A stretch of DNA of 64,000 bases, taken from NCBI RefSeq assembly GCF_010211745.1, contig NZ_PDWQ01000004.1, positions 310,001-374,000 of the forward strand. Reading direction: 5' to 3'. A program made the translations under genes and the position numbers. Positions 1 to 64,000 of the stretch are shown in pieces. The notes below the pieces were generated by a model. The model saw only the letters and a list, made by a program, of their open reading frames with translations. It did not search any database and was not told the origin of the DNA. The DNA is from Pseudoxanthomonas kalamensis DSM 18571 (lineage in GTDB: Bacteria; Pseudomonadota; Gammaproteobacteria; Xanthomonadales; Xanthomonadaceae). Position 1 is the stretch's first letter. Each line of letters starts with the position of its first letter.

Positions 1-59
1 CCCAAGGCCAGCAAACTGCCGGCCAACCAGGCTCGAATTCGGACATTCCCCATGCGCAT
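1..59 (-). CDS. amiB: N-terminus of probable N-acetylmuramoyl-L-alanine amidase (partial)
   Basis: Only the first 19 or so codons lie in the window. Reading leftwards from ATG at 59 (a second ATG lies at 53) gives a basic N-region followed by a hydrophobic stretch (WLAGSLLAL), as expected for a signal peptide. An in-frame TGA lies a short distance upstream. The call rests on synteny: in many gammaproteobacteria nnr and tsaE are followed on the same strand by amiB, a periplasmic cell-wall amidase. The catalytic domain is outside the window, so the product cannot be verified here. Confidence 0.45.
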   Translation of the reverse strand, partial: MRMGNVRIRAWLAGSLLAL

Positions 60-134
60 GCGCGAATTCAAGCATCAAACGGGGCCGGAATGCAAGGGCT
101 TTTCCCTTAATAATCCGTGACCTGGGATAACTTC

Positions 135-623
135 CTAGTCTTGACCGGAAAGGATTTCCCGCAACTCGCTGCGCCCGGGCAGCCGTTGCAGCCAGGCCTC
201 GCCGGTCGGCGAGGTCGCCAGCAGCCGGGCTGAGCGCCCCTGCCCCTCCACCGCCAGTTCCAGCCGCAGGTCGGCTGCCGGCAGGGCATTGCCGCCACGC
301 TCGGGCCATTCGACCAGCCACAGGCGGGCTTCGCCCTCGTCTAGGCCAAGGAAATCCAGCTCGGCGGCCTCGGCGATGCGGTACAGGTCCAGATGCCAAG
401 CCTCGCCGTCTTCCAGCGGATAGCGCTCGACCAGGGTGTAGGTCGGGCTGCGGATCGCGCCCTGCACGCCCAGCCTGCGCAACAGCGCGCGCGCCAGCGT
501 CGATTTCCCGGCGCCGAGATCGCCCTGCAGATGGATCACGGCCGTTTCCGGCCTGGTCAAGCCCAGCGCACTGCCAAGTGTTTCGGTCGCCGCCGTATCG
601 GGAAGGAAGCATCGCATCTGCAC
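135..623 (-). CDS. tsaE: tRNA threonylcarbamoyladenosine biosynthesis ATPase TsaE
   Basis: This 162-aa protein has the usual TsaE length. It carries a Walker A motif at residues 34-41 (GDLGAGKS), the SPTYTLVE segment just after it, and HLDLYR further on, all characteristic of the family. TsaE is the ATPase partner of TsaB/TsaD in making the t6A modification at position 37 of ANN-decoding tRNAs; it acts in the cytoplasm. It lies downstream of nnr on the same strand with a gap of about 50 bases and upstream of the probable amiB, the order seen in Escherichia coli. Confidence 0.93.
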   Translation of the reverse strand: MQMRCFLPDTAATETLGSALGLTRPETAVIHLQGDLGAGKSTLARALLRRLGVQGAIRSPTYTLVERYPLEDGEAWHLDLYRIAEAAELDFLGLDEGEARLWLVEWPERGGNALPAADLRLELAVEGQGRSARLLATSPTGEAWLQRLPGRSELREILSGQD

Positions 624-675
624 ATTCTAGGCAAGCGCAGGCATGTCCGCGCCCACTGCCGGTTCGCGCGATACC

Positions 676-2148
676 TCAGGGATTGGCCAGGCGTCGCAGC
701 TGCGGCAGCAGGTCCGAAGGCAGCAGACCGCGCTGGCCATCGACCGCGGCAGCATCGCCGGCCAGCGAGTGCAGCAGCGCACCGGCGGATGCCGCATCGA
801 ACGCCGACAGGCCCTGCCCGCGCAGGGCGGCAATCGCGCCGGTCAGCAGATCGCCCATGCCGCCGACCGCCATGCCCGGGTTGCCGGCGCCGACCACGCG
901 GGGAATTTCCGCGGGCGCGGCGACGATCGTTCCGGCGCCTTTCAGTACCGTCACCGCGCGATGGCGTTCGGCAATCGCCTGCGCAGCGGCGAAGCGGTCG
1001 CACTGTACGTCATGTACGGCCGTGCCGAGCAGGCGCGCGGCTTCGCCCGGATGCGGGGTCAGGATCGCGCCGTCCAGCGGCTGCGGCGCTTCGGCCAGCA
1101 GGTTCAGCGCATCGGCATCGAGCACCAGCGGCTTGCCCGCTTCCAGCGCGAGACCCAGCATCGCCCGCCCCCACTCGCCCATGCCCAGCCCGGGGCCGAC
1201 GGCGACGACATCCGCCGCGGCCAGCAACGGGATCGCCTCCGCGCCCGATTCCACCGCCACCGCCATCGCTTCCGGCCGCCGCGCCAGCAACGCCGGCACG
1301 TGGCGCTCGCGGGTCGCCACGGTCAACAAGCCGGTGCCGCAGCGCAGGGCCGCCTCGGCGCACAGCAGGATCGCGCCGCCATGACCGTGGTCGCCACCGA
1401 TGCACAGCACGCGCCCGGATTCGCCCTTGTGCGTGTTGCGACGACGCGGCGGCAGCCAGGCCGACAGCGCGCCCGCCTGCAGCAACCCGGCCGTCGCCTC
1501 GATGCCGGCATGGGCAGCATCCGGCACCTGCAGATCGTCCAGCAGCAGTTCGCCGGTCCGCTCCAGTGCATCGCCGGTATGCAGGCCGCGATGGCGGACG
1601 ATGAACTGCAGCGTCACCGCCGCCGTCACCGCCGCGCCCGGCGCGATGCCGGCGTCGGCATCCACCCCGGTCGGCACATCGAGCGCGAATACCGGCGCTG
1701 CTTGCGTGTTGATGACCTCGATCAGCGACGCCGCATCAACCTCCGGCGCACGCGACAGGCCGATGCCGAACAGCGCATCGACGATGACATCCGCTTCCAG
1801 GCCCGCCTCGGGAAACAGATCGACGCGACCGCCTGCCGCCAGATACTCGGTGCAGGCGCGCTGGGCCAATGGCGTGCGTGGCGCATGCGCGGCCAGGTGC
1901 AGCACGCGCACCTGCCGCCGCGATTGCAAGGCCAGTTTCGCCAGTACGTAACCGTCGCCGCCGTTGTTGCCCGGCCCGCACACCACCACGATCCGTTGCG
2001 CCTGCGGCCATCGCTGCAGCAACTGCTGCCAGCCCGCCTGCCCGGCGCGCTGCATCAGCGCGTAACCATCGCCGCCAAGCAAGGCCGTAGCTTGCGCATC
2101 CAGCCGGCGCGCGGCGGCGGTGTCGTACAGGGGAACGATGCCGTGCAT
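676..2148 (-). CDS. nnr: Bifunctional NAD(P)H-hydrate epimerase / ADP-dependent dehydratase Nnr
   Basis: The protein has 490 residues when started at ATG 2148 (MHGIVPLYDT). An in-frame ATG at 2169 would add seven residues; a much longer open frame upstream overlaps queG and is rejected. The N-terminal half is the YjeF epimerase domain with the loop VVCGPGNNGGDGYV; the C-terminal half is the ribokinase-like dehydratase with GNPGMAVGGMGDLLTG. The usual GTGD of the second domain reads GMGD here. The enzyme repairs hydrated NADH and NADPH. It is divergent from queG with only 23 bases between the start codons, so their promoters must overlap or lie within the genes. Confidence 0.93.
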   Translation of the reverse strand: MHGIVPLYDTAAARRLDAQATALLGGDGYALMQRAGQAGWQQLLQRWPQAQRIVVVCGPGNNGGDGYVLAKLALQSRRQVRVLHLAAHAPRTPLAQRACTEYLAAGGRVDLFPEAGLEADVIVDALFGIGLSRAPEVDAASLIEVINTQAAPVFALDVPTGVDADAGIAPGAAVTAAVTLQFIVRHRGLHTGDALERTGELLLDDLQVPDAAHAGIEATAGLLQAGALSAWLPPRRRNTHKGESGRVLCIGGDHGHGGAILLCAEAALRCGTGLLTVATRERHVPALLARRPEAMAVAVESGAEAIPLLAAADVVAVGPGLGMGEWGRAMLGLALEAGKPLVLDADALNLLAEAPQPLDGAILTPHPGEAARLLGTAVHDVQCDRFAAAQAIAERHRAVTVLKGAGTIVAAPAEIPRVVGAGNPGMAVGGMGDLLTGAIAALRGQGLSAFDAASAGALLHSLAGDAAAVDGQRGLLPSDLLPQLRRLANP

Positions 2149-2171
2149 GCAGCGGATTCTATACTTCATCC

Positions 2172-3257
2172 ATGCCTTCGCCCCTCGCCCCGCCCCGTCC
2201 CGAGCTGCCGGATCCGGCCGGCGTTGCCGCACGCATCCGTGAGCTGGCCCATGCCTCCGGCTTCCAGCGCTGCGGCATTTCCGGCGTCGAACTCGGCGAG
2301 GACGAAACCCATCTGCATAACTGGCTGGCGCAGGGCCTGTACGGCGACATGCAGTGGATGCGGGCGCATGGCGACAAGCGCTCACGGCCGCGGGAACTGG
2401 TCCCAGGCACTTTGCGGGTGGTTTCGGTCGGACTGGACTACGGTCAGGACGACGACGCGGAGGCCTGGCGTACGCTGGCCGACGGCGAGCGTGCCTACGT
2501 GGCGCGGTATGCGCTGGGCCGCGACTACCACAAGCTGATGCGCAACCGCCTGCAGAAACTGGCCGAACGCATCGCCACCGAGATCGGGCCGTTCGGCTTT
2601 CGCGTATTCGTCGATTCGGCGCCGGTGCTGGAACGCGCGCTGGCGCGCAATGCCGGGCTGGGCTGGATCGGCAAGCACACCTGCCTGATCGACAAGGATG
2701 GCGGTTCGTGGTTCTTCCTCGGCGAAATCTACCTGGACCTGCCGCTGCCGGTCGATCCACCGGCCAGCACGCACTGCGGCAGTTGTACGCGCTGCATCGA
2801 CATCTGCCCCACCCAAGCCATCGTCGCCCCGTACCGGCTGGATGCGCGCCGCTGCATTGCCTACCTGACCATCGAGCACGAAGGCGCCATTCCCGAGGAG
2901 CTGCGCCCGGCCGTCGGCAACCGCATCTTCGGCTGCGACGACTGCCAGCTGGTCTGCCCCTGGAACAAGTTCGCCAAGCGCACCGACGAAACCGATTTCC
3001 GCACACGCAACCGGCTGGACACCGCCACCCTGGCCGAACTGTTCGCCTGGAGCGAAGACGACTTCCTCAGCTGCACCGAAGGTTCGGCGATCCGCCGCAG
3101 CGGTCATGAGCGCTGGCTGCGCAATATCGCCGTCGCCCTGGGCAATGCACCGACCACGCCGGAAGTACTGACCGCATTGGCCTCACGTCGCGACGACCCT
3201 TCAGCGCTGGTCCGCGAACATGTCGCTTGGGCGCTGACACGCCACGCCAGCGGCTGA
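2172..3257 (+). CDS. queG: Epoxyqueuosine reductase QueG
   Basis: The 361-aa protein catalyses the last step of queuosine synthesis, reducing epoxyqueuosine to queuosine in tRNA, using cobalamin and two [4Fe-4S] clusters. Both cluster motifs are visible: CGSCTRCIDICP near residues 200-215 and CDDCQLVCPWN near 255-267. The FVDSAPVLERALARNAGLGWIGK region typical of QueG is present, and a short HEAT-like C-terminal part follows. It ends convergently with pgi; the two stop codons sit in opposite arms of one hairpin. Confidence 0.95.
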   Translation: MPSPLAPPRPELPDPAGVAARIRELAHASGFQRCGISGVELGEDETHLHNWLAQGLYGDMQWMRAHGDKRSRPRELVPGTLRVVSVGLDYGQDDDAEAWRTLADGERAYVARYALGRDYHKLMRNRLQKLAERIATEIGPFGFRVFVDSAPVLERALARNAGLGWIGKHTCLIDKDGGSWFFLGEIYLDLPLPVDPPASTHCGSCTRCIDICPTQAIVAPYRLDARRCIAYLTIEHEGAIPEELRPAVGNRIFGCDDCQLVCPWNKFAKRTDETDFRTRNRLDTATLAELFAWSEDDFLSCTEGSAIRRSGHERWLRNIAVALGNAPTTPEVLTALASRRDDPSALVREHVAWALTRHASG

Positions 3258-3270
3258 GCGCGTCAGCCGC
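3250..3270. terminator. Hairpin shared by convergent queG and pgi
   Basis: An 8-bp perfect stem (GCGGCTGA at 3250-3257 pairing with TCAGCCGC at 3263-3270) encloses a 5-base loop. The last three bases of the left arm are the queG TGA, and the first three of the right arm are the reversed pgi stop. There is no T-tract on either side, so it may be a weak bidirectional terminator or an mRNA end-protecting structure. Confidence 0.5.
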
Positions 3271-4771
3271 GTGACCTGATCTCCGCCAGCAGCGCCTGCG
3301 TCACCGGATCGGAGGCTTCCGATTCGCCGCGCAGGGCCGGCAGCAGGCCGTTGGCCAGTTGCTTGCCGAGTTCGACGCCGAACTGGTCGAAGGCGTTGAT
3401 GCCCCAGATCACCGACTGCGCGTAGACGCTGTGCTCGTACATGGCGATCAGCGCGCCGAGCGACTGCGGGGTCAGCGCGTCGAGCAGGATCATGGTGCCG
3501 GGACGGCCGCCGGGATAGCGGCGATGCGGGTCGTCGCTGCCCTGCCCGTTGGCCAGCGCCTCGCTCTGCGCCAGCAGGTTGGACAGCAGGGCCAGATGGT
3601 TTTCCGCATACGGATCGTCGTTGCGCAAGGTGCCGACGAAATCCAGCGGCACCACTTGGGTGCCCTGGTGCAAGGCCTGGAAGAAACTGTGCTGCACGTC
3701 GGTGCCGGCGCCACCCCACCACACCGGCACGGTGTCGCCATCGACCGGCGAGCCGTCGAGCTTCACCGACTTGCCCAGGCTTTCCATCACCAACTGCTGC
3801 AGGTAGGCCGGCAGCAGCGCCAGGCGCTGGTCGTAGGTCATCACCCCGTGCGCGGCATGGCCGAGCAGGTTGCGGTTCCACACTGCGGTCAGCGCGTGGC
3901 GCACGGCCAGGTTGGTCGCCAACGGTGCCTGCAACACATGCGCGTCGAACTCGGCCGCACCGGCCAGCAGCGCCTCGAAGCGTTCGAAGCCGATCGCCAG
4001 CGCGATCGGGAAACCGACCGCCGACCACAGCGAATAGCGGCCGCCAACCCAGTCCCACATCGGCAGCACGCGTTCGGCGGCGATCGCGAAAGCCGTCTCG
4101 GCGCGCTGCGGATTGGCGCTGACCGCGTACAACTGCTCGCTTCCGCCCAGCCAGTCGCGCAGGATCGCGCCGTTAAGCAGGGTTTCCTGAGTGCCGAAGG
4201 TCTTGGAGATCAGGATGCCTGCGGTCCGCGCCGGGTCGAGCTCCGCCAGCGCGCGCTGCATGGCCGCACCGTCGACGTTGGAAACGAAGTGCACGCGCAA
4301 CTGCCCAGGCACTGCGTCGCGCAAGGCGTCGGCGACCAGCCGCGGCCCCAGGTCGGAACCGCCGATGCCGACGCTGACGATGTCGGTGATCGGGCCGGCT
4401 TCCAGTTCCGCAACCAATGCACCCATGCGCCGACGTACTTCGCAGGCGGTGGCGAAGGCTTCGCGCGCCGCCGTGGCCTGCGACAGGTTGCCGCGCAATG
4501 CGGTGTGCAGTGCGGCGCGGCCTTCGGTGACGTTGACCGTCTCGCCATCGAACAAGCGCCGGAACGCGGCCGATAGCCCCCTGTCCTCGCCCAGTGCGAC
4601 CAGTGTGGCAAAGGCGGCGCGATCATAGCCTTGGCGCGCGAAGTTGGCGTACAGCGGCCCCACCCGCAGCGAGAAATCGGCGACCCGCGCCGGATCGGTG
4701 GCGACCAGCTCGGCGGTACGGCTGCCCCGCAACCGGGCGGCATGCGTTTGCAGCATATCGAATGCGCTCAT
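3263..4771 (-). CDS. pgi: Glucose-6-phosphate isomerase
   Basis: This 502-aa protein interconverts glucose 6-phosphate and fructose 6-phosphate. Both family signatures are present: [14 protein letters not shown] near residue 240 and [12 protein letters not shown] near the C-terminus, where GK contains the conserved lysine. It is slightly shorter than the E. coli enzyme (549 aa). Its ATG overlaps the panD stop by four bases (ATGA), implying translational coupling with the pantothenate genes upstream. It also supplies sugar phosphate that could feed the EPS genes further right. Confidence 0.95.
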
Positions 4772-5148
4772 GCGGCCTGTTTCGGAATGCTGTCGTTGGT
4801 ATGGGTGATGCGGTTGTCGCCGTCGACGTAGACCAGTTTCGGCTTGAACTGCGCGACCTCGGCTTCGTCCATGCTGGCGAAGGCGGCGATGATGACCAGG
4901 TCGCCGACCTGCACGTGGCGGGCAGCGCCACCGTTCAGCGAAATGATGCCGCTACCCTCGTCGGCGCGGATCGCGTAGGTGGTGAAGCGGCTGCCGTTGC
5001 TGATATCCCAGACATGCACCTGCTCGAACTCGCGGATGCCGGTGGCATCCAGCAGCAGACCATCGATGGCGACCGAACCTTCGTAGTTCAGTTCCGAATG
5101 GGTCACCGTGGCGCGGTGGATCTTGGCTTTGAGCAGATTCAGATGCAT
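4768..5148 (-). CDS. panD: Aspartate 1-decarboxylase proenzyme PanD
   Basis: PanD makes beta-alanine for pantothenate. Starting at ATG 5148 gives [13 protein letters not shown] and 126 aa, the family's usual length; the longer frame adds 17 unrelated residues and is rejected. The self-cleavage site that generates the pyruvoyl cofactor is Gly24-Ser25 in YEGSV, exactly where expected. It lies between panC and pgi and overlaps pgi by four bases. Confidence 0.95.
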
Positions 5149-5224
5149 GGCGGCGGATTCGCTCGGGGGAACCCGGATTCTAGCAAGCCAACGACGCAAG
5201 CTTTCTTCTCGCGCACGGGCAGGT

Positions 5225-6067
5225 TCAGAACTCCAGGTTGTCGATCAGCCGGGTCCGCCCCAGTCGGGCGGCGATCAGCGCGACCTTCGCACCGGCATCG
5301 TCCGCGCCCGGTTCACCGAGGTCGTGCCGTCGCACCGCCGCGTAATCGACAACGAATCCGGCTGCGGCCAGCCGCTGCGCGGCTGCGGCTTCGACCTCGG
5401 TACGCGACTTGCCCGCCCGCATGCCATCGATCATGTCCTGCAAGGTGCGGCGGATCTCGGCCGCACGCGGACGCTGATCCGCATCCAGATACTGGTTGCG
5501 CGAACTCATCGCCAGACCATCGGCCTCGCGCACGATGCTGCCGGCCAGAATCTCGATCGGAAACGCCAGGTCGGTCACCATCTGCCGGATCACCGCCAAC
5601 TGCTGGTAGTCCTTCTTGCCGAAGGCAGCCACGTCCGGCTGCACCTGGTTGAACAGCCGGCTGACCACGGTACAGACGCCATCGAAATGGCCGGGGCGAT
5701 GCTCGCCTTCGAGCACGCCACTGACACCCGGCACGTGCACGTTGGCCGCCAGCTCGATGCCGAACGGATACATCGATTCCACCGTCGGCAGCCACAGCAC
5801 GTCGCAACCAGCGCCTTCCAGCCCGCTCATGTCGGCCTCCGGCGTGCGCGGGTAGCGGGTGTAGTCCTCGTTGGGACCGAACTGGGTCGGGTTGACGAAC
5901 ACGCTGGACACCACCCGGTCGGCGTACTGTCGCGCCAGCATCACCAGCGAATAGTGCCCGGCATGCAGGTTGCCCATGGTCGGCACGAAGCCCACCCGCA
6001 ACCCCTGCCGCTTCCATTCGCAGACGCGGGCGCGCAGCTGATCCAGCTCGGTGATGGTTTCGATCAT
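5225..6067 (-). CDS. panC: Pantothenate synthetase PanC
   Basis: The 280-aa enzyme condenses pantoate with beta-alanine using ATP. The nucleotide-binding motif [10 protein letters not shown] is at residues 29-38, followed later by FGKKDYQQL and the KMSKS-equivalent MSSRNQYL. Length and motifs are normal. It sits between panB (69 bases upstream) and panD (76 bases downstream). Confidence 0.96.
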
Positions 6068-6136
6068 GGTTCCCGGTTCCGGTACGCGGCGGCGCGCCGC
6101 CGTGGCTCAATCAGGCGTGGGGCAATCAAGCATGGA

Positions 6137-6949
6137 TCAGTAGGAGTGTTCGGTGTCGGGGAAGACGCCGCTGCGCACAGCCTCGGCGTAGGCACGCACC
6201 GCACCGGCGACCGAGCCGCCTTCGGCCAGGAAGTCCTTGACGAATTTCGGCTTGCGATGGCCGGTATCCAGCCCCAGCATGTCGTGCAACACCAGTACCT
6301 GGCCATCGCAGCCGGGGCCGGCGCCGATGCCGATGGTGGGAATGGCGACCTCGGCGGTGATCTGCGCGGCCAGCTCCGAAGGCACGCACTCCAGTACCAG
6401 CAGTTGCGCGCCGGCCTCGGCGACCGCCTGCGCATCGCGGCGCAATTGCTCGGCCGCAGCCGCCTCGCGCCCCTGCACCCGGTAGCCACCGAATTTCAGC
6501 ACCGACTGCGGGGTCAGGCCCAGGTGCGCGCAGACCGGGATGTCGCGCTCGACCAGGAAGCCGATCACGTCCAGCTTGTGCCCGGCGCCTTCCAGCTTGA
6601 CCATCTCGGCGCCCGCCTGCAGCAAGCGCACCGACGCATCCAGCGCGCGCTCGGCGGTGGCGTCGGACTGGAACGGCAGATCCGAAACCAGCAAGGCACG
6701 CTGCAGGCCGCGCGCAACCACGCGGGTGTGGTAGACGATCGCATCCACCGTCACCGGCAGGGTCGAGTCGTGCCCCTGCACCACCATGCCCAGCGAATCG
6801 CCGACCAGCACCAGATCGACACCACAAGCGTCGAAGACCCGGGCAAAGCTGTTGTCGTAGGCGGTCAGCATCACCAACTTGCGGCCGTCGCGCTTGGCTT
6901 CGGCCAGGGCGGGAACGGTCCAGGGCTTGCTGTCGGCGTGGGTACTCAT
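6137..6949 (-). CDS. panB: 3-methyl-2-oxobutanoate hydroxymethyltransferase PanB
   Basis: The 270-aa enzyme makes ketopantoate from alpha-ketoisovalerate and methylene-tetrahydrofolate. Family motifs seen include [36 protein letters not shown] and the [20 protein letters not shown] loop. The start overlaps the folK stop by four bases (ATGA), so the folate and pantothenate genes are translationally coupled, which fits PanB's need for a folate cofactor. Confidence 0.96.
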
Positions 6950-7467
6950 GACGGGCTATTATCCACGTCCAGCGCGCGGATATGCGCCATCTCGTCCGAT
7001 TCCAGCGCGGATACAGCGTTCCGCGCCGGGCCATGGCCCGGCACCTGCACGTCCGGGGCGATCTCCAGCAGTGGCACCAGCACGAAGGCTCGGCGCAGCA
7101 TCTGCGGATGCGGCACGCTCAGGCCGGCTTCCTCGATGCACGTGTCGCCGTACAGCAACAGGTCCAGATCCAGGCGGCGCGGTCCCCAGCGCTGCTCGTG
7201 ACGGCGGTCGCGGCCGAAATCGCGCTCGATCCGCAGCAGGGACTGCAACAGCCCGCGCGGCGACAGCCCGGTCTCCAGCTCGGCCACCGCATTGACGAAA
7301 TCCGGCTGCTCGCGCACACCCCAGGCCGGGGTTGCGTACAGGCCGGAAGCCTGCCGCAGGCGCGTGTCGGGCAGCGCATCCAGCGCGATCAGGGCCTGAC
7401 GCAAGGTGACGGCGACATCGCCGAGATTGCCTCCCAGGCCGATGTAGGCCGCCACCGGCACATTCAT
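6946..7467 (-). CDS. folK: 6-hydroxymethyl-7,8-dihydropterin pyrophosphokinase FolK
   Basis: FolK (173 aa) transfers pyrophosphate from ATP to hydroxymethyl-dihydropterin in folate synthesis. It starts [28 protein letters not shown] and the signature [15 protein letters not shown] follow. It overlaps pcnB upstream and panB downstream by four bases each, so pcnB-folK-panB form a tightly coupled transcript. Confidence 0.95.
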
Positions 7468-8849
7468 TCGCGCGAGGCGCTGCGACTGCTGCGCCGGCGT
7501 CGGCGCCGGCTGCGCTTGGACGGCGCATCGTCGTCAGTGGAAGCCTCCGCTGGCGGCGCCACGCCGAGGCTGGCCGACAGCTCGTCGCCGGACTGGCTTT
7601 GCGCCTGCTTCCAGAAGGCCACATCGTCGGCATGCTCGTCCGAGGCGAACAGCCGCAGCGCCAGGAAGTCGTAGCCGGCGCGGAAACGCGGGTGCGCCAG
7701 CAGGCGCATCACCCGCTTGCGCTGGCGGGTGGAGAAACGCGATTGCAGCAGCCAGATTTCCTGCATCGGCAGCGAGAACCGCCGCGGCAGCGCCACCGTG
7801 TCCAGCAGGTGCAGGGTGACCCGGTCGGCGGCACGGCGCTGCGCGTCCTCCAGCGCCACGCCCTGCGCCTGCAGGCCCATCAGGCTGCGGCAATAGGCCG
7901 GCCACATCAGCAGGGCGAACAGGAAGGCCGGCGAGACCGGCTCGTCGCCGGCAACCCGCACGTCGGTGCCGCGCAGGCCTTCGACCAGCATCCGCCGCAG
8001 CGCGCCGCTGCGGTTGGCTGCCAGCGCCGCGGCGGTCTCCGGCAGCAGGACCGGCAGCAGGCCGTAGCGTTCGAGCCCCTCGAAACTGGCGACCGCGTGC
8101 CCGGACAGGAACAGCTTCAGCATTTCCTCGAACAACCGCGCCGGCGCGGCCTCGGCCAGCAACGGCGCCAGCCGCGCGATCGGTTCGGCGGTCGCCGCCT
8201 CGATCTCGAACTGCAGCTTGGCCGCCAGCCGCACCGCGCGCAGCATCCGCACCGGGTCCTCGCGGTAACGCTGCTCCGGGTCGCCGATCAGCTTCAGCCG
8301 CCGCGCCAGCACGTCGGCATAGCCGCCAACGTAGTCGCGCACCGAGAAGTCCTCGATCGCGTAATACAGCGCGTTGGCGGTGAAGTCGCGGCGCACCGCA
8401 TCCTCCTCGATGCTGCCGTAGACGTTGTCGCGGACCAGGCGGCCGTTGTCCATCTCGCGGTCCCCGCTGCCGTCGTCGCTGTTGGCGCGGAAGGTGGCGA
8501 CCTCGATGATCTCGCGGCCGAACACCACATGCGCCAATCGGAAGCGGCGGCCGATCAACCGGCAGTTGCGAAACAGCTGCTTGACCTGCTCCGGGGTGGC
8601 GTCGGTAGCCACGTCGAAGTCCTTCGGGATCTGCCCGACCAGCAGGTCGCGCACCGCGCCGCCGACCAGATGAGCGGAATAGCCGCCGTCGCGCAGCCGG
8701 TACAGCACGCGCAAGGCATTGGGACTGATGTCGCGGCGCGAAATCGGATGCTGCTCGCGCGGGATGACGGTGAGTTCGGCCTGGAAAGTGATGACTGCGG
8801 TTCCGGTAGGCGGTCGCGGGGTATCGGGTGATTGCCCGGAGCGACCCAA
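7464..8849 (-). CDS. pcnB: Poly(A) polymerase I PcnB
   Basis: This 461-aa nucleotidyltransferase adds poly(A) tails to RNA 3' ends and promotes decay. It has LVGGAVRDLL followed by PKDFDVATDATP with the catalytic Asp pair, the RRFRLAHVVFG segment, and a C-terminal tail rich in arginine and serine, as is typical of PcnB rather than the CCA enzyme. The first ATG (8849) is used; no better-placed start was found. Its start lies inside the promoter of the divergent tRNA-Glu gene. Confidence 0.92.
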   Translation of the reverse strand: MGRSGQSPDTPRPPTGTAVITFQAELTVIPREQHPISRRDISPNALRVLYRLRDGGYSAHLVGGAVRDLLVGQIPKDFDVATDATPEQVKQLFRNCRLIGRRFRLAHVVFGREIIEVATFRANSDDGSGDREMDNGRLVRDNVYGSIEEDAVRRDFTANALYYAIEDFSVRDYVGGYADVLARRLKLIGDPEQRYREDPVRMLRAVRLAAKLQFEIEAATAEPIARLAPLLAEAAPARLFEEMLKLFLSGHAVASFEGLERYGLLPVLLPETAAALAANRSGALRRMLVEGLRGTDVRVAGDEPVSPAFLFALLMWPAYCRSLMGLQAQGVALEDAQRRAADRVTLHLLDTVALPRRFSLPMQEIWLLQSRFSTRQRKRVMRLLAHPRFRAGYDFLALRLFASDEHADDVAFWKQAQSQSGDELSASLGVAPPAEASTDDDAPSKRSRRRRRRSSRSASRE

Positions 8850-8861
8850 GCCGAATATACT
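8832..8861 (+). promoter_or_regulatory. Sigma-70-type promoter of tRNA-Glu
   Basis: TTGCCC at 8832-8837 and TATACT at 8856-8861 are separated by 18 bases, and the tRNA begins 27 bases after the -10 box. The -35 box overlaps the start codon of the divergent pcnB gene. The fit is by eye only. Confidence 0.6.
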
Positions 8862-8888
8862 AATCTGCTACGCCGGCGCAGCCCAAAC

Positions 8889-8963
8889 GCTCCCTTCGTC
8901 TAGAGGTTAGGACGTGGCCCTCTCAAGGCTAAAACAGGGGTTCGAGTCCCCTAGGGAGCGCCA
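8889..8963 (+). tRNA. tRNA-Glu (anticodon CTC)
   Basis: The acceptor stem pairs 8889-8895 (GCTCCCT) with 8953-8959 (AGGGAGC). The discriminator G is 8960 and CCA is encoded at 8961-8963. The D-arm (TCGTCTAGAGG), the T-arm (CAGGGGTTCGAGTCCCCT) and a seven-base anticodon loop CTCTCAA with anticodon CTC are all visible. It reads the codon GAG. The sequence closely resembles the E. coli tRNA-Glu, which has anticodon TTC. A TTC isoacceptor is expected elsewhere in the genome. Confidence 0.95.
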
Positions 8964-8986
8964 CTTCGGCCCGGCGTGACGCACCC

Positions 8987-9029
8987 GGCAGGGCGACCGC
9001 CCTGCCATCCGGGCCCCGCCTCGGCGGGG
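8987..9029 (+). terminator. Two GC-rich hairpins after tRNA-Glu
   Basis: GGCAGGGC (8987-8994) pairs with GCCCTGCC (8999-9006) around a 4-base loop. CCCCGCC (9014-9020) and GGCGGGG (9023-9029) form a second hairpin. There is no U-tract, so termination or processing of the tRNA precursor is only inferred. Confidence 0.4.
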
Positions 9030-9150
9030 TTCGCCGCTTAACGCCCCGCCAGCCGTGCCGACGCCCTGCCACGAGAACCCTTCTCATCCGCGGCGGCCGG
9101 CTGGATTAAACTTGCGCATTCCCGTTCGTCTCCGTTCCGGCAACATCCCC

Positions 9151-9474
9151 ATGCCTTTCGTCGTCACCGAAAACTGCATCAAGTGCAAGTACACCGACTG
9201 TGTCGAGGTCTGCCCCGTGGACTGCTTCCACGAAGGCCCCAACTTCCTGGTGATCGATCCCGACGAATGCATCGACTGCACCCTGTGCGAGCCGGAATGC
9301 CCGATCAACGCGATCTACCCCGAGGACGACGTGCCGGCCGGACAGGAGTCCTACGTCGCCCTGAACGCCGAGCTTTCGCGGCAGTGGCCGGTGATCACCA
9401 CCCGCAAGGACCCGCTGCCGGATGCCGACGAGTGGGAAGGCAAGCCGGACAAGCTGAAACTGCTGGAGCGCTGA
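9151..9474 (+). CDS. fdxA: 7Fe ferredoxin FdxA
   Basis: Started at ATG 9151 the protein has 107 residues ([17 protein letters not shown]), the standard length for FdxA; the upstream extension is not conserved-looking. Cysteines in [17 protein letters not shown] and [12 protein letters not shown] provide ligands for one [3Fe-4S] and one [4Fe-4S] cluster. It is an electron carrier whose partner cannot be told from context. It is monocistronic and ends at a strong bidirectional terminator. Confidence 0.93.
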
Positions 9475-9519
9475 ACGAAGCGCGTCCCTGCGGCAGCTAC
9501 GGCAGCAGCCGGCATCATC

Positions 9520-9546
9520 GAAAAGGGCGCCAATGGCGCCCTTTTC
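9520..9546. terminator. Bidirectional rho-independent terminator, fdxA / bamC-like gene
   Basis: A perfect 12-bp stem (GAAAAGGGCGCC with GGCGCCCTTTTC) has a 3-base AAT loop. The GC core is followed by CTTTTC on the plus strand and by the same run on the minus strand, so it can serve both converging genes. Confidence 0.85.
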
Positions 9547-9570
9547 TCGTTCAACCCTGGGACCGGCGAA

Positions 9571-10080
9571 TCAGCTGCCCAGCTTGTCCTTCAGGGTCGC
9601 CATCAACCGGGTCGCAGCTTCGCCGCTGGCCGGCAGGCCACGCGGATCGACCGCCGAGACATAGGCGCCACCCTCGACGCCGACCACCCGCACCAGGAAG
9701 TTGCTGCCGTCGTAGCTGACGTCGTAGGTGCCCAGCAGCTGGGCTCCGCTGGCGATGGTCACGCCTTCGGTAGCGCCGAGGATCTCGCCAACCTTGGTGA
9801 AAATCTCGTCGCGGTTGCCGCTGACGTTGAAACCGGTCGCCGAAGCGGCCACCGCGGCCGGAGCCCCCGCGGACGCGCTGCTGGCCACGGGCGGCAGCTG
9901 CATGGCCCCGGCGGTGCTGGGCGCGGTCAGGTCCGGCGGCACTTCCAGCGGGCGCGCCTCGGCCGGCATCGCGTAGTCCGGATTGCCCTTCTTGAACCAT
10001 TTGCAGCCGGTCACGCCGAAAACCACGCTCGCCAGCAGAAGCACGGCGAACGGACGCGAGACGGTGGCGGTAAGGCGCAT
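9571..10080 (-). CDS. bamC: BamC/NlpB-like outer-membrane lipoprotein
   Basis: Start ATG 10080 gives 169 aa with a lipoprotein signal peptide ending in the lipobox V23-T24-G25-C26. A PLEVPPDLTAP segment after the lipidated cysteine resembles the flexible N-terminal part of BamC, a subunit of the outer-membrane protein assembly complex. At 169 aa it is about half the length of E. coli BamC (344 aa), with room for only one globular domain. The neighbour gcvR-bcp is also next to bamC in E. coli, but dapA, normally between them, is absent here. Function is assigned from motif and position. Confidence 0.6.
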   Translation of the reverse strand: MRLTATVSRPFAVLLLASVVFGVTGCKWFKKGNPDYAMPAEARPLEVPPDLTAPSTAGAMQLPPVASSASAGAPAAVAASATGFNVSGNRDEIFTKVGEILGATEGVTIASGAQLLGTYDVSYDGSNFLVRVVGVEGGAYVSAVDPRGLPASGEAATRLMATLKDKLGS

Positions 10081-10183
10081 GGGCGATGACTCCTGCTGTG
10101 ACAAAGGGGCGGGCCCGCCGACGCCTGCACCGGAATCGTCCGGGCCGGCAGCCTGGGGCCGCTGCAATGGGCTGCGATGTTAC

Positions 10184-10213
10184 TTGCGACGCGAAAGCAC
10201 GGGCAAGTATGCT
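10184..10213 (+). promoter_or_regulatory. Possible promoter of gcvR
   Basis: TTGCGA (10184-10189) and TATGCT (10208-10213) are 18 bases apart in the region between the divergent bamC-like and gcvR genes. Each box matches the sigma-70 consensus at four of six positions. The start codon is 48 bases further on. Confidence 0.45.
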
Positions 10214-10261
10214 GACCCCTGCGCCGGACGCCTGACCGGCTGCCATTCAGACTCACTCGCA

Positions 10262-10837
10262 ATGCCGGAAGCCCCTTTGACCGATTCCACGCCCCGGCCT
10301 TCGCCGAACGAGAACCACCTGCTGATCAACGCCTACACGACGCATCCGGAGTCGCCGCTGCTGGCGGTGACCCGCCGGATCGCCGACAGCGGCTGCAATC
10401 TGGTCGATGCACGCCTGTCCACGGTCGGCCGCGACGTCTCGGTCACCGCGCTGGCGACCGGCTCGTGGGACTCGGTGGCCAAGCTGGAGGCCATGATGAC
10501 CCGGCTGGAGCGCGAGGACGGCCTGAAACTGGTCTGGTACCGCACCGGCGCCAAGGAAGTCCAGAGCAACTTGCTGCCGTACATCGTCGAGGTCATCGCC
10601 GCCGACAAGCCGGGCATCCTGTTCCAGCTCGCCGATTTCTTCGACCGCCAGGGCATCACCATCGAAAACCTGCAGAGCACCCGCTACCGCGCCATGCAGA
10701 CCAGCGCGGAGATGTTCTCGGCGCAGGTGACCATCGGCGTGCCGGCCAACATGCACATCGCCGCCCTGCGCGACGATTTCCTCGAATTCTGCGACCATCT
10801 CAACCTGGACGCGATCATGGACCCGATGAAGTTCTGA
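10262..10837 (+). CDS. gcvR: GcvR-like ACT-domain regulator
   Basis: The 191-aa protein (from ATG 10262) consists of two ACT domains: one around residues 18-90 (HLLINAYTTHPESPLLAV) and one around 108-185 (VEVIAADKPGILFQLADFF). GcvR represses the glycine cleavage genes by binding the activator GcvA in E. coli. The assignment is supported by the adjacent bcp, as in enterobacteria. A longer in-frame extension overlaps the divergent gene and is rejected. It is followed by a small TTG-start ORF and bcp, probably in one transcript. Confidence 0.8.
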   Translation: MPEAPLTDSTPRPSPNENHLLINAYTTHPESPLLAVTRRIADSGCNLVDARLSTVGRDVSVTALATGSWDSVAKLEAMMTRLEREDGLKLVWYRTGAKEVQSNLLPYIVEVIAADKPGILFQLADFFDRQGITIENLQSTRYRAMQTSAEMFSAQVTIGVPANMHIAALRDDFLEFCDHLNLDAIMDPMKF

Positions 10838-10853
10838 GTTCCGGGAGAACGCC

Positions 10854-10979
10854 TTGGAATATTTTCTGCTCATCCTCGTGCTGGCCGTGTTTTTCGGGCA
10901 GAAAAGCGCAATCGACAAGCTGAAAGCTCGCATGGACGCCCTGGAAGGCAAGGCTTCGAAGGACAACCCAGGCCAATGA
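10854..10979 (+). CDS. 41-aa single-pass membrane microprotein
   Basis: Reading from TTG 10854 gives 41 residues: one hydrophobic helix (YFLLILVLAVFFG) followed by a charged tail (KSAIDKLKARMDALEGK) that could form an amphipathic or coiled helix. GGGAG at 10843-10847 is a good ribosome site six bases before the TTG. The stop overlaps the bcp ATG (ATGA), so the ORF fills the gap between gcvR and bcp exactly and would couple their translation. No homologue is recognised; function unknown. Confidence 0.6.
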   Translation: MEYFLLILVLAVFFGQKSAIDKLKARMDALEGKASKDNPGQ

Positions 10980-11458
10980 CCGCAACCGGCAAAGCGCTGA
11001 CCAAGACCACGCTGAAACTGCCGCTGACACTGTCCGGCGGCGAAACCGCCACCCTGGCCAATTACGCCGGCCGCTGGCTGGTGCTGTATTTCTACCCCAA
11101 GGACAGCACCCCGGGCTGCACCACCGAAGGCCTGGACTTCAACGCCCTGCTGCCGAAATTCGGCAAGCTGGGCGCCGCGCTGCTGGGGGTGTCGCGCGAT
11201 TCGGTCAAGTCGCACGACAACTTCTGCGCCAAGCAGGGTTTCCGCTTCCCGCTGGTCAGCGATGCCAACGAAAGGCTGTGCAAGGCCTTCGATGTCATCC
11301 ACGAGAAGAACATGTACGGTCGCAAGGTACTCGGCGTGGTCCGCAGCACCTTCCTGATTTCCCCCGATGGCCGCATTGCCCACGAATGGCGCGGGGTCAA
11401 GGTGCCGGGCCATGCCCAGGACGTGCTGGACACGCTGAAGGCCCTGCAATCCCGGTGA
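10976..11458 (+). CDS. bcp: Thiol peroxidase Bcp / PrxQ
   Basis: The 160-aa peroxiredoxin reduces hydrogen peroxide and organic peroxides. The peroxidatic cysteine is Cys48 in PKDSTPGCTTE. The resolving cysteine of E. coli Bcp, five residues later, is missing. Instead Cys84 (NFCAKQGF) is placed like the resolving Cys83 of Xylella fastidiosa PrxQ, so an intramolecular Cys48-Cys84 disulfide is likely. The start overlaps the preceding microprotein stop by four bases. Confidence 0.92.
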   Translation: MTATGKALTKTTLKLPLTLSGGETATLANYAGRWLVLYFYPKDSTPGCTTEGLDFNALLPKFGKLGAALLGVSRDSVKSHDNFCAKQGFRFPLVSDANERLCKAFDVIHEKNMYGRKVLGVVRSTFLISPDGRIAHEWRGVKVPGHAQDVLDTLKALQSR

Positions 11459-11573
11459 TCTTCCTTTCCGACACCCCCAGCGCGCCGCCCCGCCCCGCGG
11501 GCCGCGGCCGCGCTTTGCCGTCTGCCATCCCCTCCTTCCCAATCCGCATCCCCATAGCGAGCACGACACGCCG

Positions 11574-12977
11574 ATGATGACCAAGGGCAAGCGTCTCTAC
11601 GTTCTGGATACCAATGTGCTGATGCACGACCCGACCGCGCTGTTCAAGTTCGAGGAACACGACGTCTACCTGCCGATGCAGGTCATCGAGGAACTGGACA
11701 ACGCCAAGAAGGGCACGTCCGAAGTCAGCCGCAACGCCCGCCAGGTCAGCCGCTTCCTCAACGAACTGATCGAAGGCGCCGGCGCCGAGCACATCCAGGC
11801 CGGCATCACCCTGACCCATCCGCAGGGGCTGCAGCTCAAGCGCCAAGGCGGGATCGGCAAGCTGCACTTCCAGACCCAGCCGATCGATCCGGGCCGCAGC
11901 TTCGGCAGCGTGATCCCGGACAACAAGATCCTGGCCGCGGTGCTGGCGCTGCGCGAGGAGCATCCGGAAGCCCCGGTCATCCTGGTGTCCAAGGACATCA
12001 ACCTGCGGATCAAGGCCGCGATCAGCAGCCTGGACGCCGAGGATTACGAAAACGACCGTGCGCTGGACGATTTCAGCCTGCTCTACACCGGCGCCACCGA
12101 GTTGCCGGACGACTTCTGGGAGCGCCACCAGTCCGACCTGAAGTCGTGGACCGACAAGAGCGGTCGCACCAGCTACGAGGTCGCGATGTCGGCGGACGAA
12201 GACTGGCATCCCAGCCAGTACCTGTACCTGCCCGGCGAGGAGGAAGTCGAACTGCGGGTGACCAAGGTCGGCGACGACCGCGCCACGCTGGCGCTGGTGG
12301 ACGACTTCCGCAACGGCCAGCACGCGGTCTGGGGCATCACCGCGCGCAACCGCGAGCAGAACTTCGCGCTGAACGCACTGATGGACCCGGAAATCGACTT
12401 CGTCACCCTGCTCGGCACCGCCGGCACCGGCAAGACCCTGCTGGCGCTGGCCGCCGGCCTGGCGCAGACCATGGATCAGCAGCGTTACCGCGAGATCATC
12501 ATGACCCGCGCCACCGTCAGCGTCGGCGAGGACATCGGTTTCCTGCCCGGCACCGAGGAGGAAAAGATGACCCCGTGGATGGGCGCGCTGACCGACAACC
12601 TGGAAGTGCTGACCCACAACCAGGAAGGCGGCGCCTGGGGCCGCGCGGCGACCAACGACCTGCTGGCCAGCCGGATCAAGATCCGCTCGATGAACTTCAT
12701 GCGCGGCCGCACCTTCCTGTCCCGCTACTTGATCCTGGACGAGGCGCAGAACCTGACCCCCAAGCAGATGAAGACCCTGATCACCCGCGCCGGCCCCGGC
12801 ACCAAGATCGTCTGCCTGGGCAACGTGGAACAGATCGACACCCCGTACCTGACCGAAACCACTTCCGGCCTGACCTACGCCGTGGACCGCTTCAAGAACT
12901 GGGGCCACAGCGCGCACATCACCCTGCGCCGCGGCGAACGTTCCCGGCTGGCGGATTACGCGTCGGAAGTGCTCTGA
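11574..12977 (+). CDS. PIN domain-PhoH-like ATPase
   Basis: The 467-aa protein joins an N-terminal PIN nuclease-like domain (residues 5-165, starting KRLYVLDTNVLMHDP with the first catalytic Asp) to a C-terminal PhoH ATPase. That ATPase has a Walker A LLGTAGTGKT near residue 285 and a Walker B ILDEAQN near 388. PhoH2-type proteins of this layout have been shown in other bacteria to unwind and cleave RNA. The ATG is doubled (11574 and 11577). It stands alone; the 115 bases upstream hold no recognised promoter. Confidence 0.9.
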   Translation: MMTKGKRLYVLDTNVLMHDPTALFKFEEHDVYLPMQVIEELDNAKKGTSEVSRNARQVSRFLNELIEGAGAEHIQAGITLTHPQGLQLKRQGGIGKLHFQTQPIDPGRSFGSVIPDNKILAAVLALREEHPEAPVILVSKDINLRIKAAISSLDAEDYENDRALDDFSLLYTGATELPDDFWERHQSDLKSWTDKSGRTSYEVAMSADEDWHPSQYLYLPGEEEVELRVTKVGDDRATLALVDDFRNGQHAVWGITARNREQNFALNALMDPEIDFVTLLGTAGTGKTLLALAAGLAQTMDQQRYREIIMTRATVSVGEDIGFLPGTEEEKMTPWMGALTDNLEVLTHNQEGGAWGRAATNDLLASRIKIRSMNFMRGRTFLSRYLILDEAQNLTPKQMKTLITRAGPGTKIVCLGNVEQIDTPYLTETTSGLTYAVDRFKNWGHSAHITLRRGERSRLADYASEVL

Positions 12978-13136
12978 CTCGCGCAAATGGTTTTTGCGGG
13001 GCCAAGGAACCGCACGAGCAGAAGCACAACCCAACCCCTCATAATGATGTAAAAAACATCAATATGAATATCTGCAGATTGCATAAGCCAATCTGAAGCG
13101 CCAAAATCAGGCTGCGTTTCACAGCCTGATTCCCGC
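12978..13136. promoter_or_regulatory. AT-rich intergenic region with three inverted repeats before the XRE gene
   Basis: Three dyads follow one another. TGATGT-n5-ACATCA lies at 13045-13061, CAGATTG-n7-CAATCTG at 13075-13095, and AATCAGGCTG-n7-CAGCCTGATT at 13105-13131. The last ends five bases before the XRE start codon, and no Shine-Dalgarno sequence is visible there. The dyads could be operators for the XRE protein, or the last could be a terminator or translational block. The region is visibly more AT-rich than its neighbours. Confidence 0.5.
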
Positions 13137-13388
13137 ATGATCTCCGCCTCCCAATTGCGCGCCGCGCGCGCTCTGCTCGGCATCGACCAGCGCAAGCTGG
13201 CCGCGATGGCCGGGGTGTCCCTGCCCACCATCCAGCGCATGGAAACCAGCCAGGGGCACGTGCGCGGCTCGGTCAGCACGCTGACCAAGATCGTCGAAGC
13301 GCTGGACGCGGCCGGGGTGGAACTGATCGGCAACGAGCAACCCAGCCAGGGCCGCGGCCGTGGCGTGCGGATGAAGGAGCCGACGTGA
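13137..13388 (+). CDS. XRE-family helix-turn-helix regulator
   Basis: This 83-aa protein is almost entirely an XRE helix-turn-helix domain: ISASQLRAARALLGIDQRKL, then AMAGVSLPTIQRME as the recognition part. The C-terminus is short and basic. Its stop overlaps the SulP start, so it is made with the transporter and probably regulates it and itself through the dyads upstream. No toxin gene lies beside it, so a toxin-antitoxin role is not supported. Confidence 0.88.
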   Translation: MISASQLRAARALLGIDQRKLAAMAGVSLPTIQRMETSQGHVRGSVSTLTKIVEALDAAGVELIGNEQPSQGRGRGVRMKEPT

Positions 13389-15109
13389 TGGCCAGTCCGG
13401 GCTTCGACCGCCAGCAATACCTGAAGATGTTCGAACCCAAGCTGCTGACCGTGCTGCGCGAAGGCTATTCGCTGCGCACGCTGCGCACCGACGCGGTGGC
13501 CGGCCTGACCGTGGCGGTGGTGGCGCTGCCGTTGTCGATGGCGCTGGCGATCGCCAGCGGCGCCACGCCGGACAAGGGCCTGCACACGGCGATCATCGCC
13601 GGCTTCCTGATCTCGGCCTTCAGCGGCTCGCGGGTGCAGATCGGCGGTCCGACCGCGGCCTTCATCCCGGTGGTGTTCTCGGTGATCCAGCAGTTCGGCT
13701 ACGGCGGGCTGATCCTGTGCACGCTGCTGGCCGGGCTGATGCTGATCGCCGCCGGCCTGCTGCGGCTGGGCACGCTGATGAAATACATGCCGCAGCCGGT
13801 GGTCACCGGCTTCACCGCCGGCATCGCGGTCAGCATCTTCTCCAGCCAGGTCAAGGACATGCTGGGCCTGCAGATGGAACAGGTGCCGGCCGAATTCTTC
13901 GAACGCTGGCGCGCCTATGCCGAGCACATCGCCAGCACCCAACCGGCGGCGGTGGCGCTGACCGTGCTGGGGCTGGCGGTCATCGTCGGCCTGCGCCGCT
14001 GGAAACCGAAATGGCCCGGCTTCCTGATCGCGCTGCTGGCCTGCACCCTGGCCTGCCTGGCCTTCGCCATGCCGGCCGAAACCATCGGCACCCGCTTCGG
14101 CGAACTGCCTTCGGCCCTGCCCAGCTTCGACTTCCCGCACATCCCGTTCGAGCGCACCTTCGAACTGCTGCCCAGCGCCTTCACCATCGCCTTCCTGGCC
14201 GGGGTGGAGTCGCTGCTGTCGGCGGTGGTCGCCGACGGCATGACCGGCGGTCGCCACCGTTCCAACGGCGAACTGGTCGCGCAGGGCGTGGCCAACGTCG
14301 GTTCGGCGCTGTTCGGCGGGTTGCCGGCCACCGGCGCCATCGCCCGCACCGCGACCAACATCCGTTCCGGCGGTAGCACCCCGGTGGCCGGCATCCTGCA
14401 TGCGCTGTTCCTGCTGCTGTTCATGCTGCTGCTGGCGCCGCTGATGGGCTACGTGCCGCTGGCCGCGCTGTCGGCGGTGCTGCTGGTGGTGGCCTGGAAC
14501 ATGAGCGAGGTGGAGAACTTCCGCAACACGCTGTCGGCGCCGATCGGCGACCGCCTGGTGCTGCTGCTGACCTTCTTCCTGACCGTGTTCCTGGATCTGA
14601 CCGTCGCCATCCAGGCCGGCATCGTGCTGGCTGCGTTCGTGTTCATGTACCGCATGGCCGAAGCGGTGGAAGTCAGCTCCGGCGTGCGCATGATCGAGGA
14701 CGACCTGCACGGCGACGATCCGGCCCGCGCCGCCGACCTCGGCCAGCGCGCGATGCTGCCCAAGGGCGTCGAGGCCTACCAGATCAGCGGCCCCTTGTTC
14801 TTCGGCGCGGCCAACCGGCTGGACAACCTGCTGGACCAGTTCTTCGAACCGCCCAAGGTATTCATCCTGCGCATGCGGCTGGTGCCGGTGATCGACGCCA
14901 GCGGCGTGCACGCGCTGAAGAAGCTGGCCGAACGCTGCCATCGCCAGGGCATCGCCCTGATCATCTCCGGCCTGCAGGAACAGCCCAACCGGGTGATCTC
15001 CGGCATGCGGCTGGATGAACATCCCGGCGAGTTGCACTTCGTTTCCAACTTCGAACGCGCGGTGAAACTGGCGCACTCGATGATCGAACACCCGACGCCG
15101 GCAGCCTGA
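13385..15109 (+). CDS. SulP-family inorganic anion transporter with STAS domain
   Basis: The 574-aa membrane protein has the SulP core: [19 protein letters not shown], then many hydrophobic segments to about residue 430 including the [15 protein letters not shown] region. A cytoplasmic STAS domain covers about residues 445-560 ([19 protein letters not shown] and [19 protein letters not shown]). Substrates of the family include sulfate, bicarbonate and dicarboxylates; the sequence does not tell which. The start is GTG 13385 (4-base overlap with the XRE gene) or ATG 13388. Confidence 0.92.
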
Positions 15110-15157
15110 CTACGGCGCCACGGCGCGCCATGCGCCGCATCCGGCACAATACGCGGC

Positions 15158-15967
15158 ATGCAGACCCCTTCCGTCGTTTCGGCCCTGACCATCGCCGGCT
15201 CCGATTCCGGCGGCGGCGCCGGTATCCAGGCCGATCTGAAGACCTTCGCCGCCCATCGCGTGCATGGCCTGTCGGCGATCGCCGCGCTGACCGCGCAGAA
15301 CACCCGTGGCGTCAGCGCGGTCGACGTGCCGTCGACGGCTTTCCTGCGCGCGCAGCTGGAAGCCTGTTTCGATGATTTCGGAATCGGCGCGGTCAAGCTG
15401 GGCATGCTGGCCACCGCGGAGGTCATCGATGCCGTCGCAGACATACTGGAAGCGCACCGCCCCCGCTTTGTCGTGCTCGACCCGGTCATGGTCGCCACTT
15501 CCGGCGCCCGGCTGCTGCGAGAGGACGCGCTGGACGCGCTGCGCACGCGGCTGCTGCCACTGGCTTCGGTGATCACCCCCAACCTGCCCGAAGCCGAGCT
15601 GCTGCTGGGTCATGCCATCGACAATGCCGACGCCATGCGCCGTGCCGCTGACGAACTGCTAGCGCAGGGCGCGCGCGCGGTATTCCTGAAAGGCGGGCAT
15701 CTGCCCGGCGATGGCGACGTGATCGACCTGTATGCCGATGCCGACGGCATCGTCGAAACGGCACATCCGCGGCTGTCCGCCAACGGCCACGGCACCGGCT
15801 GCACCCTGGCTTCGGCGATCGCCGCCCAGCTGTGCCTCGGCCAAACGCTGCCGAAGGCCTGCCGTGCCGCGTCCGACTATGTGCATCGCGCCCTGCGCCT
15901 GGGCTATCGCCCCGGCCGCGGCGACGTGCAGGTACTCGACCACTTCGGCGCCGCCCTGCCCGCATGA
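15158..15967 (+). CDS. thiD: Hydroxymethylpyrimidine/phosphomethylpyrimidine kinase ThiD
   Basis: The 269-aa ribokinase-fold enzyme phosphorylates HMP and HMP-P in thiamine synthesis. Signatures are [20 protein letters not shown] at the N-terminus, DPVMVATSG in the middle and [14 protein letters not shown] near residue 210. The stop overlaps the next gene's ATG by four bases, so the hydrolase behind it is translationally coupled. Confidence 0.94.
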
Positions 15968-16803
15968 GCACGATCCACGCTTCCGACATTGCGCTGTCGG
16001 CCGACGACGACCATGCCTGGACCCTGCTGGCCCGCCTGCCGGACGCGCCGCAAGCCGCCCTGCTATGGCTGCCGGCGCTGGGGGTGGCGGCCAGGCACTA
16101 CCTGCCTTTCGCCGAAGTGCTGGCCGAACGCGGGGTGGCGGTATTCGTCCACGAATGGCGCGGCAATGGCAGCAGCAGCCTGCGCCCGGACCGCGAACAC
16201 GACTGGGGTTATCGCGAGATCCTGACCATCGACCTGCCACTGAGCCGGCAGGCGCTAGCGGAACGGCTACCGGGCCAGCCGTGCTACATCGGCGGCCACA
16301 GCCTGGGCGGGCAACTGGCCTGCTGCCACGCGGCGCTGAATCCGCAGGACTACGCCCAACTGTGGCTGGTCGCCAGCGGCAGCCCGTACTGGCGCAGCTT
16401 CCCGTCCCCGCGACGCTACCTGCTGCCGCCGCTGTACCGCTTCCTGCCGTGGCTGGCGCAGCGACGCGGGCGCCTGAACGGACGCCGGCTGGGGTTCGGC
16501 GGGGTGGAATCGCGCGGCCTGATCCGCGACTGGGCGCGGGTCGGCCTGACCGGCCGCTATGCGGCGGCCGGGATGGACGTCGATTTCGAAGCCGCGCTGT
16601 CGGCGCTGGCGATCCCGGTCCACGGCGTGCTGCTGGCCGACGACTGGCTGGCGCCGGTCGGCTCGCTGAAGGCGCTGACCGGCAAGCTGGCGCCAGCGCA
16701 ATCCAAGGTCATCGGCCTGGATGCCGCCCAGCTCGGCGCGCGCGCCGATCACTTCGCCTGGATGAAGCAGCCCGGCAAGGTGGTCGACTGCCTGCTAGAG
16801 TGA
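15964..16803 (+). CDS. Alpha/beta-hydrolase
   Basis: With the start at ATG 15964 the protein has 279 aa. The nucleophile elbow is GGHSLGGQ near residue 110, and RADHFAW near the C-terminus could carry the catalytic His. It resembles the YheT/serine-hydrolase type with no signal peptide. The substrate is unknown. Overlap with thiD suggests co-expression but not necessarily a role in thiamine metabolism. Confidence 0.8.
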   Translation: MSTIHASDIALSADDDHAWTLLARLPDAPQAALLWLPALGVAARHYLPFAEVLAERGVAVFVHEWRGNGSSSLRPDREHDWGYREILTIDLPLSRQALAERLPGQPCYIGGHSLGGQLACCHAALNPQDYAQLWLVASGSPYWRSFPSPRRYLLPPLYRFLPWLAQRRGRLNGRRLGFGGVESRGLIRDWARVGLTGRYAAAGMDVDFEAALSALAIPVHGVLLADDWLAPVGSLKALTGKLAPAQSKVIGLDAAQLGARADHFAWMKQPGKVVDCLLE

Positions 16804-16813
16804 CCGGACCGGC

Positions 16814-17827
16814 TCAGTCCGCGTAGTCGTCCGGGTTGGCCGACTGCCAGCGCCAGGCATCGCGGCACATCGCCCGCACGTCCAGCTCCGCCCGCCAGCC
16901 CAGCAGGCGCTGCGCCAGCGAGGGGTCGGCGAAGACCTCGGCCACGTCGCCGTCGCGGCGTCCGACGATCCGGTACGGGATCTCGCGCCCGGACGCTTCG
17001 GCGAAAGCCTGCACCAGTTCCAGCACGCTGACGCCGCGGCCGGTGCCCAGGTTCACGGTCAGGTTGCGGTCCTCGCGGACCAGGTAGTCGAGCGCATCGG
17101 CATGTGCCCGCGCCAGATCCATCACGTGGATGTAGTCGCGCACGCCGGTACCGTCCACGGTCGGCCAGTCGCCGCCGAACACGCTCAGTTCCGGTCGCCG
17201 GCCCACCGCCACCTGGCAGATGTACGGCATCAGGTTGTTGGGGATGCCGCCGGGGGCTTCGCCGATCAGTCCCGACTCGTGCGCGCCGACCGGATTGAAG
17301 TAGCGCAGGTTAGCCGCACGGAAATCCGCCTGCGCTCGGCACAGGTCGCCGATCAGTTCCTCCACGACCAGCTTGGTGCGGCCATAGGGGTTGCTGACCT
17401 GCAGGCGCGCGTCCTCGGTGACCGGCACCCGCTCCGGGTCGCCGTAGACGGTCGCCGACGAGCTGAACACCAGCCGCCGCACTCCGGCCCGGCGCATCGC
17501 CTGCAACAGGGCGATGCTGCCACCGATGTTGTTGTCGAAGTAGTCCAGCGGCTTCTCGCAGGATTCGCCGACCGCCTTCAGCGCCGCGAAATGCATCACC
17601 GCATCGACCGGGCGCAGCGCGAACATCCGGTCCATCGCCGCAGCGTCGCGGATATCCAGATGATGGAATTCGAACGGCATGCCAGCCACTTCGCCCAGCC
17701 GCTCCACCGCGCGCGCCGAACTGTTCGACAGATTGTCGACAATAGCCACTTCGTGGCCGCGCTGTGCCAGCACCACGGCGGCATGTCCGCCAATGTAACC
17801 CGCACCCCCGCACAACACGATCCTCAT
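16814..17827 (-). CDS. galE: UDP-glucose 4-epimerase GalE
   Basis: Starting at ATG 17827 (MRIVLCGGAGYIGGH) gives 337 aa, the usual GalE length; an upstream extension of 23 residues is rejected. The Rossmann motif is GGAGYIGGH (commonly GYIGSH). The catalytic region is SSSATVYGD with YGRTK as the YxxxK pair, and NLGTGRGVSVLEL is near the end. It supplies UDP-galactose, and by position probably serves the EPS cluster that starts divergently 274 bases away. Confidence 0.93.
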   Translation of the reverse strand: MRIVLCGGAGYIGGHAAVVLAQRGHEVAIVDNLSNSSARAVERLGEVAGMPFEFHHLDIRDAAAMDRMFALRPVDAVMHFAALKAVGESCEKPLDYFDNNIGGSIALLQAMRRAGVRRLVFSSSATVYGDPERVPVTEDARLQVSNPYGRTKLVVEELIGDLCRAQADFRAANLRYFNPVGAHESGLIGEAPGGIPNNLMPYICQVAVGRRPELSVFGGDWPTVDGTGVRDYIHVMDLARAHADALDYLVREDRNLTVNLGTGRGVSVLELVQAFAEASGREIPYRIVGRRDGDVAEVFADPSLAQRLLGWRAELDVRAMCRDAWRWQSANPDDYAD

Positions 17828-18101
17828 GGATCTCTCCGCTTCCGTCCTGATGCCCCAACCCGGTCGGGCCGCACCAACGGCAAGCCGCGCACCCACTCAC
17901 ATGACCTAATGAACGCGCCTCCCGCATTTCAGCGGCCACTGCAACGCTTCACCGCACAGCAAGTGAACGGCAGCAAACCAAGGCTGTCCTACAATGTCTC
18001 TGCATATCGTATCTGACTGGCAGCGACGGAATACCTCCCGTCGGCAAACAGCCGCCCCGGCAAGCACGGGCGAACAGAAACACAGGGGAATCCTCTTACC
18101 A
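17828..18101 (+). promoter_or_regulatory. Divergent intergenic region upstream of the EPS operon
   Basis: These 274 bases separate galE (minus) and the first EPS gene (plus). A TACAAT -10-like box lies at 17990-17995, but no convincing -35 box is found at the right spacing. AGGGGAAT just before the first EPS gene is a plausible ribosome site. I see no JUMPstart element and no sigma-54 box. Confidence 0.3.
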
Positions 18102-19391
18102 ATGAGCACATCCTTGCCCGCCCTCGACCAAGTGCGGATTGCCGTGATCGGTCTGGGTTACGTGGGCCTGCCGCTGGCCGTGGCCTTCGGCAAGCGCTAC
18201 CCGACTCTCGGTTTCGACATCAACGGCAGCCGCGTGGCCGAACTGCGCCAGCAACGCGACCACACCCTGGAAGTGTCGGCCGAAGAACTGGCGGCAGCGG
18301 ACAAGCTGGAGTTCAGCGACGACCCGGCCGCGCTGGCCGGCTGCAACGTGTTCATCGTCACCGTGCCGACCCCGATCGACGACTACAAGCGCCCCGACCT
18401 GCGCCCGCTGGAATCGGCCAGCCGCACCGTCGGTCGTGCGATCCGGCCCGGTGGCGTGGCCATCTTCGAATCGACCGTGTACCCGGGCGCCACCGAAGAG
18501 GCCTGCGTGCCGATCATCGAGCGCGAATCCGGCCTGCGCTTCAACCAGGATTTCTTCGCCGGCTACAGCCCGGAACGGATCAATCCCGGCGACAAGCAGC
18601 ACCGGCTGGAAACCATCCTGAAAGTGACTTCCGGTTCGACCGCGGATGCGGCCGATTTCGTCGACCGGCTGTACGCCAGCATCATCACCGCCGGCACCCA
18701 CAAGGCCTCCAGCATCCGCGTGGCCGAAGCGGCCAAGGTCATCGAGAACACCCAGCGCGACGTCAACATCGCCCTGATCAACGAACTGGCGCTGATCTTC
18801 CACCGCCTCGGCATCGATACCCACGAAGTACTCGAAGCTGCTGGAACCAAGTGGAACTTCCTGCCGTTCCGTCCCGGCCTGGTCGGCGGCCACTGCATCG
18901 GCGTGGACCCGTACTACCTGACCCACAAGGCCCAGCAGATCGGCTACCACCCCGAGGTGATCCTGGCCGGACGCCGGATCAACGACGACATGGGCAGCCA
19001 TGTCGCCCAGCGGGTGGCCAAGCTGATGGCCAGTCGCGGTCTGCCCACCCCGGGCGCGAAGGTGCTGATCCTGGGCCTGGCGTTCAAGGAGAACTGTCCG
19101 GATCTGCGCAATACCCGCGTGGTCGACATCATCGCCGAACTGCGCAGCTACAACGCCAATGTCGACGTGTACGACCCATGGGTCAGCCGCGAGGAAGCGC
19201 GCCACGAATACGGCATCGACCTGATCGCCGAACCCGAGGCCGGCGCCTACGATGCGATGATCCTGGCGGTGTCCCACGACCAGTTCATCGGGCTGGGCAG
19301 CGATGGCGTCCGCGCCTTCGGCAAGCCCGAAGCGGTGCTGTTCGACGTCAAGCGCGCCCTGCCCCGTGAGTGCGTGGACGACTGCCTGTAA
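18102..19391 (+). CDS. tviB: TviB/WbpO-type UDP-sugar 6-dehydrogenase
   Basis: The 429-aa protein (ATG 18102, after AGGGGAAT) has an N-terminal Rossmann motif ([14 protein letters not shown]), TVPTPID, the catalytic cysteine in [12 protein letters not shown], and a C-terminal UDP-binding domain ([18 protein letters not shown]). It belongs to the branch that oxidises UDP-N-acetylhexosamines to uronic acids (UDP-GlcNAcA or UDP-GalNAcA). It is the first gene of the plus-strand EPS operon and is followed 21 bases later by an epimerase, the same pairing as tviB-tviC. Confidence 0.87.
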
Positions 19392-19412
19392 TACCAATAG
19401 AGAACCGATTCC

Positions 19413-20420
19413 ATGCGCGTACTGGTCACCGGCGCCGCCGGCTTCATCGGCTCCCATCTCAGCCACCGTCTGCTCGAACGTGGCGACGAGGTGCTGGGCT
19501 ACGACAACCTGAACGCCTATTACGATCCCACCCTGAAACAGGCGCGGCTGGATCGGCTGACGCCGCTGCCAGGTTTCGATTTCGTCCAGGCCTCGCTCGA
19601 GGACCGGGCCGCATTGGAAGCCGCCTTCGATCGCTTCCGCCCGCAGCGCGTGGTCAATCTGGCCGCGCAGGCCGGCGTGCGCTACTCGCTGGAAAACCCG
19701 CAGGCCTACATCGACAGCAACATCACCGGCTTCATCAACATTCTGGAAGCCTGCCGCCATCGCGACGTCGAGCACCTGGTCTACGCCTCGTCCAGCTCGG
19801 TCTACGGCGCCAACCGCAAGCTGCCGTTCGCGGTCGAGGACAGCGTCGACCATCCAGTCAGCCTGTACGCGGCGACCAAGAAGGCGAACGAGCTGATGGC
19901 CCACACCTACAGCCATCTATTCGGCCTGCCGACCACCGGCCTGCGCTTCTTCACCGTGTACGGCCCCTGGGGCCGGCCGGACATGGCGTTGTTCCTGTTC
20001 ACCAAGAACATCCTGGCCGGCAAGCCGATCGACGTGTTCAACCACGGCCGCCACACCCGCGACTTCACCTACATCGACGACATCGTCGAAGGCGTGATCC
20101 GCACCTTGGACCATGTCCCGGGCCCCGACCCGTCCTACGATCCGCTGGCTCCTTCCCCGGCCACCTCCTCGGCCCCGTACCGGGTCTACAACATCGGCAA
20201 CCACAACCCGGTGGAGCTGCTGCATTACATCCGGGTGCTGGAAGAATGCCTCGGCCGCAAGGCGGAAATGAACCTGCTGCCATTACAACCCGGCGACGTC
20301 CCCGACACCTGCGCCGACGTCGTCGCCCTGCAGCGCGATGTCGACTACCGGCCGGATACACCGGTCGAAACCGGCATCCGCAGGTTCGTGGACTGGTATC
20401 GCACGTATTACCGAATCTGA
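19413..20420 (+). CDS. UDP-uronate 4-epimerase (NAD-dependent)
   Basis: This 335-aa extended SDR has [11 protein letters not shown] at the N-terminus, YASSSSVYG and the catalytic YAATK. The spacing around [18 protein letters not shown] and [14 protein letters not shown] resembles UDP-glucuronate 4-epimerases (CapI/LpsL type) more than GalE. With the preceding dehydrogenase it probably supplies a galacto-configured uronic acid or acetamido-uronic acid for the EPS. Which UDP sugar it prefers cannot be read from the sequence. Confidence 0.83.
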
Positions 20421-20498
20421 ACACAACCGACCTCCAGCCGACTGGCCGGAGGAGCCCTCTTCCTGCGTTGTTCAGGACATTATTCAGGGGATATCGCC

Positions 20499-21122
20499 AT
20501 GACCCGTATTTTCGCCATTGCCTTCGCCATCTGCATCGGCCTGCTGCTGAGCTCCTGCGCCAGTTCCGGCGGTAACGCATCGCCCCCGCCCGCTCCGGAA
20601 AGCGCCATTGCGGTCGATGCCTATCAGATCGGCGTCGACGACATCGTCCAGGTTTCGGTCTGGCGCAATCCCGAACTGGGCATTACGGTCCCGGTCCGTC
20701 CCGACGGCATGATTTCGGTTCCGCTCATCGGCGATGTCGCCGCTGCCGGTCATACGCCTTCGGAAGTCGGCCAGAGCATCCAGGAAAAGCTGGCGGCCTA
20801 CGTACGCGACCCGCAGGTGGCGGTCATCCTGACCGAACTGCGCAGCCATGAATACCTGTCCCGCATCCGCGTGACCGGCGCGGTACGGCAGCCCGTCTCG
20901 ATTCCCTATCGTCCGGGGATGACCGTGCTCGATGCCGTTCTGGCCGCCGGCGGACTGACCGAATTCGCCGCTCCTGACCGTTCCAGCCTGTACCGGAAGA
21001 GCGGTGAAGCCACCCAGAGCTACGACGTCCGACTGGACCGCATCCTCAACCGCGGTGACCTGTCCACCAACTTCACGGTCGCCCCCGGCGACGTCATCAC
21101 GGTGCCGGAACGCAGTCTGTGA
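20499..21122 (+). CDS. Wza-like polysaccharide export lipoprotein
   Basis: The 207-aa precursor has a lipoprotein signal peptide with lipobox L17-S18-S19-C20. The Poly_export domain follows (YQIGVDDIVQVSVWRNPEL, residues about 43-115) and then one SLBB domain (RVTGAVRQPVSIPYRPGMT, about 126-200). It is a short OPX protein of the kind found in XrtA/PEP-CTERM EPS loci and should form the periplasmic or outer-membrane export conduit. Its stop overlaps the next GTG start. Confidence 0.9.
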   Translation: MTRIFAIAFAICIGLLLSSCASSGGNASPPPAPESAIAVDAYQIGVDDIVQVSVWRNPELGITVPVRPDGMISVPLIGDVAAAGHTPSEVGQSIQEKLAAYVRDPQVAVILTELRSHEYLSRIRVTGAVRQPVSIPYRPGMTVLDAVLAAGGLTEFAAPDRSSLYRKSGEATQSYDVRLDRILNRGDLSTNFTVAPGDVITVPERSL

Positions 21123-22693
21123 ACACTCCACTCGCCACCTGGTCGGATGCCGAAAAACCAGGCTCGCAACAACTGTTGTCCATATTGCCGATCGGCCTGA
21201 AGGAGATTCAGCGCCGGCCGGTCATACTTGCCGGAATTTTCACGGCAATCGCGCTGATGGCGCTGCTTGTCGGCTTGCTGTTGCCCAAGAAATATTCATC
21301 GACGACCAGCATCTTCGTAGAAGACCGCAACATCATCGCGCCGCTGATGGAAGGTCGCGCGGTGGCCACCAGCGTCAACGACCGCGCCAGCATCCTGCGC
21401 GAAGTGGCCTTCAGTCGCCGCGTCATGGACGAGATACTGGAAACCGGCGGCTGGATGGAAGACGATCCCTCACCGCTCGAACAGGAAAAACTGATCGAGA
21501 AGATCGTCGACCGCACCACGATTTCGAACAGCAGCCCCAACCTGATCGACATCGCGTATACCGACTCCGACCCTGAGCGCGCATTCCACGTCACCAAGCG
21601 TCTCGCCGACCTCGTGATCAGCGAGAGCCTGGCGACCAAGGAACGCGAGAGCAGCGAGGCCTATGCCTTCATCGATTCCCAAGTCAAGCAATATCACGAC
21701 AAGCTGACCCAGGCCGAGGCCGACCTCGAAGATTTCCGCCAAACCAATCCGGATGCCCGCCCCGGCACCGATGCCGACGTCAACGCTCGCATCGGCGAGT
21801 TGCGCCGGATCATCGAGTCCTCGCGGATGGACCTCATTGACGCGCATTCGCGCGAATCCGCCCTGCAATCCCAATTGTCCGGCGAAAGCGAAATCACTCT
21901 GGTGCAGACCCGTGCCGGCCAGTTCCGCGCACGCCTGGCCGAACTCCAGGCCGAACGCGACCGCCTTCTGCTGCAATACACCGACCGCCATCCTGATGTC
22001 ATGCGCGTCCAGCATCAGATCGCCGACCTGCAGGAAGAACTTCGTCGCGAGGAATCGCGGCCGCGGGTGTCCAGCGCCGGCCAGTCGCTCGACGGCCCGG
22101 CTGCATTCAATCCGCTGTACGGCGAACTCAAGAGCAAGCTGGCGGATGCGCGCCGGCAATCTGCCGCCACTTCCGCACGTATTTCCAGCGCCGAGGCGAT
22201 GCTGTCGAACGAGCTTGCCCGCAGCAATCGCATTGCCTCGTCGGAAAGCAAACTGGCAGAACTGACGCGCGACTACGAAGTCAATCGGGACCTCTACCAG
22301 GATCTCCTGAAACGCCGCGAAAACGCGCGCGTATCGATGAACCTGGATGCCGAACGCCGCGGCTTGACCTTCCGTATCCAGGAGCCTGCGGCCATGCCGT
22401 TGCGCCCAAGCGGCCTGCGCACCATGCATGTGGCCGTCGCCGGGCTGCTGCTCGGCCTGCTGGCTTCGCTGGGGCTGCTGTTCTCCATGATCAAGTTCGA
22501 TCCTCGCGTGCGCTCAGCCTCCCAGATCGAGAGTGAAGCCAGGCTCCCGGTACTGAGCACCATTCCGTCCTATGTCACCGGACGGGACCGGCGTCGGCAT
22601 TTCCGCCGATATGCAATAGCCGCCACGGTATTCCTGACCGTGCCGGTGGCATACGGACTTGTCTACCTGCTGAAATCGACGGGCGCACTATGA
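21119..22693 (+). CDS. Wzz-like polysaccharide chain-length determinant (XrtA-locus type)
   Basis: The 524-aa protein (GTG start) is an inner-membrane polysaccharide co-polymerase. TM1 is at about 34-54 (PVILAGIFTAIALMALLVGL), followed by a long periplasmic part with coiled-coil segments (about 180-420). TM2 is at about 435-455 and a third C-terminal hydrophobic helix at about 500-518. It has no fused kinase domain; the kinase-like protein is the next gene. Both its ends overlap neighbouring genes by four bases. Confidence 0.9.
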   Translation: MNTPLATWSDAEKPGSQQLLSILPIGLKEIQRRPVILAGIFTAIALMALLVGLLLPKKYSSTTSIFVEDRNIIAPLMEGRAVATSVNDRASILREVAFSRRVMDEILETGGWMEDDPSPLEQEKLIEKIVDRTTISNSSPNLIDIAYTDSDPERAFHVTKRLADLVISESLATKERESSEAYAFIDSQVKQYHDKLTQAEADLEDFRQTNPDARPGTDADVNARIGELRRIIESSRMDLIDAHSRESALQSQLSGESEITLVQTRAGQFRARLAELQAERDRLLLQYTDRHPDVMRVQHQIADLQEELRREESRPRVSSAGQSLDGPAAFNPLYGELKSKLADARRQSAATSARISSAEAMLSNELARSNRIASSESKLAELTRDYEVNRDLYQDLLKRRENARVSMNLDAERRGLTFRIQEPAAMPLRPSGLRTMHVAVAGLLLGLLASLGLLFSMIKFDPRVRSASQIESEARLPVLSTIPSYVTGRDRRRHFRRYAIAATVFLTVPVAYGLVYLLKSTGAL

Positions 22694-23433
22694 GCAATGC
22701 ACTCCCTACACGCCGGGATGGATACGACAACGACGAGTTTCGCGTATCCGGCCGTTCCATTGCCCCGCACGTACCGTCCACCGCGCTCAGCCCGGTGCAG
22801 ATGGAGGATCGCGCGACCATCTACCGTAGCGACACTGCGCGTCGCGAAGTCGATGCCTTTCGCGAGCTCAGGACGCAATTGCTGGCGATGGCCGAGGGTA
22901 GCTTCATCACGCTGGTGGTTCCAGTCAGTCGCGGCAGCGGCGGCAGCTTCGTCGCGCGCAACCTGGCTGCTGCGGTGGCCTTCGACGAAACCAAAAGTGC
23001 CCTGTTGATGGATTGCGACCTGCGCCATCCTTCGCAGGACCGCACCATGAAGCTGAACGCTCAACAGGGCGGACTGGTCGACTATCTGGAAGATCAGGGC
23101 GTCGACGCCGACAGCGTGCTGTACGATACCGGCGTTCCGCGTTTGCGGCTGCTGCCAGCGGGACGTTCGCGCGAAACCGGCGCAGAATACTTCTCCTCCT
23201 CGCGCATGCGCCTGCTGCTGGACTCGCTGCGAAGCAGCTATCCCGACTGCCATCTTTTCCTCGATGGTCCTCCGGTACGCGGCGCACCCGACGCACGCAT
23301 CCTGTCCGATCTCGCCGATGTGGTTGTACTGGTCGCCGGCTATGGGCGCGACACCCCGGCCACCATCTCGCAGGCCGCCGTCAATTTCGACCCGAAAAAA
23401 TTCGCCGGCGTGGTGTTCAACGAAGGCGCATGA
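22690..23433 (+). CDS. CpsD/BY-kinase-like ATPase with degenerate P-loop
   Basis: This 247-aa protein is related to the P-loop partner of Wzz-like proteins (bacterial tyrosine kinase family). A Walker A' motif (ALLMDCDLRHPSQ, about 107-119) and Walker B-like region (CHLFLDGPP) are intact. The Walker A position at residues 80-86 reads SRGSGGS, with Gly85 where the invariant lysine should be. No tyrosine-rich tail is present. It may regulate chain length without ordinary ATP hydrolysis. It overlaps the chain-length gene by four bases. Confidence 0.8.
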   Translation: MSNALPTRRDGYDNDEFRVSGRSIAPHVPSTALSPVQMEDRATIYRSDTARREVDAFRELRTQLLAMAEGSFITLVVPVSRGSGGSFVARNLAAAVAFDETKSALLMDCDLRHPSQDRTMKLNAQQGGLVDYLEDQGVDADSVLYDTGVPRLRLLPAGRSRETGAEYFSSSRMRLLLDSLRSSYPDCHLFLDGPPVRGAPDARILSDLADVVVLVAGYGRDTPATISQAAVNFDPKKFAGVVFNEGA

Positions 23434-23445
23434 AGGAGAGGTCAC

Positions 23446-24792
23446 ATGACCAGCGATAACCGCAAGCGCGCGCTCCGGCATATGCCGCACACGGCGATCT
23501 TCGGCGCCCTGGTCGCGACATTTCCGGCCGTCTCCAGTGCCGCACGACTGGATTACGAACTGAGCATGCGCTACATGCACAGCGACAATATCGCGCTGGT
23601 TCAGGACAACGTCAGCGAAAATATCCTCTCTCCGCAGGTGAGGTTCCGTTTCACCGAGGAAAGTTCGGCCGTGACTGCAGATTTCAGCGGTGCCGTCCAG
23701 TATCTGGACTACCTGGATGACACATTCGATGACGATGCCCGCGGCGAATTCTCTGGCGACCTGGAGTGGAAAATCGTTCCGGAGCGCATCACTCTCTATG
23801 CACGCGACACCCTGAGCGAGCAATCCGTCGATTCCCTAGCCGCTTTCACGCCGGGAAATCAGCAGCAGATCAACGTTTTCGAGGGTGGCCCAACCTTCCT
23901 GGCGCGCTTCAACGAGACCACCCAGGGCCAACTGGACTTGCGTTACATCAATAGCTGGGCCGAAGAGACCGAGTCCCTGAACAGCGATCGCTACAATATT
24001 GCCGCCCGCATGACACACCTCTTGAGCGAAACCAGCTCACTGGCGCTGAATGCTGAGGCCGGAAACACCGAATACGACAACATTTCGGAGCTGTACAACT
24101 ACAAGCGTTACGACCTGTACGCCACCTATCAAAGTGAGCTGGCCAAGTTGGAACTGAGCGTCGATGCTGGCTACTCGCGATTGGAGCCAGAAGATTCCGA
24201 GAGCTTCTCTAGTGCCCTGTTTCGCGGCTATCTGCGATGGAAGGCTACGGCACGGAGCTCGCTTGGCGGGAATTTCGACTACCAGTTCGGTGATTCCTCA
24301 CAGGATCTGATCCGGCGCGTCGGCGCGCCCGGAACGTTGCCGGGGCCTGTCGATCCCAATAGTCCGATCATCGGCGAGCCCGACAATCCCAACCTGCAGA
24401 TCATCCCGGACACCTTCAGGCAAGAGCGTGTCTCGCTGACATACGAATACACTGGCGAGCGCCTGAGGTTGCTGGCAGAGCCCTATTACGAGCAGTTGAG
24501 GTATTTGCGCGACGATACCTTCGATGTCGACAGCCAAGGCTTCGGGATCAGTGGCCTGTACAACCTTCGCCCTCGCCTCGACCTTACCTTCGTTGCCCAG
24601 CACAACGACCGTGAGTTCGTCACCTCGGATCGAAGCGACTCCGACCTCATCACCGGCGCCGGCCTTGCATATCGGTTCACCCGGCACTGGGGAGCACAAT
24701 TCGACTATCGTTACCGGAAGCGCAACAGCTCAGTCGGCGGACAGGATTACGTCGAAAATCTGGTGGTGCTGTCGATCAGCTACTTCCGCTGA
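23446..24792 (+). CDS. EPS-locus outer-membrane beta-barrel protein (TIGR03016-like)
   Basis: The 448-aa protein has an N-terminal export signal ending around ATFPAVSSAA and then alternating beta-strand sequence with many aromatic residues, ending VVLSISYFR. Its length, order (after the kinase-like gene) and strand-rich pattern match the PEP-CTERM-system-associated outer-membrane family. It is probably an outer-membrane channel or barrel for EPS export. GGAGAGG precedes the ATG. A proline/glycine-rich loop of about 30 residues lies near residue 290. Confidence 0.78.
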   Translation: MTSDNRKRALRHMPHTAIFGALVATFPAVSSAARLDYELSMRYMHSDNIALVQDNVSENILSPQVRFRFTEESSAVTADFSGAVQYLDYLDDTFDDDARGEFSGDLEWKIVPERITLYARDTLSEQSVDSLAAFTPGNQQQINVFEGGPTFLARFNETTQGQLDLRYINSWAEETESLNSDRYNIAARMTHLLSETSSLALNAEAGNTEYDNISELYNYKRYDLYATYQSELAKLELSVDAGYSRLEPEDSESFSSALFRGYLRWKATARSSLGGNFDYQFGDSSQDLIRRVGAPGTLPGPVDPNSPIIGEPDNPNLQIIPDTFRQERVSLTYEYTGERLRLLAEPYYEQLRYLRDDTFDVDSQGFGISGLYNLRPRLDLTFVAQHNDREFVTSDRSDSDLITGAGLAYRFTRHWGAQFDYRYRKRNSSVGGQDYVENLVVLSISYFR

Positions 24793-24803
24793 GACATTCG
24801 GCA

Positions 24804-25613
24804 ATGCCTATCACCCATCCCGCGAACGGAACCCGGTCGCCCACCGTGGCGTTGATGTATCACGCCCTGTTTCGGGAGGAAATGCCCAGCGGACAGGACC
24901 CGCATTACACGCTGCATGCAGATGATTTCGATCGCCACCTGCAGCAACTGGCTGCAACTCAGGGCGGCACCAGCACTGCCGCCGTACTGAACGGATTCCC
25001 GCAAGCGCAAGCAATATTGACTTTCGACGATGGCCACATGAGCAATTTCACGCTTGCATTTCCAATGCTGCTCAAGCATGGCATGCGCGCGGATTTCTTC
25101 ATAAACCCGGCCACCGTGGGGACACCCGGGTTCGCTCGCTGGAGCGAACTGCGGGAGATGGCCGAAGCCGGCATGTCGATCCAGTCGCACGGCTATGACC
25201 ATGTCTACCTGACCCACCTCTCCGCGCGCAAGCTGCGAGAAACACTGTCTGCAGCACGACACGAGATCGAGCAGCGCATCGGTCAACCGGTTACTCTGCT
25301 GGCGCCCCCGGGCGGGCGGATGCCGGCGAACCTGACGGCAATCGCGCGCGAATGTGGATATGCCCGCATCCTGTCGTCCATACCAGGCAGGCTGCCCCGA
25401 GTACTTCCGGGAGACTCATCCATTCCGCGCATGGCCGTAACCCGGGCCATCGACGAAACCGTCTTCGCTCGCTGGATAGAAGGAAACCGCAGTTCGATAC
25501 TGCGCGAACGCCTCCGCTACCAAGGACTCTCCCTGGCTAAACGGATGCTTGGGGATGCCGGTTATGAACGTGTACGCGCACGAACTCTAGCCGCATTGCG
25601 AGGAGCGTCGTGA
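24804..25613 (+). CDS. Polysaccharide deacetylase (NodB-fold)
   Basis: The 269-aa protein carries the NodB motifs: TFDDGH (catalytic base and metal Asp), SHGYDH (metal-binding His pair) and APPGGR. No signal peptide is visible, so it may act in the cytoplasm or be exported by another route. Enzymes of this type remove N-acetyl groups from polysaccharide, fitting an EPS that contains acetamido sugars. The stop overlaps the next GTG by four bases. Confidence 0.87.
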   Translation: MPITHPANGTRSPTVALMYHALFREEMPSGQDPHYTLHADDFDRHLQQLAATQGGTSTAAVLNGFPQAQAILTFDDGHMSNFTLAFPMLLKHGMRADFFINPATVGTPGFARWSELREMAEAGMSIQSHGYDHVYLTHLSARKLRETLSAARHEIEQRIGQPVTLLAPPGGRMPANLTAIARECGYARILSSIPGRLPRVLPGDSSIPRMAVTRAIDETVFARWIEGNRSSILRERLRYQGLSLAKRMLGDAGYERVRARTLAALRGAS

Positions 25614-26758
25614 TCGCACTGTTCTGGCTCTCGCTTTTTCTGATCGCATTCACCTACGTCGGCTATCCGTTGACGATGGCCTTGCTGGCACGCCTGCGCC
25701 CTCGCCCGGTGCTCGTCCAACCGGATTTTCCGCGTATCGACGTACTGCTTGCCGTCCACAATGGCGCCGAAGATCTGCAGGCGAAGCTGGATAACCTGCT
25801 AGCGCTGGACTACCCCGGCGATCGCCTGCGCATCAACGTGGTTTGCGACGGCTGCAGCGATGACAGTGAATCCATCGCGCGCAGCGCCAACCCTGCGCGC
25901 GTGCGGGTGTTCGCCCATCCGGAGCGACGCGGGAAATCGGCATGCCTTGGCGAGACGATCCGCATGCTCGATTCCGACGTCGTGCTGTTCACCGACGTTC
26001 GCCAGCGAATCGATGCCCTGGCCGCACGCGAACTGGCGGCTGCACTGGCCGATCCGTCGGTAGGCGCGGCCAGTGGCGAGCTGGTGCTGGATGCGGATGA
26101 CGGATATGGGCGCGGTGTGGATGCATACTGGCGCTATGAAAAAGCTCTCCGTCGTCTGGAAAGCCGCAGCGGTTCGCTGGTCGGCGTGACCGGCGCGCTG
26201 TACGCAGCCCAGCGGAAACTTATCCCGCATGTACCAGCCGGCGTAGTCCTTGACGACATGTGGATCCCACTCGGCATTGCCGCATCGGGTCATCGCGTGG
26301 TCTTCGTTCAGACCGCCTTGGCTTTCGACCGCACCCCGTCCAACCCCGCTGACGAGGAACGGCGGAAGCGCCGTACTCTCGCAGGCAATTATCAGCTTCT
26401 GCACCTGCAGCCATCGCTTGCGGTGCCCGGCCGTCACCCGCTGGCATTGCGCTTGTGGGGGCACAAGTGGCTGCGCCTGCTGGCGCCCTGGCTGCTCGCG
26501 TTGGCGTTGCTGTGCAATGCAATACTGGCTCTTCGAGGTGGCGCGCTGTATCCGACCCTGCTGGCCCTGCAACTGATCGCCTACACCTTGGCGGCACTGG
26601 GCAGGGGATGGCCGAAACTGACGGCTTTCGTACCCATTCGCCTGGCTACCGCCTTCCTCAGCCTGAACGCCAGCGCCATGCTGGCCTTGTCCGATTACGT
26701 GAAAAACCCGTCCGCACACTTGTGGCAGACCACACGGCTGGGAGATGCGCCACGATGA
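25610..26758 (+). CDS. Membrane glycosyltransferase family 2
   Basis: The 382-aa protein has an N-terminal membrane helix (IALFWLSLFLIAFTYVGYPL), a GT-A domain starting RIDVLLAVHNGAEDL, a metal/sugar-binding region around VVLFTDVRQ and a D-D-M-W acceptor-side motif near residue 220. At least two hydrophobic segments follow from residue 290. It probably extends the lipid-linked EPS repeat. The GTG start overlaps the deacetylase stop, and its own stop overlaps the next ATG. Confidence 0.85.
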   Translation: MIALFWLSLFLIAFTYVGYPLTMALLARLRPRPVLVQPDFPRIDVLLAVHNGAEDLQAKLDNLLALDYPGDRLRINVVCDGCSDDSESIARSANPARVRVFAHPERRGKSACLGETIRMLDSDVVLFTDVRQRIDALAARELAAALADPSVGAASGELVLDADDGYGRGVDAYWRYEKALRRLESRSGSLVGVTGALYAAQRKLIPHVPAGVVLDDMWIPLGIAASGHRVVFVQTALAFDRTPSNPADEERRKRRTLAGNYQLLHLQPSLAVPGRHPLALRLWGHKWLRLLAPWLLALALLCNAILALRGGALYPTLLALQLIAYTLAALGRGWPKLTAFVPIRLATAFLSLNASAMLALSDYVKNPSAHLWQTTRLGDAPR

Positions 26759-27987
26759 ACTCGCAGCCTCCATTGCAGCGTGTGGTCTACATCGTTTCGC
26801 TGTTCCCGTGCTGGTCGGAGACTTTCATCGTGCGCGAGATAAACGCGCTCGTCGAAAACGGCGTGGACGTTCGGATCATTTCTCTGAAATCACCATCCGA
26901 AAGTCTTGTGCAGGCTGATGCGACGGCATTGATGGATCGGGTGCGCCACCCGAAGACGCTTTGGAGCGTCTTTGCCGGTCTGGTCAGCGCATTTCTTCGG
27001 AGCCCTGGCCAAACCCTGTCGACCTTCGCGACCATCATCGCTGGCAACTGGCGCAAGCCGGTTGTGTTGGGCAAGTCTCTGGCCGCCTGGGCTCGCGGTC
27101 TGGAACATGTCGACTGGCTTCGCGATTTCGACCCCCAAGTTATCCATGCGCATTGGGCCACCTACCCCTCCACTGCGGCATGGACACTCTCTCGCGTACT
27201 GTGTCGCCCATTCAGTTTCACCAGCCATGCACACGACATCTTCATCGAGCGGCAATTGATCGCGCGCAAGATAGAAGACGCGGCATTGGCAGTGACCATT
27301 TCAAGATTCAATGTCGGTTGGCTCAGTGAACGCGAGACGCCGCTGGCCGACAAAAAATTGAAGATCATCCATTGCGGTGTGGACCTGGAGCGCAATCCCT
27401 GGAATCCGGATGGACGCGAGCCAGGCCAGATCCTTGCCGTGGGCAGACTCGATCCGATCAAGGGTTTCGCCACCCTGATCGAGGCACTGGCGCTGTTGCG
27501 CGAACGTGGGATCGACTTCCATTGCCATCTGCTGGGATCTGGCCCGCTGGAAGGCGAACTTCGCCAACTCGCCCGGCAACGCGGTGTGGGCGAACACGTG
27601 GAATTCGCCGGCGCTCAACCGCAAGACGTGGTACGAAGCTGGATGACTCAGGCATCCATGTTCGTACTGCCATCGGAGGTCGCTGAAGACGGAAATCGTG
27701 ACGGTATTCCAGTGGCTCTCATGGAAGCGATGGCTACTGGCTGCCCGGTCATCAGCACGCGCGTGTCCGGCATTCCCGAGCTGATCGAGGATGGGGCCCA
27801 GGGCCTGCTGGTGGAAGAAAGGCAACCCCGTGCGCTGGCGGACGCCATGCAACGCCTGTTGGCCGACGCGGCGCTTAGCACGCGCATTGTCGATGCGGCG
27901 CGGGTCAAGATCGAAAGCGAATTCGATGCTCGCAAGGAAGCGCGCCGCCTGCAGAAGCACATGGAGGCCATAGCATATGGCGCCTAG
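26755..27987 (+). CDS. Glycosyltransferase family 4
   Basis: Starting at ATG 26755 gives 410 aa. The N-terminal domain begins RVVYIVSLFPCWSETFIVRE, and the C-terminal GT-B domain contains ILAVGRLDPIKGFATLIEAL. The E-x7-E type region is GIPVALMEAMATGCPVIS, preceded by the NRDG insertion seen in colanic-acid-type enzymes. It should add a sugar to the EPS repeat unit. Start and stop overlap adjacent genes (4 and 11 bases). Confidence 0.88.
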   Translation: MNSQPPLQRVVYIVSLFPCWSETFIVREINALVENGVDVRIISLKSPSESLVQADATALMDRVRHPKTLWSVFAGLVSAFLRSPGQTLSTFATIIAGNWRKPVVLGKSLAAWARGLEHVDWLRDFDPQVIHAHWATYPSTAAWTLSRVLCRPFSFTSHAHDIFIERQLIARKIEDAALAVTISRFNVGWLSERETPLADKKLKIIHCGVDLERNPWNPDGREPGQILAVGRLDPIKGFATLIEALALLRERGIDFHCHLLGSGPLEGELRQLARQRGVGEHVEFAGAQPQDVVRSWMTQASMFVLPSEVAEDGNRDGIPVALMEAMATGCPVISTRVSGIPELIEDGAQGLLVEERQPRALADAMQRLLADAALSTRIVDAARVKIESEFDARKEARRLQKHMEAIAYGA

Positions 27988-29146
27988 GAAGCTTCTCGTG
28001 GTCAGCGACGAAATGGAGGTCGGCGGCAGCCAGCGCCAGGTCGTCCATCTGCTGCGCGACATCGATCGCTCGCAATGGCAACCTGAACTGGTGTTCTTCC
28101 GCAATGCCTCATTCCTGGTCGACGATCTTCATGCCCATGGCGTGACGGTTCACCATGTTCCGAAGCGCGGGCGACTCGACCTGCGCTTTCTGCTGGCCTA
28201 CGCCACGCTGCTGAGACGCGGACGCTACGACCTGGTACACGCATTCTCGCTGACCGCCGAACTCTGGACACTGCTGGCCAGCCGGCTGGCGGGCAAGCAG
28301 CTGCCACTTGTCGCATCAATCCGCGGCCTGTATCTGGCGGAATCCGAGCGCTTCTGGCAATTGAAACGTTTCGTCCTGGCTCGCAGCACCGCAGTAATCG
28401 CGAACGCGCGTGCAGGCGCCGCCGCGGCTGTAGAACGCGGCAATATCCCCCTGTCCTCGATTGACGTGGTGCCCAATGGCATGCGATTCCCGGAATCGCT
28501 GCTGCCAGGCCAGCGCGAGCACCTACGCACTGAACTCGGAGCGCCTGAGAACCGGCCGTTCGGTCTGTTTGTCGGTCGATTGGTGAAGGAAAAAAACCTT
28601 CCCTGCCTACTACGGGCGCTGGGGGAAATACCGACCGGGCACCGCCCCTGGATTGCCTTGGCCGGCGATGGTCCGCTCCGCGGGGAGCTCGAGAGCATCT
28701 GCCGAGAAGCCGGGTTGGATGCCGATGTCAGCTTCCTCGGGGAACGCAACGATGCCACCCGGTTGATGCAGGCAGCGGACTTTCTGACTCTACCCTCCTC
28801 TTATGAAGGCATGTCGAACGTGGTGATGGAAGCAATGGCCGCCGGTTGTCCGGTAGTGGCCTCGGATGTGGGCGGGAACCCCGAACTGATCGACGATGGC
28901 GCCACTGGCCTTCTGTTTCCCGATGACGATTCGAGCGTCTTGTCGGACAGGCTGCAGGAAATCTCCAACGATGCCGGATTGCGCGAGCGGCTGGCGCAGA
29001 AAGCACTGCATGAGGCACGGCGACGCTACTCCGTGGCGCAAATGGTCAAATCGACCACCGCGGTCTATGCGCGCTGCCTGGACGCGAAGCACGCCTCCGA
29101 CATCAATGCTTCCGCGCTTGCAGACAGCCGTGGGGACAAAGCATGA
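27977..29146 (+). CDS. Glycosyltransferase family 4
   Basis: The 389-aa GT-B enzyme begins KLLVVSDEMEVGGSQRQVVH and has FGLFVGRLVKEKNLPCLLRA plus the catalytic E-x7-E in SSYEGMSNVVMEAMAAGCP. It lies inside the EPS operon, overlapping the preceding glycosyltransferase by 11 bases and the following amidotransferase by four, so it is surely co-translated. Donor sugar and linkage are unknown. Confidence 0.88.
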   Translation: MAPRKLLVVSDEMEVGGSQRQVVHLLRDIDRSQWQPELVFFRNASFLVDDLHAHGVTVHHVPKRGRLDLRFLLAYATLLRRGRYDLVHAFSLTAELWTLLASRLAGKQLPLVASIRGLYLAESERFWQLKRFVLARSTAVIANARAGAAAAVERGNIPLSSIDVVPNGMRFPESLLPGQREHLRTELGAPENRPFGLFVGRLVKEKNLPCLLRALGEIPTGHRPWIALAGDGPLRGELESICREAGLDADVSFLGERNDATRLMQAADFLTLPSSYEGMSNVVMEAMAAGCPVVASDVGGNPELIDDGATGLLFPDDDSSVLSDRLQEISNDAGLRERLAQKALHEARRRYSVAQMVKSTTAVYARCLDAKHASDINASALADSRGDKA

Positions 29147-30927
29147 CCATCGCCTCCACGCGCGCAGACTTCGTACTGGCCTGCGGCCCACGCGCTGCCG
29201 AGTGGCTGGCTCGCCATCCCGACTTGCGCCGCCTGGATACCGGAGACGATGATCTGCATCTGTACGCAAGTGGCGAGGTGCCATCCGGGCAGCACCCGAG
29301 CGGCAGGAGATGGGCGGCGATTGCCGACCTGATCTCCGGTCGACTCGAAGATGCAGCCTCCGCCGATCAGTCCGTGCCGCAACGTCACTGGCGTGGACGC
29401 TTCGCATTTGCGGCGTGGCAACCAGGCGCGGATGAAATCCGGATATTTACCGATCACTTTGCATCGCTGCCGTTGTACTGGTACCAGCGTGACGGCCATT
29501 TCGCCGTGGCCACCGACTTGCGCCTTCTGCTGGATGCCCCAGGCGTCCGCCGGGCTGCAGATCCGTCCGCGGTCTATCACTTCCTAAATTTCACCTGCAT
29601 TCCCGCACCATTGACCATCTGCCGCGACATCCGCAGGGTCGAACCAGGTACCGTACTCACTCTCGGCCTCAGCAGCCAACACAGTACGCGCTACTACGTG
29701 CCGGAGTATCCGGCCGATCTGCATGGCAGCGACACGGAACTGGCTACGGAACTCCGCGACCGCATCCAGGCCACGGTGCATGATTTCCGCCCGCAGACGG
29801 ACTCCGACTGGGGCTGTTTCCTCAGTGGCGGCACCGACAGCAGCAGCATCGTCAGCATTCTGTCGCGCCAGGGCGGATCCCAGGTGCATACATGCTCGAT
29901 CGGCTTCCATGAGGCCGGATACGATGAGCTGGATTTTGCTCGTATCGCCGGCGAAGCCTGCGGGGCGAAACCGCACCTGGCCAGGATAGACAGAAAACAG
30001 GCTCTGGACCTCCTGGACTCGGTGATAGATGCCTACGACCAACCTTTCGCCAACGCCTCGGCAATACCGACCCTCGGCTGCGCCGAACTCGGGCAAACGC
30101 ATGGATTCGGGCTGATGCTGGGGGGCGATGGCGGCGACGAAATCTTCGGCGGCAATGAGCGCTACGCCAAGGACAAGGTCATGGAGAGCTTCTACCGTCT
30201 CCCCGGCCCGCTGAAACAGGCCGCTCGCGCGGTGGGAAACGTGCTGGGCGGGGGTCATGTGCACGTACTGAATCGCGTGCGAAACTTCACTCGCCGCGCC
30301 TCGCTTCCGAACCCGGATCGCTTTTATACCGACGATTCCTTCGCTTCCGATTTCTACGAAGAACTCCTCACGCCCGAATTCCGTGCGCAGGTGCCACAGG
30401 ATGCGTCTCTGGAATTCATGCGTGGCGTATTCTCCACGGGCCCTCGCACCGAACCGCTCCACCAGATCATGCGCCTGGACCTTCTGATGGCCATCGCCCA
30501 GAACGATCTGGTGAAAGTGCATCGCGCCTGCAAGTGGCATGGTGTATCGGTGCGGTTCCCTTACCTCGACCAGGATCTGGTGGATTATTGCGGACGCCTG
30601 GCATCCCATTACAAGGTTCGCGGCCTGAAGAAGCGTTACCTGTTCAAGCAGGCGATGGACGGAATACTTCCTGTCGAAATACTACGCAAGCGAAAACAGG
30701 GCTTTGGCCTGCCGATTGCGGTATGGATGAAGGAAGACCCCGCTTTGCAGGCTCGCGTGCGCGAAGTATTGCTGGATGCTCGCACTCTGGAGCGCGGCTG
30801 GATCAACCAGGAATTCGTCACCCGGTTGATCAACCTGCACATGGCCGGCGGCTGGGATTACTCCAACGCCCTCTGGCAGTTGCTGGTGCTTGAACTGTGG
30901 CTACGGAGATACATGGATGCCGCCTGA
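29143..30927 (+). CDS. Asparagine synthase-like amidotransferase lacking the glutaminase cysteine
   Basis: The 594-aa protein has the ATP-pyrophosphatase domain of asparagine synthetases (PP-loop GCFLSGGTDSSS near residue 230, LGGDGGDEIFGGNERY near 330). Its N-terminal region starts MTIASTRADF, without the Met-Cys-Gly of class II glutaminases, although later parts of that fold are recognisable (RGRFAFAAW, IFTDHFASLPLYW). It may use free ammonia, another amine or an amide partner. Two such genes are a hallmark of XrtA-type EPS loci. It overlaps both neighbours. Confidence 0.82.
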   Translation: MTIASTRADFVLACGPRAAEWLARHPDLRRLDTGDDDLHLYASGEVPSGQHPSGRRWAAIADLISGRLEDAASADQSVPQRHWRGRFAFAAWQPGADEIRIFTDHFASLPLYWYQRDGHFAVATDLRLLLDAPGVRRAADPSAVYHFLNFTCIPAPLTICRDIRRVEPGTVLTLGLSSQHSTRYYVPEYPADLHGSDTELATELRDRIQATVHDFRPQTDSDWGCFLSGGTDSSSIVSILSRQGGSQVHTCSIGFHEAGYDELDFARIAGEACGAKPHLARIDRKQALDLLDSVIDAYDQPFANASAIPTLGCAELGQTHGFGLMLGGDGGDEIFGGNERYAKDKVMESFYRLPGPLKQAARAVGNVLGGGHVHVLNRVRNFTRRASLPNPDRFYTDDSFASDFYEELLTPEFRAQVPQDASLEFMRGVFSTGPRTEPLHQIMRLDLLMAIAQNDLVKVHRACKWHGVSVRFPYLDQDLVDYCGRLASHYKVRGLKKRYLFKQAMDGILPVEILRKRKQGFGLPIAVWMKEDPALQARVREVLLDARTLERGWINQEFVTRLINLHMAGGWDYSNALWQLLVLELWLRRYMDAA

Positions 30928-32098
30928 TGCTCCGCCACTGCGAATACTGATGGTCATGGAGGCGGCCTACCCCGCGGATCGCGGTGGCGGCGCCGAGGCG
31001 CAGGTTCGGACGCTGACGCGTGGCTTGCGCGCGCGAGGGCACCGGGTGACGATCCTTGCCCCCTGCGTTCGCTGGGGAGCGCAGGAGAAGGTATCCCGCT
31101 ACGAAGGTGCTGCGGTGTGTCGCCTACGCTTGCCAGGCCTGCCGCTGCTTGGCGGACCGGTACTGTGGCTTCGTACCACCGCCTTCCTGTATTCGCGGCG
31201 GAAGCGCTACGACGCTTGGCACGTGCATATCGCCCATCGCATGGCCGCGATCTGCGCGCTGATGGGACGTTGGCTCGACAAGCGTGTACTGACCAAGGTC
31301 TCGGGGTGGTGGGAGCTTGAAAAAGGCACGCTGGCGAAGCGTCCTGGACCCGTCAATGCGCTCGCCAGAACCGCATTGCGCAGAACGGAAACCTGGCAGG
31401 CCATCAGCCGACGCATCGCACTGACCCTGATAGAACGTGGAATCCCGGCCGAGCATATCGTGGCCTTGCCAAATGCAGTAGATACCTCGCGCTTTTCCTC
31501 CATCACCCGTGCGTCGGATGCCCCCCCGAGATTCGTGTTCATTGGCCGGCTTGTGCCTGAAAAAGGGCTGCAGATGCTATTGAGCGCATTCGCCGATATC
31601 GCTCCGACGCACCCGCAGGCCAGCCTGCTCGTGGTCGGCAGCGGAACGCTGGAGAACCACCTCAAACAGGAAGCACAACACCTCGGCATCTCGAATCAGG
31701 TGGAGTTTGCCGGACACCGCGACGATATCGAGAATGTGCTGGCTGATGGCAACATCGGCGTGCTGTGCTCTCGTATCGAGGGACTCTCCAACACTCTGCT
31801 GGAATCCATGGCATCCGGCTTGCCGATGATAGCCAGCCGTATCAGCGGCAATGAGGATTTCGTGCTGCCGGGCGAGAACGGCTGGCTATTCGACTCCGGC
31901 GACCGCACCGGGTTGGCCAAGTGTCTGGCCGATGCCGCAGCCACCGATCCAGCCACTCGCGCCGCGATGGGCGAAGCTGCGCGTGCCTCCGTGCAACGCC
32001 AAGCCGGCCTGGAGCAGGTACTCAACCGATTGGTGCAGCTGTATCGCGGCAAGCAGCCGCGTGCGATGCCTGCTTCCGTCAGCCAGCGGAGCGCCTGA
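30917..32098 (+). CDS. Glycosyltransferase family 4
   Basis: ATG 30917 (MPPDAPPLRILMVMEAAYP) is chosen over an earlier in-frame ATG because it begins the first beta-strand of the GT-B fold; it overlaps the preceding gene by 11 bases. The 393-aa protein has RFVFIGRLVPEKGLQMLL and the E-x7-E motif in SRIEGLSNTLLESMASGLP. It is the third GT4 enzyme of the operon; its donor sugar is unknown. Confidence 0.87.
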   Translation: MPPDAPPLRILMVMEAAYPADRGGGAEAQVRTLTRGLRARGHRVTILAPCVRWGAQEKVSRYEGAAVCRLRLPGLPLLGGPVLWLRTTAFLYSRRKRYDAWHVHIAHRMAAICALMGRWLDKRVLTKVSGWWELEKGTLAKRPGPVNALARTALRRTETWQAISRRIALTLIERGIPAEHIVALPNAVDTSRFSSITRASDAPPRFVFIGRLVPEKGLQMLLSAFADIAPTHPQASLLVVGSGTLENHLKQEAQHLGISNQVEFAGHRDDIENVLADGNIGVLCSRIEGLSNTLLESMASGLPMIASRISGNEDFVLPGENGWLFDSGDRTGLAKCLADAAATDPATRAAMGEAARASVQRQAGLEQVLNRLVQLYRGKQPRAMPASVSQRSA

Positions 32099-32099
32099 C

Positions 32100-33974
32100 A
32101 TGTGCGGCATCGCCGGTCTGGTTGTCGCTCCTGGACAACCTGCGCCTGACCCGGCTCTGGGCTTGCGCATGAACTCCGTGATTCATCATCGCGGCCCCGA
32201 CGACGGAGGCCTGCACCACGACGATCGCGCATTGCTTGGCATGCGCCGGCTTTCGATCATCGACGTTGGTGGTGGGCATCAGCCGATATACGCCGCAAAC
32301 GGTCAAGTCTGCATCGTCTTCAATGGCGAAATCTACAATTACCGAGAACTCCGGGAAGGCCTTGAACGCGACGGCCATCAGTTCAGCACCCACAGCGATA
32401 CCGAAGTGGTTCTGCAGGGGTTTCTTCGGGACGGCGTCGGCATCTTCGAACAACTTGATGGCATGTTCGGCGTTGCGATCTGGGACAAGCGTAGCCGGGA
32501 ACTTATCCTGACCCGGGACCGCTTCGGCGAGAAACCGTTGTATTACGCCCATGACGAACGTCGCCTGCTGTTCGGATCCGAACTGAAATCGTTACTGCAA
32601 TCGCCAGACTGTCCTCGCGATCTGGACAACGATGCTCTCCGTGCATACCTGACCTACGGCTACGTTCCCTGCCCGTACAGCGTGTTCTCGGGCGTCCGCA
32701 AGCTTCCACCTGCGCACTGGCTGCGCTACCGCGACGGCCGGATCGACCTGCACCGCTATTGGCAACCATCGTTGTCGCCGAAGACCGTGCTCGACGAAAC
32801 CGAAGCCGCGATGGAGCTCGAACGATTGCTGGATCGGGCCGTCGCCAGCCGCCTCGTATCCGATGTTCCATTCGGCGCCTTTCTAAGCGGCGGACTGGAT
32901 TCCAGCGCCGTAGTCGCGCTGATGGCGCGACACCTGGATCGCCCGGTCAAGACCTTCACCATCGGTTTTCGCGAAGCCGCCTACAACGAACTTGACGATG
33001 CCCGACGTGTAGCGAACCATCTCGGAACCGAACATCACGAACTCGTCGTAGAACCGGATGCAGTGGAGCTGCTGTATAAACTGGTGTGGCATTTCGACGA
33101 GCCGTTCGCGGACTCGTCGGCAGTACCGACATTCCTGGTTTCGCAGTTGGCGCGCCAGCACGTGAAAATGGTGCTCACCGGCGATGGCGGCGACGAAATG
33201 TTCGGCGGCTACGACCGCTACCTGCGGTTGTTGAAGCTGGAACGCCTTGGCGGTCTGCGCAGACCCGTCGCCACACTGCTCGAACTGGCCGGCCGCGTAG
33301 CTCCCAATCCGCATGGCGAACGCCTCCGTCGCGTCGGAGAACGGCTGCAGTTGCCATTCGAAGAGCGCTACCTCAGCGGCGTGGCGGTCATGCGCTCCGA
33401 TATCGCCGGGCGGCTGCGGCCACAGGCCGGCGGGGGCAGCCATTTCTACCTGCCGGTGCTGGACGACCCTGACAGCATGCTTGGCGCATCCGACGAGCCG
33501 CTCGACCGCATGGTCGCCATCGACCTGCAGAGCTATCTGCCGGACGACATCCTGGTGAAGATGGACCGCATGTCGATGGCCGCTTCGCTTGAGGGTCGCT
33601 CGCCATTTCTGCAGCCGGACCTGGCGCAATTCGCACTCAGCTTGCCCGTGCAGTACCGTATCCGCGACGGCCGCGGCAAACACCTGCTGCGCGAAGTCGC
33701 CGGCAAGTGGCTGCCGCCTCGTACTCTCAGCAAGCCGAAGCAGGGCTTCGCCATACCGCTGGCAGACTGGTTCCGCGGACCTTTGCGCACATTGGCCGCC
33801 GACACCTTCGCCAGTAGAGCGTTCCGCGAGCGCGGACTGCTTCACCCGCAGGAAGCACAGACGCTGCTGCATGACCACCTGTACCACGACATCGATCGCG
33901 GAGAAGCCCTGTGGCAATCGTTGTGCCTGGAATTATGGGCGCAACGCTTTCTGGATGGCGTGGGGGGCGACTGA
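32100..33974 (+). CDS. XrtA-locus amidotransferase, asparagine synthetase B family
   Basis: The 624-aa protein (ATG 32100, one base after the previous stop) is complete. It starts MCGIAGLV with Cys2 as the glutaminase nucleophile, has the NGEIYNY and RGPDDGG glutamine-site motifs, and a C-terminal PP-loop synthetase domain (GAFLSGGLDSSA near residue 265, TGDGGDEMFGGYDRY). In XrtA/PEP-CTERM loci such proteins are thought to amidate EPS sugars, for example uronic acids, which fits the uronate-making genes at the start of this operon. Confidence 0.86.
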   Translation: MCGIAGLVVAPGQPAPDPALGLRMNSVIHHRGPDDGGLHHDDRALLGMRRLSIIDVGGGHQPIYAANGQVCIVFNGEIYNYRELREGLERDGHQFSTHSDTEVVLQGFLRDGVGIFEQLDGMFGVAIWDKRSRELILTRDRFGEKPLYYAHDERRLLFGSELKSLLQSPDCPRDLDNDALRAYLTYGYVPCPYSVFSGVRKLPPAHWLRYRDGRIDLHRYWQPSLSPKTVLDETEAAMELERLLDRAVASRLVSDVPFGAFLSGGLDSSAVVALMARHLDRPVKTFTIGFREAAYNELDDARRVANHLGTEHHELVVEPDAVELLYKLVWHFDEPFADSSAVPTFLVSQLARQHVKMVLTGDGGDEMFGGYDRYLRLLKLERLGGLRRPVATLLELAGRVAPNPHGERLRRVGERLQLPFEERYLSGVAVMRSDIAGRLRPQAGGGSHFYLPVLDDPDSMLGASDEPLDRMVAIDLQSYLPDDILVKMDRMSMAASLEGRSPFLQPDLAQFALSLPVQYRIRDGRGKHLLREVAGKWLPPRTLSKPKQGFAIPLADWFRGPLRTLAADTFASRAFRERGLLHPQEAQTLLHDHLYHDIDRGEALWQSLCLELWAQRFLDGVGGD

Positions 33975-33976
33975 CC

Positions 33977-35320
33977 ATGTGGATGCGCCTGCTACTGGCA
34001 ATGCCGCTGCTGTATATGCCCAACATGCTTCATCTTTCGGTGGAAACGGGCATCCCCGGCCTGAATCTGGCCAACATCATCTTCCTTGTCGTGGTGATAG
34101 CCCTGCTGGCAGGCGGAAAACGCTGCCAGCCACTGCAACCTACCGGGCCGATCACCTACGCGCTGGTATTGCTGTTCGTGACGCTGATCGTGGGATTCGT
34201 CATTGCACAGGCAACCATGCCTCTCGGCTTCATGGAAGATTTCACCTATCTGAAGAATCTCATCTTCTATCCCCTGCTGTACTTCGTGTACCGACGCTGC
34301 GGTCAGGACGTGAAGGGTACTCGCCAACTCATCATCTTCCTGATGGTGGTCGCAGCGGTGGCAGGTCTGGAAGCGGTTCGGGAAGGCCTGGATTACGGCT
34401 TCGGAAATTACAACGAATCAAGACGAGCATCCGGCCCGTTCGGCGTGGATTACAGCACGGCCAATCGTGCAGGCGTGTTCTACGCGATGTTTCTTCCGAT
34501 GTTCATCGCCATGGCGTTGTTTTTCCGTAAGCAGAAGTTCTGGCGCATGGCGGCAATCGGCGGCTGCGCCATCATGGCCGTGGCGATCATGGCCACTTAT
34601 TCCCGTCAGTCGTACCTGATCGCTCTGGTTGGACTGGCCTTGCTGTTGTTGCGTCGAAATCTCGTGCTCGCCGCGCTCATCGGCCTGCTGATGGTGCCCG
34701 CGATCAGCCTGTTGCCGGAAAGCGTCACTCAACGCGTGGCCGAGACTGAACAACAGGATGCAGTCGGTGAAGAGCAGCTGGATGTCAGCACCGCCAGCCG
34801 ATTTGAAATCTGGGGTGGCGCAATCCAGATGTGGAAAGAGCATCCTGCAGGCGTCGGTCTCAATCGATTCAAGCAGTACATTGGAAATTATGTCCCGCGC
34901 TATGCCGGCTACGATGCCCACAGCATCTACTTCCTCATGCTTGGCGAATGCGGGCCATTGGGAGTATTCGCATTGTTCTATCTGCTTTGGCGACTATTGC
35001 GGATGGGCATGGGATTCGTCAGGTCAGTGCCTGCCAGCGATACCGAAGCCAAAGCGCTGTCACTTGGCTTCGTACTGGTGGTCATATCCACCGCCTTGGG
35101 TAATGTGTACGGCAGCCCGTTCTTCGAAGGCTCGGTCATGGCGAACTTCTGGGCCCTGTGCGGACTGATGGAGCACTACACAGGTCTCAAGCGACTTGGT
35201 GCCACGGCTACGAATCAGACTGGCACCACCAAGCACCTGTCCACGGCGGAAGCAATCGGCCAGCGCTTTCCACTTGCCGCGAAAATCGCTCCCGGCAGAT
35301 ATGGTCCCAGAGAAACCTGA
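33977..35320 (+). CDS. O-antigen ligase / Wzy-type polymerase-like membrane protein
   Basis: The 447-aa protein (ATG 33977) is highly hydrophobic with about ten predicted membrane segments. A large extracytoplasmic loop (about 260-330) contains the Wzy_C-type region FEIWGGAIQMWKEHPAGVG followed by YAGYDAHSIYFLML. It is the last gene of the plus-strand EPS operon and is the only candidate for repeat-unit polymerase or ligase in the window. Its polar C-terminal tail of about 45 residues is unrelated to the fold. Confidence 0.84.
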   Translation: MWMRLLLAMPLLYMPNMLHLSVETGIPGLNLANIIFLVVVIALLAGGKRCQPLQPTGPITYALVLLFVTLIVGFVIAQATMPLGFMEDFTYLKNLIFYPLLYFVYRRCGQDVKGTRQLIIFLMVVAAVAGLEAVREGLDYGFGNYNESRRASGPFGVDYSTANRAGVFYAMFLPMFIAMALFFRKQKFWRMAAIGGCAIMAVAIMATYSRQSYLIALVGLALLLLRRNLVLAALIGLLMVPAISLLPESVTQRVAETEQQDAVGEEQLDVSTASRFEIWGGAIQMWKEHPAGVGLNRFKQYIGNYVPRYAGYDAHSIYFLMLGECGPLGVFALFYLLWRLLRMGMGFVRSVPASDTEAKALSLGFVLVVISTALGNVYGSPFFEGSVMANFWALCGLMEHYTGLKRLGATATNQTGTTKHLSTAEAIGQRFPLAAKIAPGRYGPRET

Positions 35321-35362
35321 GCCCCCTCACACCGAATGACGGGTGGAATCAATGTGGAAGAT

Positions 35363-36136
35363 TCATTCCTCCTCATTTCCCGCTTTTCCGCCTGCAAACC
35401 TCACCCGGTAATAGAGCAACCCGACAATCTCGTGCAACGCCGATTCTGTCTTCCTGAGTCCCCCACTGCTCGGAATCAGATAGCTCAGTCGCCGGAAGGG
35501 AACGTAGTGCCAGTCGGCTCTAAGGGCACAAACTTCAAACCCGGCCTTGCGCATCGAAAACTCGGCACGAGGCATGTGCATCGCCGAGGTCACTAGTACC
35601 ACGCGACGCGGCAACACAGGGCGCAGCGCTGCGACATTGAATGCGTTCTCCCAAGTGTCGCTGGACTCACCTTCTGTTGAGACCGCATCCGGATCGACGC
35701 CGAACCGAAGTGCGTAGTTGGCCAGCAACCGTCCCTCCGATGCCTCGCCCCCCCAACGACTGCCCCCAACGAAAACAAGCTTGCGTCCTGGCCGCTCTTG
35801 CCACCAAGCGATTGCCTTATCCGCGCGCCTGCGACTGGCAAGACTCAATACCGATATCTGATCGGAATCGTCCGGATAATGGTCGACACCTCCGGAAAGA
35901 ACCACCGCAACACTCGGGGTTTCTCGCACGCAGAAGTCCGGTTTCGGAGGATACTCTTCCAGCCAGCCGACCAGCAGGTTCGCGAACATTGGGGTCATTG
36001 CCAAAAACGAGAATGTCGCCAAACCCACCGCCACGATTCGTACCCAGCGACACCACGCAGCTTGCGCAAACCAGACACTGGCCAAGCCGGCAAGAGCCGC
36101 GACAAGGAGCCAACTGAGCGGAGACAACAGGATCAA
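35363..36136 (-). CDS. YdcF/SanA/ElyC-family protein (DUF218)
   Basis: The 257-aa protein has two N-terminal membrane helices (residues about 5-24 and 30-50) and a DUF218 domain starting PSVAVVLSGGVDHYPDD, with KLVFVGGSRWG, SSDTWENAFNVA and VTSAMHMPRAEFSMRKAGF. ElyC/SanA relatives affect envelope or EPS processes; the reaction is unknown. It is the last gene of the minus-strand block, ending 42 bases from the converging EPS operon. Confidence 0.8.
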   Translation of the reverse strand: MILLSPLSWLLVAALAGLASVWFAQAAWCRWVRIVAVGLATFSFLAMTPMFANLLVGWLEEYPPKPDFCVRETPSVAVVLSGGVDHYPDDSDQISVLSLASRRRADKAIAWWQERPGRKLVFVGGSRWGGEASEGRLLANYALRFGVDPDAVSTEGESSDTWENAFNVAALRPVLPRRVVLVTSAMHMPRAEFSMRKAGFEVCALRADWHYVPFRRLSYLIPSSGGLRKTESALHEIVGLLYYRVRFAGGKAGNEEE

Positions 36137-36185
36137 TTCCGAACCCTCTCAATCACGCGTGTCACTACCCCATAGAGCGCACACA

Positions 36186-36197
36186 TGATGATCATCA
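36186..36197. repeat. Perfect 12-bp palindrome upstream of the ydcF-like gene
   Basis: TGATGATCATCA is its own reverse complement and lies about 50 bases before the ydcF-like start codon. A second dyad, GTGCCGA (36220-36226) and TCGGCAC (36247-36253), lies 23 bases away, just after the flippase stop codon in the direction of transcription. One may be an operator, the other part of a terminator; this is inference. Confidence 0.35.
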
Positions 36198-36262
36198 ATC
36201 CTCTGGAGAGAGCATTAACGTGCCGAGCCGAATGGGGTCTGTTCAATCGGCACGAACTCATC

Positions 36263-37771
36263 TCAACCACGCCCCAATCTTTCAAGCAGCATCCGGCGAA
36301 GTCGCGCATCAAAAGCCAGTACAGGCATCACGTAGAGTACCAGCCATAGCCCGCCTGCCGCGAACAAACGCGCCCATGGCGAAACCAGGCCAAACAAGTC
36401 ACTGCTCTCCGCCACCAATGCAAACAGCGCTGCTGCCGAGAATGACAACGCGAACGCACGCTTGTCGGGGCGATAGCGCAGATCCGCCGGACAAAACGCA
36501 TAGAGGGAAAGGCCCAATACGGCAAAGCTGATCACGGCAGCCCAGGTGGCGCCCATGTACGAGTGCTGGGGAATCAGCCACAGATTGAGAATCACGTTCA
36601 ACGTTGTTGCAGCCAGGGTCAGGTACAAGACCGTTGTTGATCGCTTGTGAAGGAGCAGGCCGTATCCGCCGATCTCCAGCAGCGGATACAGCGCATACAT
36701 CGACCCGATCCAGGCGAATACCGGACCAGAACCAGCCTTGTCTGCGCCGCTGATCGCACGCACCGCCTCACTGCCGATGCATGCGATGGCTACCGCAATC
36801 CCGATTGCCGCATAGGTCATTGGAAACAGTACGCGTCGTTTGAGCTCGCGTACCGCGGCTGCGCCACCGTTCTCCCAACTTCGATTGGCGACCGGGATAA
36901 ATGATTCGGACAGGGCTGTACTCATCAACAGACTGACCTGGAGCGCAAGCGAATAACCGATAGTGAATATGCCTACTGCAGCGAATTCTCCTGTCATACC
37001 CTTCAGCATCAGGCGTCCGATGGATATCAGAAGCACGGTGGCAACCTCGTTGACCACGAGCGGCATTCCATAACGCAGGGTAAGCCGCATCTGCGACCAG
37101 TCGAAAGTACGCGAGAACTCCAGATTTCGACGCACCCAATACACGTAATACGCGACAACCAATGCTGCAGACAGCATTTTCCCGCCATAAGCCGCCACTG
37201 CCGTACGCTCCAGCAGCAACACCGCGCCAACCATCGTCACCAGTTCCAGCCAGCGCCAGACTACCCGGGTAACCATCAATAACGCCGAATGCTCGCCTGC
37301 TCGTAACACCATCTGCACCAGGCTGACGAATACCTGCAGAGGCACCATCAACACCGCCATCCACAGCACCGGGGAGAACGAGGCGCCTCCGAACCAGTCA
37401 AGGCAGGCGAATACCGTTAGCCCGGCAGCCCATATTCCACAGGACACCAGCAACGGCAATAGAAAGAGATTGGTCGCGAAGCCGGACAACCCGCTGGCTT
37501 CGTCGTTATAGGGATAAAACCTCAGGATGGCGTGTTGTGCGCCCAGCTTGGCCACGCCGACCGCCAGCATCAACCAGGTTTCGTAGTAACCGAGGATTCC
37601 GTACTGGGTATTGTCCAGCAGGCGAGTGAGCAGAGGAAACGAAATCAGGCCCGCAAGCATCACCAATACGCTTGCAGTGGAGTAACGCAGGTAATGGGTG
37701 CCGACGCTGGTCTTTTTTGCGGGCAGCGGCGTAACGCCCGCAGCCGCCGGTTCGTCGGAAGGCGCGGTCAT
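36263..37771 (-). CDS. Wzx-type polysaccharide flippase
   Basis: This member of the MOP exporter superfamily has 502 aa from ATG 37771 (MTAPSDEPAAAG), or 519 from ATG 37822. About 12-14 hydrophobic segments are visible, starting YSTASVLVMLAGLISFPLLT, a typical Wzx first helix, with LLDNTQYGILGYYETWLML after it. It should flip the lipid-linked EPS repeat across the inner membrane. It lies on the minus strand behind the third NRPS gene rather than inside the glycosyltransferase operon; it is the only exporter visible near the NRPS genes. Confidence 0.85.
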   Translation of the reverse strand: MTAPSDEPAAAGVTPLPAKKTSVGTHYLRYSTASVLVMLAGLISFPLLTRLLDNTQYGILGYYETWLMLAVGVAKLGAQHAILRFYPYNDEASGLSGFATNLFLLPLLVSCGIWAAGLTVFACLDWFGGASFSPVLWMAVLMVPLQVFVSLVQMVLRAGEHSALLMVTRVVWRWLELVTMVGAVLLLERTAVAAYGGKMLSAALVVAYYVYWVRRNLEFSRTFDWSQMRLTLRYGMPLVVNEVATVLLISIGRLMLKGMTGEFAAVGIFTIGYSLALQVSLLMSTALSESFIPVANRSWENGGAAAVRELKRRVLFPMTYAAIGIAVAIACIGSEAVRAISGADKAGSGPVFAWIGSMYALYPLLEIGGYGLLLHKRSTTVLYLTLAATTLNVILNLWLIPQHSYMGATWAAVISFAVLGLSLYAFCPADLRYRPDKRAFALSFSAAALFALVAESSDLFGLVSPWARLFAAGGLWLVLYVMPVLAFDARLRRMLLERLGRG

Positions 37772-37874
37772 GACAAGAGTGCCGGCTCGCCCGTTCGGAC
37801 CTGCTGAATTCCGTCCAGGCATCCATTGTAGTTAAGCATCCAGGAAGAACGCCGGTCGCGGGTGAAACCGGACA

Positions 37875-40800
37875 TCAGGGCCTGTCAAGTGCTTTGGCAA
37901 TGCGCTGTTTCAGGCAGGCCGCGAGTTCGGGCTGGTCAACGAAGTTGTGATGACGGCCGGGCAACTGACTTATCTCGATGTTTCCGCCGACCCAATTCCG
38001 CCATCCCAGCGACACATCTTCCTCCTCATTCTCAACTCGCGTACGGAACAACTGCATGTCCCCTGCGTATTTCTCCGGAACATAGGTGCTCAAAGCGTGA
38101 TAGTTGGCTTTTTCGACACGATAGAGGCGTACGGCGAGCGGCAGCGCCGCGGATGGACGCCTGTTCCGTCGGTACCAGAATAGAGGCAGCTGCAACAACT
38201 GCAATACCCGCAAGCCAAGCCTATGCCAGAGCCCCATATACTGCGCTGCATCCATTCGCCAAAGTGACCGCCAGAAGTCACCCGGCGAACGATACGCCAT
38301 GTAGTCCGGCCCGAACGTATCGAACATGGCCAACAGCACGACTTCACGTCCTTGTGCATGCAGCCGCCTCGCCGCTTCCAGCGCAAGAATGCCGCCCATG
38401 GAACCACCGCCAAGCAGGAACGGGCCAGCAGGATGGGCGCGCAAAAGGTATCCCACGTACAGGTCAGCCATCTCGGAAATGCTTTGCAGTGGCTGCTTCG
38501 CACCATCCAGTCCGGCTGACTGCAGTCCGTAGACTGGCTGATCGGCATCCAGTTCGTGCAGTAACGAGCAGTAGTTCATGACGTTGCCGCCCACGGCATG
38601 AAACAGGAACAGTGGCGGTTTCGCACCACCGGACTGGAGTGGGACCAGAATCTCTCCGTCTTCATTGCTCGCAGATCGCATTGCAGCGGACACTGCTTCG
38701 GCCAATGCCGCCACGCTGGGGTTCCCGATCAGTGTTGCCAACGGCAAATCGACGCCGTAACGCTGGTGCAGTTCAGTGAACATGCGTACGGCGAGAAGTG
38801 AATACCCTCCCAGCTCGAAAAAATCGTCCTCTACCCCGACTGGACCCGATTGCAATAGTCGCTGCCACAGTTCGCACAACTCTCGTTCCAGAGCATCCCG
38901 TGGCGCAATGCAAGTTCGTTGCGCTACCGCAACATTAGTGGAGGGAGCAGGAAGCGACTTTCGGTCGATCTTGCCATTGGGCGTCTTCGGAAGGTGGCTC
39001 ATCACTTCCACGTACTGAGGGCGCATGTACGCCGGCAATTCTCGCCGCAAGCGCGCATGCAGGGCTTTAGACAGCCCTTCCTGTGGCGCATCACTGCCCA
39101 CATACAACACCAGCACCTGATCTCCGCCCTGCAGCCGCCTGGCTACCGCAACGCATTCGAGTACGCCCTCTTCAGCTGTTGCTGCAGCTTCTATGTCCCC
39201 CGGCTCGATCCGGTAACCACGCAACTTGATCTGCTCATCGACTCGCCCGTGAAAAGAAAGCTGCCCCTCATGCAGGCGGCCAAGGTCTCCGGTGCGATAC
39301 ATCCGGCTGCCATCAGCAATAAACGGATCCGGAATGAAACGCTCTTCACTCAACTCTCTACTATGCAGATAGCCATCCGCCACACCGGCGCCACCTATCC
39401 ATATCTCACCCAATGCGTGTGGTGGCGTTGGCCGGTGCATCGTATCGAGCACATACATTCGTGTACGCGCAATAGGCTGCCCCAATGGCACTGACGTAGC
39501 TTCTAGCTGCATGCGTTGAATGCTCGACCAGACGGTGGTTTCCGTGGGTCCATACATGTTCCAAAGTTCCCGACATTGCGTCAGCAACAGCTTGGCTAGC
39601 GGCAGTGGCAGGGCCTCTCCGCCGACCAGCAAACGCAATGGCGCAAGGACCTGGGTGCGTCCAGTTTCCTGCAGAAGCGCGATCAGCGATGGCGTCGTCT
39701 GGAACACGCTGCAGCCACTGCGTTCGATCAATCTGCACAAAGCTTCGGGATCACGATGCTCGTTGTCATCGGCAATGACCACGCGCCCCCCGCACAGCAA
39801 CGGCAGGTAAAGCTCCAATGCGGCGATGTCGAACGACAACGTTGTGGCAGCACAGATTGCGTCGTCACTGGAGAACCCCGGAGCCTCCCGCATTGCACAC
39901 AAAAAATTCACCAGATTTCGATGAAGTATTCGAACCCCCTTGGGTTCGCCGGTGGATCCCGAGGTATACAGCACATAGGCGAGGTCGTCCGGCCGCACTT
40001 CCGGAAGCTCGACACTCCCCGAGCCGGAAGCCTCAAGCATGTCTACACGCCACAGCTTTCGCCCCTTGCAGAGTGATTCCGGCAATTCAGTGCCTTCTGC
40101 GACGATAATGCGCGCAAGACCTGAATGCTCCGCCATGCGCTGCAGGCGCTGCTCGGGGAATGCGGGATCCAGTGGCACATAAGCAGCACCCGCACGCATA
40201 GCAGCAACCACCGCGACCAGCATGTCGATCGAGCGCGGCAATGCGATACCTATCAGTTCCCCATGCTTGACGCCACTCGCCAGCAAACCAGCAGCAAGCC
40301 GTCTGCTGCGCCGTTCCAATGTCGCATAATCGATCGAACCTCTACCACATTCGACGGCACGACGGCCTGCATGTCGATCAAACGCCGATTTCAACAATGC
40401 CGGAACCGATGCTGTATCGCCAAACTCCGGAATCGAGTCATTTATCAATGCATAATCATTAGCAGGCAGTCGTGAAGTGATGTCCAGCTTTTCCAGGGAC
40501 TCGTTGCAGCCATCGACAATAATGCGCAACAACTCCATGTACATACTTGCCCAGTCACGCACGGTAGACTCATCGTACAGTTCACGCTGATACTGCACTT
40601 CCAGCAAGAGTGCTCCAGGCGTCTGTCGCCAATAAAAACCGAGCTCCCAAGCAGCAGCAATCCGCGGCATAACATTCAGTCCGCACTCCACCCCATCGAA
40701 GTGCAGCCTGTCCATTGCCGGAGCAAGGGTGACGATCGATTCCAGCAAAAGCATGCGGCCGGCTTCGCGCGGCAACTTGAGCGCATCGACGATGCGTCCG

Positions 40801-41888
40801 AGCGAGATATCCTGGTGTTCAGAGGCTTCCTTGAGTTTTTCATGCACGCGGTCGATTAGTGTCGACAAGGGCATGCCTGGGTCAACCTGCACGCGCAACG
40901 GCAAGGTGTTGTCGGTGTCGCCCACCACGCGCGCACCAGCACCTTGCGCTGCTCCCGCGAATGGGATTCCACAGACCAGATCCACTTGCCCGGTCAAGCG
41001 ATGCAGGAGTGCGAAATATGCGCCTAGCAACACCGAAAAACGCGTCACCGTCAGACGCCGAGCCATATCGCGCAGCCCCTGCCACAAGTTCACATCGGCG
41101 TCGATGGAAAAACTGGAAGCAGCAAAGTCGATATGGGCAGTACGCGGTCGATCGGTCGGTAATCGCAATGGCTCTGGCAGCGTCTGGAACTGTTCCCGCC
41201 AATAGCGCAGGCAGCGCACGCCTTCCTCCCCACCACGACGCAAGCGTTCGTTCCGTGCGTATTCTTCCCAGGAATCGGCTGCAGGAATCTTCGCCTGCGC
41301 CTGTGGCGTTTTTGCGTTGTAGTACGCAGCCATTTCCTTCAAGACGATGCGCAGAGACCATCCATCCATCACCAAGTGGTGTGCTGCCATGAACAAGTAG
41401 TGCCGTGTGGCCGACAGTCGGCACAAGCAGGTACGCACCAATGGGGCTTGTCCGAGATCGAATGGCTGCCCCATCTGTTCGCGGCAAAACCCAAGATATT
41501 CCGCCATCGGATCGCCGGAGGTGGACAGATCCATGTGCCGAAGGCGAACACGACGCGCAGGCTCATGGACTTGCGCTTGCCCGTCTGCGGTGAATCTCAC
41601 GGCCAGGGCCTGATGCCTGGCAACCACGGCATCGAAAGCCGCCTGCAACCGTGCAACATCCAGACATCCCTCGAACCTGAGTTCGAAAGCCTCACCAAAC
41701 GCCAATGCTGCCTGTGCGCTATACCGGCTCCCCAGCCATTTTTCCGCCTGAGCATCCGTCAGCGGAAAGCCTTCTCCTGCCTCTTTCCCTTCGCGCCCCG
41801 GCACGTCCCTACCAGTGCCATTCCCCAACGGTCCTTCCCCCTGCTTTAGATGGTCTACGCCGACCCGTGTCGAGTATAGGTGGATCAC
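37875..41888 (-). CDS. NRPS terminal module, C-A-T-TE (Gly-like specificity)
   Basis: The 1337-aa protein has four domains. They are condensation (about 40-470, HHLVMDGWS at about 171), adenylation (about 495-980, YTSGSTGEPKG at about 642, MYGPTETTVW, NGKIDRKSLP), a carrier domain with FFELGGYSLL at about 1024, and a thioesterase with nucleophile in GGGSMGG at about 1161. The specificity code read by hand is DILQLGMVW plus Lys, resembling glycine-activating domains such as DhbF. As the only protein with a thioesterase it should release the product. The start is uncertain: GTG 41888 has a GAGGG run immediately before it, and GTG 41804 is an alternative. GC content looks lower than in the other NRPS genes. 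Confidence 0.9.
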   Translation of the reverse strand: MIHLYSTRVGVDHLKQGEGPLGNGTGRDVPGREGKEAGEGFPLTDAQAEKWLGSRYSAQAALAFGEAFELRFEGCLDVARLQAAFDAVVARHQALAVRFTADGQAQVHEPARRVRLRHMDLSTSGDPMAEYLGFCREQMGQPFDLGQAPLVRTCLCRLSATRHYLFMAAHHLVMDGWSLRIVLKEMAAYYNAKTPQAQAKIPAADSWEEYARNERLRRGGEEGVRCLRYWREQFQTLPEPLRLPTDRPRTAHIDFAASSFSIDADVNLWQGLRDMARRLTVTRFSVLLGAYFALLHRLTGQVDLVCGIPFAGAAQGAGARVVGDTDNTLPLRVQVDPGMPLSTLIDRVHEKLKEASEHQDISLGRIVDALKLPREAGRMLLLESIVTLAPAMDRLHFDGVECGLNVMPRIAAAWELGFYWRQTPGALLLEVQYQRELYDESTVRDWASMYMELLRIIVDGCNESLEKLDITSRLPANDYALINDSIPEFGDTASVPALLKSAFDRHAGRRAVECGRGSIDYATLERRSRRLAAGLLASGVKHGELIGIALPRSIDMLVAVVAAMRAGAAYVPLDPAFPEQRLQRMAEHSGLARIIVAEGTELPESLCKGRKLWRVDMLEASGSGSVELPEVRPDDLAYVLYTSGSTGEPKGVRILHRNLVNFLCAMREAPGFSSDDAICAATTLSFDIAALELYLPLLCGGRVVIADDNEHRDPEALCRLIERSGCSVFQTTPSLIALLQETGRTQVLAPLRLLVGGEALPLPLAKLLLTQCRELWNMYGPTETTVWSSIQRMQLEATSVPLGQPIARTRMYVLDTMHRPTPPHALGEIWIGGAGVADGYLHSRELSEERFIPDPFIADGSRMYRTGDLGRLHEGQLSFHGRVDEQIKLRGYRIEPGDIEAAATAEEGVLECVAVARRLQGGDQVLVLYVGSDAPQEGLSKALHARLRRELPAYMRPQYVEVMSHLPKTPNGKIDRKSLPAPSTNVAVAQRTCIAPRDALERELCELWQRLLQSGPVGVEDDFFELGGYSLLAVRMFTELHQRYGVDLPLATLIGNPSVAALAEAVSAAMRSASNEDGEILVPLQSGGAKPPLFLFHAVGGNVMNYCSLLHELDADQPVYGLQSAGLDGAKQPLQSISEMADLYVGYLLRAHPAGPFLLGGGSMGGILALEAARRLHAQGREVVLLAMFDTFGPDYMAYRSPGDFWRSLWRMDAAQYMGLWHRLGLRVLQLLQLPLFWYRRNRRPSAALPLAVRLYRVEKANYHALSTYVPEKYAGDMQLFRTRVENEEEDVSLGWRNWVGGNIEISQLPGRHHNFVDQPELAACLKQRIAKALDRP

Positions 41889-42179
41889 CCCTCATCCGTC
41901 CTCCGAACAGTCCCGAATGGCATTCAATCCACCCCTGCCTGCCGCCTCCCAGACCCAGACCACGTGAAATTCTCTTCACATACCGTTCCCGCGACCATGG
42001 GCCACATTCACGCGCGACTGAAAACCGTGAACTCGAACTAAATCGGACCGGACCCAGCTAGCAAATCCGTGAGCCAATAGACAGCACCGCGCATAACGTC
42101 GTATAGACTCCGCAGCGGACACCTTCCCTAGTTTGAGTAGCTTGTTTCGTTCACCATACGGCCGACAGGAGCCGTTCTT
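41889..42179. promoter_or_regulatory. Divergent promoter region between NRPS3 and the secreted propeller gene
   Basis: A good plus-strand promoter is visible: TAGACA (42078-42083), 18-base spacer, TATAGA (42102-42107). AGGAG at 42167-42171 lies eight bases before the ATG of the propeller gene. No equally clear minus-strand promoter for the NRPS gene was found in the 291 bases. The region is less GC-rich than the core genome. Confidence 0.5.
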
Positions 42180-43880
42180 ATGATTTCAGTGCTCCCCCGA
42201 ACCCTTCATCGCCTGAGCCTCCTGCTGGCCGCGTTGTGCCTGCTGGCACCCGTTGCGAACGCCGAATCCTTGGGCGTGTGCAGCTCTTTCTATAACTCCA
42301 GCTTCACCCTGACCGAAGGCAAGGTCAATCCGACCATGACTTCACTGGCAAAGCCCGCCAAGGGCACTGTGCTCAAAGAGCCGAATTTCAACACCTGCCT
42401 GGTCCGGGCCACCGATCATTCGTCGGAGGGGCTGGGAAGTTTCGCTCGTAACGATTATTCCCGCCGCCAAGCGTTCAATGCGAACAACACCTACTTCATC
42501 AGCTACACCCTCAACGGCTCGTGGCATCTCTACAACGCGGACACTCTGGCTCATATCCGCCAGCTGGGACCGTCTTCGGGACAGCGCCTGGCCGGCGATG
42601 CCGAGCCGCACTGGCATCCGACAAACCCCAATATCCTCTACTACCTTCCCACCAATGGCGGCACCAAGCTGTACCAACTGAATGTGCAAACCAATACGCC
42701 AAGCCTGGCGGCCGACTTCGCCGGCAAGTTGCCATCATGGGGAGCGAGCGCAGCGCACATCTGGACCAAATCGGAAGGCTCGCCATCGGCCGATGGTCGC
42801 TATTGGGGCTTTCAGGTCGAAGACAGCAATTTCAAACTACTGGGATTCATGGTCTGGGATCTCCAGGAGAACAAGCTGATAGGTTCGCGTCAACACACCA
42901 GCCGACCGGACCATTCGAGCATGTCCGCAGCAGGGCGTTGGTTCGTCACGTCTTCAGACAGTGAAGGCACGTGGGCATGGTCGCCAAATTTCTCCGTGAA
43001 GAAAAAACTTTTGCACAAGAGTGAGCACTCCGACTTGGCGCTGGGACCCAATGGTGAGGACTACTATGTCTCCATCGACTACCAGAGCTCGTCCGGAGAT
43101 GTGTTCTTCGTCGATATCGACGCCTGTCCATCGGTACCAGCCAGCGCCACCAATGCCGATGTGTGCCCGCGAACCGTGTTATTTCCCACCTACATCAACG
43201 GTGCAGCTACCGCCATGCATTTTTCCGGTAAGGGCTTCAACAAGCCCGGCTGGTTGGTGTTAAGCACTTATGCCGCCTCCAATTCGCGCGATGGCAGTCG
43301 ACCTTGGTACACGGACAAGGTTTATGCGATCGAATTGAAGAAAAATCCGCTTATATACACGCTGGCGTATACCCGTCGCGTTGGTGGCGGAACTTATTGG
43401 AGCGAGCCACATGCGACGGTGAGCCGTGACTTCACCCGCATCGCCTTCAACAGCAACTGGGGTGTCAGCGGCGACGATATCGACACCTATATCATTCATA
43501 TCCCGAAATCAGCTCTGCCCAGCGGAACCACCACGGCCAGCCGAGTCGTGACAGGCGGAAACATGCCTACCCGCCAGTCGTCGTCCAGTGGTTACACGAC
43601 GGGCGCGTCCTCCGTTTTGCAGCGCAACGCCAGCACCGCAGTCACTACGACAGAAGAGAGCGCGACAACAACCGATACGGAAATCGTCGCTGATACCGAA
43701 GCACTGCCTGCTCCTGCCGCCATCCGAGTCGGGAACCCACATGCCCAGCGTCTGGCCCGTGTCGCTGCAGCCGAAGCCCGTCGTCTTTTCTCTACCCTCC
43801 TGTCGTTACGCAATTCCTCATGGCTGAATCGTTGGCTGTACCGGGAAGAGGACGAACTGGACGAGCCAACTTACCGATAA
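42180..43880 (+). CDS. Secreted beta-propeller protein of unknown function
   Basis: The 566-aa precursor has a clear signal peptide (LLLAALCLLAPVANA, cleavage near residue 28). Repeating blade-like segments follow, for example GDAEPHWHPTNPNILYYLP, SPSADGRYWGFQVED and HATVSRDFTRIAFNSNW, as in TolB-like or oligogalacturonate-lyase-like propellers. From about residue 445 a Ser/Thr-rich linker leads to a short charged C-terminus. No PEP-CTERM tail is present. It is the only plus-strand gene among the NRPS genes and has its own promoter, splitting NRPS3 from the rest. It might bind or cleave the uronate-containing EPS; this is inference. Confidence 0.65.
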   Translation: MISVLPRTLHRLSLLLAALCLLAPVANAESLGVCSSFYNSSFTLTEGKVNPTMTSLAKPAKGTVLKEPNFNTCLVRATDHSSEGLGSFARNDYSRRQAFNANNTYFISYTLNGSWHLYNADTLAHIRQLGPSSGQRLAGDAEPHWHPTNPNILYYLPTNGGTKLYQLNVQTNTPSLAADFAGKLPSWGASAAHIWTKSEGSPSADGRYWGFQVEDSNFKLLGFMVWDLQENKLIGSRQHTSRPDHSSMSAAGRWFVTSSDSEGTWAWSPNFSVKKKLLHKSEHSDLALGPNGEDYYVSIDYQSSSGDVFFVDIDACPSVPASATNADVCPRTVLFPTYINGAATAMHFSGKGFNKPGWLVLSTYAASNSRDGSRPWYTDKVYAIELKKNPLIYTLAYTRRVGGGTYWSEPHATVSRDFTRIAFNSNWGVSGDDIDTYIIHIPKSALPSGTTTASRVVTGGNMPTRQSSSSGYTTGASSVLQRNASTAVTTTEESATTTDTEIVADTEALPAPAAIRVGNPHAQRLARVAAAEARRLFSTLLSLRNSSWLNRWLYREEDELDEPTYR

Positions 43881-43944
43881 CTCATACAAGCACAAGAAAC
43901 GCAACCCGCCTACGAGACACACAATAGGCCTGCCAGAGTCTGAT

Positions 43945-45657
43945 CTAAACTTGATCGGATTCTGTCACGCGTATTCTCATGGCCATTGAAGGCGGCTGGC
44001 CATGTGCATCCAGCACCTCCTGATTGCCTGTTGCATTGTATGTGTGACACCCATCCAACTGTTCCGACCAATACGGGGCCAAGCGAGAAACTGCCCGTTC
44101 CACATAATGGTCCGGAGACAGCTCCAGCACTTCGTTGAACACTACTGCAGAACCATACTCGGGCGCGCAGCATTGTGCTGGCCGGAACAGGCAACCATCC
44201 CGGCGAAACAGCCGACCCGCCGGCCGCGCGTTGCGTACGTCTACCGAGACGGGATTGGCTGGATGCGGCAGGTACGGACCATGCAATGCATCGGCGACGA
44301 ACAGAAAAAGCTCGTCCGAAGGGTTACCGCCACTCTCCGATACGTTGGCAAAGAGGTACCAGCGCCCATCGTGATACTCAAGCGTTGGATCCACGCAAAC
44401 ACGGCCATGAATCAGATCACTCTCGTGCACCCATCGGAGTGGAAAATCTTCGGCGCGGTACAGGCTCACCCGGTTGGCGTCGCAGGACTCCACCGTCATG
44501 TACCAGGCGTCCTGCCAACGGAATATCTGTGGATATGACAGATGAAAAGGCTCATCCAGCGCGACCCCAAGCTTGGTTGCGGTGCCGTCAGCGTCCAGTC
44601 GGATACAGACGATCACACCCCGCTTGCACGCATCCACATACTGCTCGACAAACAGCAATAGTTGCCCGGAATGCTCCATCAAAAATGGATCGGCCCAGTA
44701 GTCCGGCTGGGGCGCAAGCAGATAACGGCACGCCCCAAGACTTGGCGCCTTCAGGTCCATGGCCTCGCCGGGTTCTGGCAACAATACAAACCAAGGCTGA
44801 TTCACGGCAATTCGTCTCGATCGCGACTGCAGTGCAAGCTTTGCGGCAATCAGAACTGCACGCATGCCTGCACCGAAACCGCAGTTCGATGCCGAAGGCC
44901 CCACTTGAAGGTTTGCCACCCTTCGAGCCGGTGTCTCCGGCAACTGGCGAAAGGCACGCAAAAGAAGAGAAGGAAGCTTGACCATAGCCAAATCGCGGTG
45001 CTGGTTGAAGGACACCGCGCGAGTGGCGCCCCAGCTTGTCGCGAGAACCTCCGGTACCGCATTGCCTTCGGATTCTGGCGAATTCAGCTCCAACACCAGT
45101 GGTGTGGCGATTTCACGTGCCAGTATCGGCGCCACCAATGCGGCGCCGGCATGGACAGGGTCCGTCAAATCACCATCCAGAACCCAGCAACCGTATTCAG
45201 TCGAGTCCGCCAGAATCCCGGCCCAGGCCCGTGGACCGTACAAGAGGACAAGATCGACCTGCATGGCTTCCAGTTGCGATCGGATCGCATGGGGATCCGC
45301 TGTCGGTTCCGGAAATGTCGAATCGACTCGACACTGCATCGGCAGTGACACCGGCGAGAGCGGCCCTTCCAGAGATCGACGACACAGACGCAAATATGTT
45401 CGTAACAGGGCCCGCTCTACCCACAGAAACAAGCGCAAATCCAGCGGCAAGCGTCTCGGTGAAGGATCCGCCGGAATATCCGCCACCAGCGCCTGCAAAT
45501 CCACATCACCATGATCGCGGGCAAGCTCGAATAGCGTGGCAATCCAGCTTGGAACCTGCGATGGCCCGACTAACACGACACGCAGCGGATTGGCGCGGCG
45601 TTTCCGATATAGCGGCGTACGCTGCACAGTCGACTTCGCCGGCGTGGCTACGCTCAT
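43945..45657 (-). CDS. Formyltransferase-like protein with C-terminal GINT1-type propeller
   Basis: Started at ATG 45657 the protein has 570 aa. The N-terminal third (about 25-260) resembles a degenerate formyltransferase fold (NPLRVVLVGPSQVPSW, VDLVLLYGPRAWAGIL) but lacks the usual Asn-His-Asp catalytic pattern. The C-terminal part (about 300-560) has repeated blades (PDYWADPFLMEHSGQLLLFV, HLSYPQIFRWQDAWYMTVES, VDPTLEYHDGRWYLFAN). These are like the five-bladed domain of bacterial relatives of plant GINT1, a glycosyltransferase. It follows the hydrolase gene by 40 bases on the same strand. A sugar-modifying role is plausible; the reaction is unknown. Confidence 0.6.
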   Translation of the reverse strand: MSVATPAKSTVQRTPLYRKRRANPLRVVLVGPSQVPSWIATLFELARDHGDVDLQALVADIPADPSPRRLPLDLRLFLWVERALLRTYLRLCRRSLEGPLSPVSLPMQCRVDSTFPEPTADPHAIRSQLEAMQVDLVLLYGPRAWAGILADSTEYGCWVLDGDLTDPVHAGAALVAPILAREIATPLVLELNSPESEGNAVPEVLATSWGATRAVSFNQHRDLAMVKLPSLLLRAFRQLPETPARRVANLQVGPSASNCGFGAGMRAVLIAAKLALQSRSRRIAVNQPWFVLLPEPGEAMDLKAPSLGACRYLLAPQPDYWADPFLMEHSGQLLLFVEQYVDACKRGVIVCIRLDADGTATKLGVALDEPFHLSYPQIFRWQDAWYMTVESCDANRVSLYRAEDFPLRWVHESDLIHGRVCVDPTLEYHDGRWYLFANVSESGGNPSDELFLFVADALHGPYLPHPANPVSVDVRNARPAGRLFRRDGCLFRPAQCCAPEYGSAVVFNEVLELSPDHYVERAVSRLAPYWSEQLDGCHTYNATGNQEVLDAHGQPPSMAMRIRVTESDQV

Positions 45658-45697
45658 CACTGGCCGGCCTCGCATTTCCGGCTGGAGGTCGACGAAC

Positions 45698-46480
45698 TCA
45701 TCCTTCCGCTACCCAGCGACAGATCCGAGTCATCAACTGCTCGCGATGTGTAGCGGAGAAAAACATGTGGTCGACATGTGGCCAGAAGTCCGCTTCCAGT
45801 CCATCATTCCACCGAAACCTTCCAAAGGTATCATCCAGTTGCTTCGCATGAAGCAGGTAATACGAAATGCCCCCGGTGTACAGGGCAAGTATCCTCACCC
45901 CCCTGCTCAGCAACTCCTCCAATTGAGCAAGGAATTCAGGGTGTTCGGGCCAGTCACGAAAATCCTCCAGACCCGGAGCATTTTCATCCTTGGCGCGGAA
46001 AAATCTCAGCACCATGCCTGGCCATCGCAATGGAGACCGCGACAGCATCAGGCGCATTTGACCCATTCGGAACCAACGGCCCTGCACGGCCATCCCATCC
46101 AGCAGCAGTACGCCTTCCACGCGATTGTCGGCGATGGCAACACGCCAACCCTTATCCGCAGCACTGCAAATTCCGCCGACCACGAAGCGCTGAGCCCCTG
46201 TCGCATCATGTATGGCATCGAATGCCGCACGGACGGTCGATTCCCCGCTAACCTTCGCTCCTCCTGCCTGCGCATCCCCAATGTTCGGCATGTCAAAGCG
46301 GAATACGTCGAAACCGTTCTCCGCGAGGCGTCGTGCGAGATTCACGTGCATGCGGAATGGTCCGACTCGATGGATCAGGCCCGCATTCAACAGAACCACG
46401 GCCTTGCCCTTCGGTGATCCAGTCGCCCTCGTCAACAAGCCATACCCTCGTCCACCATCAAGCGAGATCACCTCATCCAT
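45698..46480 (-). CDS. Exosortase-A-system-associated hydrolase 1-like protein
   Basis: From ATG 46480 (MDEVISLDGGRGYG) the protein has 260 aa of alpha/beta-hydrolase fold. The nucleophile elbow reads GGICSAADKG, so a cysteine occupies the place of the usual serine (G-x-C-x-A). HVDHMFFS near the C-terminus supplies the His. Related hydrolases occur in XrtA/PEP-CTERM EPS loci, usually as a pair, as here. It overlaps the preceding hydrolase by eight bases (ATGGATGA). A thioesterase or acyl-transfer role with the NRPS carrier domains is possible but not shown. Confidence 0.75.
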   Translation of the reverse strand: MDEVISLDGGRGYGLLTRATGSPKGKAVVLLNAGLIHRVGPFRMHVNLARRLAENGFDVFRFDMPNIGDAQAGGAKVSGESTVRAAFDAIHDATGAQRFVVGGICSAADKGWRVAIADNRVEGVLLLDGMAVQGRWFRMGQMRLMLSRSPLRWPGMVLRFFRAKDENAPGLEDFRDWPEHPEFLAQLEELLSRGVRILALYTGGISYYLLHAKQLDDTFGRFRWNDGLEADFWPHVDHMFFSATHREQLMTRICRWVAEG

Positions 46481-47261
46481 GGCACACCCGCTGAACCTGC
46501 TCGGACAATAGGCTACGGATTGTTGGCTCGGCTGCACGAAAAGGGATCAATCCATCAAGATCGATTTCCGTTGTCCAAGCCGCCAAGGCCTCTGGCAACT
46601 GGTAATGTGCGTCGGCATGGATGCCCCTCCCTTCCCCACTCGCACTATCCACCACAACGGACGGAACGGAGATATCACTCGACAGCGTGCAGGCTGCCAA
46701 TGCCTTGCGGAAATCAGGATTCAGGCGAAAGCCCATCAAGTCCTCGGGTTGTGCCGGCGCGGAGCCCCTCAGCAGTGGGTAACGGTTGTCTGAAGCCCGC
46801 TCGGAGCGGTCGCGCGCATCCAGCGACTGGACGTAGGCAGCCGCGTCATCCACCGGCTGCCATAACCAAATGGCGGATGCCCCCAACGCAGGCACTTCCC
46901 GACAAACGAGCAATGCCGACGCACGCACGCCCATCACGATCATGGGCACATCGCCGGAAACTTCCCTCAATTCGAGGGCAGCAAGCTGCAAGTCCCGCGT
47001 CACTTGATCAGGATGGAACTGCGAATCATCGCCCTCCGAGTCGCCGGTTCCGTAGTAGTCGAAGCGCAAGCAAGCCAAACCGTCATCTGCAAATCTAGAG
47101 GCGACTTGAGAAAAAAAACGATAGCTTCTTACATGCTCGTGCAGAAGTGGCGGACATATCAGTACAGCCGCGCGAGGAGCGACACGGGGGATATGACGTA
47201 CCCCGAACAATCGCCGAGACTCGGGGCCGAAGTATCCAGGCTTCAGCGTCGACTCACTCAT
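46473..47261 (-). CDS. Exosortase-A-system-associated hydrolase 2-like protein
   Basis: ATG 47261 (MSESTLKPGYFGPES) gives 262 aa; the open frame extends to ATG 47336 but the extra residues are not family-like. The fold is alpha/beta-hydrolase (AVLICPPLLHEHVRSYRFF, ACLRFDYYGTGDSEGDD). The nucleophile elbow reads IVMGVRASALL, without Ser or Cys at the central position, so it may be inactive and act as partner of the overlapping hydrolase 1. It starts 224 bases after the NRPS2 stop. Confidence 0.72.
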   Translation of the reverse strand: MSESTLKPGYFGPESRRLFGVRHIPRVAPRAAVLICPPLLHEHVRSYRFFSQVASRFADDGLACLRFDYYGTGDSEGDDSQFHPDQVTRDLQLAALELREVSGDVPMIVMGVRASALLVCREVPALGASAIWLWQPVDDAAAYVQSLDARDRSERASDNRYPLLRGSAPAQPEDLMGFRLNPDFRKALAACTLSSDISVPSVVVDSASGEGRGIHADAHYQLPEALAAWTTEIDLDGLIPFRAAEPTIRSLLSEQVQRVCHG

Positions 47262-47485
47262 TGAAGGCAATTCCCAGTCGCAGAGAACATTTTCAGCAAT
47301 GCGTGGAATTCGTTTCGCTTGCATGGCTTCAACCACTGCATAACCGAAACATTACCCATTCAAATCGCCCGTCTTTATCTCGACCATGTCCAGCATCCCC
47401 ATGCAGAAGTCGTTCCCATCATCCCGAGCCTGACGCTACCCCACACATTACGACCACAGGCTTCACGCGCGCTCAACCACCTCAC
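47262..47485. other. Non-coding gap between NRPS2 and the hydrolase pair
   Basis: The 224 bases are lower in GC than the NRPS genes upstream. I find no convincing hairpin terminator or promoter. Small open frames here are not supported by a ribosome site or recognisable protein. Confidence 0.4.
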
Positions 47486-50400
47486 CTACCGCCAACCCAG
47501 CCATCGCTTCATCCGACTCCACAAATCGACCGTCGGAAATTGCTGCATGGGGGTATCAACCACAGATGCCGACTCTGGCAGATCGCTGGCTGCTTGCGCA
47601 AGAGTTTGCGTCGCCAACGACAGCAGACGCAAGCGTACGCCAGTCTCGCGCAACACACGATTGGACATCTGCACCGCCAGCATGGAGTGACCACCAAGCT
47701 CGAAGAAATTGTCCTCGGAACCGGCTTCGGTTCCCAGTATCTCACTCCAGACTTTAACCAGATAAGCTACTCGTGCATCCGCGTGGCTTGCAGTCGATAC
47801 CGGACCTGATTCAACCATCCCACCAGGCAGGGGAAACGATTTGCGATCAATCTTTCCGTTTGGCAGCAGCGGAATCGCCGGCAACTGCACCAGATGCTGT
47901 GGAACCATATAGCCCGGCAACGCCTGCCGTAACGAAGCTGACAATCCGACTTCGTCAATCCGCTGGCCGGGCGCAGCCACGATGTAGGCCACCAGGCGCA
48001 CGTCGCCGGGGCGATCCTCGCGCACAATGGCCAACGCACGCGATACCGACGGATCGGCCGTCAGCCTCGATTCGATCTCGCCCAGTTCGATTCGATAACC
48101 GCGTATCTTCACTTGATGGTCGAGCCGGCCGAGGTGTTCCAGCACACCGTCGCCACGCCAGCGTGCGCGATCGCCGGTGCGATACAGGCGGGCGTCGTCG
48201 GAGGCCGTGGACGAGAAGCGATCCGGCACGAATTTCTCGGCAGTCAGTTCCGGGCGCCCCAGATAACCTTGGGTGACGCCCTCACCACCGATGTAGAGTT
48301 CGCCCACTACGCCCGGCGCGCAAAGCTGCCCGCGCGGATCCACCACCCAGACAGTGGTGTTGGCGATAGGCTTACCGATGTGGATGTCCGGCGCGCCACC
48401 ATCCTGCGCCACGACGCGCGAACAGGTCGACCACACCGTGGTCTCGGTCGGGCCGTACATGTTCCACAGTTGCGGGCAACGCGACAGCAGCTCCGCCGCC
48501 AGGTCCTGCGGCAACGACTCGCCGCCGCACAGCGCCTTGAACGACTTGGCGCCACGCCAGTCGGCTTCGAGCAGCAGCCGCCAGCTCGAGGGCGTGGCCT
48601 GCATGACGGTGATGCCGCGCTTCCGGATCAGGCCGGCCAGCGCCTGCCCGTCGAGCGCGTCCTCGCGCGAAGCTAGCACGACTTCGGCCCCCACCGAAAG
48701 CGGCAGGAACAGCTCCAGCACGGCGATGTCGAACGACGTGGTGGTCACCGCCAGCAGGCGGTCATCGGCTTGCAGGCCGGGCTCGCGCGCCATGCTGGCA
48801 AGGAAATTGACCACCGCGCCGTGCGGCACGCAGACGCCCTTGGGCTTGCCGGTGGAACCGGAGGTGTAGATGACGTAGGCAGTGCCGTCGGCAGCCCCGA
48901 GCGTGGCGTCGTGGATGGCCGGTATCGCGGGCGCCGATTCGATCGACGCGGCGTCGGCATCCAGCAACAGTACGCGCTCGCGCGACCATTGCAGCGGCTC
49001 GGCCAAGCTGCCTTCGCTGACAACCAGACGCAGGTTCGCGTCCTCGGCCATGAAGCGCAGGCGGTCCGGCGGATAGGCCGGATCCAGCGGCACGTAGGCC
49101 GCGCCGGCGCGCCAGACCGCGAGCATCGTCGCGACCAGGTCGACGTGGCGGTCCAGGCAGATTCCCACCAAATCGCCCGGCACGACGCCGTGCGCGGCCA
49201 GCGCATCGGCGATGCGGCAACTGCGCGCCTGCAACTGCGCGTAGTCCAGGACCTGTCCACCGCTGCGCAGGGCGGTGCGGCCGGGCGTGCGCAGCGCCTG
49301 CGCATGCAGCAGCGCGTGGGTAGTGCGCTCGGCCGGCAGCGCCATCGCGGTGGCGTTCCATTCGTCCAGCTTCGCGCGGTCTTGCGCGGACAAGATTTCG
49401 GCATCGCCGATGGCCTGCTCCGGTTGATCGGCGAGCGACGCGAGCAGTGTCGTGAAACGGTCGGCGATGGAGCGCGCGCCTTCGTCGGTGAGGATGTCGG
49501 CGTTGAAGCCCATCGCGCCGGACAGGCCGGCCGGGTGCTCCAGGAACCAGATGCCCAGGTCGTGGCTCATGCCCTTCTGGAACATCAACAGATGCTCGTG
49601 CTGCAGTTCGCCCCAGCGCAGGTTGCGCGCGCGCACGTCCTGAAACGAGAACAGCGCCTGGTAGATCGGCGAACGGCCGGGATCGCGCTGCACCTTCAGT
49701 TCGCGCACGAGGTGCTCAAACGGGACGTCGGGATACTCGAACGCCTCCACCACGCCGCCCTTGATTTCCTTCAGCAGTTCCAGGAACGGCATCGACGGAT
49801 CCAGCCTGCAGCGCAGCGGCAGGACGTTCACGAAGAAGCCCATCACCTTCTCGAGGGCTTCGGTATGGCGGTTGCGGTACGGCAGGCCGACCACCAGATC
49901 GTCCTGCCCGCTCAAGCGGTGCAGCAGCACGTAGTAGGCGGCCAGCAGAGTCATGAACAAGGTGGCGCCGGCGCGTGTGCCCACCTGGCGCAACGCCTCG
50001 GTGGTCGTGGTGTCCACGTGCACCCAGTCGAGGCCGCCGTTGCCGGTGGACCTGGCCGGACGTGGCTTGTCCTCGGGCAGGTGCAGCGGTTCCAGGTCGC
50101 CGGCCAGGTGCCCGGTCCAGTGGCGGATCTGCTGTTGCAGCGCATCGCCTTCCAGGCGCTGCAGATGCCAGGCCGCGAAGTCCGCGTAGCTGGTTTCCAG
50201 TTCCGGCAGCGGCGAAGGCCGGCCGGCGGCGAACGCTTCGTACAGCGCCGACATCTCGACATACAACACGTCGAAGGACCACCCGTCCCAGATGACGTGG
50301 TGGGTCATGAAGTAGAGGACATGGTCGTCCTCGGCGAGCTTGTAGAACTTCGCGCGGAACAGTGGCGCCTGGTCCAGCGCGAACGGCCGCGCAGTCTGCG

Positions 50401-53400
50401 CTTCCAGGTCCTCCATCAGCGCGGCCATGCGCTCTGGTTCCGGCAGGTGCGACAGGTCGGTCGCCGGCAGCAATGGTGCGTCGACGTGGTCGAGTACCTT
50501 CTGCACCGCGGAATCACCGTCCGCCACCAGGATCGTGCGCAGCGAAGCCTGCCGCCGCACCATTTCCTGGAAGGCGCGCTCGAAGGCTTGCTCGTTCATC
50601 GGGCCGTGCAGGCGGTGCGCCGACGGCGTGTTGTAGGTGACAGTGCCGGGCTCCATCTGCTCGAACACCCACAGACGCTGCTGCATCAGCGTCATCGGCG
50701 CGGTGGACTGGTCGGCGCGGCGCGGCACCGCCAGCGCGGTGGACGCGCGCTCCTCCGGCCTGGCCACGAGCGCGCGCAGCGCACCGGACAGGCGGCGCGC
50801 GGTGGGTGCGTCGAACAGTTGCCGCAGCGGCACCGGCACGTCCAGATCGCGGCCCAGGCGCGCGCACAACTGCGCCGCCAGCAGCGAATGGCCGCCGGCC
50901 TCGAAAAAGCCGTCGTCCAAGCCCAGGCCGGGACGTCCCAGGATCTCTTCCATCGCCTTCAGTACGCGCGCTTCGAGTTCATCGTGCGGCGACTCGGCAA
51001 CGCGGACGGTTTCGGTCAAGGCCGCCTCGAGCACCGGTTCAGGCGCCGGCAGCGCCTTGCGGTCGACCTTGCCATTCGGCAGCAGCGTGATCGCCGGCAG
51101 GCGGACAAAGTGCTGCGGCACCATGTAGTCCGGCAGGTTGAGCTTCAGGTGCGCGGCCAGCGCGGCATCGTCGGGCTCCTGACCCGGCACCTGCACCAGA
51201 TAAGCCACCAGCCGCACATCGCCCGGCCGGTCCTCGCGCGCCATTGCCACGGCGCGCTGGATGGCCGGATGGGCCAGCAGCTGGCTTTCGATCTCGCCCA
51301 GTTCGATGCGGTAGCCTCGCACCTTGACCTGGAAATCCAGGCGGCCGAGATGTTCGAGATTGCCATCGCTGCGCCAGCGACCGCGATCGCCGGTCCGGTA
51401 CAGCGTGGGCGCAGCGATCCCGGTACCGAAGCCGCGCTGCGGATCGGCGAAACGATCCGGCAGGAAACGGTCGGCCGTCAGTTCCGGTCGATCCAGATAT
51501 CCCAGGGTCACGCCCTCGCCGCCGATGCAGATTTCGCCCGGCACCCCGCGCAGACAAGGCTGGGCGTTCTCGTCCAGTATCCACACTTGGGTATTGGCGA
51601 TCGGCCGTCCGATGTGGATGTCCGGAGCAGCGCCCTGCCCCGCCCGCACCCGCATTGCCGTCGACCACACCGTAGTCTCGGTCGGTCCGTACAGATTCCA
51701 CAGCTCCGCGCACAGGGGCAGCAACGCTTGCGCGAGATCCGGCGGCAGCGGCTCGCCTCCGCACATCGCCTTAAAGCCCGACCGGCCTTCCCAGCCCGCT
51801 TCCAGCAGCAGGCGCCAGCTGGCGGGGGTCGCCTGCATCGCAGTGGCGTCGGTCGCGCGCAGCAGCTCGGCCAGCGCGACGCCGTCGATCACGGTGTCCT
51901 TGCCGGCCAGGATCACCTCGGCGCCCACGCTCAATGGCAGCATCAGTTCCAGCACGGCAATGTCGAACGACAGCGTGGTCACCGCGACCAGTCGGTCTTC
52001 CTGCCCCAGGCCCGGTTCGGCCTGCATGGCGGTGATGAAATTGGAAACCGCACGATGCGGTACCTGCACACCCTTCGGGCGCCCGGTCGAACCGGAGGTA
52101 TAGATCACGTAGGCCGGCGACTCGGGATCGGCCGCATCGGTGTCGCGCCCGGGCCGGGCATCCGCCGCAGCCGCCAGCTCATCGACCAGCGCGTCCAGCG
52201 CCAGTATCGGCCGACCGCGCAGGTCGAACTGCGCCGCATGCTTGCGCTGGGTCACCAGGGCGGCCAGCCCGGCATCGCCGGCCATGTAGGCCAAGCGTTC
52301 GGCCGGGAACTGCGGGTCCAGCGGCACGTAGCCCGCGCCCGCCTTCAGGATCCCCAGCAGGGCGGCCAGCATGTCCGCACCGCGATCGACCGCCAGCCCG
52401 ACCAGCGTTCCCTTGCGCACGCCGTTCGCACGCAGCAGGTGGGCGATGCGGTTGGCGTGGAGCTCCAAGTCGCGATAGCTCAGCGACGCATCGTCTGCAC
52501 ATACCGCCGGGCGGTCCGGGGTGCGGTCGCATTGCCGTTCGAAAAGTTCGTGCATCCGGCACTGACGGTCGAAGGCAACCGCCGTCGGCTGCAACGCCGC
52601 CAGCTCGGCGAACGACTCCCGGCCGATCAGGTTCAGTTCCGACACCCGCGTTTCCGGCGCTTCGCATGCCGAGCGCAGCAACGCCTCGAATGCCGAGAGC
52701 CAGCAGCGCACGGTTTCCGCGTCAAACAGCGCCGTGTTGTACTGGGTTTCCAGTCGCAGCTTGCCATCCACCTGCACCGCATTGATCGACAGTTCGAAGT
52801 TCTCGCAGCTGCGGGCGTTGGTGGAGAAATCCAGCTTCAGCCCGGGAAAACCGCTCTTCTCCAACTCGAGCGCCTGGTCGATGTTGAACATCACGCTGAC
52901 CAGCGGCAGCCGCGCCGGATCGCGTTCGACGCGCAGTTTCTTCAGCAGGGTGCCGAAGGTGTAGCGCTGGTGTTCGATGGCGTCCAGCAGGGTCGATTGC
53001 GCGCCATCGAGCACGCTGGCGAAACTGTCGCCGGACTGGAACCCGAACTTCAGCGGCAGCAGGTTGACGCAATGGCCGACCAGATGATCGTGCCCGTCCA
53101 CCGACTGCCCGGCGGCGGGGATGCCCACCACCACTTCGTCCTGCCCCGCGATCCGCGACAGCAGGGTTGCGAATCCGCCCAGCAGGGTCGCGAACAGACT
53201 GGCGCCGCGGCGCGCGCCCAGTCGACGCACCGCCGCGACCAGGTCCGCATCCAGCAGGTAGTCTTCGCGACGCGATGCAAACGTGCGGCGCGCCGGCCGC
53301 GGCCGATCAGTCGGCAACTCCAGCACCGGCGTTTCGCCGGCGAAACGCGACAGCCAGTAACGCTCGTCGTCACGATACTGCGGTCCCGCCGGATGCAGGG

Positions 53401-54004
53401 CCTCGGCCAGCGCATAGTCCGAGAAACTGTCCGCCGGCGGCAGCATCGCCACCTCCCCGGCGGCTGCCGCATAGGCCGCGCCGAGCTCGCGCACGATCAC
53501 CCACCACGACCAACCGTCGCAGACGATGTGGTGCGCATGCATCAGCAGCACGTGTTCCTGTGTCCCCAGCCGCAGCAATTCGGTGCGGAATAACCGTCCA
53601 TGCAGCAGATCGAACGGCGTTTCCACCCCGGTGCGGCGGCGCTCCGCCCATTCCGCGGCGCGGGCCTCGTCGTCGAGCACGGACAGGTCGGCGAACGGCA
53701 GCGGCAGCGGCGCCGGCTGCAAGATACAGATCGTCTCGCCATCGGGACCGAAACAGGAGCGCAAGGCATCATGGCGCTGCACGACCGCCTGCAACGCGTC
53801 CTGCAGGCGCTGCGCATCCAGCTCGCCCCGCAAATGCAGCGAGACGGACTCGTTGTAGGCCAGCGACGCCTCCTGTCCGAGCTGCGTCGCCAGCCAGACC
53901 TCGCGCTGCGGCTCGGTGGTCGGAACCACTCGGGCCAGCAGTCCGTCGGCGAAAGGATCGTAATCGACGGAGCGGCGCTGCCGCTCTGTCACCGCACTAT
54001 TCAT
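47486..54004 (-). CDS. Two-module NRPS, C-A-T-C-A-T (both Gly-like)
   Basis: The 2172-aa protein has C1 (about 25-460, HHIVCDGWS at about 158), A1 (about 485-985, YTSGSTGRPKG at about 636), T1 (FFEAGGHSLL at about 1036), C2 (about 1085-1515, HHVIWDGWS at about 1235), A2 (about 1540-2055, YTSGSTGKPKG at about 1713) and T2 (FFELGGHSML at about 2101). Hand-read codes are DILQMGLVW and DILQLGMVW, both close to glycine codes. There is no epimerase, methyltransferase or thioesterase, and it ends with a short basic tail (RMKRWLGWR). Its start overlaps the PKS-NRPS stop by four bases, so C1 should accept the aminotransferase product. GC content falls sharply in the last several hundred coding bases. 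Confidence 0.93.
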   Translation of the reverse strand: MNSAVTERQRRSVDYDPFADGLLARVVPTTEPQREVWLATQLGQEASLAYNESVSLHLRGELDAQRLQDALQAVVQRHDALRSCFGPDGETICILQPAPLPLPFADLSVLDDEARAAEWAERRRTGVETPFDLLHGRLFRTELLRLGTQEHVLLMHAHHIVCDGWSWWVIVRELGAAYAAAAGEVAMLPPADSFSDYALAEALHPAGPQYRDDERYWLSRFAGETPVLELPTDRPRPARRTFASRREDYLLDADLVAAVRRLGARRGASLFATLLGGFATLLSRIAGQDEVVVGIPAAGQSVDGHDHLVGHCVNLLPLKFGFQSGDSFASVLDGAQSTLLDAIEHQRYTFGTLLKKLRVERDPARLPLVSVMFNIDQALELEKSGFPGLKLDFSTNARSCENFELSINAVQVDGKLRLETQYNTALFDAETVRCWLSAFEALLRSACEAPETRVSELNLIGRESFAELAALQPTAVAFDRQCRMHELFERQCDRTPDRPAVCADDASLSYRDLELHANRIAHLLRANGVRKGTLVGLAVDRGADMLAALLGILKAGAGYVPLDPQFPAERLAYMAGDAGLAALVTQRKHAAQFDLRGRPILALDALVDELAAAADARPGRDTDAADPESPAYVIYTSGSTGRPKGVQVPHRAVSNFITAMQAEPGLGQEDRLVAVTTLSFDIAVLELMLPLSVGAEVILAGKDTVIDGVALAELLRATDATAMQATPASWRLLLEAGWEGRSGFKAMCGGEPLPPDLAQALLPLCAELWNLYGPTETTVWSTAMRVRAGQGAAPDIHIGRPIANTQVWILDENAQPCLRGVPGEICIGGEGVTLGYLDRPELTADRFLPDRFADPQRGFGTGIAAPTLYRTGDRGRWRSDGNLEHLGRLDFQVKVRGYRIELGEIESQLLAHPAIQRAVAMAREDRPGDVRLVAYLVQVPGQEPDDAALAAHLKLNLPDYMVPQHFVRLPAITLLPNGKVDRKALPAPEPVLEAALTETVRVAESPHDELEARVLKAMEEILGRPGLGLDDGFFEAGGHSLLAAQLCARLGRDLDVPVPLRQLFDAPTARRLSGALRALVARPEERASTALAVPRRADQSTAPMTLMQQRLWVFEQMEPGTVTYNTPSAHRLHGPMNEQAFERAFQEMVRRQASLRTILVADGDSAVQKVLDHVDAPLLPATDLSHLPEPERMAALMEDLEAQTARPFALDQAPLFRAKFYKLAEDDHVLYFMTHHVIWDGWSFDVLYVEMSALYEAFAAGRPSPLPELETSYADFAAWHLQRLEGDALQQQIRHWTGHLAGDLEPLHLPEDKPRPARSTGNGGLDWVHVDTTTTEALRQVGTRAGATLFMTLLAAYYVLLHRLSGQDDLVVGLPYRNRHTEALEKVMGFFVNVLPLRCRLDPSMPFLELLKEIKGGVVEAFEYPDVPFEHLVRELKVQRDPGRSPIYQALFSFQDVRARNLRWGELQHEHLLMFQKGMSHDLGIWFLEHPAGLSGAMGFNADILTDEGARSIADRFTTLLASLADQPEQAIGDAEILSAQDRAKLDEWNATAMALPAERTTHALLHAQALRTPGRTALRSGGQVLDYAQLQARSCRIADALAAHGVVPGDLVGICLDRHVDLVATMLAVWRAGAAYVPLDPAYPPDRLRFMAEDANLRLVVSEGSLAEPLQWSRERVLLLDADAASIESAPAIPAIHDATLGAADGTAYVIYTSGSTGKPKGVCVPHGAVVNFLASMAREPGLQADDRLLAVTTTSFDIAVLELFLPLSVGAEVVLASREDALDGQALAGLIRKRGITVMQATPSSWRLLLEADWRGAKSFKALCGGESLPQDLAAELLSRCPQLWNMYGPTETTVWSTCSRVVAQDGGAPDIHIGKPIANTTVWVVDPRGQLCAPGVVGELYIGGEGVTQGYLGRPELTAEKFVPDRFSSTASDDARLYRTGDRARWRGDGVLEHLGRLDHQVKIRGYRIELGEIESRLTADPSVSRALAIVREDRPGDVRLVAYIVAAPGQRIDEVGLSASLRQALPGYMVPQHLVQLPAIPLLPNGKIDRKSFPLPGGMVESGPVSTASHADARVAYLVKVWSEILGTEAGSEDNFFELGGHSMLAVQMSNRVLRETGVRLRLLSLATQTLAQAASDLPESASVVDTPMQQFPTVDLWSRMKRWLGWR

Positions 54005-57000
54005 GCCCCACCTTCGGCCTTCAGGTACTGCCCCGGCTGTTCCGGATCGGGAACATACCAGCCCGGATGGCCTTGCGGATCGCGACCCAGGCGCGCGCCT
54101 GGCACCACCGGACGGGAAGCATCCATCACCGTCCTGGCGTTGGCCGCGTGCCGCGGCAGGAAGCCGGCTTCCTGCAACTCCATGACCGACTGCTTGAATG
54201 CATCGATGATGGCGCGGAAATCAGCCTCGCTGTGCGCGGTGGTGAAGAAGCAGGGGAAGTTGTCCAGGATGTGAACGCCGCGGCTGCGCATCATCGCGAA
54301 CAGCAGATCCTGCAACGGATGGTCCTCTTCGAAGTGGGTGCGCCACAGCGAAGCGAAGTGCTTGATCCGGACCGGTGCGCCGACCTCGGCGCAGAAGGCA
54401 TTGATTTCGCCTGCCATCGCCGCGGTACGCTCGTTGAGCCGCTGCTGCATGGCTGCGCCGCTCTGCTTCATGTGCAGCAACGAGGCCCGGGCCGCCGCCA
54501 GCGTCAACGGATGGCGGACGAAGGTGCCGGCGAAATAGGTCACGCCCACGGTCGGAATGGAATCGTCGCCGTAATCCCAGGCGCCGCCGTCCAGCGCATC
54601 CATGAATTCGCGCTTGCCGGCCATCGCGCCGATCGGGAAACCGCCGCCGATCACCTTGCCGTAGGTGGCGATATCGGCGCGGATGCCAAACAGTGCCTGC
54701 GCTCCGCCGGGATGCGAACGGAAACCGGTGATGACCTCGTCGAAGATCAGCGCGGCGCCGGATTCGGCGGTGATCTTGCGCACCTCCTTCAGGAACTCGA
54801 CCGGCTGGAAGTCCGGGCGCCGGCTCTGCACCGGCTCCACCAGCACCGCGGCCAGTTCGTGCGCACGCTCGCGGATCACCTGCAACGCTTCCGGCGTACC
54901 ATAATCCAGCACCAGCACCTTCTCCGCGGTATTGCGCAGGATCCCCGGCGCCGCCGGCACCGCGCGCAACTTCTTGGTGCCGCGCACGATCACTTCGTCG
55001 TTGATACCGTGATAGGAACCTGAGAACACTGCGATGGTTTCACGTCCGGTCACCGTACGCGCGATGCGCATCGCGCCCAGCACCGCTTCCGAACCGGTAT
55101 TGCACAGCGCCGCACGCTCGTGCCCGGTCAGCTCGCAGATCAGTTCGGACACCTCGCCCGCCAGCGGATGCATCGGGCCGATCTCGTAGCCGGCGTCGAC
55201 TTGCTGCTTGACCGCATCGATGACGAAATCCGGCTGCCAGCCGAACAGGCTGGTACCGAAGCCGTTCAGCGCATCGACGTACTCGTGGCCGTCGATGTCC
55301 CACACGTGCGAACCCTTCGAGCGTTCGACCACGATCTGGTAGACGATCTCCTTGGTCAGCGGGCGGAACCCGGTCACCACCCGTGGATCGGCCATGTGGC
55401 CGCGATGCTGGCGGGTATAGGCCTTGGACTTCGGCGTCCGCGCCAGATAGCGCTGGATGAAGGCATCCAGGCGTTCGCGCTGATGCGCATCCAGCTCGAT
55501 CCCGCCGGCACTGTCGATACGGGCGATGGCGCCAAACGCCTTCTTCACGTCGTAACGGGTATGCGCCAGCGCAGCTTCCTCGTCGCCTGAGGCGGGCGCC
55601 GCAGCGTTCGTCGCCGGCGGCGGGATGGTGGTGGCCTCCGGTTGCATCGGCACGGCCGCAGTCGCGGTCGTGGCGGGCACGGCAGTCGCAGCCTGCCCCC
55701 CGAGTAGAGCGAGCTGATGCGCCATCAACTGCATCTGCTGCTGGATCACGTCGCGGACAAGATCACCGGAAGCCGCCGCGCCTCCCGACTGCAATCCAGG
55801 CATGGCCACGGCCACGGCCACGGCCGGCGACGGCGAGACCGGAGCGGCCAATGACGATGCGACTGCAGGCACCGGGGACAGGACGGCCGCTGCCGCTTCG
55901 GCAGGCAGTTGCGCATCCAGGCTGGCGGCCAGCGACTGCAGGCTGGAGCATTCGCCCATCAGCTGGCGGAACGTGATCTTGACCGGGAAGGTCTTCTGCA
56001 GCTGCAGCGCGACTTGGGTCAGCATCAGGCTGTCCAGACCCAGTTCGATGAAGTTCGCGCCTTCGTCGGCCTCGGCCAGGTCGAAACCGGCCACATCCTC
56101 GAACACGTCCTTCAGCTGTGCGATCAGGCCCGGCATGCGGTCGGCGGCAGCAGTGGCAGGGGGTACGGACATCGACGACTCCGGAACAGGGGTGGAAACG
56201 GCAACGGGAAAAGGAATGATCTTGCCGACCGCAGCGGCTGGCTCTACCCAGTAACGCTTTCTGTCGAAAGGATAGGTCGGCAGGCGCAAACGCCGGCGAC
56301 GGCTTCGGCGGTCAAAACCGGCCGGATCGGGACCGGTGCCATGGCACCAGAGCCTGCCGGCAGCTACCAGCAGACTGCCGGGCTCGTCGTCGCTGTTATC
56401 GGTCAACGACGCCACCACGACGGTACGGCTCTTCTGCACTGCCGGATGCTGGCGCGACAACGTCGACAGCGTGGTACGCGGACCCACTTCCAGCAGGCAG
56501 CGCGATGGCAACTCGTCCTGAAGCAGCTGCGACAGCGCGGCGGCGAAGCGAACCGGCTCGCGCAGGTGGCGCGCCCAGTACTCCGGCGAGACGGCCTGCT
56601 CCGGATCCAGCCAGTCGCCGCTGGCAGTCGAGATGATCGGCAACCGTGGCGCATGCCGGACGATGGCTTCCACCTCGGCGCGGAACGGTTCGACCACCGC
56701 ATCCATCATCGAAGAATGGAAGGCGTGCGAAGTCTTCAGCGCGCGGCAGGCGATATCCTCGGCTTCCAGGCGTTTCTGGAATGCGGCGACGTCCTCGCGC
56801 GGGCCGGCCACCACACAGGCGCCGGGCGCGTTTTCGGCCGCCAACGACAGCGTGGAAGGCAACCGTGGCAACAGCGCATCCAGCGGCAGCCGCACCGACA
56901 GCATCGCGCCGGCCGGCTGCGCCTGCATCATGCGCCCGCGGGTGGCGACCAGCCGCATCGCGTCGGCCAGTTCGAACACCCCGGCCAGCGTCGCGGCGAC

Positions 57001-60000
57001 GAATTCGCCGACGCTGTGGCCGATCATCGCCACCGGCTCGACGCCTTGCGCCATCCACCAGCGCGCCAGCGAGTATTCGATAGCGAAGATCGTCGGCTGC
57101 ATCACTTCGGTCGGCAGCAACGCTTCGGCATCGTCGCCGAATGCCAGCGCCCGCAGGTCCATGCGGTCCTGCAAGGCGTCGGCGCAGGCATCGAAGGCCT
57201 CGCGGAACGCCGGTTCGCGCGCATACAGCTCGCGCCCCATGCCGGCGTACTGCGAGCCCTGGCCGGGGAACAGGAACACCACCTCGCCGGCATGCGCCGG
57301 GCGGCTGCGCGCCGCCATCGACGTGGTCTCGGCGCTGCGCAGGCTGGCGACGGCCTCCTCCGCCGTACTTGCCGTCACGGCGAGACGGTGCCCGAACGCT
57401 TTGCGGCCCGCGGCCAGCGTCCAGGCCACATCAGCCAGGTTGACCTCCGCATCCTGCTGCAGATGTGCAGCCAGCCGCTCGGCGGCCTGTTCCAGCGCCG
57501 CCGGCGTGCGCGCCGACAGCACCAGCAACTGCGGGCCGGAAGCGGGATCGGACGCCGGCAACTCCGGCGCCTGCTCCATCACCACATGAGCATTGGTGCC
57601 GCCAACCCCGAACGAACTGACCCCGGCCCGGCGCGGTTGTCTCGGTTCGGCGGGCCAGTCGTGCAACTCGGCGTTGACCACGAACGGCGAATGTTCGAAG
57701 TCGATGTGCGGATTCGGCTGCCGGTAATGCACCGTGGCCGGGATGCGTCCTTCGGCCAGGGCGAGTGCAGTCTTGATGGTACTGGCCGCACCGGCGGCCA
57801 TCAGCATGTGGCCGACATTGCTCTTGACCGAACCCAGCCGACAGAACCCGCGGTCGGTAGTCTGCATGCGGAAGGCGCGGGTCAAGCCTTCCACTTCGAT
57901 CGGATCGCCGACCGGGGTGGCGGTACCGTGGGTTTCCACGTAGCCGACGTCGCGCGGATCGATGCCGGCATCGGCATGCGCCATCGCGATCACCGCGGCC
58001 TGGCCATCGCTGCTGGGCGCGGTGAAACTGGCCTTGTTGCCGCCGTCGTTGTTCAGCGCGCGGCCGCGGATCAGTGCGAACACCGGGTTGCCGTCGGCCA
58101 GCGCGTCGGACAGTCGTTTCAGCAGCACGACGGCCGCACCGTCGCTGAACACCGTGCCCTTGGCGTCGGCGTCGAAGCTGCGGGTGTGCCCGTCCGGCGA
58201 CAGCATGGCGCCTTCCTGGTACAGGTAACCGCTGCGCACCGGGTGGGTGATCGCAATGCCGCCGGCCAGGGCCATATCGCACTGGCCCGAGCGCAGGCTG
58301 TCGACCGCCTGGCAAATCGCCACCAGCGAGGTCGAGCAGGCGGTATGCACGCTGACCGCCGGGCCGGTCAGGTTGAGCTTGTGCGCCACCCGGGTGGCAA
58401 TGTAGTCCTTCTCGTTGCCCAACATGACCTGGAACTCGCCGACACGTTCGACCAGATCCGGGTGCGCAGACACGTTGCGCTGGAAATAGCTGGCGTTGTA
58501 CATGCCGGCGAACACGCCCACCGGCCCGTTATCGGCGGCATCGGGCACGTGGCCAGCGCGTTCGATGCATTCCCAGCACAGCTCCAGGAACACCCGCTGT
58601 TGCGGGTCCATCAGTTCGGCCTCGCGCGGGGAAATACCGAAAAAACCGGCATCGAACAGGTCGTAGCCGTCGAACACCCCACGCGCCGGCACGTAGTCCG
58701 GGTCATCGCGCAGACCGGCCGGCACGCTGGCGTCGAGTTCGCCGGGGCCGAAACGGGTGATCGAGTCGCGCCCTTCGCACAGGTTGCGCCAGAACGCCTC
58801 CACGTCGTCCGCGCCGGGGAAGCGGCCGGCCATCGCCACGATCGCGATCGGGTCGTCGTGGCCGTCGCCTGCGCGCCCGCGCGCCAGACGGCGCGCATCT
58901 GGTGCAGCGTCGGTATCCTCGCTCAAGGCGCGCGCCAACGCCGCTGGCGCCGGATCGCGGAACAGGGTCAGGGTGGACAGCCGGCCAATGCCTTCGCGGC
59001 GGATCTGCTCTAGCGCGCGCGCCGCCAGCAGCGAGGTGCCGCCGAGGTCGAAGAAATTGTCGTGGCGACCGATCTTCTCCAGGTCCAGCGTCTCGGCCAG
59101 GATTCGACACAGCGCCGCCTCGGTGTCGCTCTGCGGCGGCTCGTAGGCGCCCAGCCAGTCGGGGCGTTGGCGTCCCGGTGCCGGCAAGGCGCGTCGGTCC
59201 AGCTTGCCATTGGGCGACAGCGGCAACGATGCCATTTCCACATAAGCCACTGGTAGCATGTACTCGGGCAGCTGCGCGGACAGATGACTGCGCAAGGCAT
59301 CCACCGATATCGACTCGGCGGGGTCACGTGGCGAATAGTAGGCCACCAGCCGCTTCAGCCCCGGACTATCCTCGCGCGCCAGCACGCCGGCCTCACGCAC
59401 GCCGGGAACGGCCATCAATTGCGCTTCGATTTCGCCCAGCTCGATGCGGTAGCCGCGGATCTTGACCTGGAAATCCTGGCGACCCAGATACTCCAGCGTT
59501 CCGTCCGGCAGCCAGCGCCCGAGGTCGCCGGTGCGGTACATGCGCGCACGACCGCCCACGAACGGATCGGGCAGGAAGCGCTCGGCGCTTTGCTCGGGGC
59601 GCTTCAGGTAACCGCGTGCCAACACCGGGCCCGCCAGGTACAACTCACCGACCACGCCACGCGGCACGGGATTGCCCTGCCCATCCAGCACGTAGACGCG
59701 GGCATTGGCGATCGGCTTGCCGATCGTCGGCAGCCGCGGCCAGTCCTGCGGATTTTCTGTCAGGGTCAGCGCGGTGACCACATGGGTTTCGGTCGGTCCG
59801 TAATGATTGTGCAGACGGCAGCCCGGCAGCTGCTCGAAGAAGCGGACGATCTTCGGCTCGATCCGCAGCTGTTCGCCAGCGGTGATGATTTCCCGCAGCT
59901 CACACTGCAGGCTTTCGCCCCCCGCGCTTGCCGCCAGATGGCTCTCCATGCCTTCGGCCAGCATCTGCAGGGCGAAGTATGGCAGGAACAGGCGCTCGAT

Positions 60001-61545
60001 GCGATGAGCCCGCACGAACTGGAACAGGTCGCTGCCACTGAGCCGGGTGTCCTGGTCGACCATGTGCAGCTCGCCGCCGGCAGCCAGGGTGGCGAAGGTC
60101 TCCTGGAAAGCCACGTCGAAGCCCAACGCGGCGAACTGCAGCGTGCGCAACGGCGCATCCGCGCCCGGTTCGCGCAACTGCCACTGGATCAGGTTGACCA
60201 GCGGCCCGTGCGGCATCGCCACGCCCTTGGGCTGGCCGGTGGAACCGGAGGTGTACAGCACGTAGGCCAGATGCTCCGCATCGGGCGCACACTCTTCCGA
60301 CCCAAGGTCGTGCGAAGGCAGCCCCGCCCATTCCGGCGGCAGCGCGCACAGGTCGATCACCACCAGTTGCGCCGGCAGTTCGCCCAGCGCCTCGGCAGCC
60401 GGACGTTCCATCCCGGACATCGTCAGCAGCACGCGGGGCTCGCTGTCGGCCAGCGTGTAGGCCAGCCGATCGGCCGGATAGGTCGGATCCAGCGGCACGT
60501 AGGCGCCGCCGGCCTTGAGCACCGCCAGCATGCCCAACACCACCTCGATGCCGCGCTCGACGTAGATAGCCACCCGCTGGTCGGAGCCGACGCCATGCTG
60601 GTGCAAGCCGCGTGCCAGGCGATTGGCGCGCTCGTTCAGTTCGGCGTAGCTCAGCCGGCGCTCGCCGTGCACCACGGCAATCGCATCGGGCGTGCGCGCC
60701 GCCTGCGCTTCGAACAACCGGTGCACGCCAGCAACGGATTCGAAAGCCTGCTCGGTCGCGTTTCCGAATTCGATCGCTTCACGGCCGGCGGCGGCGTCGA
60801 GCATCGGAATCGCATCCAACCGGGTGCCGGCCTGTGCTGCGGCCATACCTTCGAACAGATGCTGCCAGCAACGCAGATAGCGTCGGACGGTATCCACATC
60901 GAACAGTGCGGCATCGTATTGCAACGTGGCTGCGAGTCCCTGCCCTTCCTGCCGCACATGCAGCAACATCTCCGCCTGGCGCAATGCATCCGCGCCCAAG
61001 ACCACGTCGTCACCGCAGACAAAGGCTTGCCGGAACAGCGGCTGCGACGACGATACCGACGGGTGACGCAGCAGCGACTCCAGTTCGTCAAGCGACTGGG
61101 GGGCGTTGGCGAGCATCGCCTCGACCTGCGCCTGCACCCCGGCGATCACCGCCGGCACTTCCGTTGTCGCAGACAGTTCCAACCGCAACGGCAATGCATT
61201 CCGCGCGCCGGCATCGTCGACGCCTGCAGACCCGATCGTCGCGTCGGTGCCCAGCAGCAGCTCGTCGCGACCGGACAAGCGGGACAACAGCAACGCCCAC
61301 GCCGTCAGCAGGACCGTTTGCGGCGCGCAACCGGCATTGCCGGCCATCTCGAAAACGGCTGCGGCAACCGGATCATCCAGCCGGAATTCGAGGCTTTCCA
61401 TTCGCGCGGTCGCAACGCCACGCGGACGATCAGCCGGCACTTCAAGTACGCCGGCCGCGGCCTGAGCGATGGCCGCCCTGTAGTCTTCCGGATTCGACAG
61501 TCCCGAGTTCACGCTATCCCCCAAAGCGGACCAATCCTGATCCAT
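54001..61545 (-). CDS. Hybrid NRPS-PKS with aminotransferase: partial C-A-T-KS-AT-ACP-AMT
   Basis: This 2514-aa protein starts with the C-terminal half of a condensation domain (about 1-215, no HHxxxDG). An A domain follows (about 265-785, YTSGSTGQPKG at about 430; code DVQFIAHVV plus Lys, proline-like), then a carrier (FFDLGGTSLL, about 833). Next come a ketosynthase (Cys in VHTACSTS, about 1069; HGTATPVGD; SNVGH), an acyltransferase (GQGSQYAGM; GHSVGE about 1509; HAFH about 1606, malonyl type) and an ACP (LGLDSL, about 1838). After an Ala/Pro/Val-rich linker (about 1880-1985) lies a class III aminotransferase with PLP lysine in YGKVIGGGFPIG (about 2296). The KS-AT-ACP-AMT order recalls MycA/ItuA of iturin-type synthetases, where the AMT makes a beta-amino group. 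It has no reductive domains. It is the first gene of the minus-strand assembly line. Confidence 0.93.
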   Translation of the reverse strand: MDQDWSALGDSVNSGLSNPEDYRAAIAQAAAGVLEVPADRPRGVATARMESLEFRLDDPVAAAVFEMAGNAGCAPQTVLLTAWALLLSRLSGRDELLLGTDATIGSAGVDDAGARNALPLRLELSATTEVPAVIAGVQAQVEAMLANAPQSLDELESLLRHPSVSSSQPLFRQAFVCGDDVVLGADALRQAEMLLHVRQEGQGLAATLQYDAALFDVDTVRRYLRCWQHLFEGMAAAQAGTRLDAIPMLDAAAGREAIEFGNATEQAFESVAGVHRLFEAQAARTPDAIAVVHGERRLSYAELNERANRLARGLHQHGVGSDQRVAIYVERGIEVVLGMLAVLKAGGAYVPLDPTYPADRLAYTLADSEPRVLLTMSGMERPAAEALGELPAQLVVIDLCALPPEWAGLPSHDLGSEECAPDAEHLAYVLYTSGSTGQPKGVAMPHGPLVNLIQWQLREPGADAPLRTLQFAALGFDVAFQETFATLAAGGELHMVDQDTRLSGSDLFQFVRAHRIERLFLPYFALQMLAEGMESHLAASAGGESLQCELREIITAGEQLRIEPKIVRFFEQLPGCRLHNHYGPTETHVVTALTLTENPQDWPRLPTIGKPIANARVYVLDGQGNPVPRGVVGELYLAGPVLARGYLKRPEQSAERFLPDPFVGGRARMYRTGDLGRWLPDGTLEYLGRQDFQVKIRGYRIELGEIEAQLMAVPGVREAGVLAREDSPGLKRLVAYYSPRDPAESISVDALRSHLSAQLPEYMLPVAYVEMASLPLSPNGKLDRRALPAPGRQRPDWLGAYEPPQSDTEAALCRILAETLDLEKIGRHDNFFDLGGTSLLAARALEQIRREGIGRLSTLTLFRDPAPAALARALSEDTDAAPDARRLARGRAGDGHDDPIAIVAMAGRFPGADDVEAFWRNLCEGRDSITRFGPGELDASVPAGLRDDPDYVPARGVFDGYDLFDAGFFGISPREAELMDPQQRVFLELCWECIERAGHVPDAADNGPVGVFAGMYNASYFQRNVSAHPDLVERVGEFQVMLGNEKDYIATRVAHKLNLTGPAVSVHTACSTSLVAICQAVDSLRSGQCDMALAGGIAITHPVRSGYLYQEGAMLSPDGHTRSFDADAKGTVFSDGAAVVLLKRLSDALADGNPVFALIRGRALNNDGGNKASFTAPSSDGQAAVIAMAHADAGIDPRDVGYVETHGTATPVGDPIEVEGLTRAFRMQTTDRGFCRLGSVKSNVGHMLMAAGAASTIKTALALAEGRIPATVHYRQPNPHIDFEHSPFVVNAELHDWPAEPRQPRRAGVSSFGVGGTNAHVVMEQAPELPASDPASGPQLLVLSARTPAALEQAAERLAAHLQQDAEVNLADVAWTLAAGRKAFGHRLAVTASTAEEAVASLRSAETTSMAARSRPAHAGEVVFLFPGQGSQYAGMGRELYAREPAFREAFDACADALQDRMDLRALAFGDDAEALLPTEVMQPTIFAIEYSLARWWMAQGVEPVAMIGHSVGEFVAATLAGVFELADAMRLVATRGRMMQAQPAGAMLSVRLPLDALLPRLPSTLSLAAENAPGACVVAGPREDVAAFQKRLEAEDIACRALKTSHAFHSSMMDAVVEPFRAEVEAIVRHAPRLPIISTASGDWLDPEQAVSPEYWARHLREPVRFAAALSQLLQDELPSRCLLEVGPRTTLSTLSRQHPAVQKSRTVVVASLTDNSDDEPGSLLVAAGRLWCHGTGPDPAGFDRRSRRRRLRLPTYPFDRKRYWVEPAAAVGKIIPFPVAVSTPVPESSMSVPPATAAADRMPGLIAQLKDVFEDVAGFDLAEADEGANFIELGLDSLMLTQVALQLQKTFPVKITFRQLMGECSSLQSLAASLDAQLPAEAAAAVLSPVPAVASSLAAPVSPSPAVAVAVAMPGLQSGGAAASGDLVRDVIQQQMQLMAHQLALLGGQAATAVPATTATAAVPMQPEATTIPPPATNAAAPASGDEEAALAHTRYDVKKAFGAIARIDSAGGIELDAHQRERLDAFIQRYLARTPKSKAYTRQHRGHMADPRVVTGFRPLTKEIVYQIVVERSKGSHVWDIDGHEYVDALNGFGTSLFGWQPDFVIDAVKQQVDAGYEIGPMHPLAGEVSELICELTGHERAALCNTGSEAVLGAMRIARTVTGRETIAVFSGSYHGINDEVIVRGTKKLRAVPAAPGILRNTAEKVLVLDYGTPEALQVIRERAHELAAVLVEPVQSRRPDFQPVEFLKEVRKITAESGAALIFDEVITGFRSHPGGAQALFGIRADIATYGKVIGGGFPIGAMAGKREFMDALDGGAWDYGDDSIPTVGVTYFAGTFVRHPLTLAAARASLLHMKQSGAAMQQRLNERTAAMAGEINAFCAEVGAPVRIKHFASLWRTHFEEDHPLQDLLFAMMRSRGVHILDNFPCFFTTAHSEADFRAIIDAFKQSVMELQEAGFLPRHAANARTVMDASRPVVPGARLGRDPQGHPGWYVPDPEQPGQYLKAEGGA

Positions 61546-61649
61546 CGTCTCTCACATTTGATCTAACGCATTTGCGAACTCCCCGAGGACAATCCGGGCA
61601 CGGGCTGCAAAACCTCGTGTGGGCGGCTAGGATGGCCCCCGTGGGCTGA
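61546..61649. other. Leader region of the NRPS-PKS operon
   Basis: GAGAG on the minus strand precedes the NRPS-PKS ATG at ribosome-site distance. A short dyad CGCA-AA-TGCG lies about 25 bases upstream of the start. TTGTCC and TTAGAT could be -35 and -10 boxes, but their 20-base spacing is poor. No convincing promoter is identified. Confidence 0.3.
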
Positions 61650-61995
61650 GCCCCCTACGATTTCCAGCATCTCTATGCCCAGCCTGGCATCCACCCCGAC
61701 AGCAGCCCGGAGAAATTCAGTCTGGCGCATGCGGATCGCAGAGTTGCACCCGAATCGCATCGGCACAACCGTAAGTAAGGGCTCGATCATGCCAATTCCC
61801 AAGTTGAATACGCTGTATCGGGAAGCCCTGCGATTCCATCAGCTTCACGGACGGCTGCCCGGCGCCTGCCCCACCCGGGCTGGTGCCATGGCACTTGCTG
61901 AAACCGCCCGCCGGCACGGAATGGCGCGATGCCGCAATGTCCCGTCCGCACTCCGGCTTGCGTTATCGGTGCATTCGAACCTGGTCCGTGGATGA
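61650..61995 (+). pseudogene. Frameshifted remnant of a J-domain protein gene
   Basis: Two reading frames together match the N-terminus of the intact J-domain gene that follows. One frame (61656-61730) encodes YDFQHLYAQPGIHPD and FSLAH, resembling SDFSLLYSQLDLEPG and LSRAY. The next frame (from 61726) encodes RMRIAELHPNR and LYREALRFHQLHGRLPG, resembling RKRVAELHPDR and LYKQAIQFHAAHGRLPG. A small indel near 61722-61728 separates them, no start codon remains in the first frame, and the HPD motif has become HPN. The remnant ends at the start of the intact gene and lacks its membrane and C-terminal parts. It looks like a decayed tandem duplicate. Confidence 0.75.
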
Positions 61996-62657
61996 ATAGC
62001 GACTTTTCCCTTCTGTATTCCCAGCTTGATCTGGAGCCGGGCTGCAGTCTTGGCGAATTGAGCCGCGCCTACCGCAAGCGCGTGGCAGAACTGCATCCCG
62101 ACCGGCAATGGGAACAGGAGCAGGAGACGTCCGAGCAACTGGCGACCCTTATCTCGCTGTACAAGCAGGCCATTCAGTTCCACGCCGCCCACGGCCGTCT
62201 GCCGGGCAGCCGATCCACCCCGATACCGGTCCGCCTGGCACACACCGTCCCCTTGGACGGAACGCATTCCCCCGACCCGGATCAAGGGACATCTCCGCCG
62301 CCCAAGGCCGATGATCGGAAATCCTCTCGCAAGGGCGAGCACTGGCTGCTGATCCTGTCGCTGGGCCTGGTTTGCTGGCTGATGCTCCGTTCGTACTGGA
62401 CCCCCGTTGGCGATACTCCGGATGCGCGACAAACTCCCCCGACGCACTCCGGCGAAAGCGCCACGCCGGGTTACCTGCATGCAGGCATGGACATGGACAG
62501 CGTACTCGCCATACAAGGGCCGCCGACCATGCGCAACGAGACACTGTGGGAATACGGCCCTTCCTGGCTACGCTTCGAGGAAGGCAAACTTGTGGACTGG
62601 TACAGCTCGCCGCTGTATCGCCTGAAGATACGCGAACACTCTCCCCGCACCGACTGA
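61992..62657 (+). CDS. J-domain membrane protein
   Basis: Started at ATG 61992 the 221-aa protein has an N-terminal J-like domain (residues 1-65; HPD at 35-37 in RVAELHPDRQW). A polar proline-rich linker, one membrane helix near residues 120-137 (WLLILSLGLVCWLML) and a C-terminal domain of about 70 residues (LHAGMDMDSVLAIQGPPTMR, LWEYGPSWLRFE) follow. The C-terminal part resembles SmpA/BamE-like short domains in pattern (gene-internal G-x-P-x-x-x followed by W-x-Y). It may recruit DnaK to the membrane. It sits between the NRPS operon and the EpsB-type gene with a duplicated remnant in front. Confidence 0.7.
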   Translation: MNSDFSLLYSQLDLEPGCSLGELSRAYRKRVAELHPDRQWEQEQETSEQLATLISLYKQAIQFHAAHGRLPGSRSTPIPVRLAHTVPLDGTHSPDPDQGTSPPPKADDRKSSRKGEHWLLILSLGLVCWLMLRSYWTPVGDTPDARQTPPTHSGESATPGYLHAGMDMDSVLAIQGPPTMRNETLWEYGPSWLRFEEGKLVDWYSSPLYRLKIREHSPRTD

Positions 62658-62663
62658 TACTTC

Positions 62664-64000
62664 CTAGCGCGCGCCGCGGCCGAACAGCACGATCTCGACG
62701 GTCTGCAGCAGGATCATCAGATCGAATACCAGACCGTGGTTCTTGACATAGAACAGGTCGAATTTCAGCTTTTCTTCGGCATCGCGTACCGAGGCGCCAT
62801 ACGGATAGCGCAATTGCGCCCAGCCGGTCAGTCCCGGCTTCACGCTGTGGCGGACGCTGTAGTAGCGGATCTCGTTATTGAGCAGGTCGACGAAATGCGG
62901 GCGCTCGGGTCGCGGGCCGACGAAGCTCATGTCGCCACGCAGCACGGCGAACAGCTGCGGCAATTCGTCCAGCCGCGTCTTGCGCATGAAGCGGCCGAAA
63001 CGGGTGCTGCGATCGTCGTTCTTGCTGGCCCATTGGGCTACGCCGTTCTTTTCCGCGTCCACGCGCATGCTGCGGAACTTGGTCAGGGTGAATTCGCGAC
63101 CGCGCTCGCCGACCCGTGTCTGCCGGTACAAAATCGGGAAGCCGGAATCGAGCAGAACGCCCAGCGCGGTCAGCAGCATCAGCGGCCAGGCCAGCAGCAG
63201 CAGCACGCTGGCGGCAAGCAGGTCGAAGAACCGCTTGCTCAGGCGGCGTGGTGTCGAGTAGTCGAAACCGCCGGAAAATACCAACCAGGAGGGGTCGACG
63301 ACGTTCAGCTGCACCATTCCGGCTTCGCGTTCGAAGAAGGTGGACAGATCGACAACCGAGACGCCCTGCTGCACGCAAGCCAGAATCTGCTCCATCGGCA
63401 ACGCGCCACGGCGCTCGTCGGGAGCCACCACGATCTCGTCCACCTCCAGACGATCGACCAGATTGACCAGGTCACCATTCTTGCCCGCGCTTACCAGCAG
63501 ATCTTCGCGCACAAGTACCGGCTGCCCTTCCAGCGGCAGGAAACCCAGAATCGTGAACGAATGCCGGTCGGAGCGGCGGCGCAGGCGACTGTTGATGTTG
63601 TCGGCACTGCGACCTGCACCAATTACCAGAACCCGTTGCTTGAATACCTCGACATGGAATACCTGCTGCAGCAACAGACGCAGCACGATCACGCCCAACA
63701 AGGCCAACGCTAGGGAAATGGCCAGCACCCCGCGACCGATATAGGTCTGCGGCACCAGGTAATACAGCACCAGCACGGCGATGGCGCCCATCGCGAAGGA
63801 CAGCACCAACCGGAGCAGGAAATCCATCGTGTTGTGGCGGACATGGACCTGGTACAGGCCGAAGGCCGCCATCGCGCCGGTGATGAATACCGCTACCAGC
63901 ATGCCTCGAAGCAGGGCATATTCCATGAAGACCTGGTAGGAATCCTCATCGCGCATGAAGCGCAGCCACGAGGCCGCCAGCACCGAGGTGACGATGATCA
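62664..64000 (-). CDS. EpsB-type undecaprenyl-phosphate sugar phosphotransferase (partial)
   Basis: At least 445 residues lie in the window; the frame is open to the right edge, so the N-terminus is missing. Four membrane helices are followed by a CoA-binding-like domain (QRVLVIGAGRSADNINSRL). A further membrane helix and the bacterial sugar transferase domain come next (KRFFDLLAASVLLLLAWPLM, FTLTKFRSMRVDAEKNG, RLDELPQLFAVLRGDMSFVG, KPGLTGWAQLRYPYG). This layout matches the TIGR03013 family of XrtA/PEP-CTERM EPS systems. It starts repeat-unit synthesis by loading a sugar phosphate on undecaprenyl phosphate, and its position suggests the EPS locus continues beyond 64 kb. Confidence 0.9.
   Translation of the reverse strand, partial: IIVTSVLAASWLRFMRDEDSYQVFMEYALLRGMLVAVFITGAMAAFGLYQVHVRHNTMDFLLRLVLSFAMGAIAVLVLYYLVPQTYIGRGVLAISLALALLGVIVLRLLLQQVFHVEVFKQRVLVIGAGRSADNINSRLRRRSDRHSFTILGFLPLEGQPVLVREDLLVSAGKNGDLVNLVDRLEVDEIVVAPDERRGALPMEQILACVQQGVSVVDLSTFFEREAGMVQLNVVDPSWLVFSGGFDYSTPRRLSKRFFDLLAASVLLLLAWPLMLLTALGVLLDSGFPILYRQTRVGERGREFTLTKFRSMRVDAEKNGVAQWASKNDDRSTRFGRFMRKTRLDELPQLFAVLRGDMSFVGPRPERPHFVDLLNNEIRYYSVRHSVKPGLTGWAQLRYPYGASVRDAEEKLKFDLFYVKNHGLVFDLMILLQTVEIVLFGRGAR

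Follow-up and report, generated by a model that had tools for sequence, protein, structure and literature searches.

The 64,000-nucleotide stretch of Pseudoxanthomonas kalamensis DSM 18571 analysed here (the window) contains an NRPS-PKS assembly line within an exopolysaccharide (EPS) locus. Together with its own phosphopantetheinyl transferase (PPTase), this line may form a module that recurs in the XrtA-type EPS loci of its family and has a product that belongs to the EPS, a reading that we favour with slightly less than even confidence. The line is kept in the same place by many relatives, and its peptide may therefore be built into the slime or released with it. On the best reading of domains and codes, the product would be a short beta-amino peptide, perhaps attached to the EPS.

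A sequence-only reading of the window had described three NRPS/PKS proteins (Table 1), and these are borne out by their coordinates, intact open reading frames and catalytic motifs. Their domains were called with Pfam, according to which the C domain at the N-terminus of NRPS1 consists of the C-terminal half only and is vestigial. The reading frame of NRPS2 shares 4 bp with that of NRPS1. Every motif checked in the KS, AT, C, A, T and TE domains is intact, and the modules are complete; in NRPS2 and NRPS3, the serines of the carrier proteins were read by eye. The A-domain code of NRPS1 is DVQFIAHVVK, which we take to specify Pro, and the three codes of NRPS2 and NRPS3 are DILQMGLVWK, DILQLGMVWK and DILQLGMVWK, presumably Gly-like; the AT of NRPS1 carries an HAFH motif, which we assume to be of the malonyl type. 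The predicted colinear order is Pro, malonate, amination, Gly, Gly, Gly and thioesterase, as had been proposed before, and it agrees with the Pfam domains and with the presumed meaning of the A-domain codes. The whole genome has three condensation domains at E 1e-40, the number of full C domains in this locus, where five of the six carrier-domain matches also lie.

Table 1. Features of the assembly line and its EPS surroundings (positions in the window unless stated).
Feature	Position	Strand	Description
EPS operon	17994..35320	+	TviB-type UDP-HexNAc dehydrogenase, epimerase, export and chain-length proteins, tyrosine kinase, outer-membrane protein, deacetylase, glycosyltransferases, two AsnB-type amidotransferases, Wzy/O-ligase
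DUF218/YdcF-like protein	35363..36136	-	
Wzx-type flippase	36263..37822	-	52 bp downstream of NRPS3, same strand
NRPS3, 1337 aa	37875..41888	-	C-A(Gly-like)-T-thioesterase
PL22 oligogalacturonate lyase-like protein	42180..43880	+	beta-propeller; kept in relatives
GINT1_N-type protein	43945..45675	-	C-terminal propeller like GH43/62/130; N-terminal alpha/beta domain
hyd1	45698..46537	-	alpha/beta hydrolase, distant from TIGR03100
hyd2	46473..47336	-	alpha/beta-hydrolase fold, nucleophile-less, distant from TIGR03101
NRPS2, 2172 aa	47486..54004	-	C-A(Gly-like)-T-C-A(Gly-like)-T
NRPS1, 2514 aa	54001..61545	-	half C, A(Pro-like code), T, KS, AT, T, PLP aminotransferase
Small conserved protein adjoining EpsB	61929..62657	+	weak DnaJ-like match, below cut-off
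EpsB	62664..63983	-	XrtA-type initiating glycosyltransferase, TIGR03013, 546 bits (cut-off 393)
PPTase	363-1169 of the stretch following the window, ~360 bp past its edge		PF01648

Concerning the surroundings of the line, the flippase (Wzx-type) and YdcF-like (DUF218) genes noted earlier were both confirmed, and three XrtA-type signature proteins score above their cut-offs: EpsB_2 (546 against 393 bits), the export protein (203 against 180) and the chain-length protein (379 against 279). EPS operons had been reported on both flanks; an XrtA-type operon does stand on the left, but on the right flank EpsB was the only EPS gene found, and the next 20 kb to the right of EpsB and the PPTase gave no tblastn match to the EPS proteins of the window. 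Likewise, the claim that a PPTase is missing holds for the window itself but not for the genome, which encodes one just outside the edge behind EpsB. With 50.4 bits for PF01648 (cut-off 25), it gives the carrier domains a candidate activator, and the argument from a missing PPTase thus fails. A PPTase was found in 14 of 24 NRPS-type regions and in none of 19 others.

We surveyed 198 genomes of the family (Lysobacteraceae), counting lines of the aminotransferase type. Such a line is present in 41 genomes, 40 of which have an XrtA-type EpsB, as compared with 29 of the remaining 157 (Fisher p = 6e-22, uncorrected for kinship), and the distance between line and EpsB is 6.1-16.2 kb in 34 of 35 same-contig pairs, figures that exclude chance placement. 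The line occurs in 12 genera (13 with G109, a weaker match not counted), cultured carriers including Pseudoxanthomonas wuyuanensis and P. dokdonensis, and the gene order NRPS-hyd2-hyd1-GINT-Wzx-DUF218 recurs in G129, G095, G148 and G237, among others. These genera, together with the beta-proteobacterial loci described below, rule out a chance insertion in one strain. Conserved linkage across the 12 genera supports a functional link between peptide and polysaccharide, as had been suggested, but does not distinguish an attached from a co-exported peptide. In G060, the line lies 688 kb from EpsB, whose locus there holds a ligase module.

EPS loci without the NRPS genes, which had been put forward as evidence against a link, do exist, but most of them hold a ligase-based module instead. 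Among the 29 further EpsB genomes, 10 carry a line in which no aminotransferase was detected, and 16 have a different module, consisting of an acyl ligase usually accompanied by an ACP. The EpsB locus is uninterrupted by contig ends in 63 genomes, and 62 of these have an NRPS (one partial) or acyl ligase module nearby. Module type changes six times on the EpsB tree by parsimony, at least three of these changes being forced by starred branches, which indicates that the two kinds have been swapped several times. Strict exclusivity is ruled out by four genomes that hold both modules (G075, G209, G069 and G114). The ligases are not true TIGR03098 proteins, since this model has no match over cut-off in the 198 genomes, and a general fatty-acid ligase model outscores it for the ligase of G164.

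Such repeated changes of module content at EpsB, and the presence of both modules in four genomes, might also be expected of a variable island, in which the NRPS would be one of several unrelated modules settled by recombination and its linkage would be functionally uninformative. This appears improbable, because all but one of the uncut loci hold just two module kinds, both adenylation-based and mostly with carrier proteins, and because the condensation domains of other lines lie off the EpsB contig in G108, G162, G184 and G236 (among the matches listed, with at most 7 scored per genome). Alternatively, since EpsB is the constant neighbour and sits between the PPTase and NRPS1, the peptide could prime or cap the chain as an amino-acyl unit on the lipid-linked first sugar that EpsB makes. 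We give this very little credence: there is no known acceptor specificity, and the EpsB proteins of NRPS-type and ligase-type loci do not fall into separate clades.

Of 47 genomes with named loci, 42 have an EpsB_2 that exceeds its cut-off. Five of these 47 loci have an RND pump beside the line and no EPS gene detected in the flanking sequence examined. This beta-proteobacterial branch, where the line is also accompanied by a TetR-type regulator and a PPTase, rules out a universal EPS linkage. Neither hyd1 nor hyd2 was seen in 14 of the 47 loci, some of them on short contigs. In the family of the Leptothrix MAG (G027), 16 of 299 genomes have the line and 12 of these have EpsB_2, the two lying within 20 kb of each other in only 2.

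The RND-pump branch looks like the locus of an ordinary secreted metabolite and, along with the thioesterase, lends weight to a free diffusible peptide, which might serve as a signal, bind metal or organise the matrix; it would be co-regulated with the EPS and act in the biofilm unattached to sugar. A precedent exists in the mutanoclumpins of Streptococcus mutans, products of a similarly hybrid PKS-NRPS line that bind the cell surface and promote biofilm, although they are free metabolites and the abstract of that report mentions no polysaccharide locus (PMC12403116). We consider a free peptide a serious contender, while leaning away from it: the selected ORFs scanned (10253-63983) include no peptide exporter and only the Wzx-type flippase, and co-regulation alone would not require the near-constant linkage to an initiating glycosyltransferase seen in the family.

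The hydrolase pair had been linked to exosortase-associated families. It is indeed related to these, but weakly, hyd1 and hyd2 scoring 57.5 and 61.5 bits against TIGR03100 and TIGR03101, far below the cut-offs of 168.45 and 202.75. In hyd1, the Cys of a GxCS(G/A) motif and a His are invariant in all 27 aligned homologues, and its true start is probably the Met at residue 20 (about 46480), which is the same in 24 of the 27. At the nucleophile position of hyd2, 15 of 23 aligned homologues have Arg and 8 have Gly. We take TIGR03098 ligases, TIGR03100/03101 hydrolases and TIGR03108 amidotransferases, which travel together, to form an exosortase-A-associated small-molecule module. The present locus resembles it in the related hydrolase pair and AsnB proteins, the same kind of EPS locus and adenylation chemistry, but has a full modular NRPS-PKS in place of one ligase, its hydrolases and AsnB proteins fall under the family cut-offs, and the studied genome (G000) has no exosortase by PF09721. 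That model exceeds its cut-off in 13 of the 198 family genomes, and in the five that also carry the line (G069, G080, G114, G147, G167) exosortase and line are on different contigs. An exosortase-dependent role is thus unsupported, and the connection drawn earlier is weakened accordingly.

Two propeller proteins accompany the pair. The PL22-like one, probably secreted judging by eye from its signal peptide, matches no Pfam or NCBIfam model at 1e-3 and shows the fold of the PL22 family; its His 411, a candidate for the presumed PL22 metal-binding His set, is Gln in 3 of 10 homologues. For the GINT1_N-type protein, the matches listed cover the propeller rather than the N-terminal part.

As to mechanism, the line would load Pro, extend it with malonate, aminate the beta-keto group and add three Gly. 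Calculated from the predicted domains, the linear acid would be C13H23N5O5 with [M+H]+ 330.177, and it would add 311.159 to the mass of a sugar. We infer that the thioester could then be released or transferred with the aid of hyd1, the Cys-hydrolase, and of hyd2 as its inactive partner, the thioesterase additionally assisting release in this lineage. A thioesterase is not general among the lines of relatives, and many that lack it close with C and T domains ahead of hyd2/hyd1, the A domain between them being absent or degenerate. The product would most likely be a repeat substituent made before Wzx export, or otherwise an obligate companion of the EPS. Against attachment, the thioesterase of this lineage could simply release a free acid, and no enzyme that necessarily joins peptide to sugar was identified, which counts against our preferred explanation.

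The papers listed in the literature searches, which covered few subscription titles, include no description of this system and no compound for this cluster, and among the matches listed for the Leptothrix/Sphaerotilus sheath the word nonribosomal does not appear. Mycosubtilin/iturin and microcystin-type lines (MycA, McyE) likewise place KS-AT-ACP-aminotransferase ahead of an NRPS that it feeds, but here an amino acid starts the line, the predicted peptide is short and Gly-rich, and the context is EPS. AlmEFG of Vibrio cholerae puts glycine on lipid A via a carrier protein, and thus also decorates a surface glycoconjugate with glycine by adenylation and a carrier protein; it differs in adding glycine or diglycine, in its discrete proteins and transferase, and in acting on lipid A rather than EPS (PMC12930378).

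On a bolder reading, a nonribosomal polyketide-peptide would be made on a dedicated line and grafted onto a secreted polysaccharide by an acyltransferase that has a Cys nucleophile and an inactive twin. Adenylation modules would be interchangeable at one slot of the EPS locus and would determine the decoration; we regard this reading as possible but doubtful. If true, it would join natural-product assembly lines with exopolysaccharide biosynthesis, fields that are usually apart, and provide a genetic handle on peptide-modified matrices. It would also suggest a role as an acyl-transfer unit for the relatives of the hydrolase pair in exosortase-A systems. As sister species carry the two alternative modules at one locus, the question is directly testable.

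The G000 genome of Pseudoxanthomonas kalamensis (3.03 Mb; window on contig C105, 310001-374000) encodes an NRPS-PKS line distributed over three proteins. The NRPS1 and NRPS2 ORFs share a 4-bp overlap and are followed on the same strand by an alpha/beta-hydrolase-fold pair, hyd2 (nucleophile-less) and hyd1 (Cys nucleophile), and a GINT1_N protein (GINT). A plus-strand gene then breaks the minus-strand run, which resumes with NRPS3, a Wzx flippase and a DUF218 gene. The KS cysteine and histidines, AT serine, aminotransferase lysine and TE serine are intact, and three HHxxxDG motifs, plus A3 and A10 motifs, were found. We take the specificity code of the first A domain to mean Pro, and those of the next three to be Gly-like. 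Since the first C domain of NRPS1 consists of the C-terminal half alone, synthesis probably starts with Pro. We expect a product of the form Pro-(beta-amino C2 unit)-Gly-Gly-Gly, and hyd1/hyd2 may act on the carrier-bound chain. The genome contains three condensation domains with matches of E 1e-40 or better, the number of full C domains in the line, so that G000 apparently has no other NRPS line.

Assembly-line genes, neighbouring features and related loci of the same genus
Feature	Location	Strand	Content or setting
NRPS1	window, long ORF	minus	half C, A, T, KS, AT, T, aminotransferase
NRPS2	window, long ORF	minus	C-A-T-C-A-T
NRPS3	window, long ORF	minus	C-A-T-TE
Small conserved gene	window 61929-62657		adjoins EpsB
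PPTase	L054:363-1169, just past window end 64000	minus	directly behind EpsB
Alternative module	L056:2379-10536 (sister genome)		beside EpsB
L015	Pseudoxanthomonas wuyuanensis		related locus
L008	P. dokdonensis		related locus

The line is tied to an EPS locus in G000. Left of it runs a plus-strand EPS operon whose XrtA-type export and chain-length proteins score above cut-off, and which encodes a TviB-type dehydrogenase, two AsnB proteins and a deacetylase; judging from these families, the sugars may be amidated amino-sugar uronic acids. On the right lie EpsB, the XrtA-type initiating glycosyltransferase, and, slightly past the window end, a phosphopantetheinyl transferase (PPTase). No exosortase was found in the G000 genome. 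The small gene adjoining EpsB has a weak DnaJ-like stretch and is present in both NRPS-type and ligase-type loci.

Two genomes classed in the same genus, G205 and G238, share their EpsB coordinates with the genomes of loci L015 and L008. Among 198 genomes of Lysobacteraceae, the line with its aminotransferase end (match of at least 500 bits to that end of NRPS1) is present in 41, spanning 12 genera and excluding G109, G184, G162 and G236, with weaker matches only (327-362 bits). EpsB_2 scores above cut-off in 69, including 40 of the 41 (Fisher p = 6e-22, kinship ignored); the exception, G223, is 85% complete. Line and EpsB share a contig in 35 of these 40 genomes and lie on different contigs in five. 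Their distance is 6.1-16.2 kb in 34 of the 35, and 688 kb in G060, which has a ligase-type module at its EpsB locus.

Related genomes with the EPS locus and no NRPS genes, which the sequence-only reading would have taken as a sign of chance insertion, do exist, but most of them have a ligase-based module instead. For the 29 genomes that have EpsB without the aminotransferase line, the EpsB regions were read by tblastn. Ten carry an NRPS line without detected aminotransferase (G110, G062, G148, G052, G054, whose contig stops within KS, G058, G095, G104, with no KS or AT match, G129 and G237). In G110, G062, G148, G129 and G237 the line is otherwise the same; its product would keep a beta-keto group unless another enzyme acts. 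An acyl ligase module is present in 16. In 13 of them it combines ACP, ligase, a NAD-synthase-like protein and AsnB; the other three (G050, G180, G232) have an AsnB and, next to EpsB, a ligase, with G232 lacking an ACP match. The G164 module was assigned via NCBIfam, its ligase scoring under the TIGR03098 cut-off. G141 (75% complete) combines a ligase with an A domain, hyd1, hyd2 and GINT; G116 and G070 (contig of 4.8 kb) have neither module. In L056 and similar regions of sister genomes, the alternative module comprises AsnB, a methyltransferase-like protein, ACP, acyl ligase, a NAD-synthase-like protein and one protein without Pfam match.

Overall, an NRPS or ligase module lies near EpsB in 62 of 63 loci (all 69 minus G070 and the five genomes with line and EpsB on different contigs). 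The 34 aminotransferase lines close to EpsB are counted here by coordinates, with part of their regions read as well. G075, G209, G069 and G114 carry both modules, which are thus not exclusive. On a quick EpsB tree of 49 rows (short matches, a duplicate and two rows lacking both modules left out; G141 and named loci scored as NRPS), module type requires six changes, at least three forced by starred branches. The PPTase tracks NRPS-type loci among relatives, occurring in 14/24 NRPS-type versus 0/19 other fetched regions, each of 5-60 kb.

The 47 named related loci represent Lysobacteraceae and Rhodanobacteraceae as well as several groups of beta-proteobacteria. EpsB_2 scores above cut-off somewhere in the genome for 42, and the loci themselves include PPTase (32), hyd1 or hyd2 (33) and at least one match to 19 EPS-type queries (26); absences carry little weight because several contigs are short. 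Five have an RND pump, none of these with an EPS match. In L033, L046, L023, L028 and L048, all beta-proteobacterial, the line is a single giant ORF adjoining the pump, and L033 additionally has a TetR regulator, a cupin_8 protein and a PPTase. In L008 and L031 the PL22-like propeller gene is present twice within the locus. Among relatives, the first A-domain code is in most cases Pro- or Val-like and the second Gly- or Ser-like, apart from a few others; many relatives lack a thioesterase and end C-T (A missing or degenerate), others C-A-T.

In a second sample, 299 genomes from the family of a Leptothrix MAG (G027), the line occurs in 16 and EpsB_2 in 100, with both in 12 of the 16 (p = 6e-4). 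Two of these pairs lie within 20 kb, three at 44-46 kb, two at 87-102 kb, three farther on the same contig and two on other contigs. The expected co-occurrence of NRPS and EPS genes thus holds tightly in Lysobacteraceae, but among beta-proteobacteria it is in part loose or lacking.

Among the papers listed in our literature search none deals with this NRPS-PKS/EPS system, which is no proof of novelty. The main rival is a free diffusible peptide not bound to sugar; it is this reading that the precedent of S. mutans fits, where PKS-NRPS products are reported to promote biofilm (PMC12403116). In the reading that we favour, the peptide is either a substituent of the EPS or obligatorily accompanies it. 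Further precedents are AlmEFG, which is reported to place glycine onto lipid A via a carrier protein (PMC12930378), and several floc-deficient Aquincola mutants reported to have insertions in an epsB2 gene (PMC9850573).
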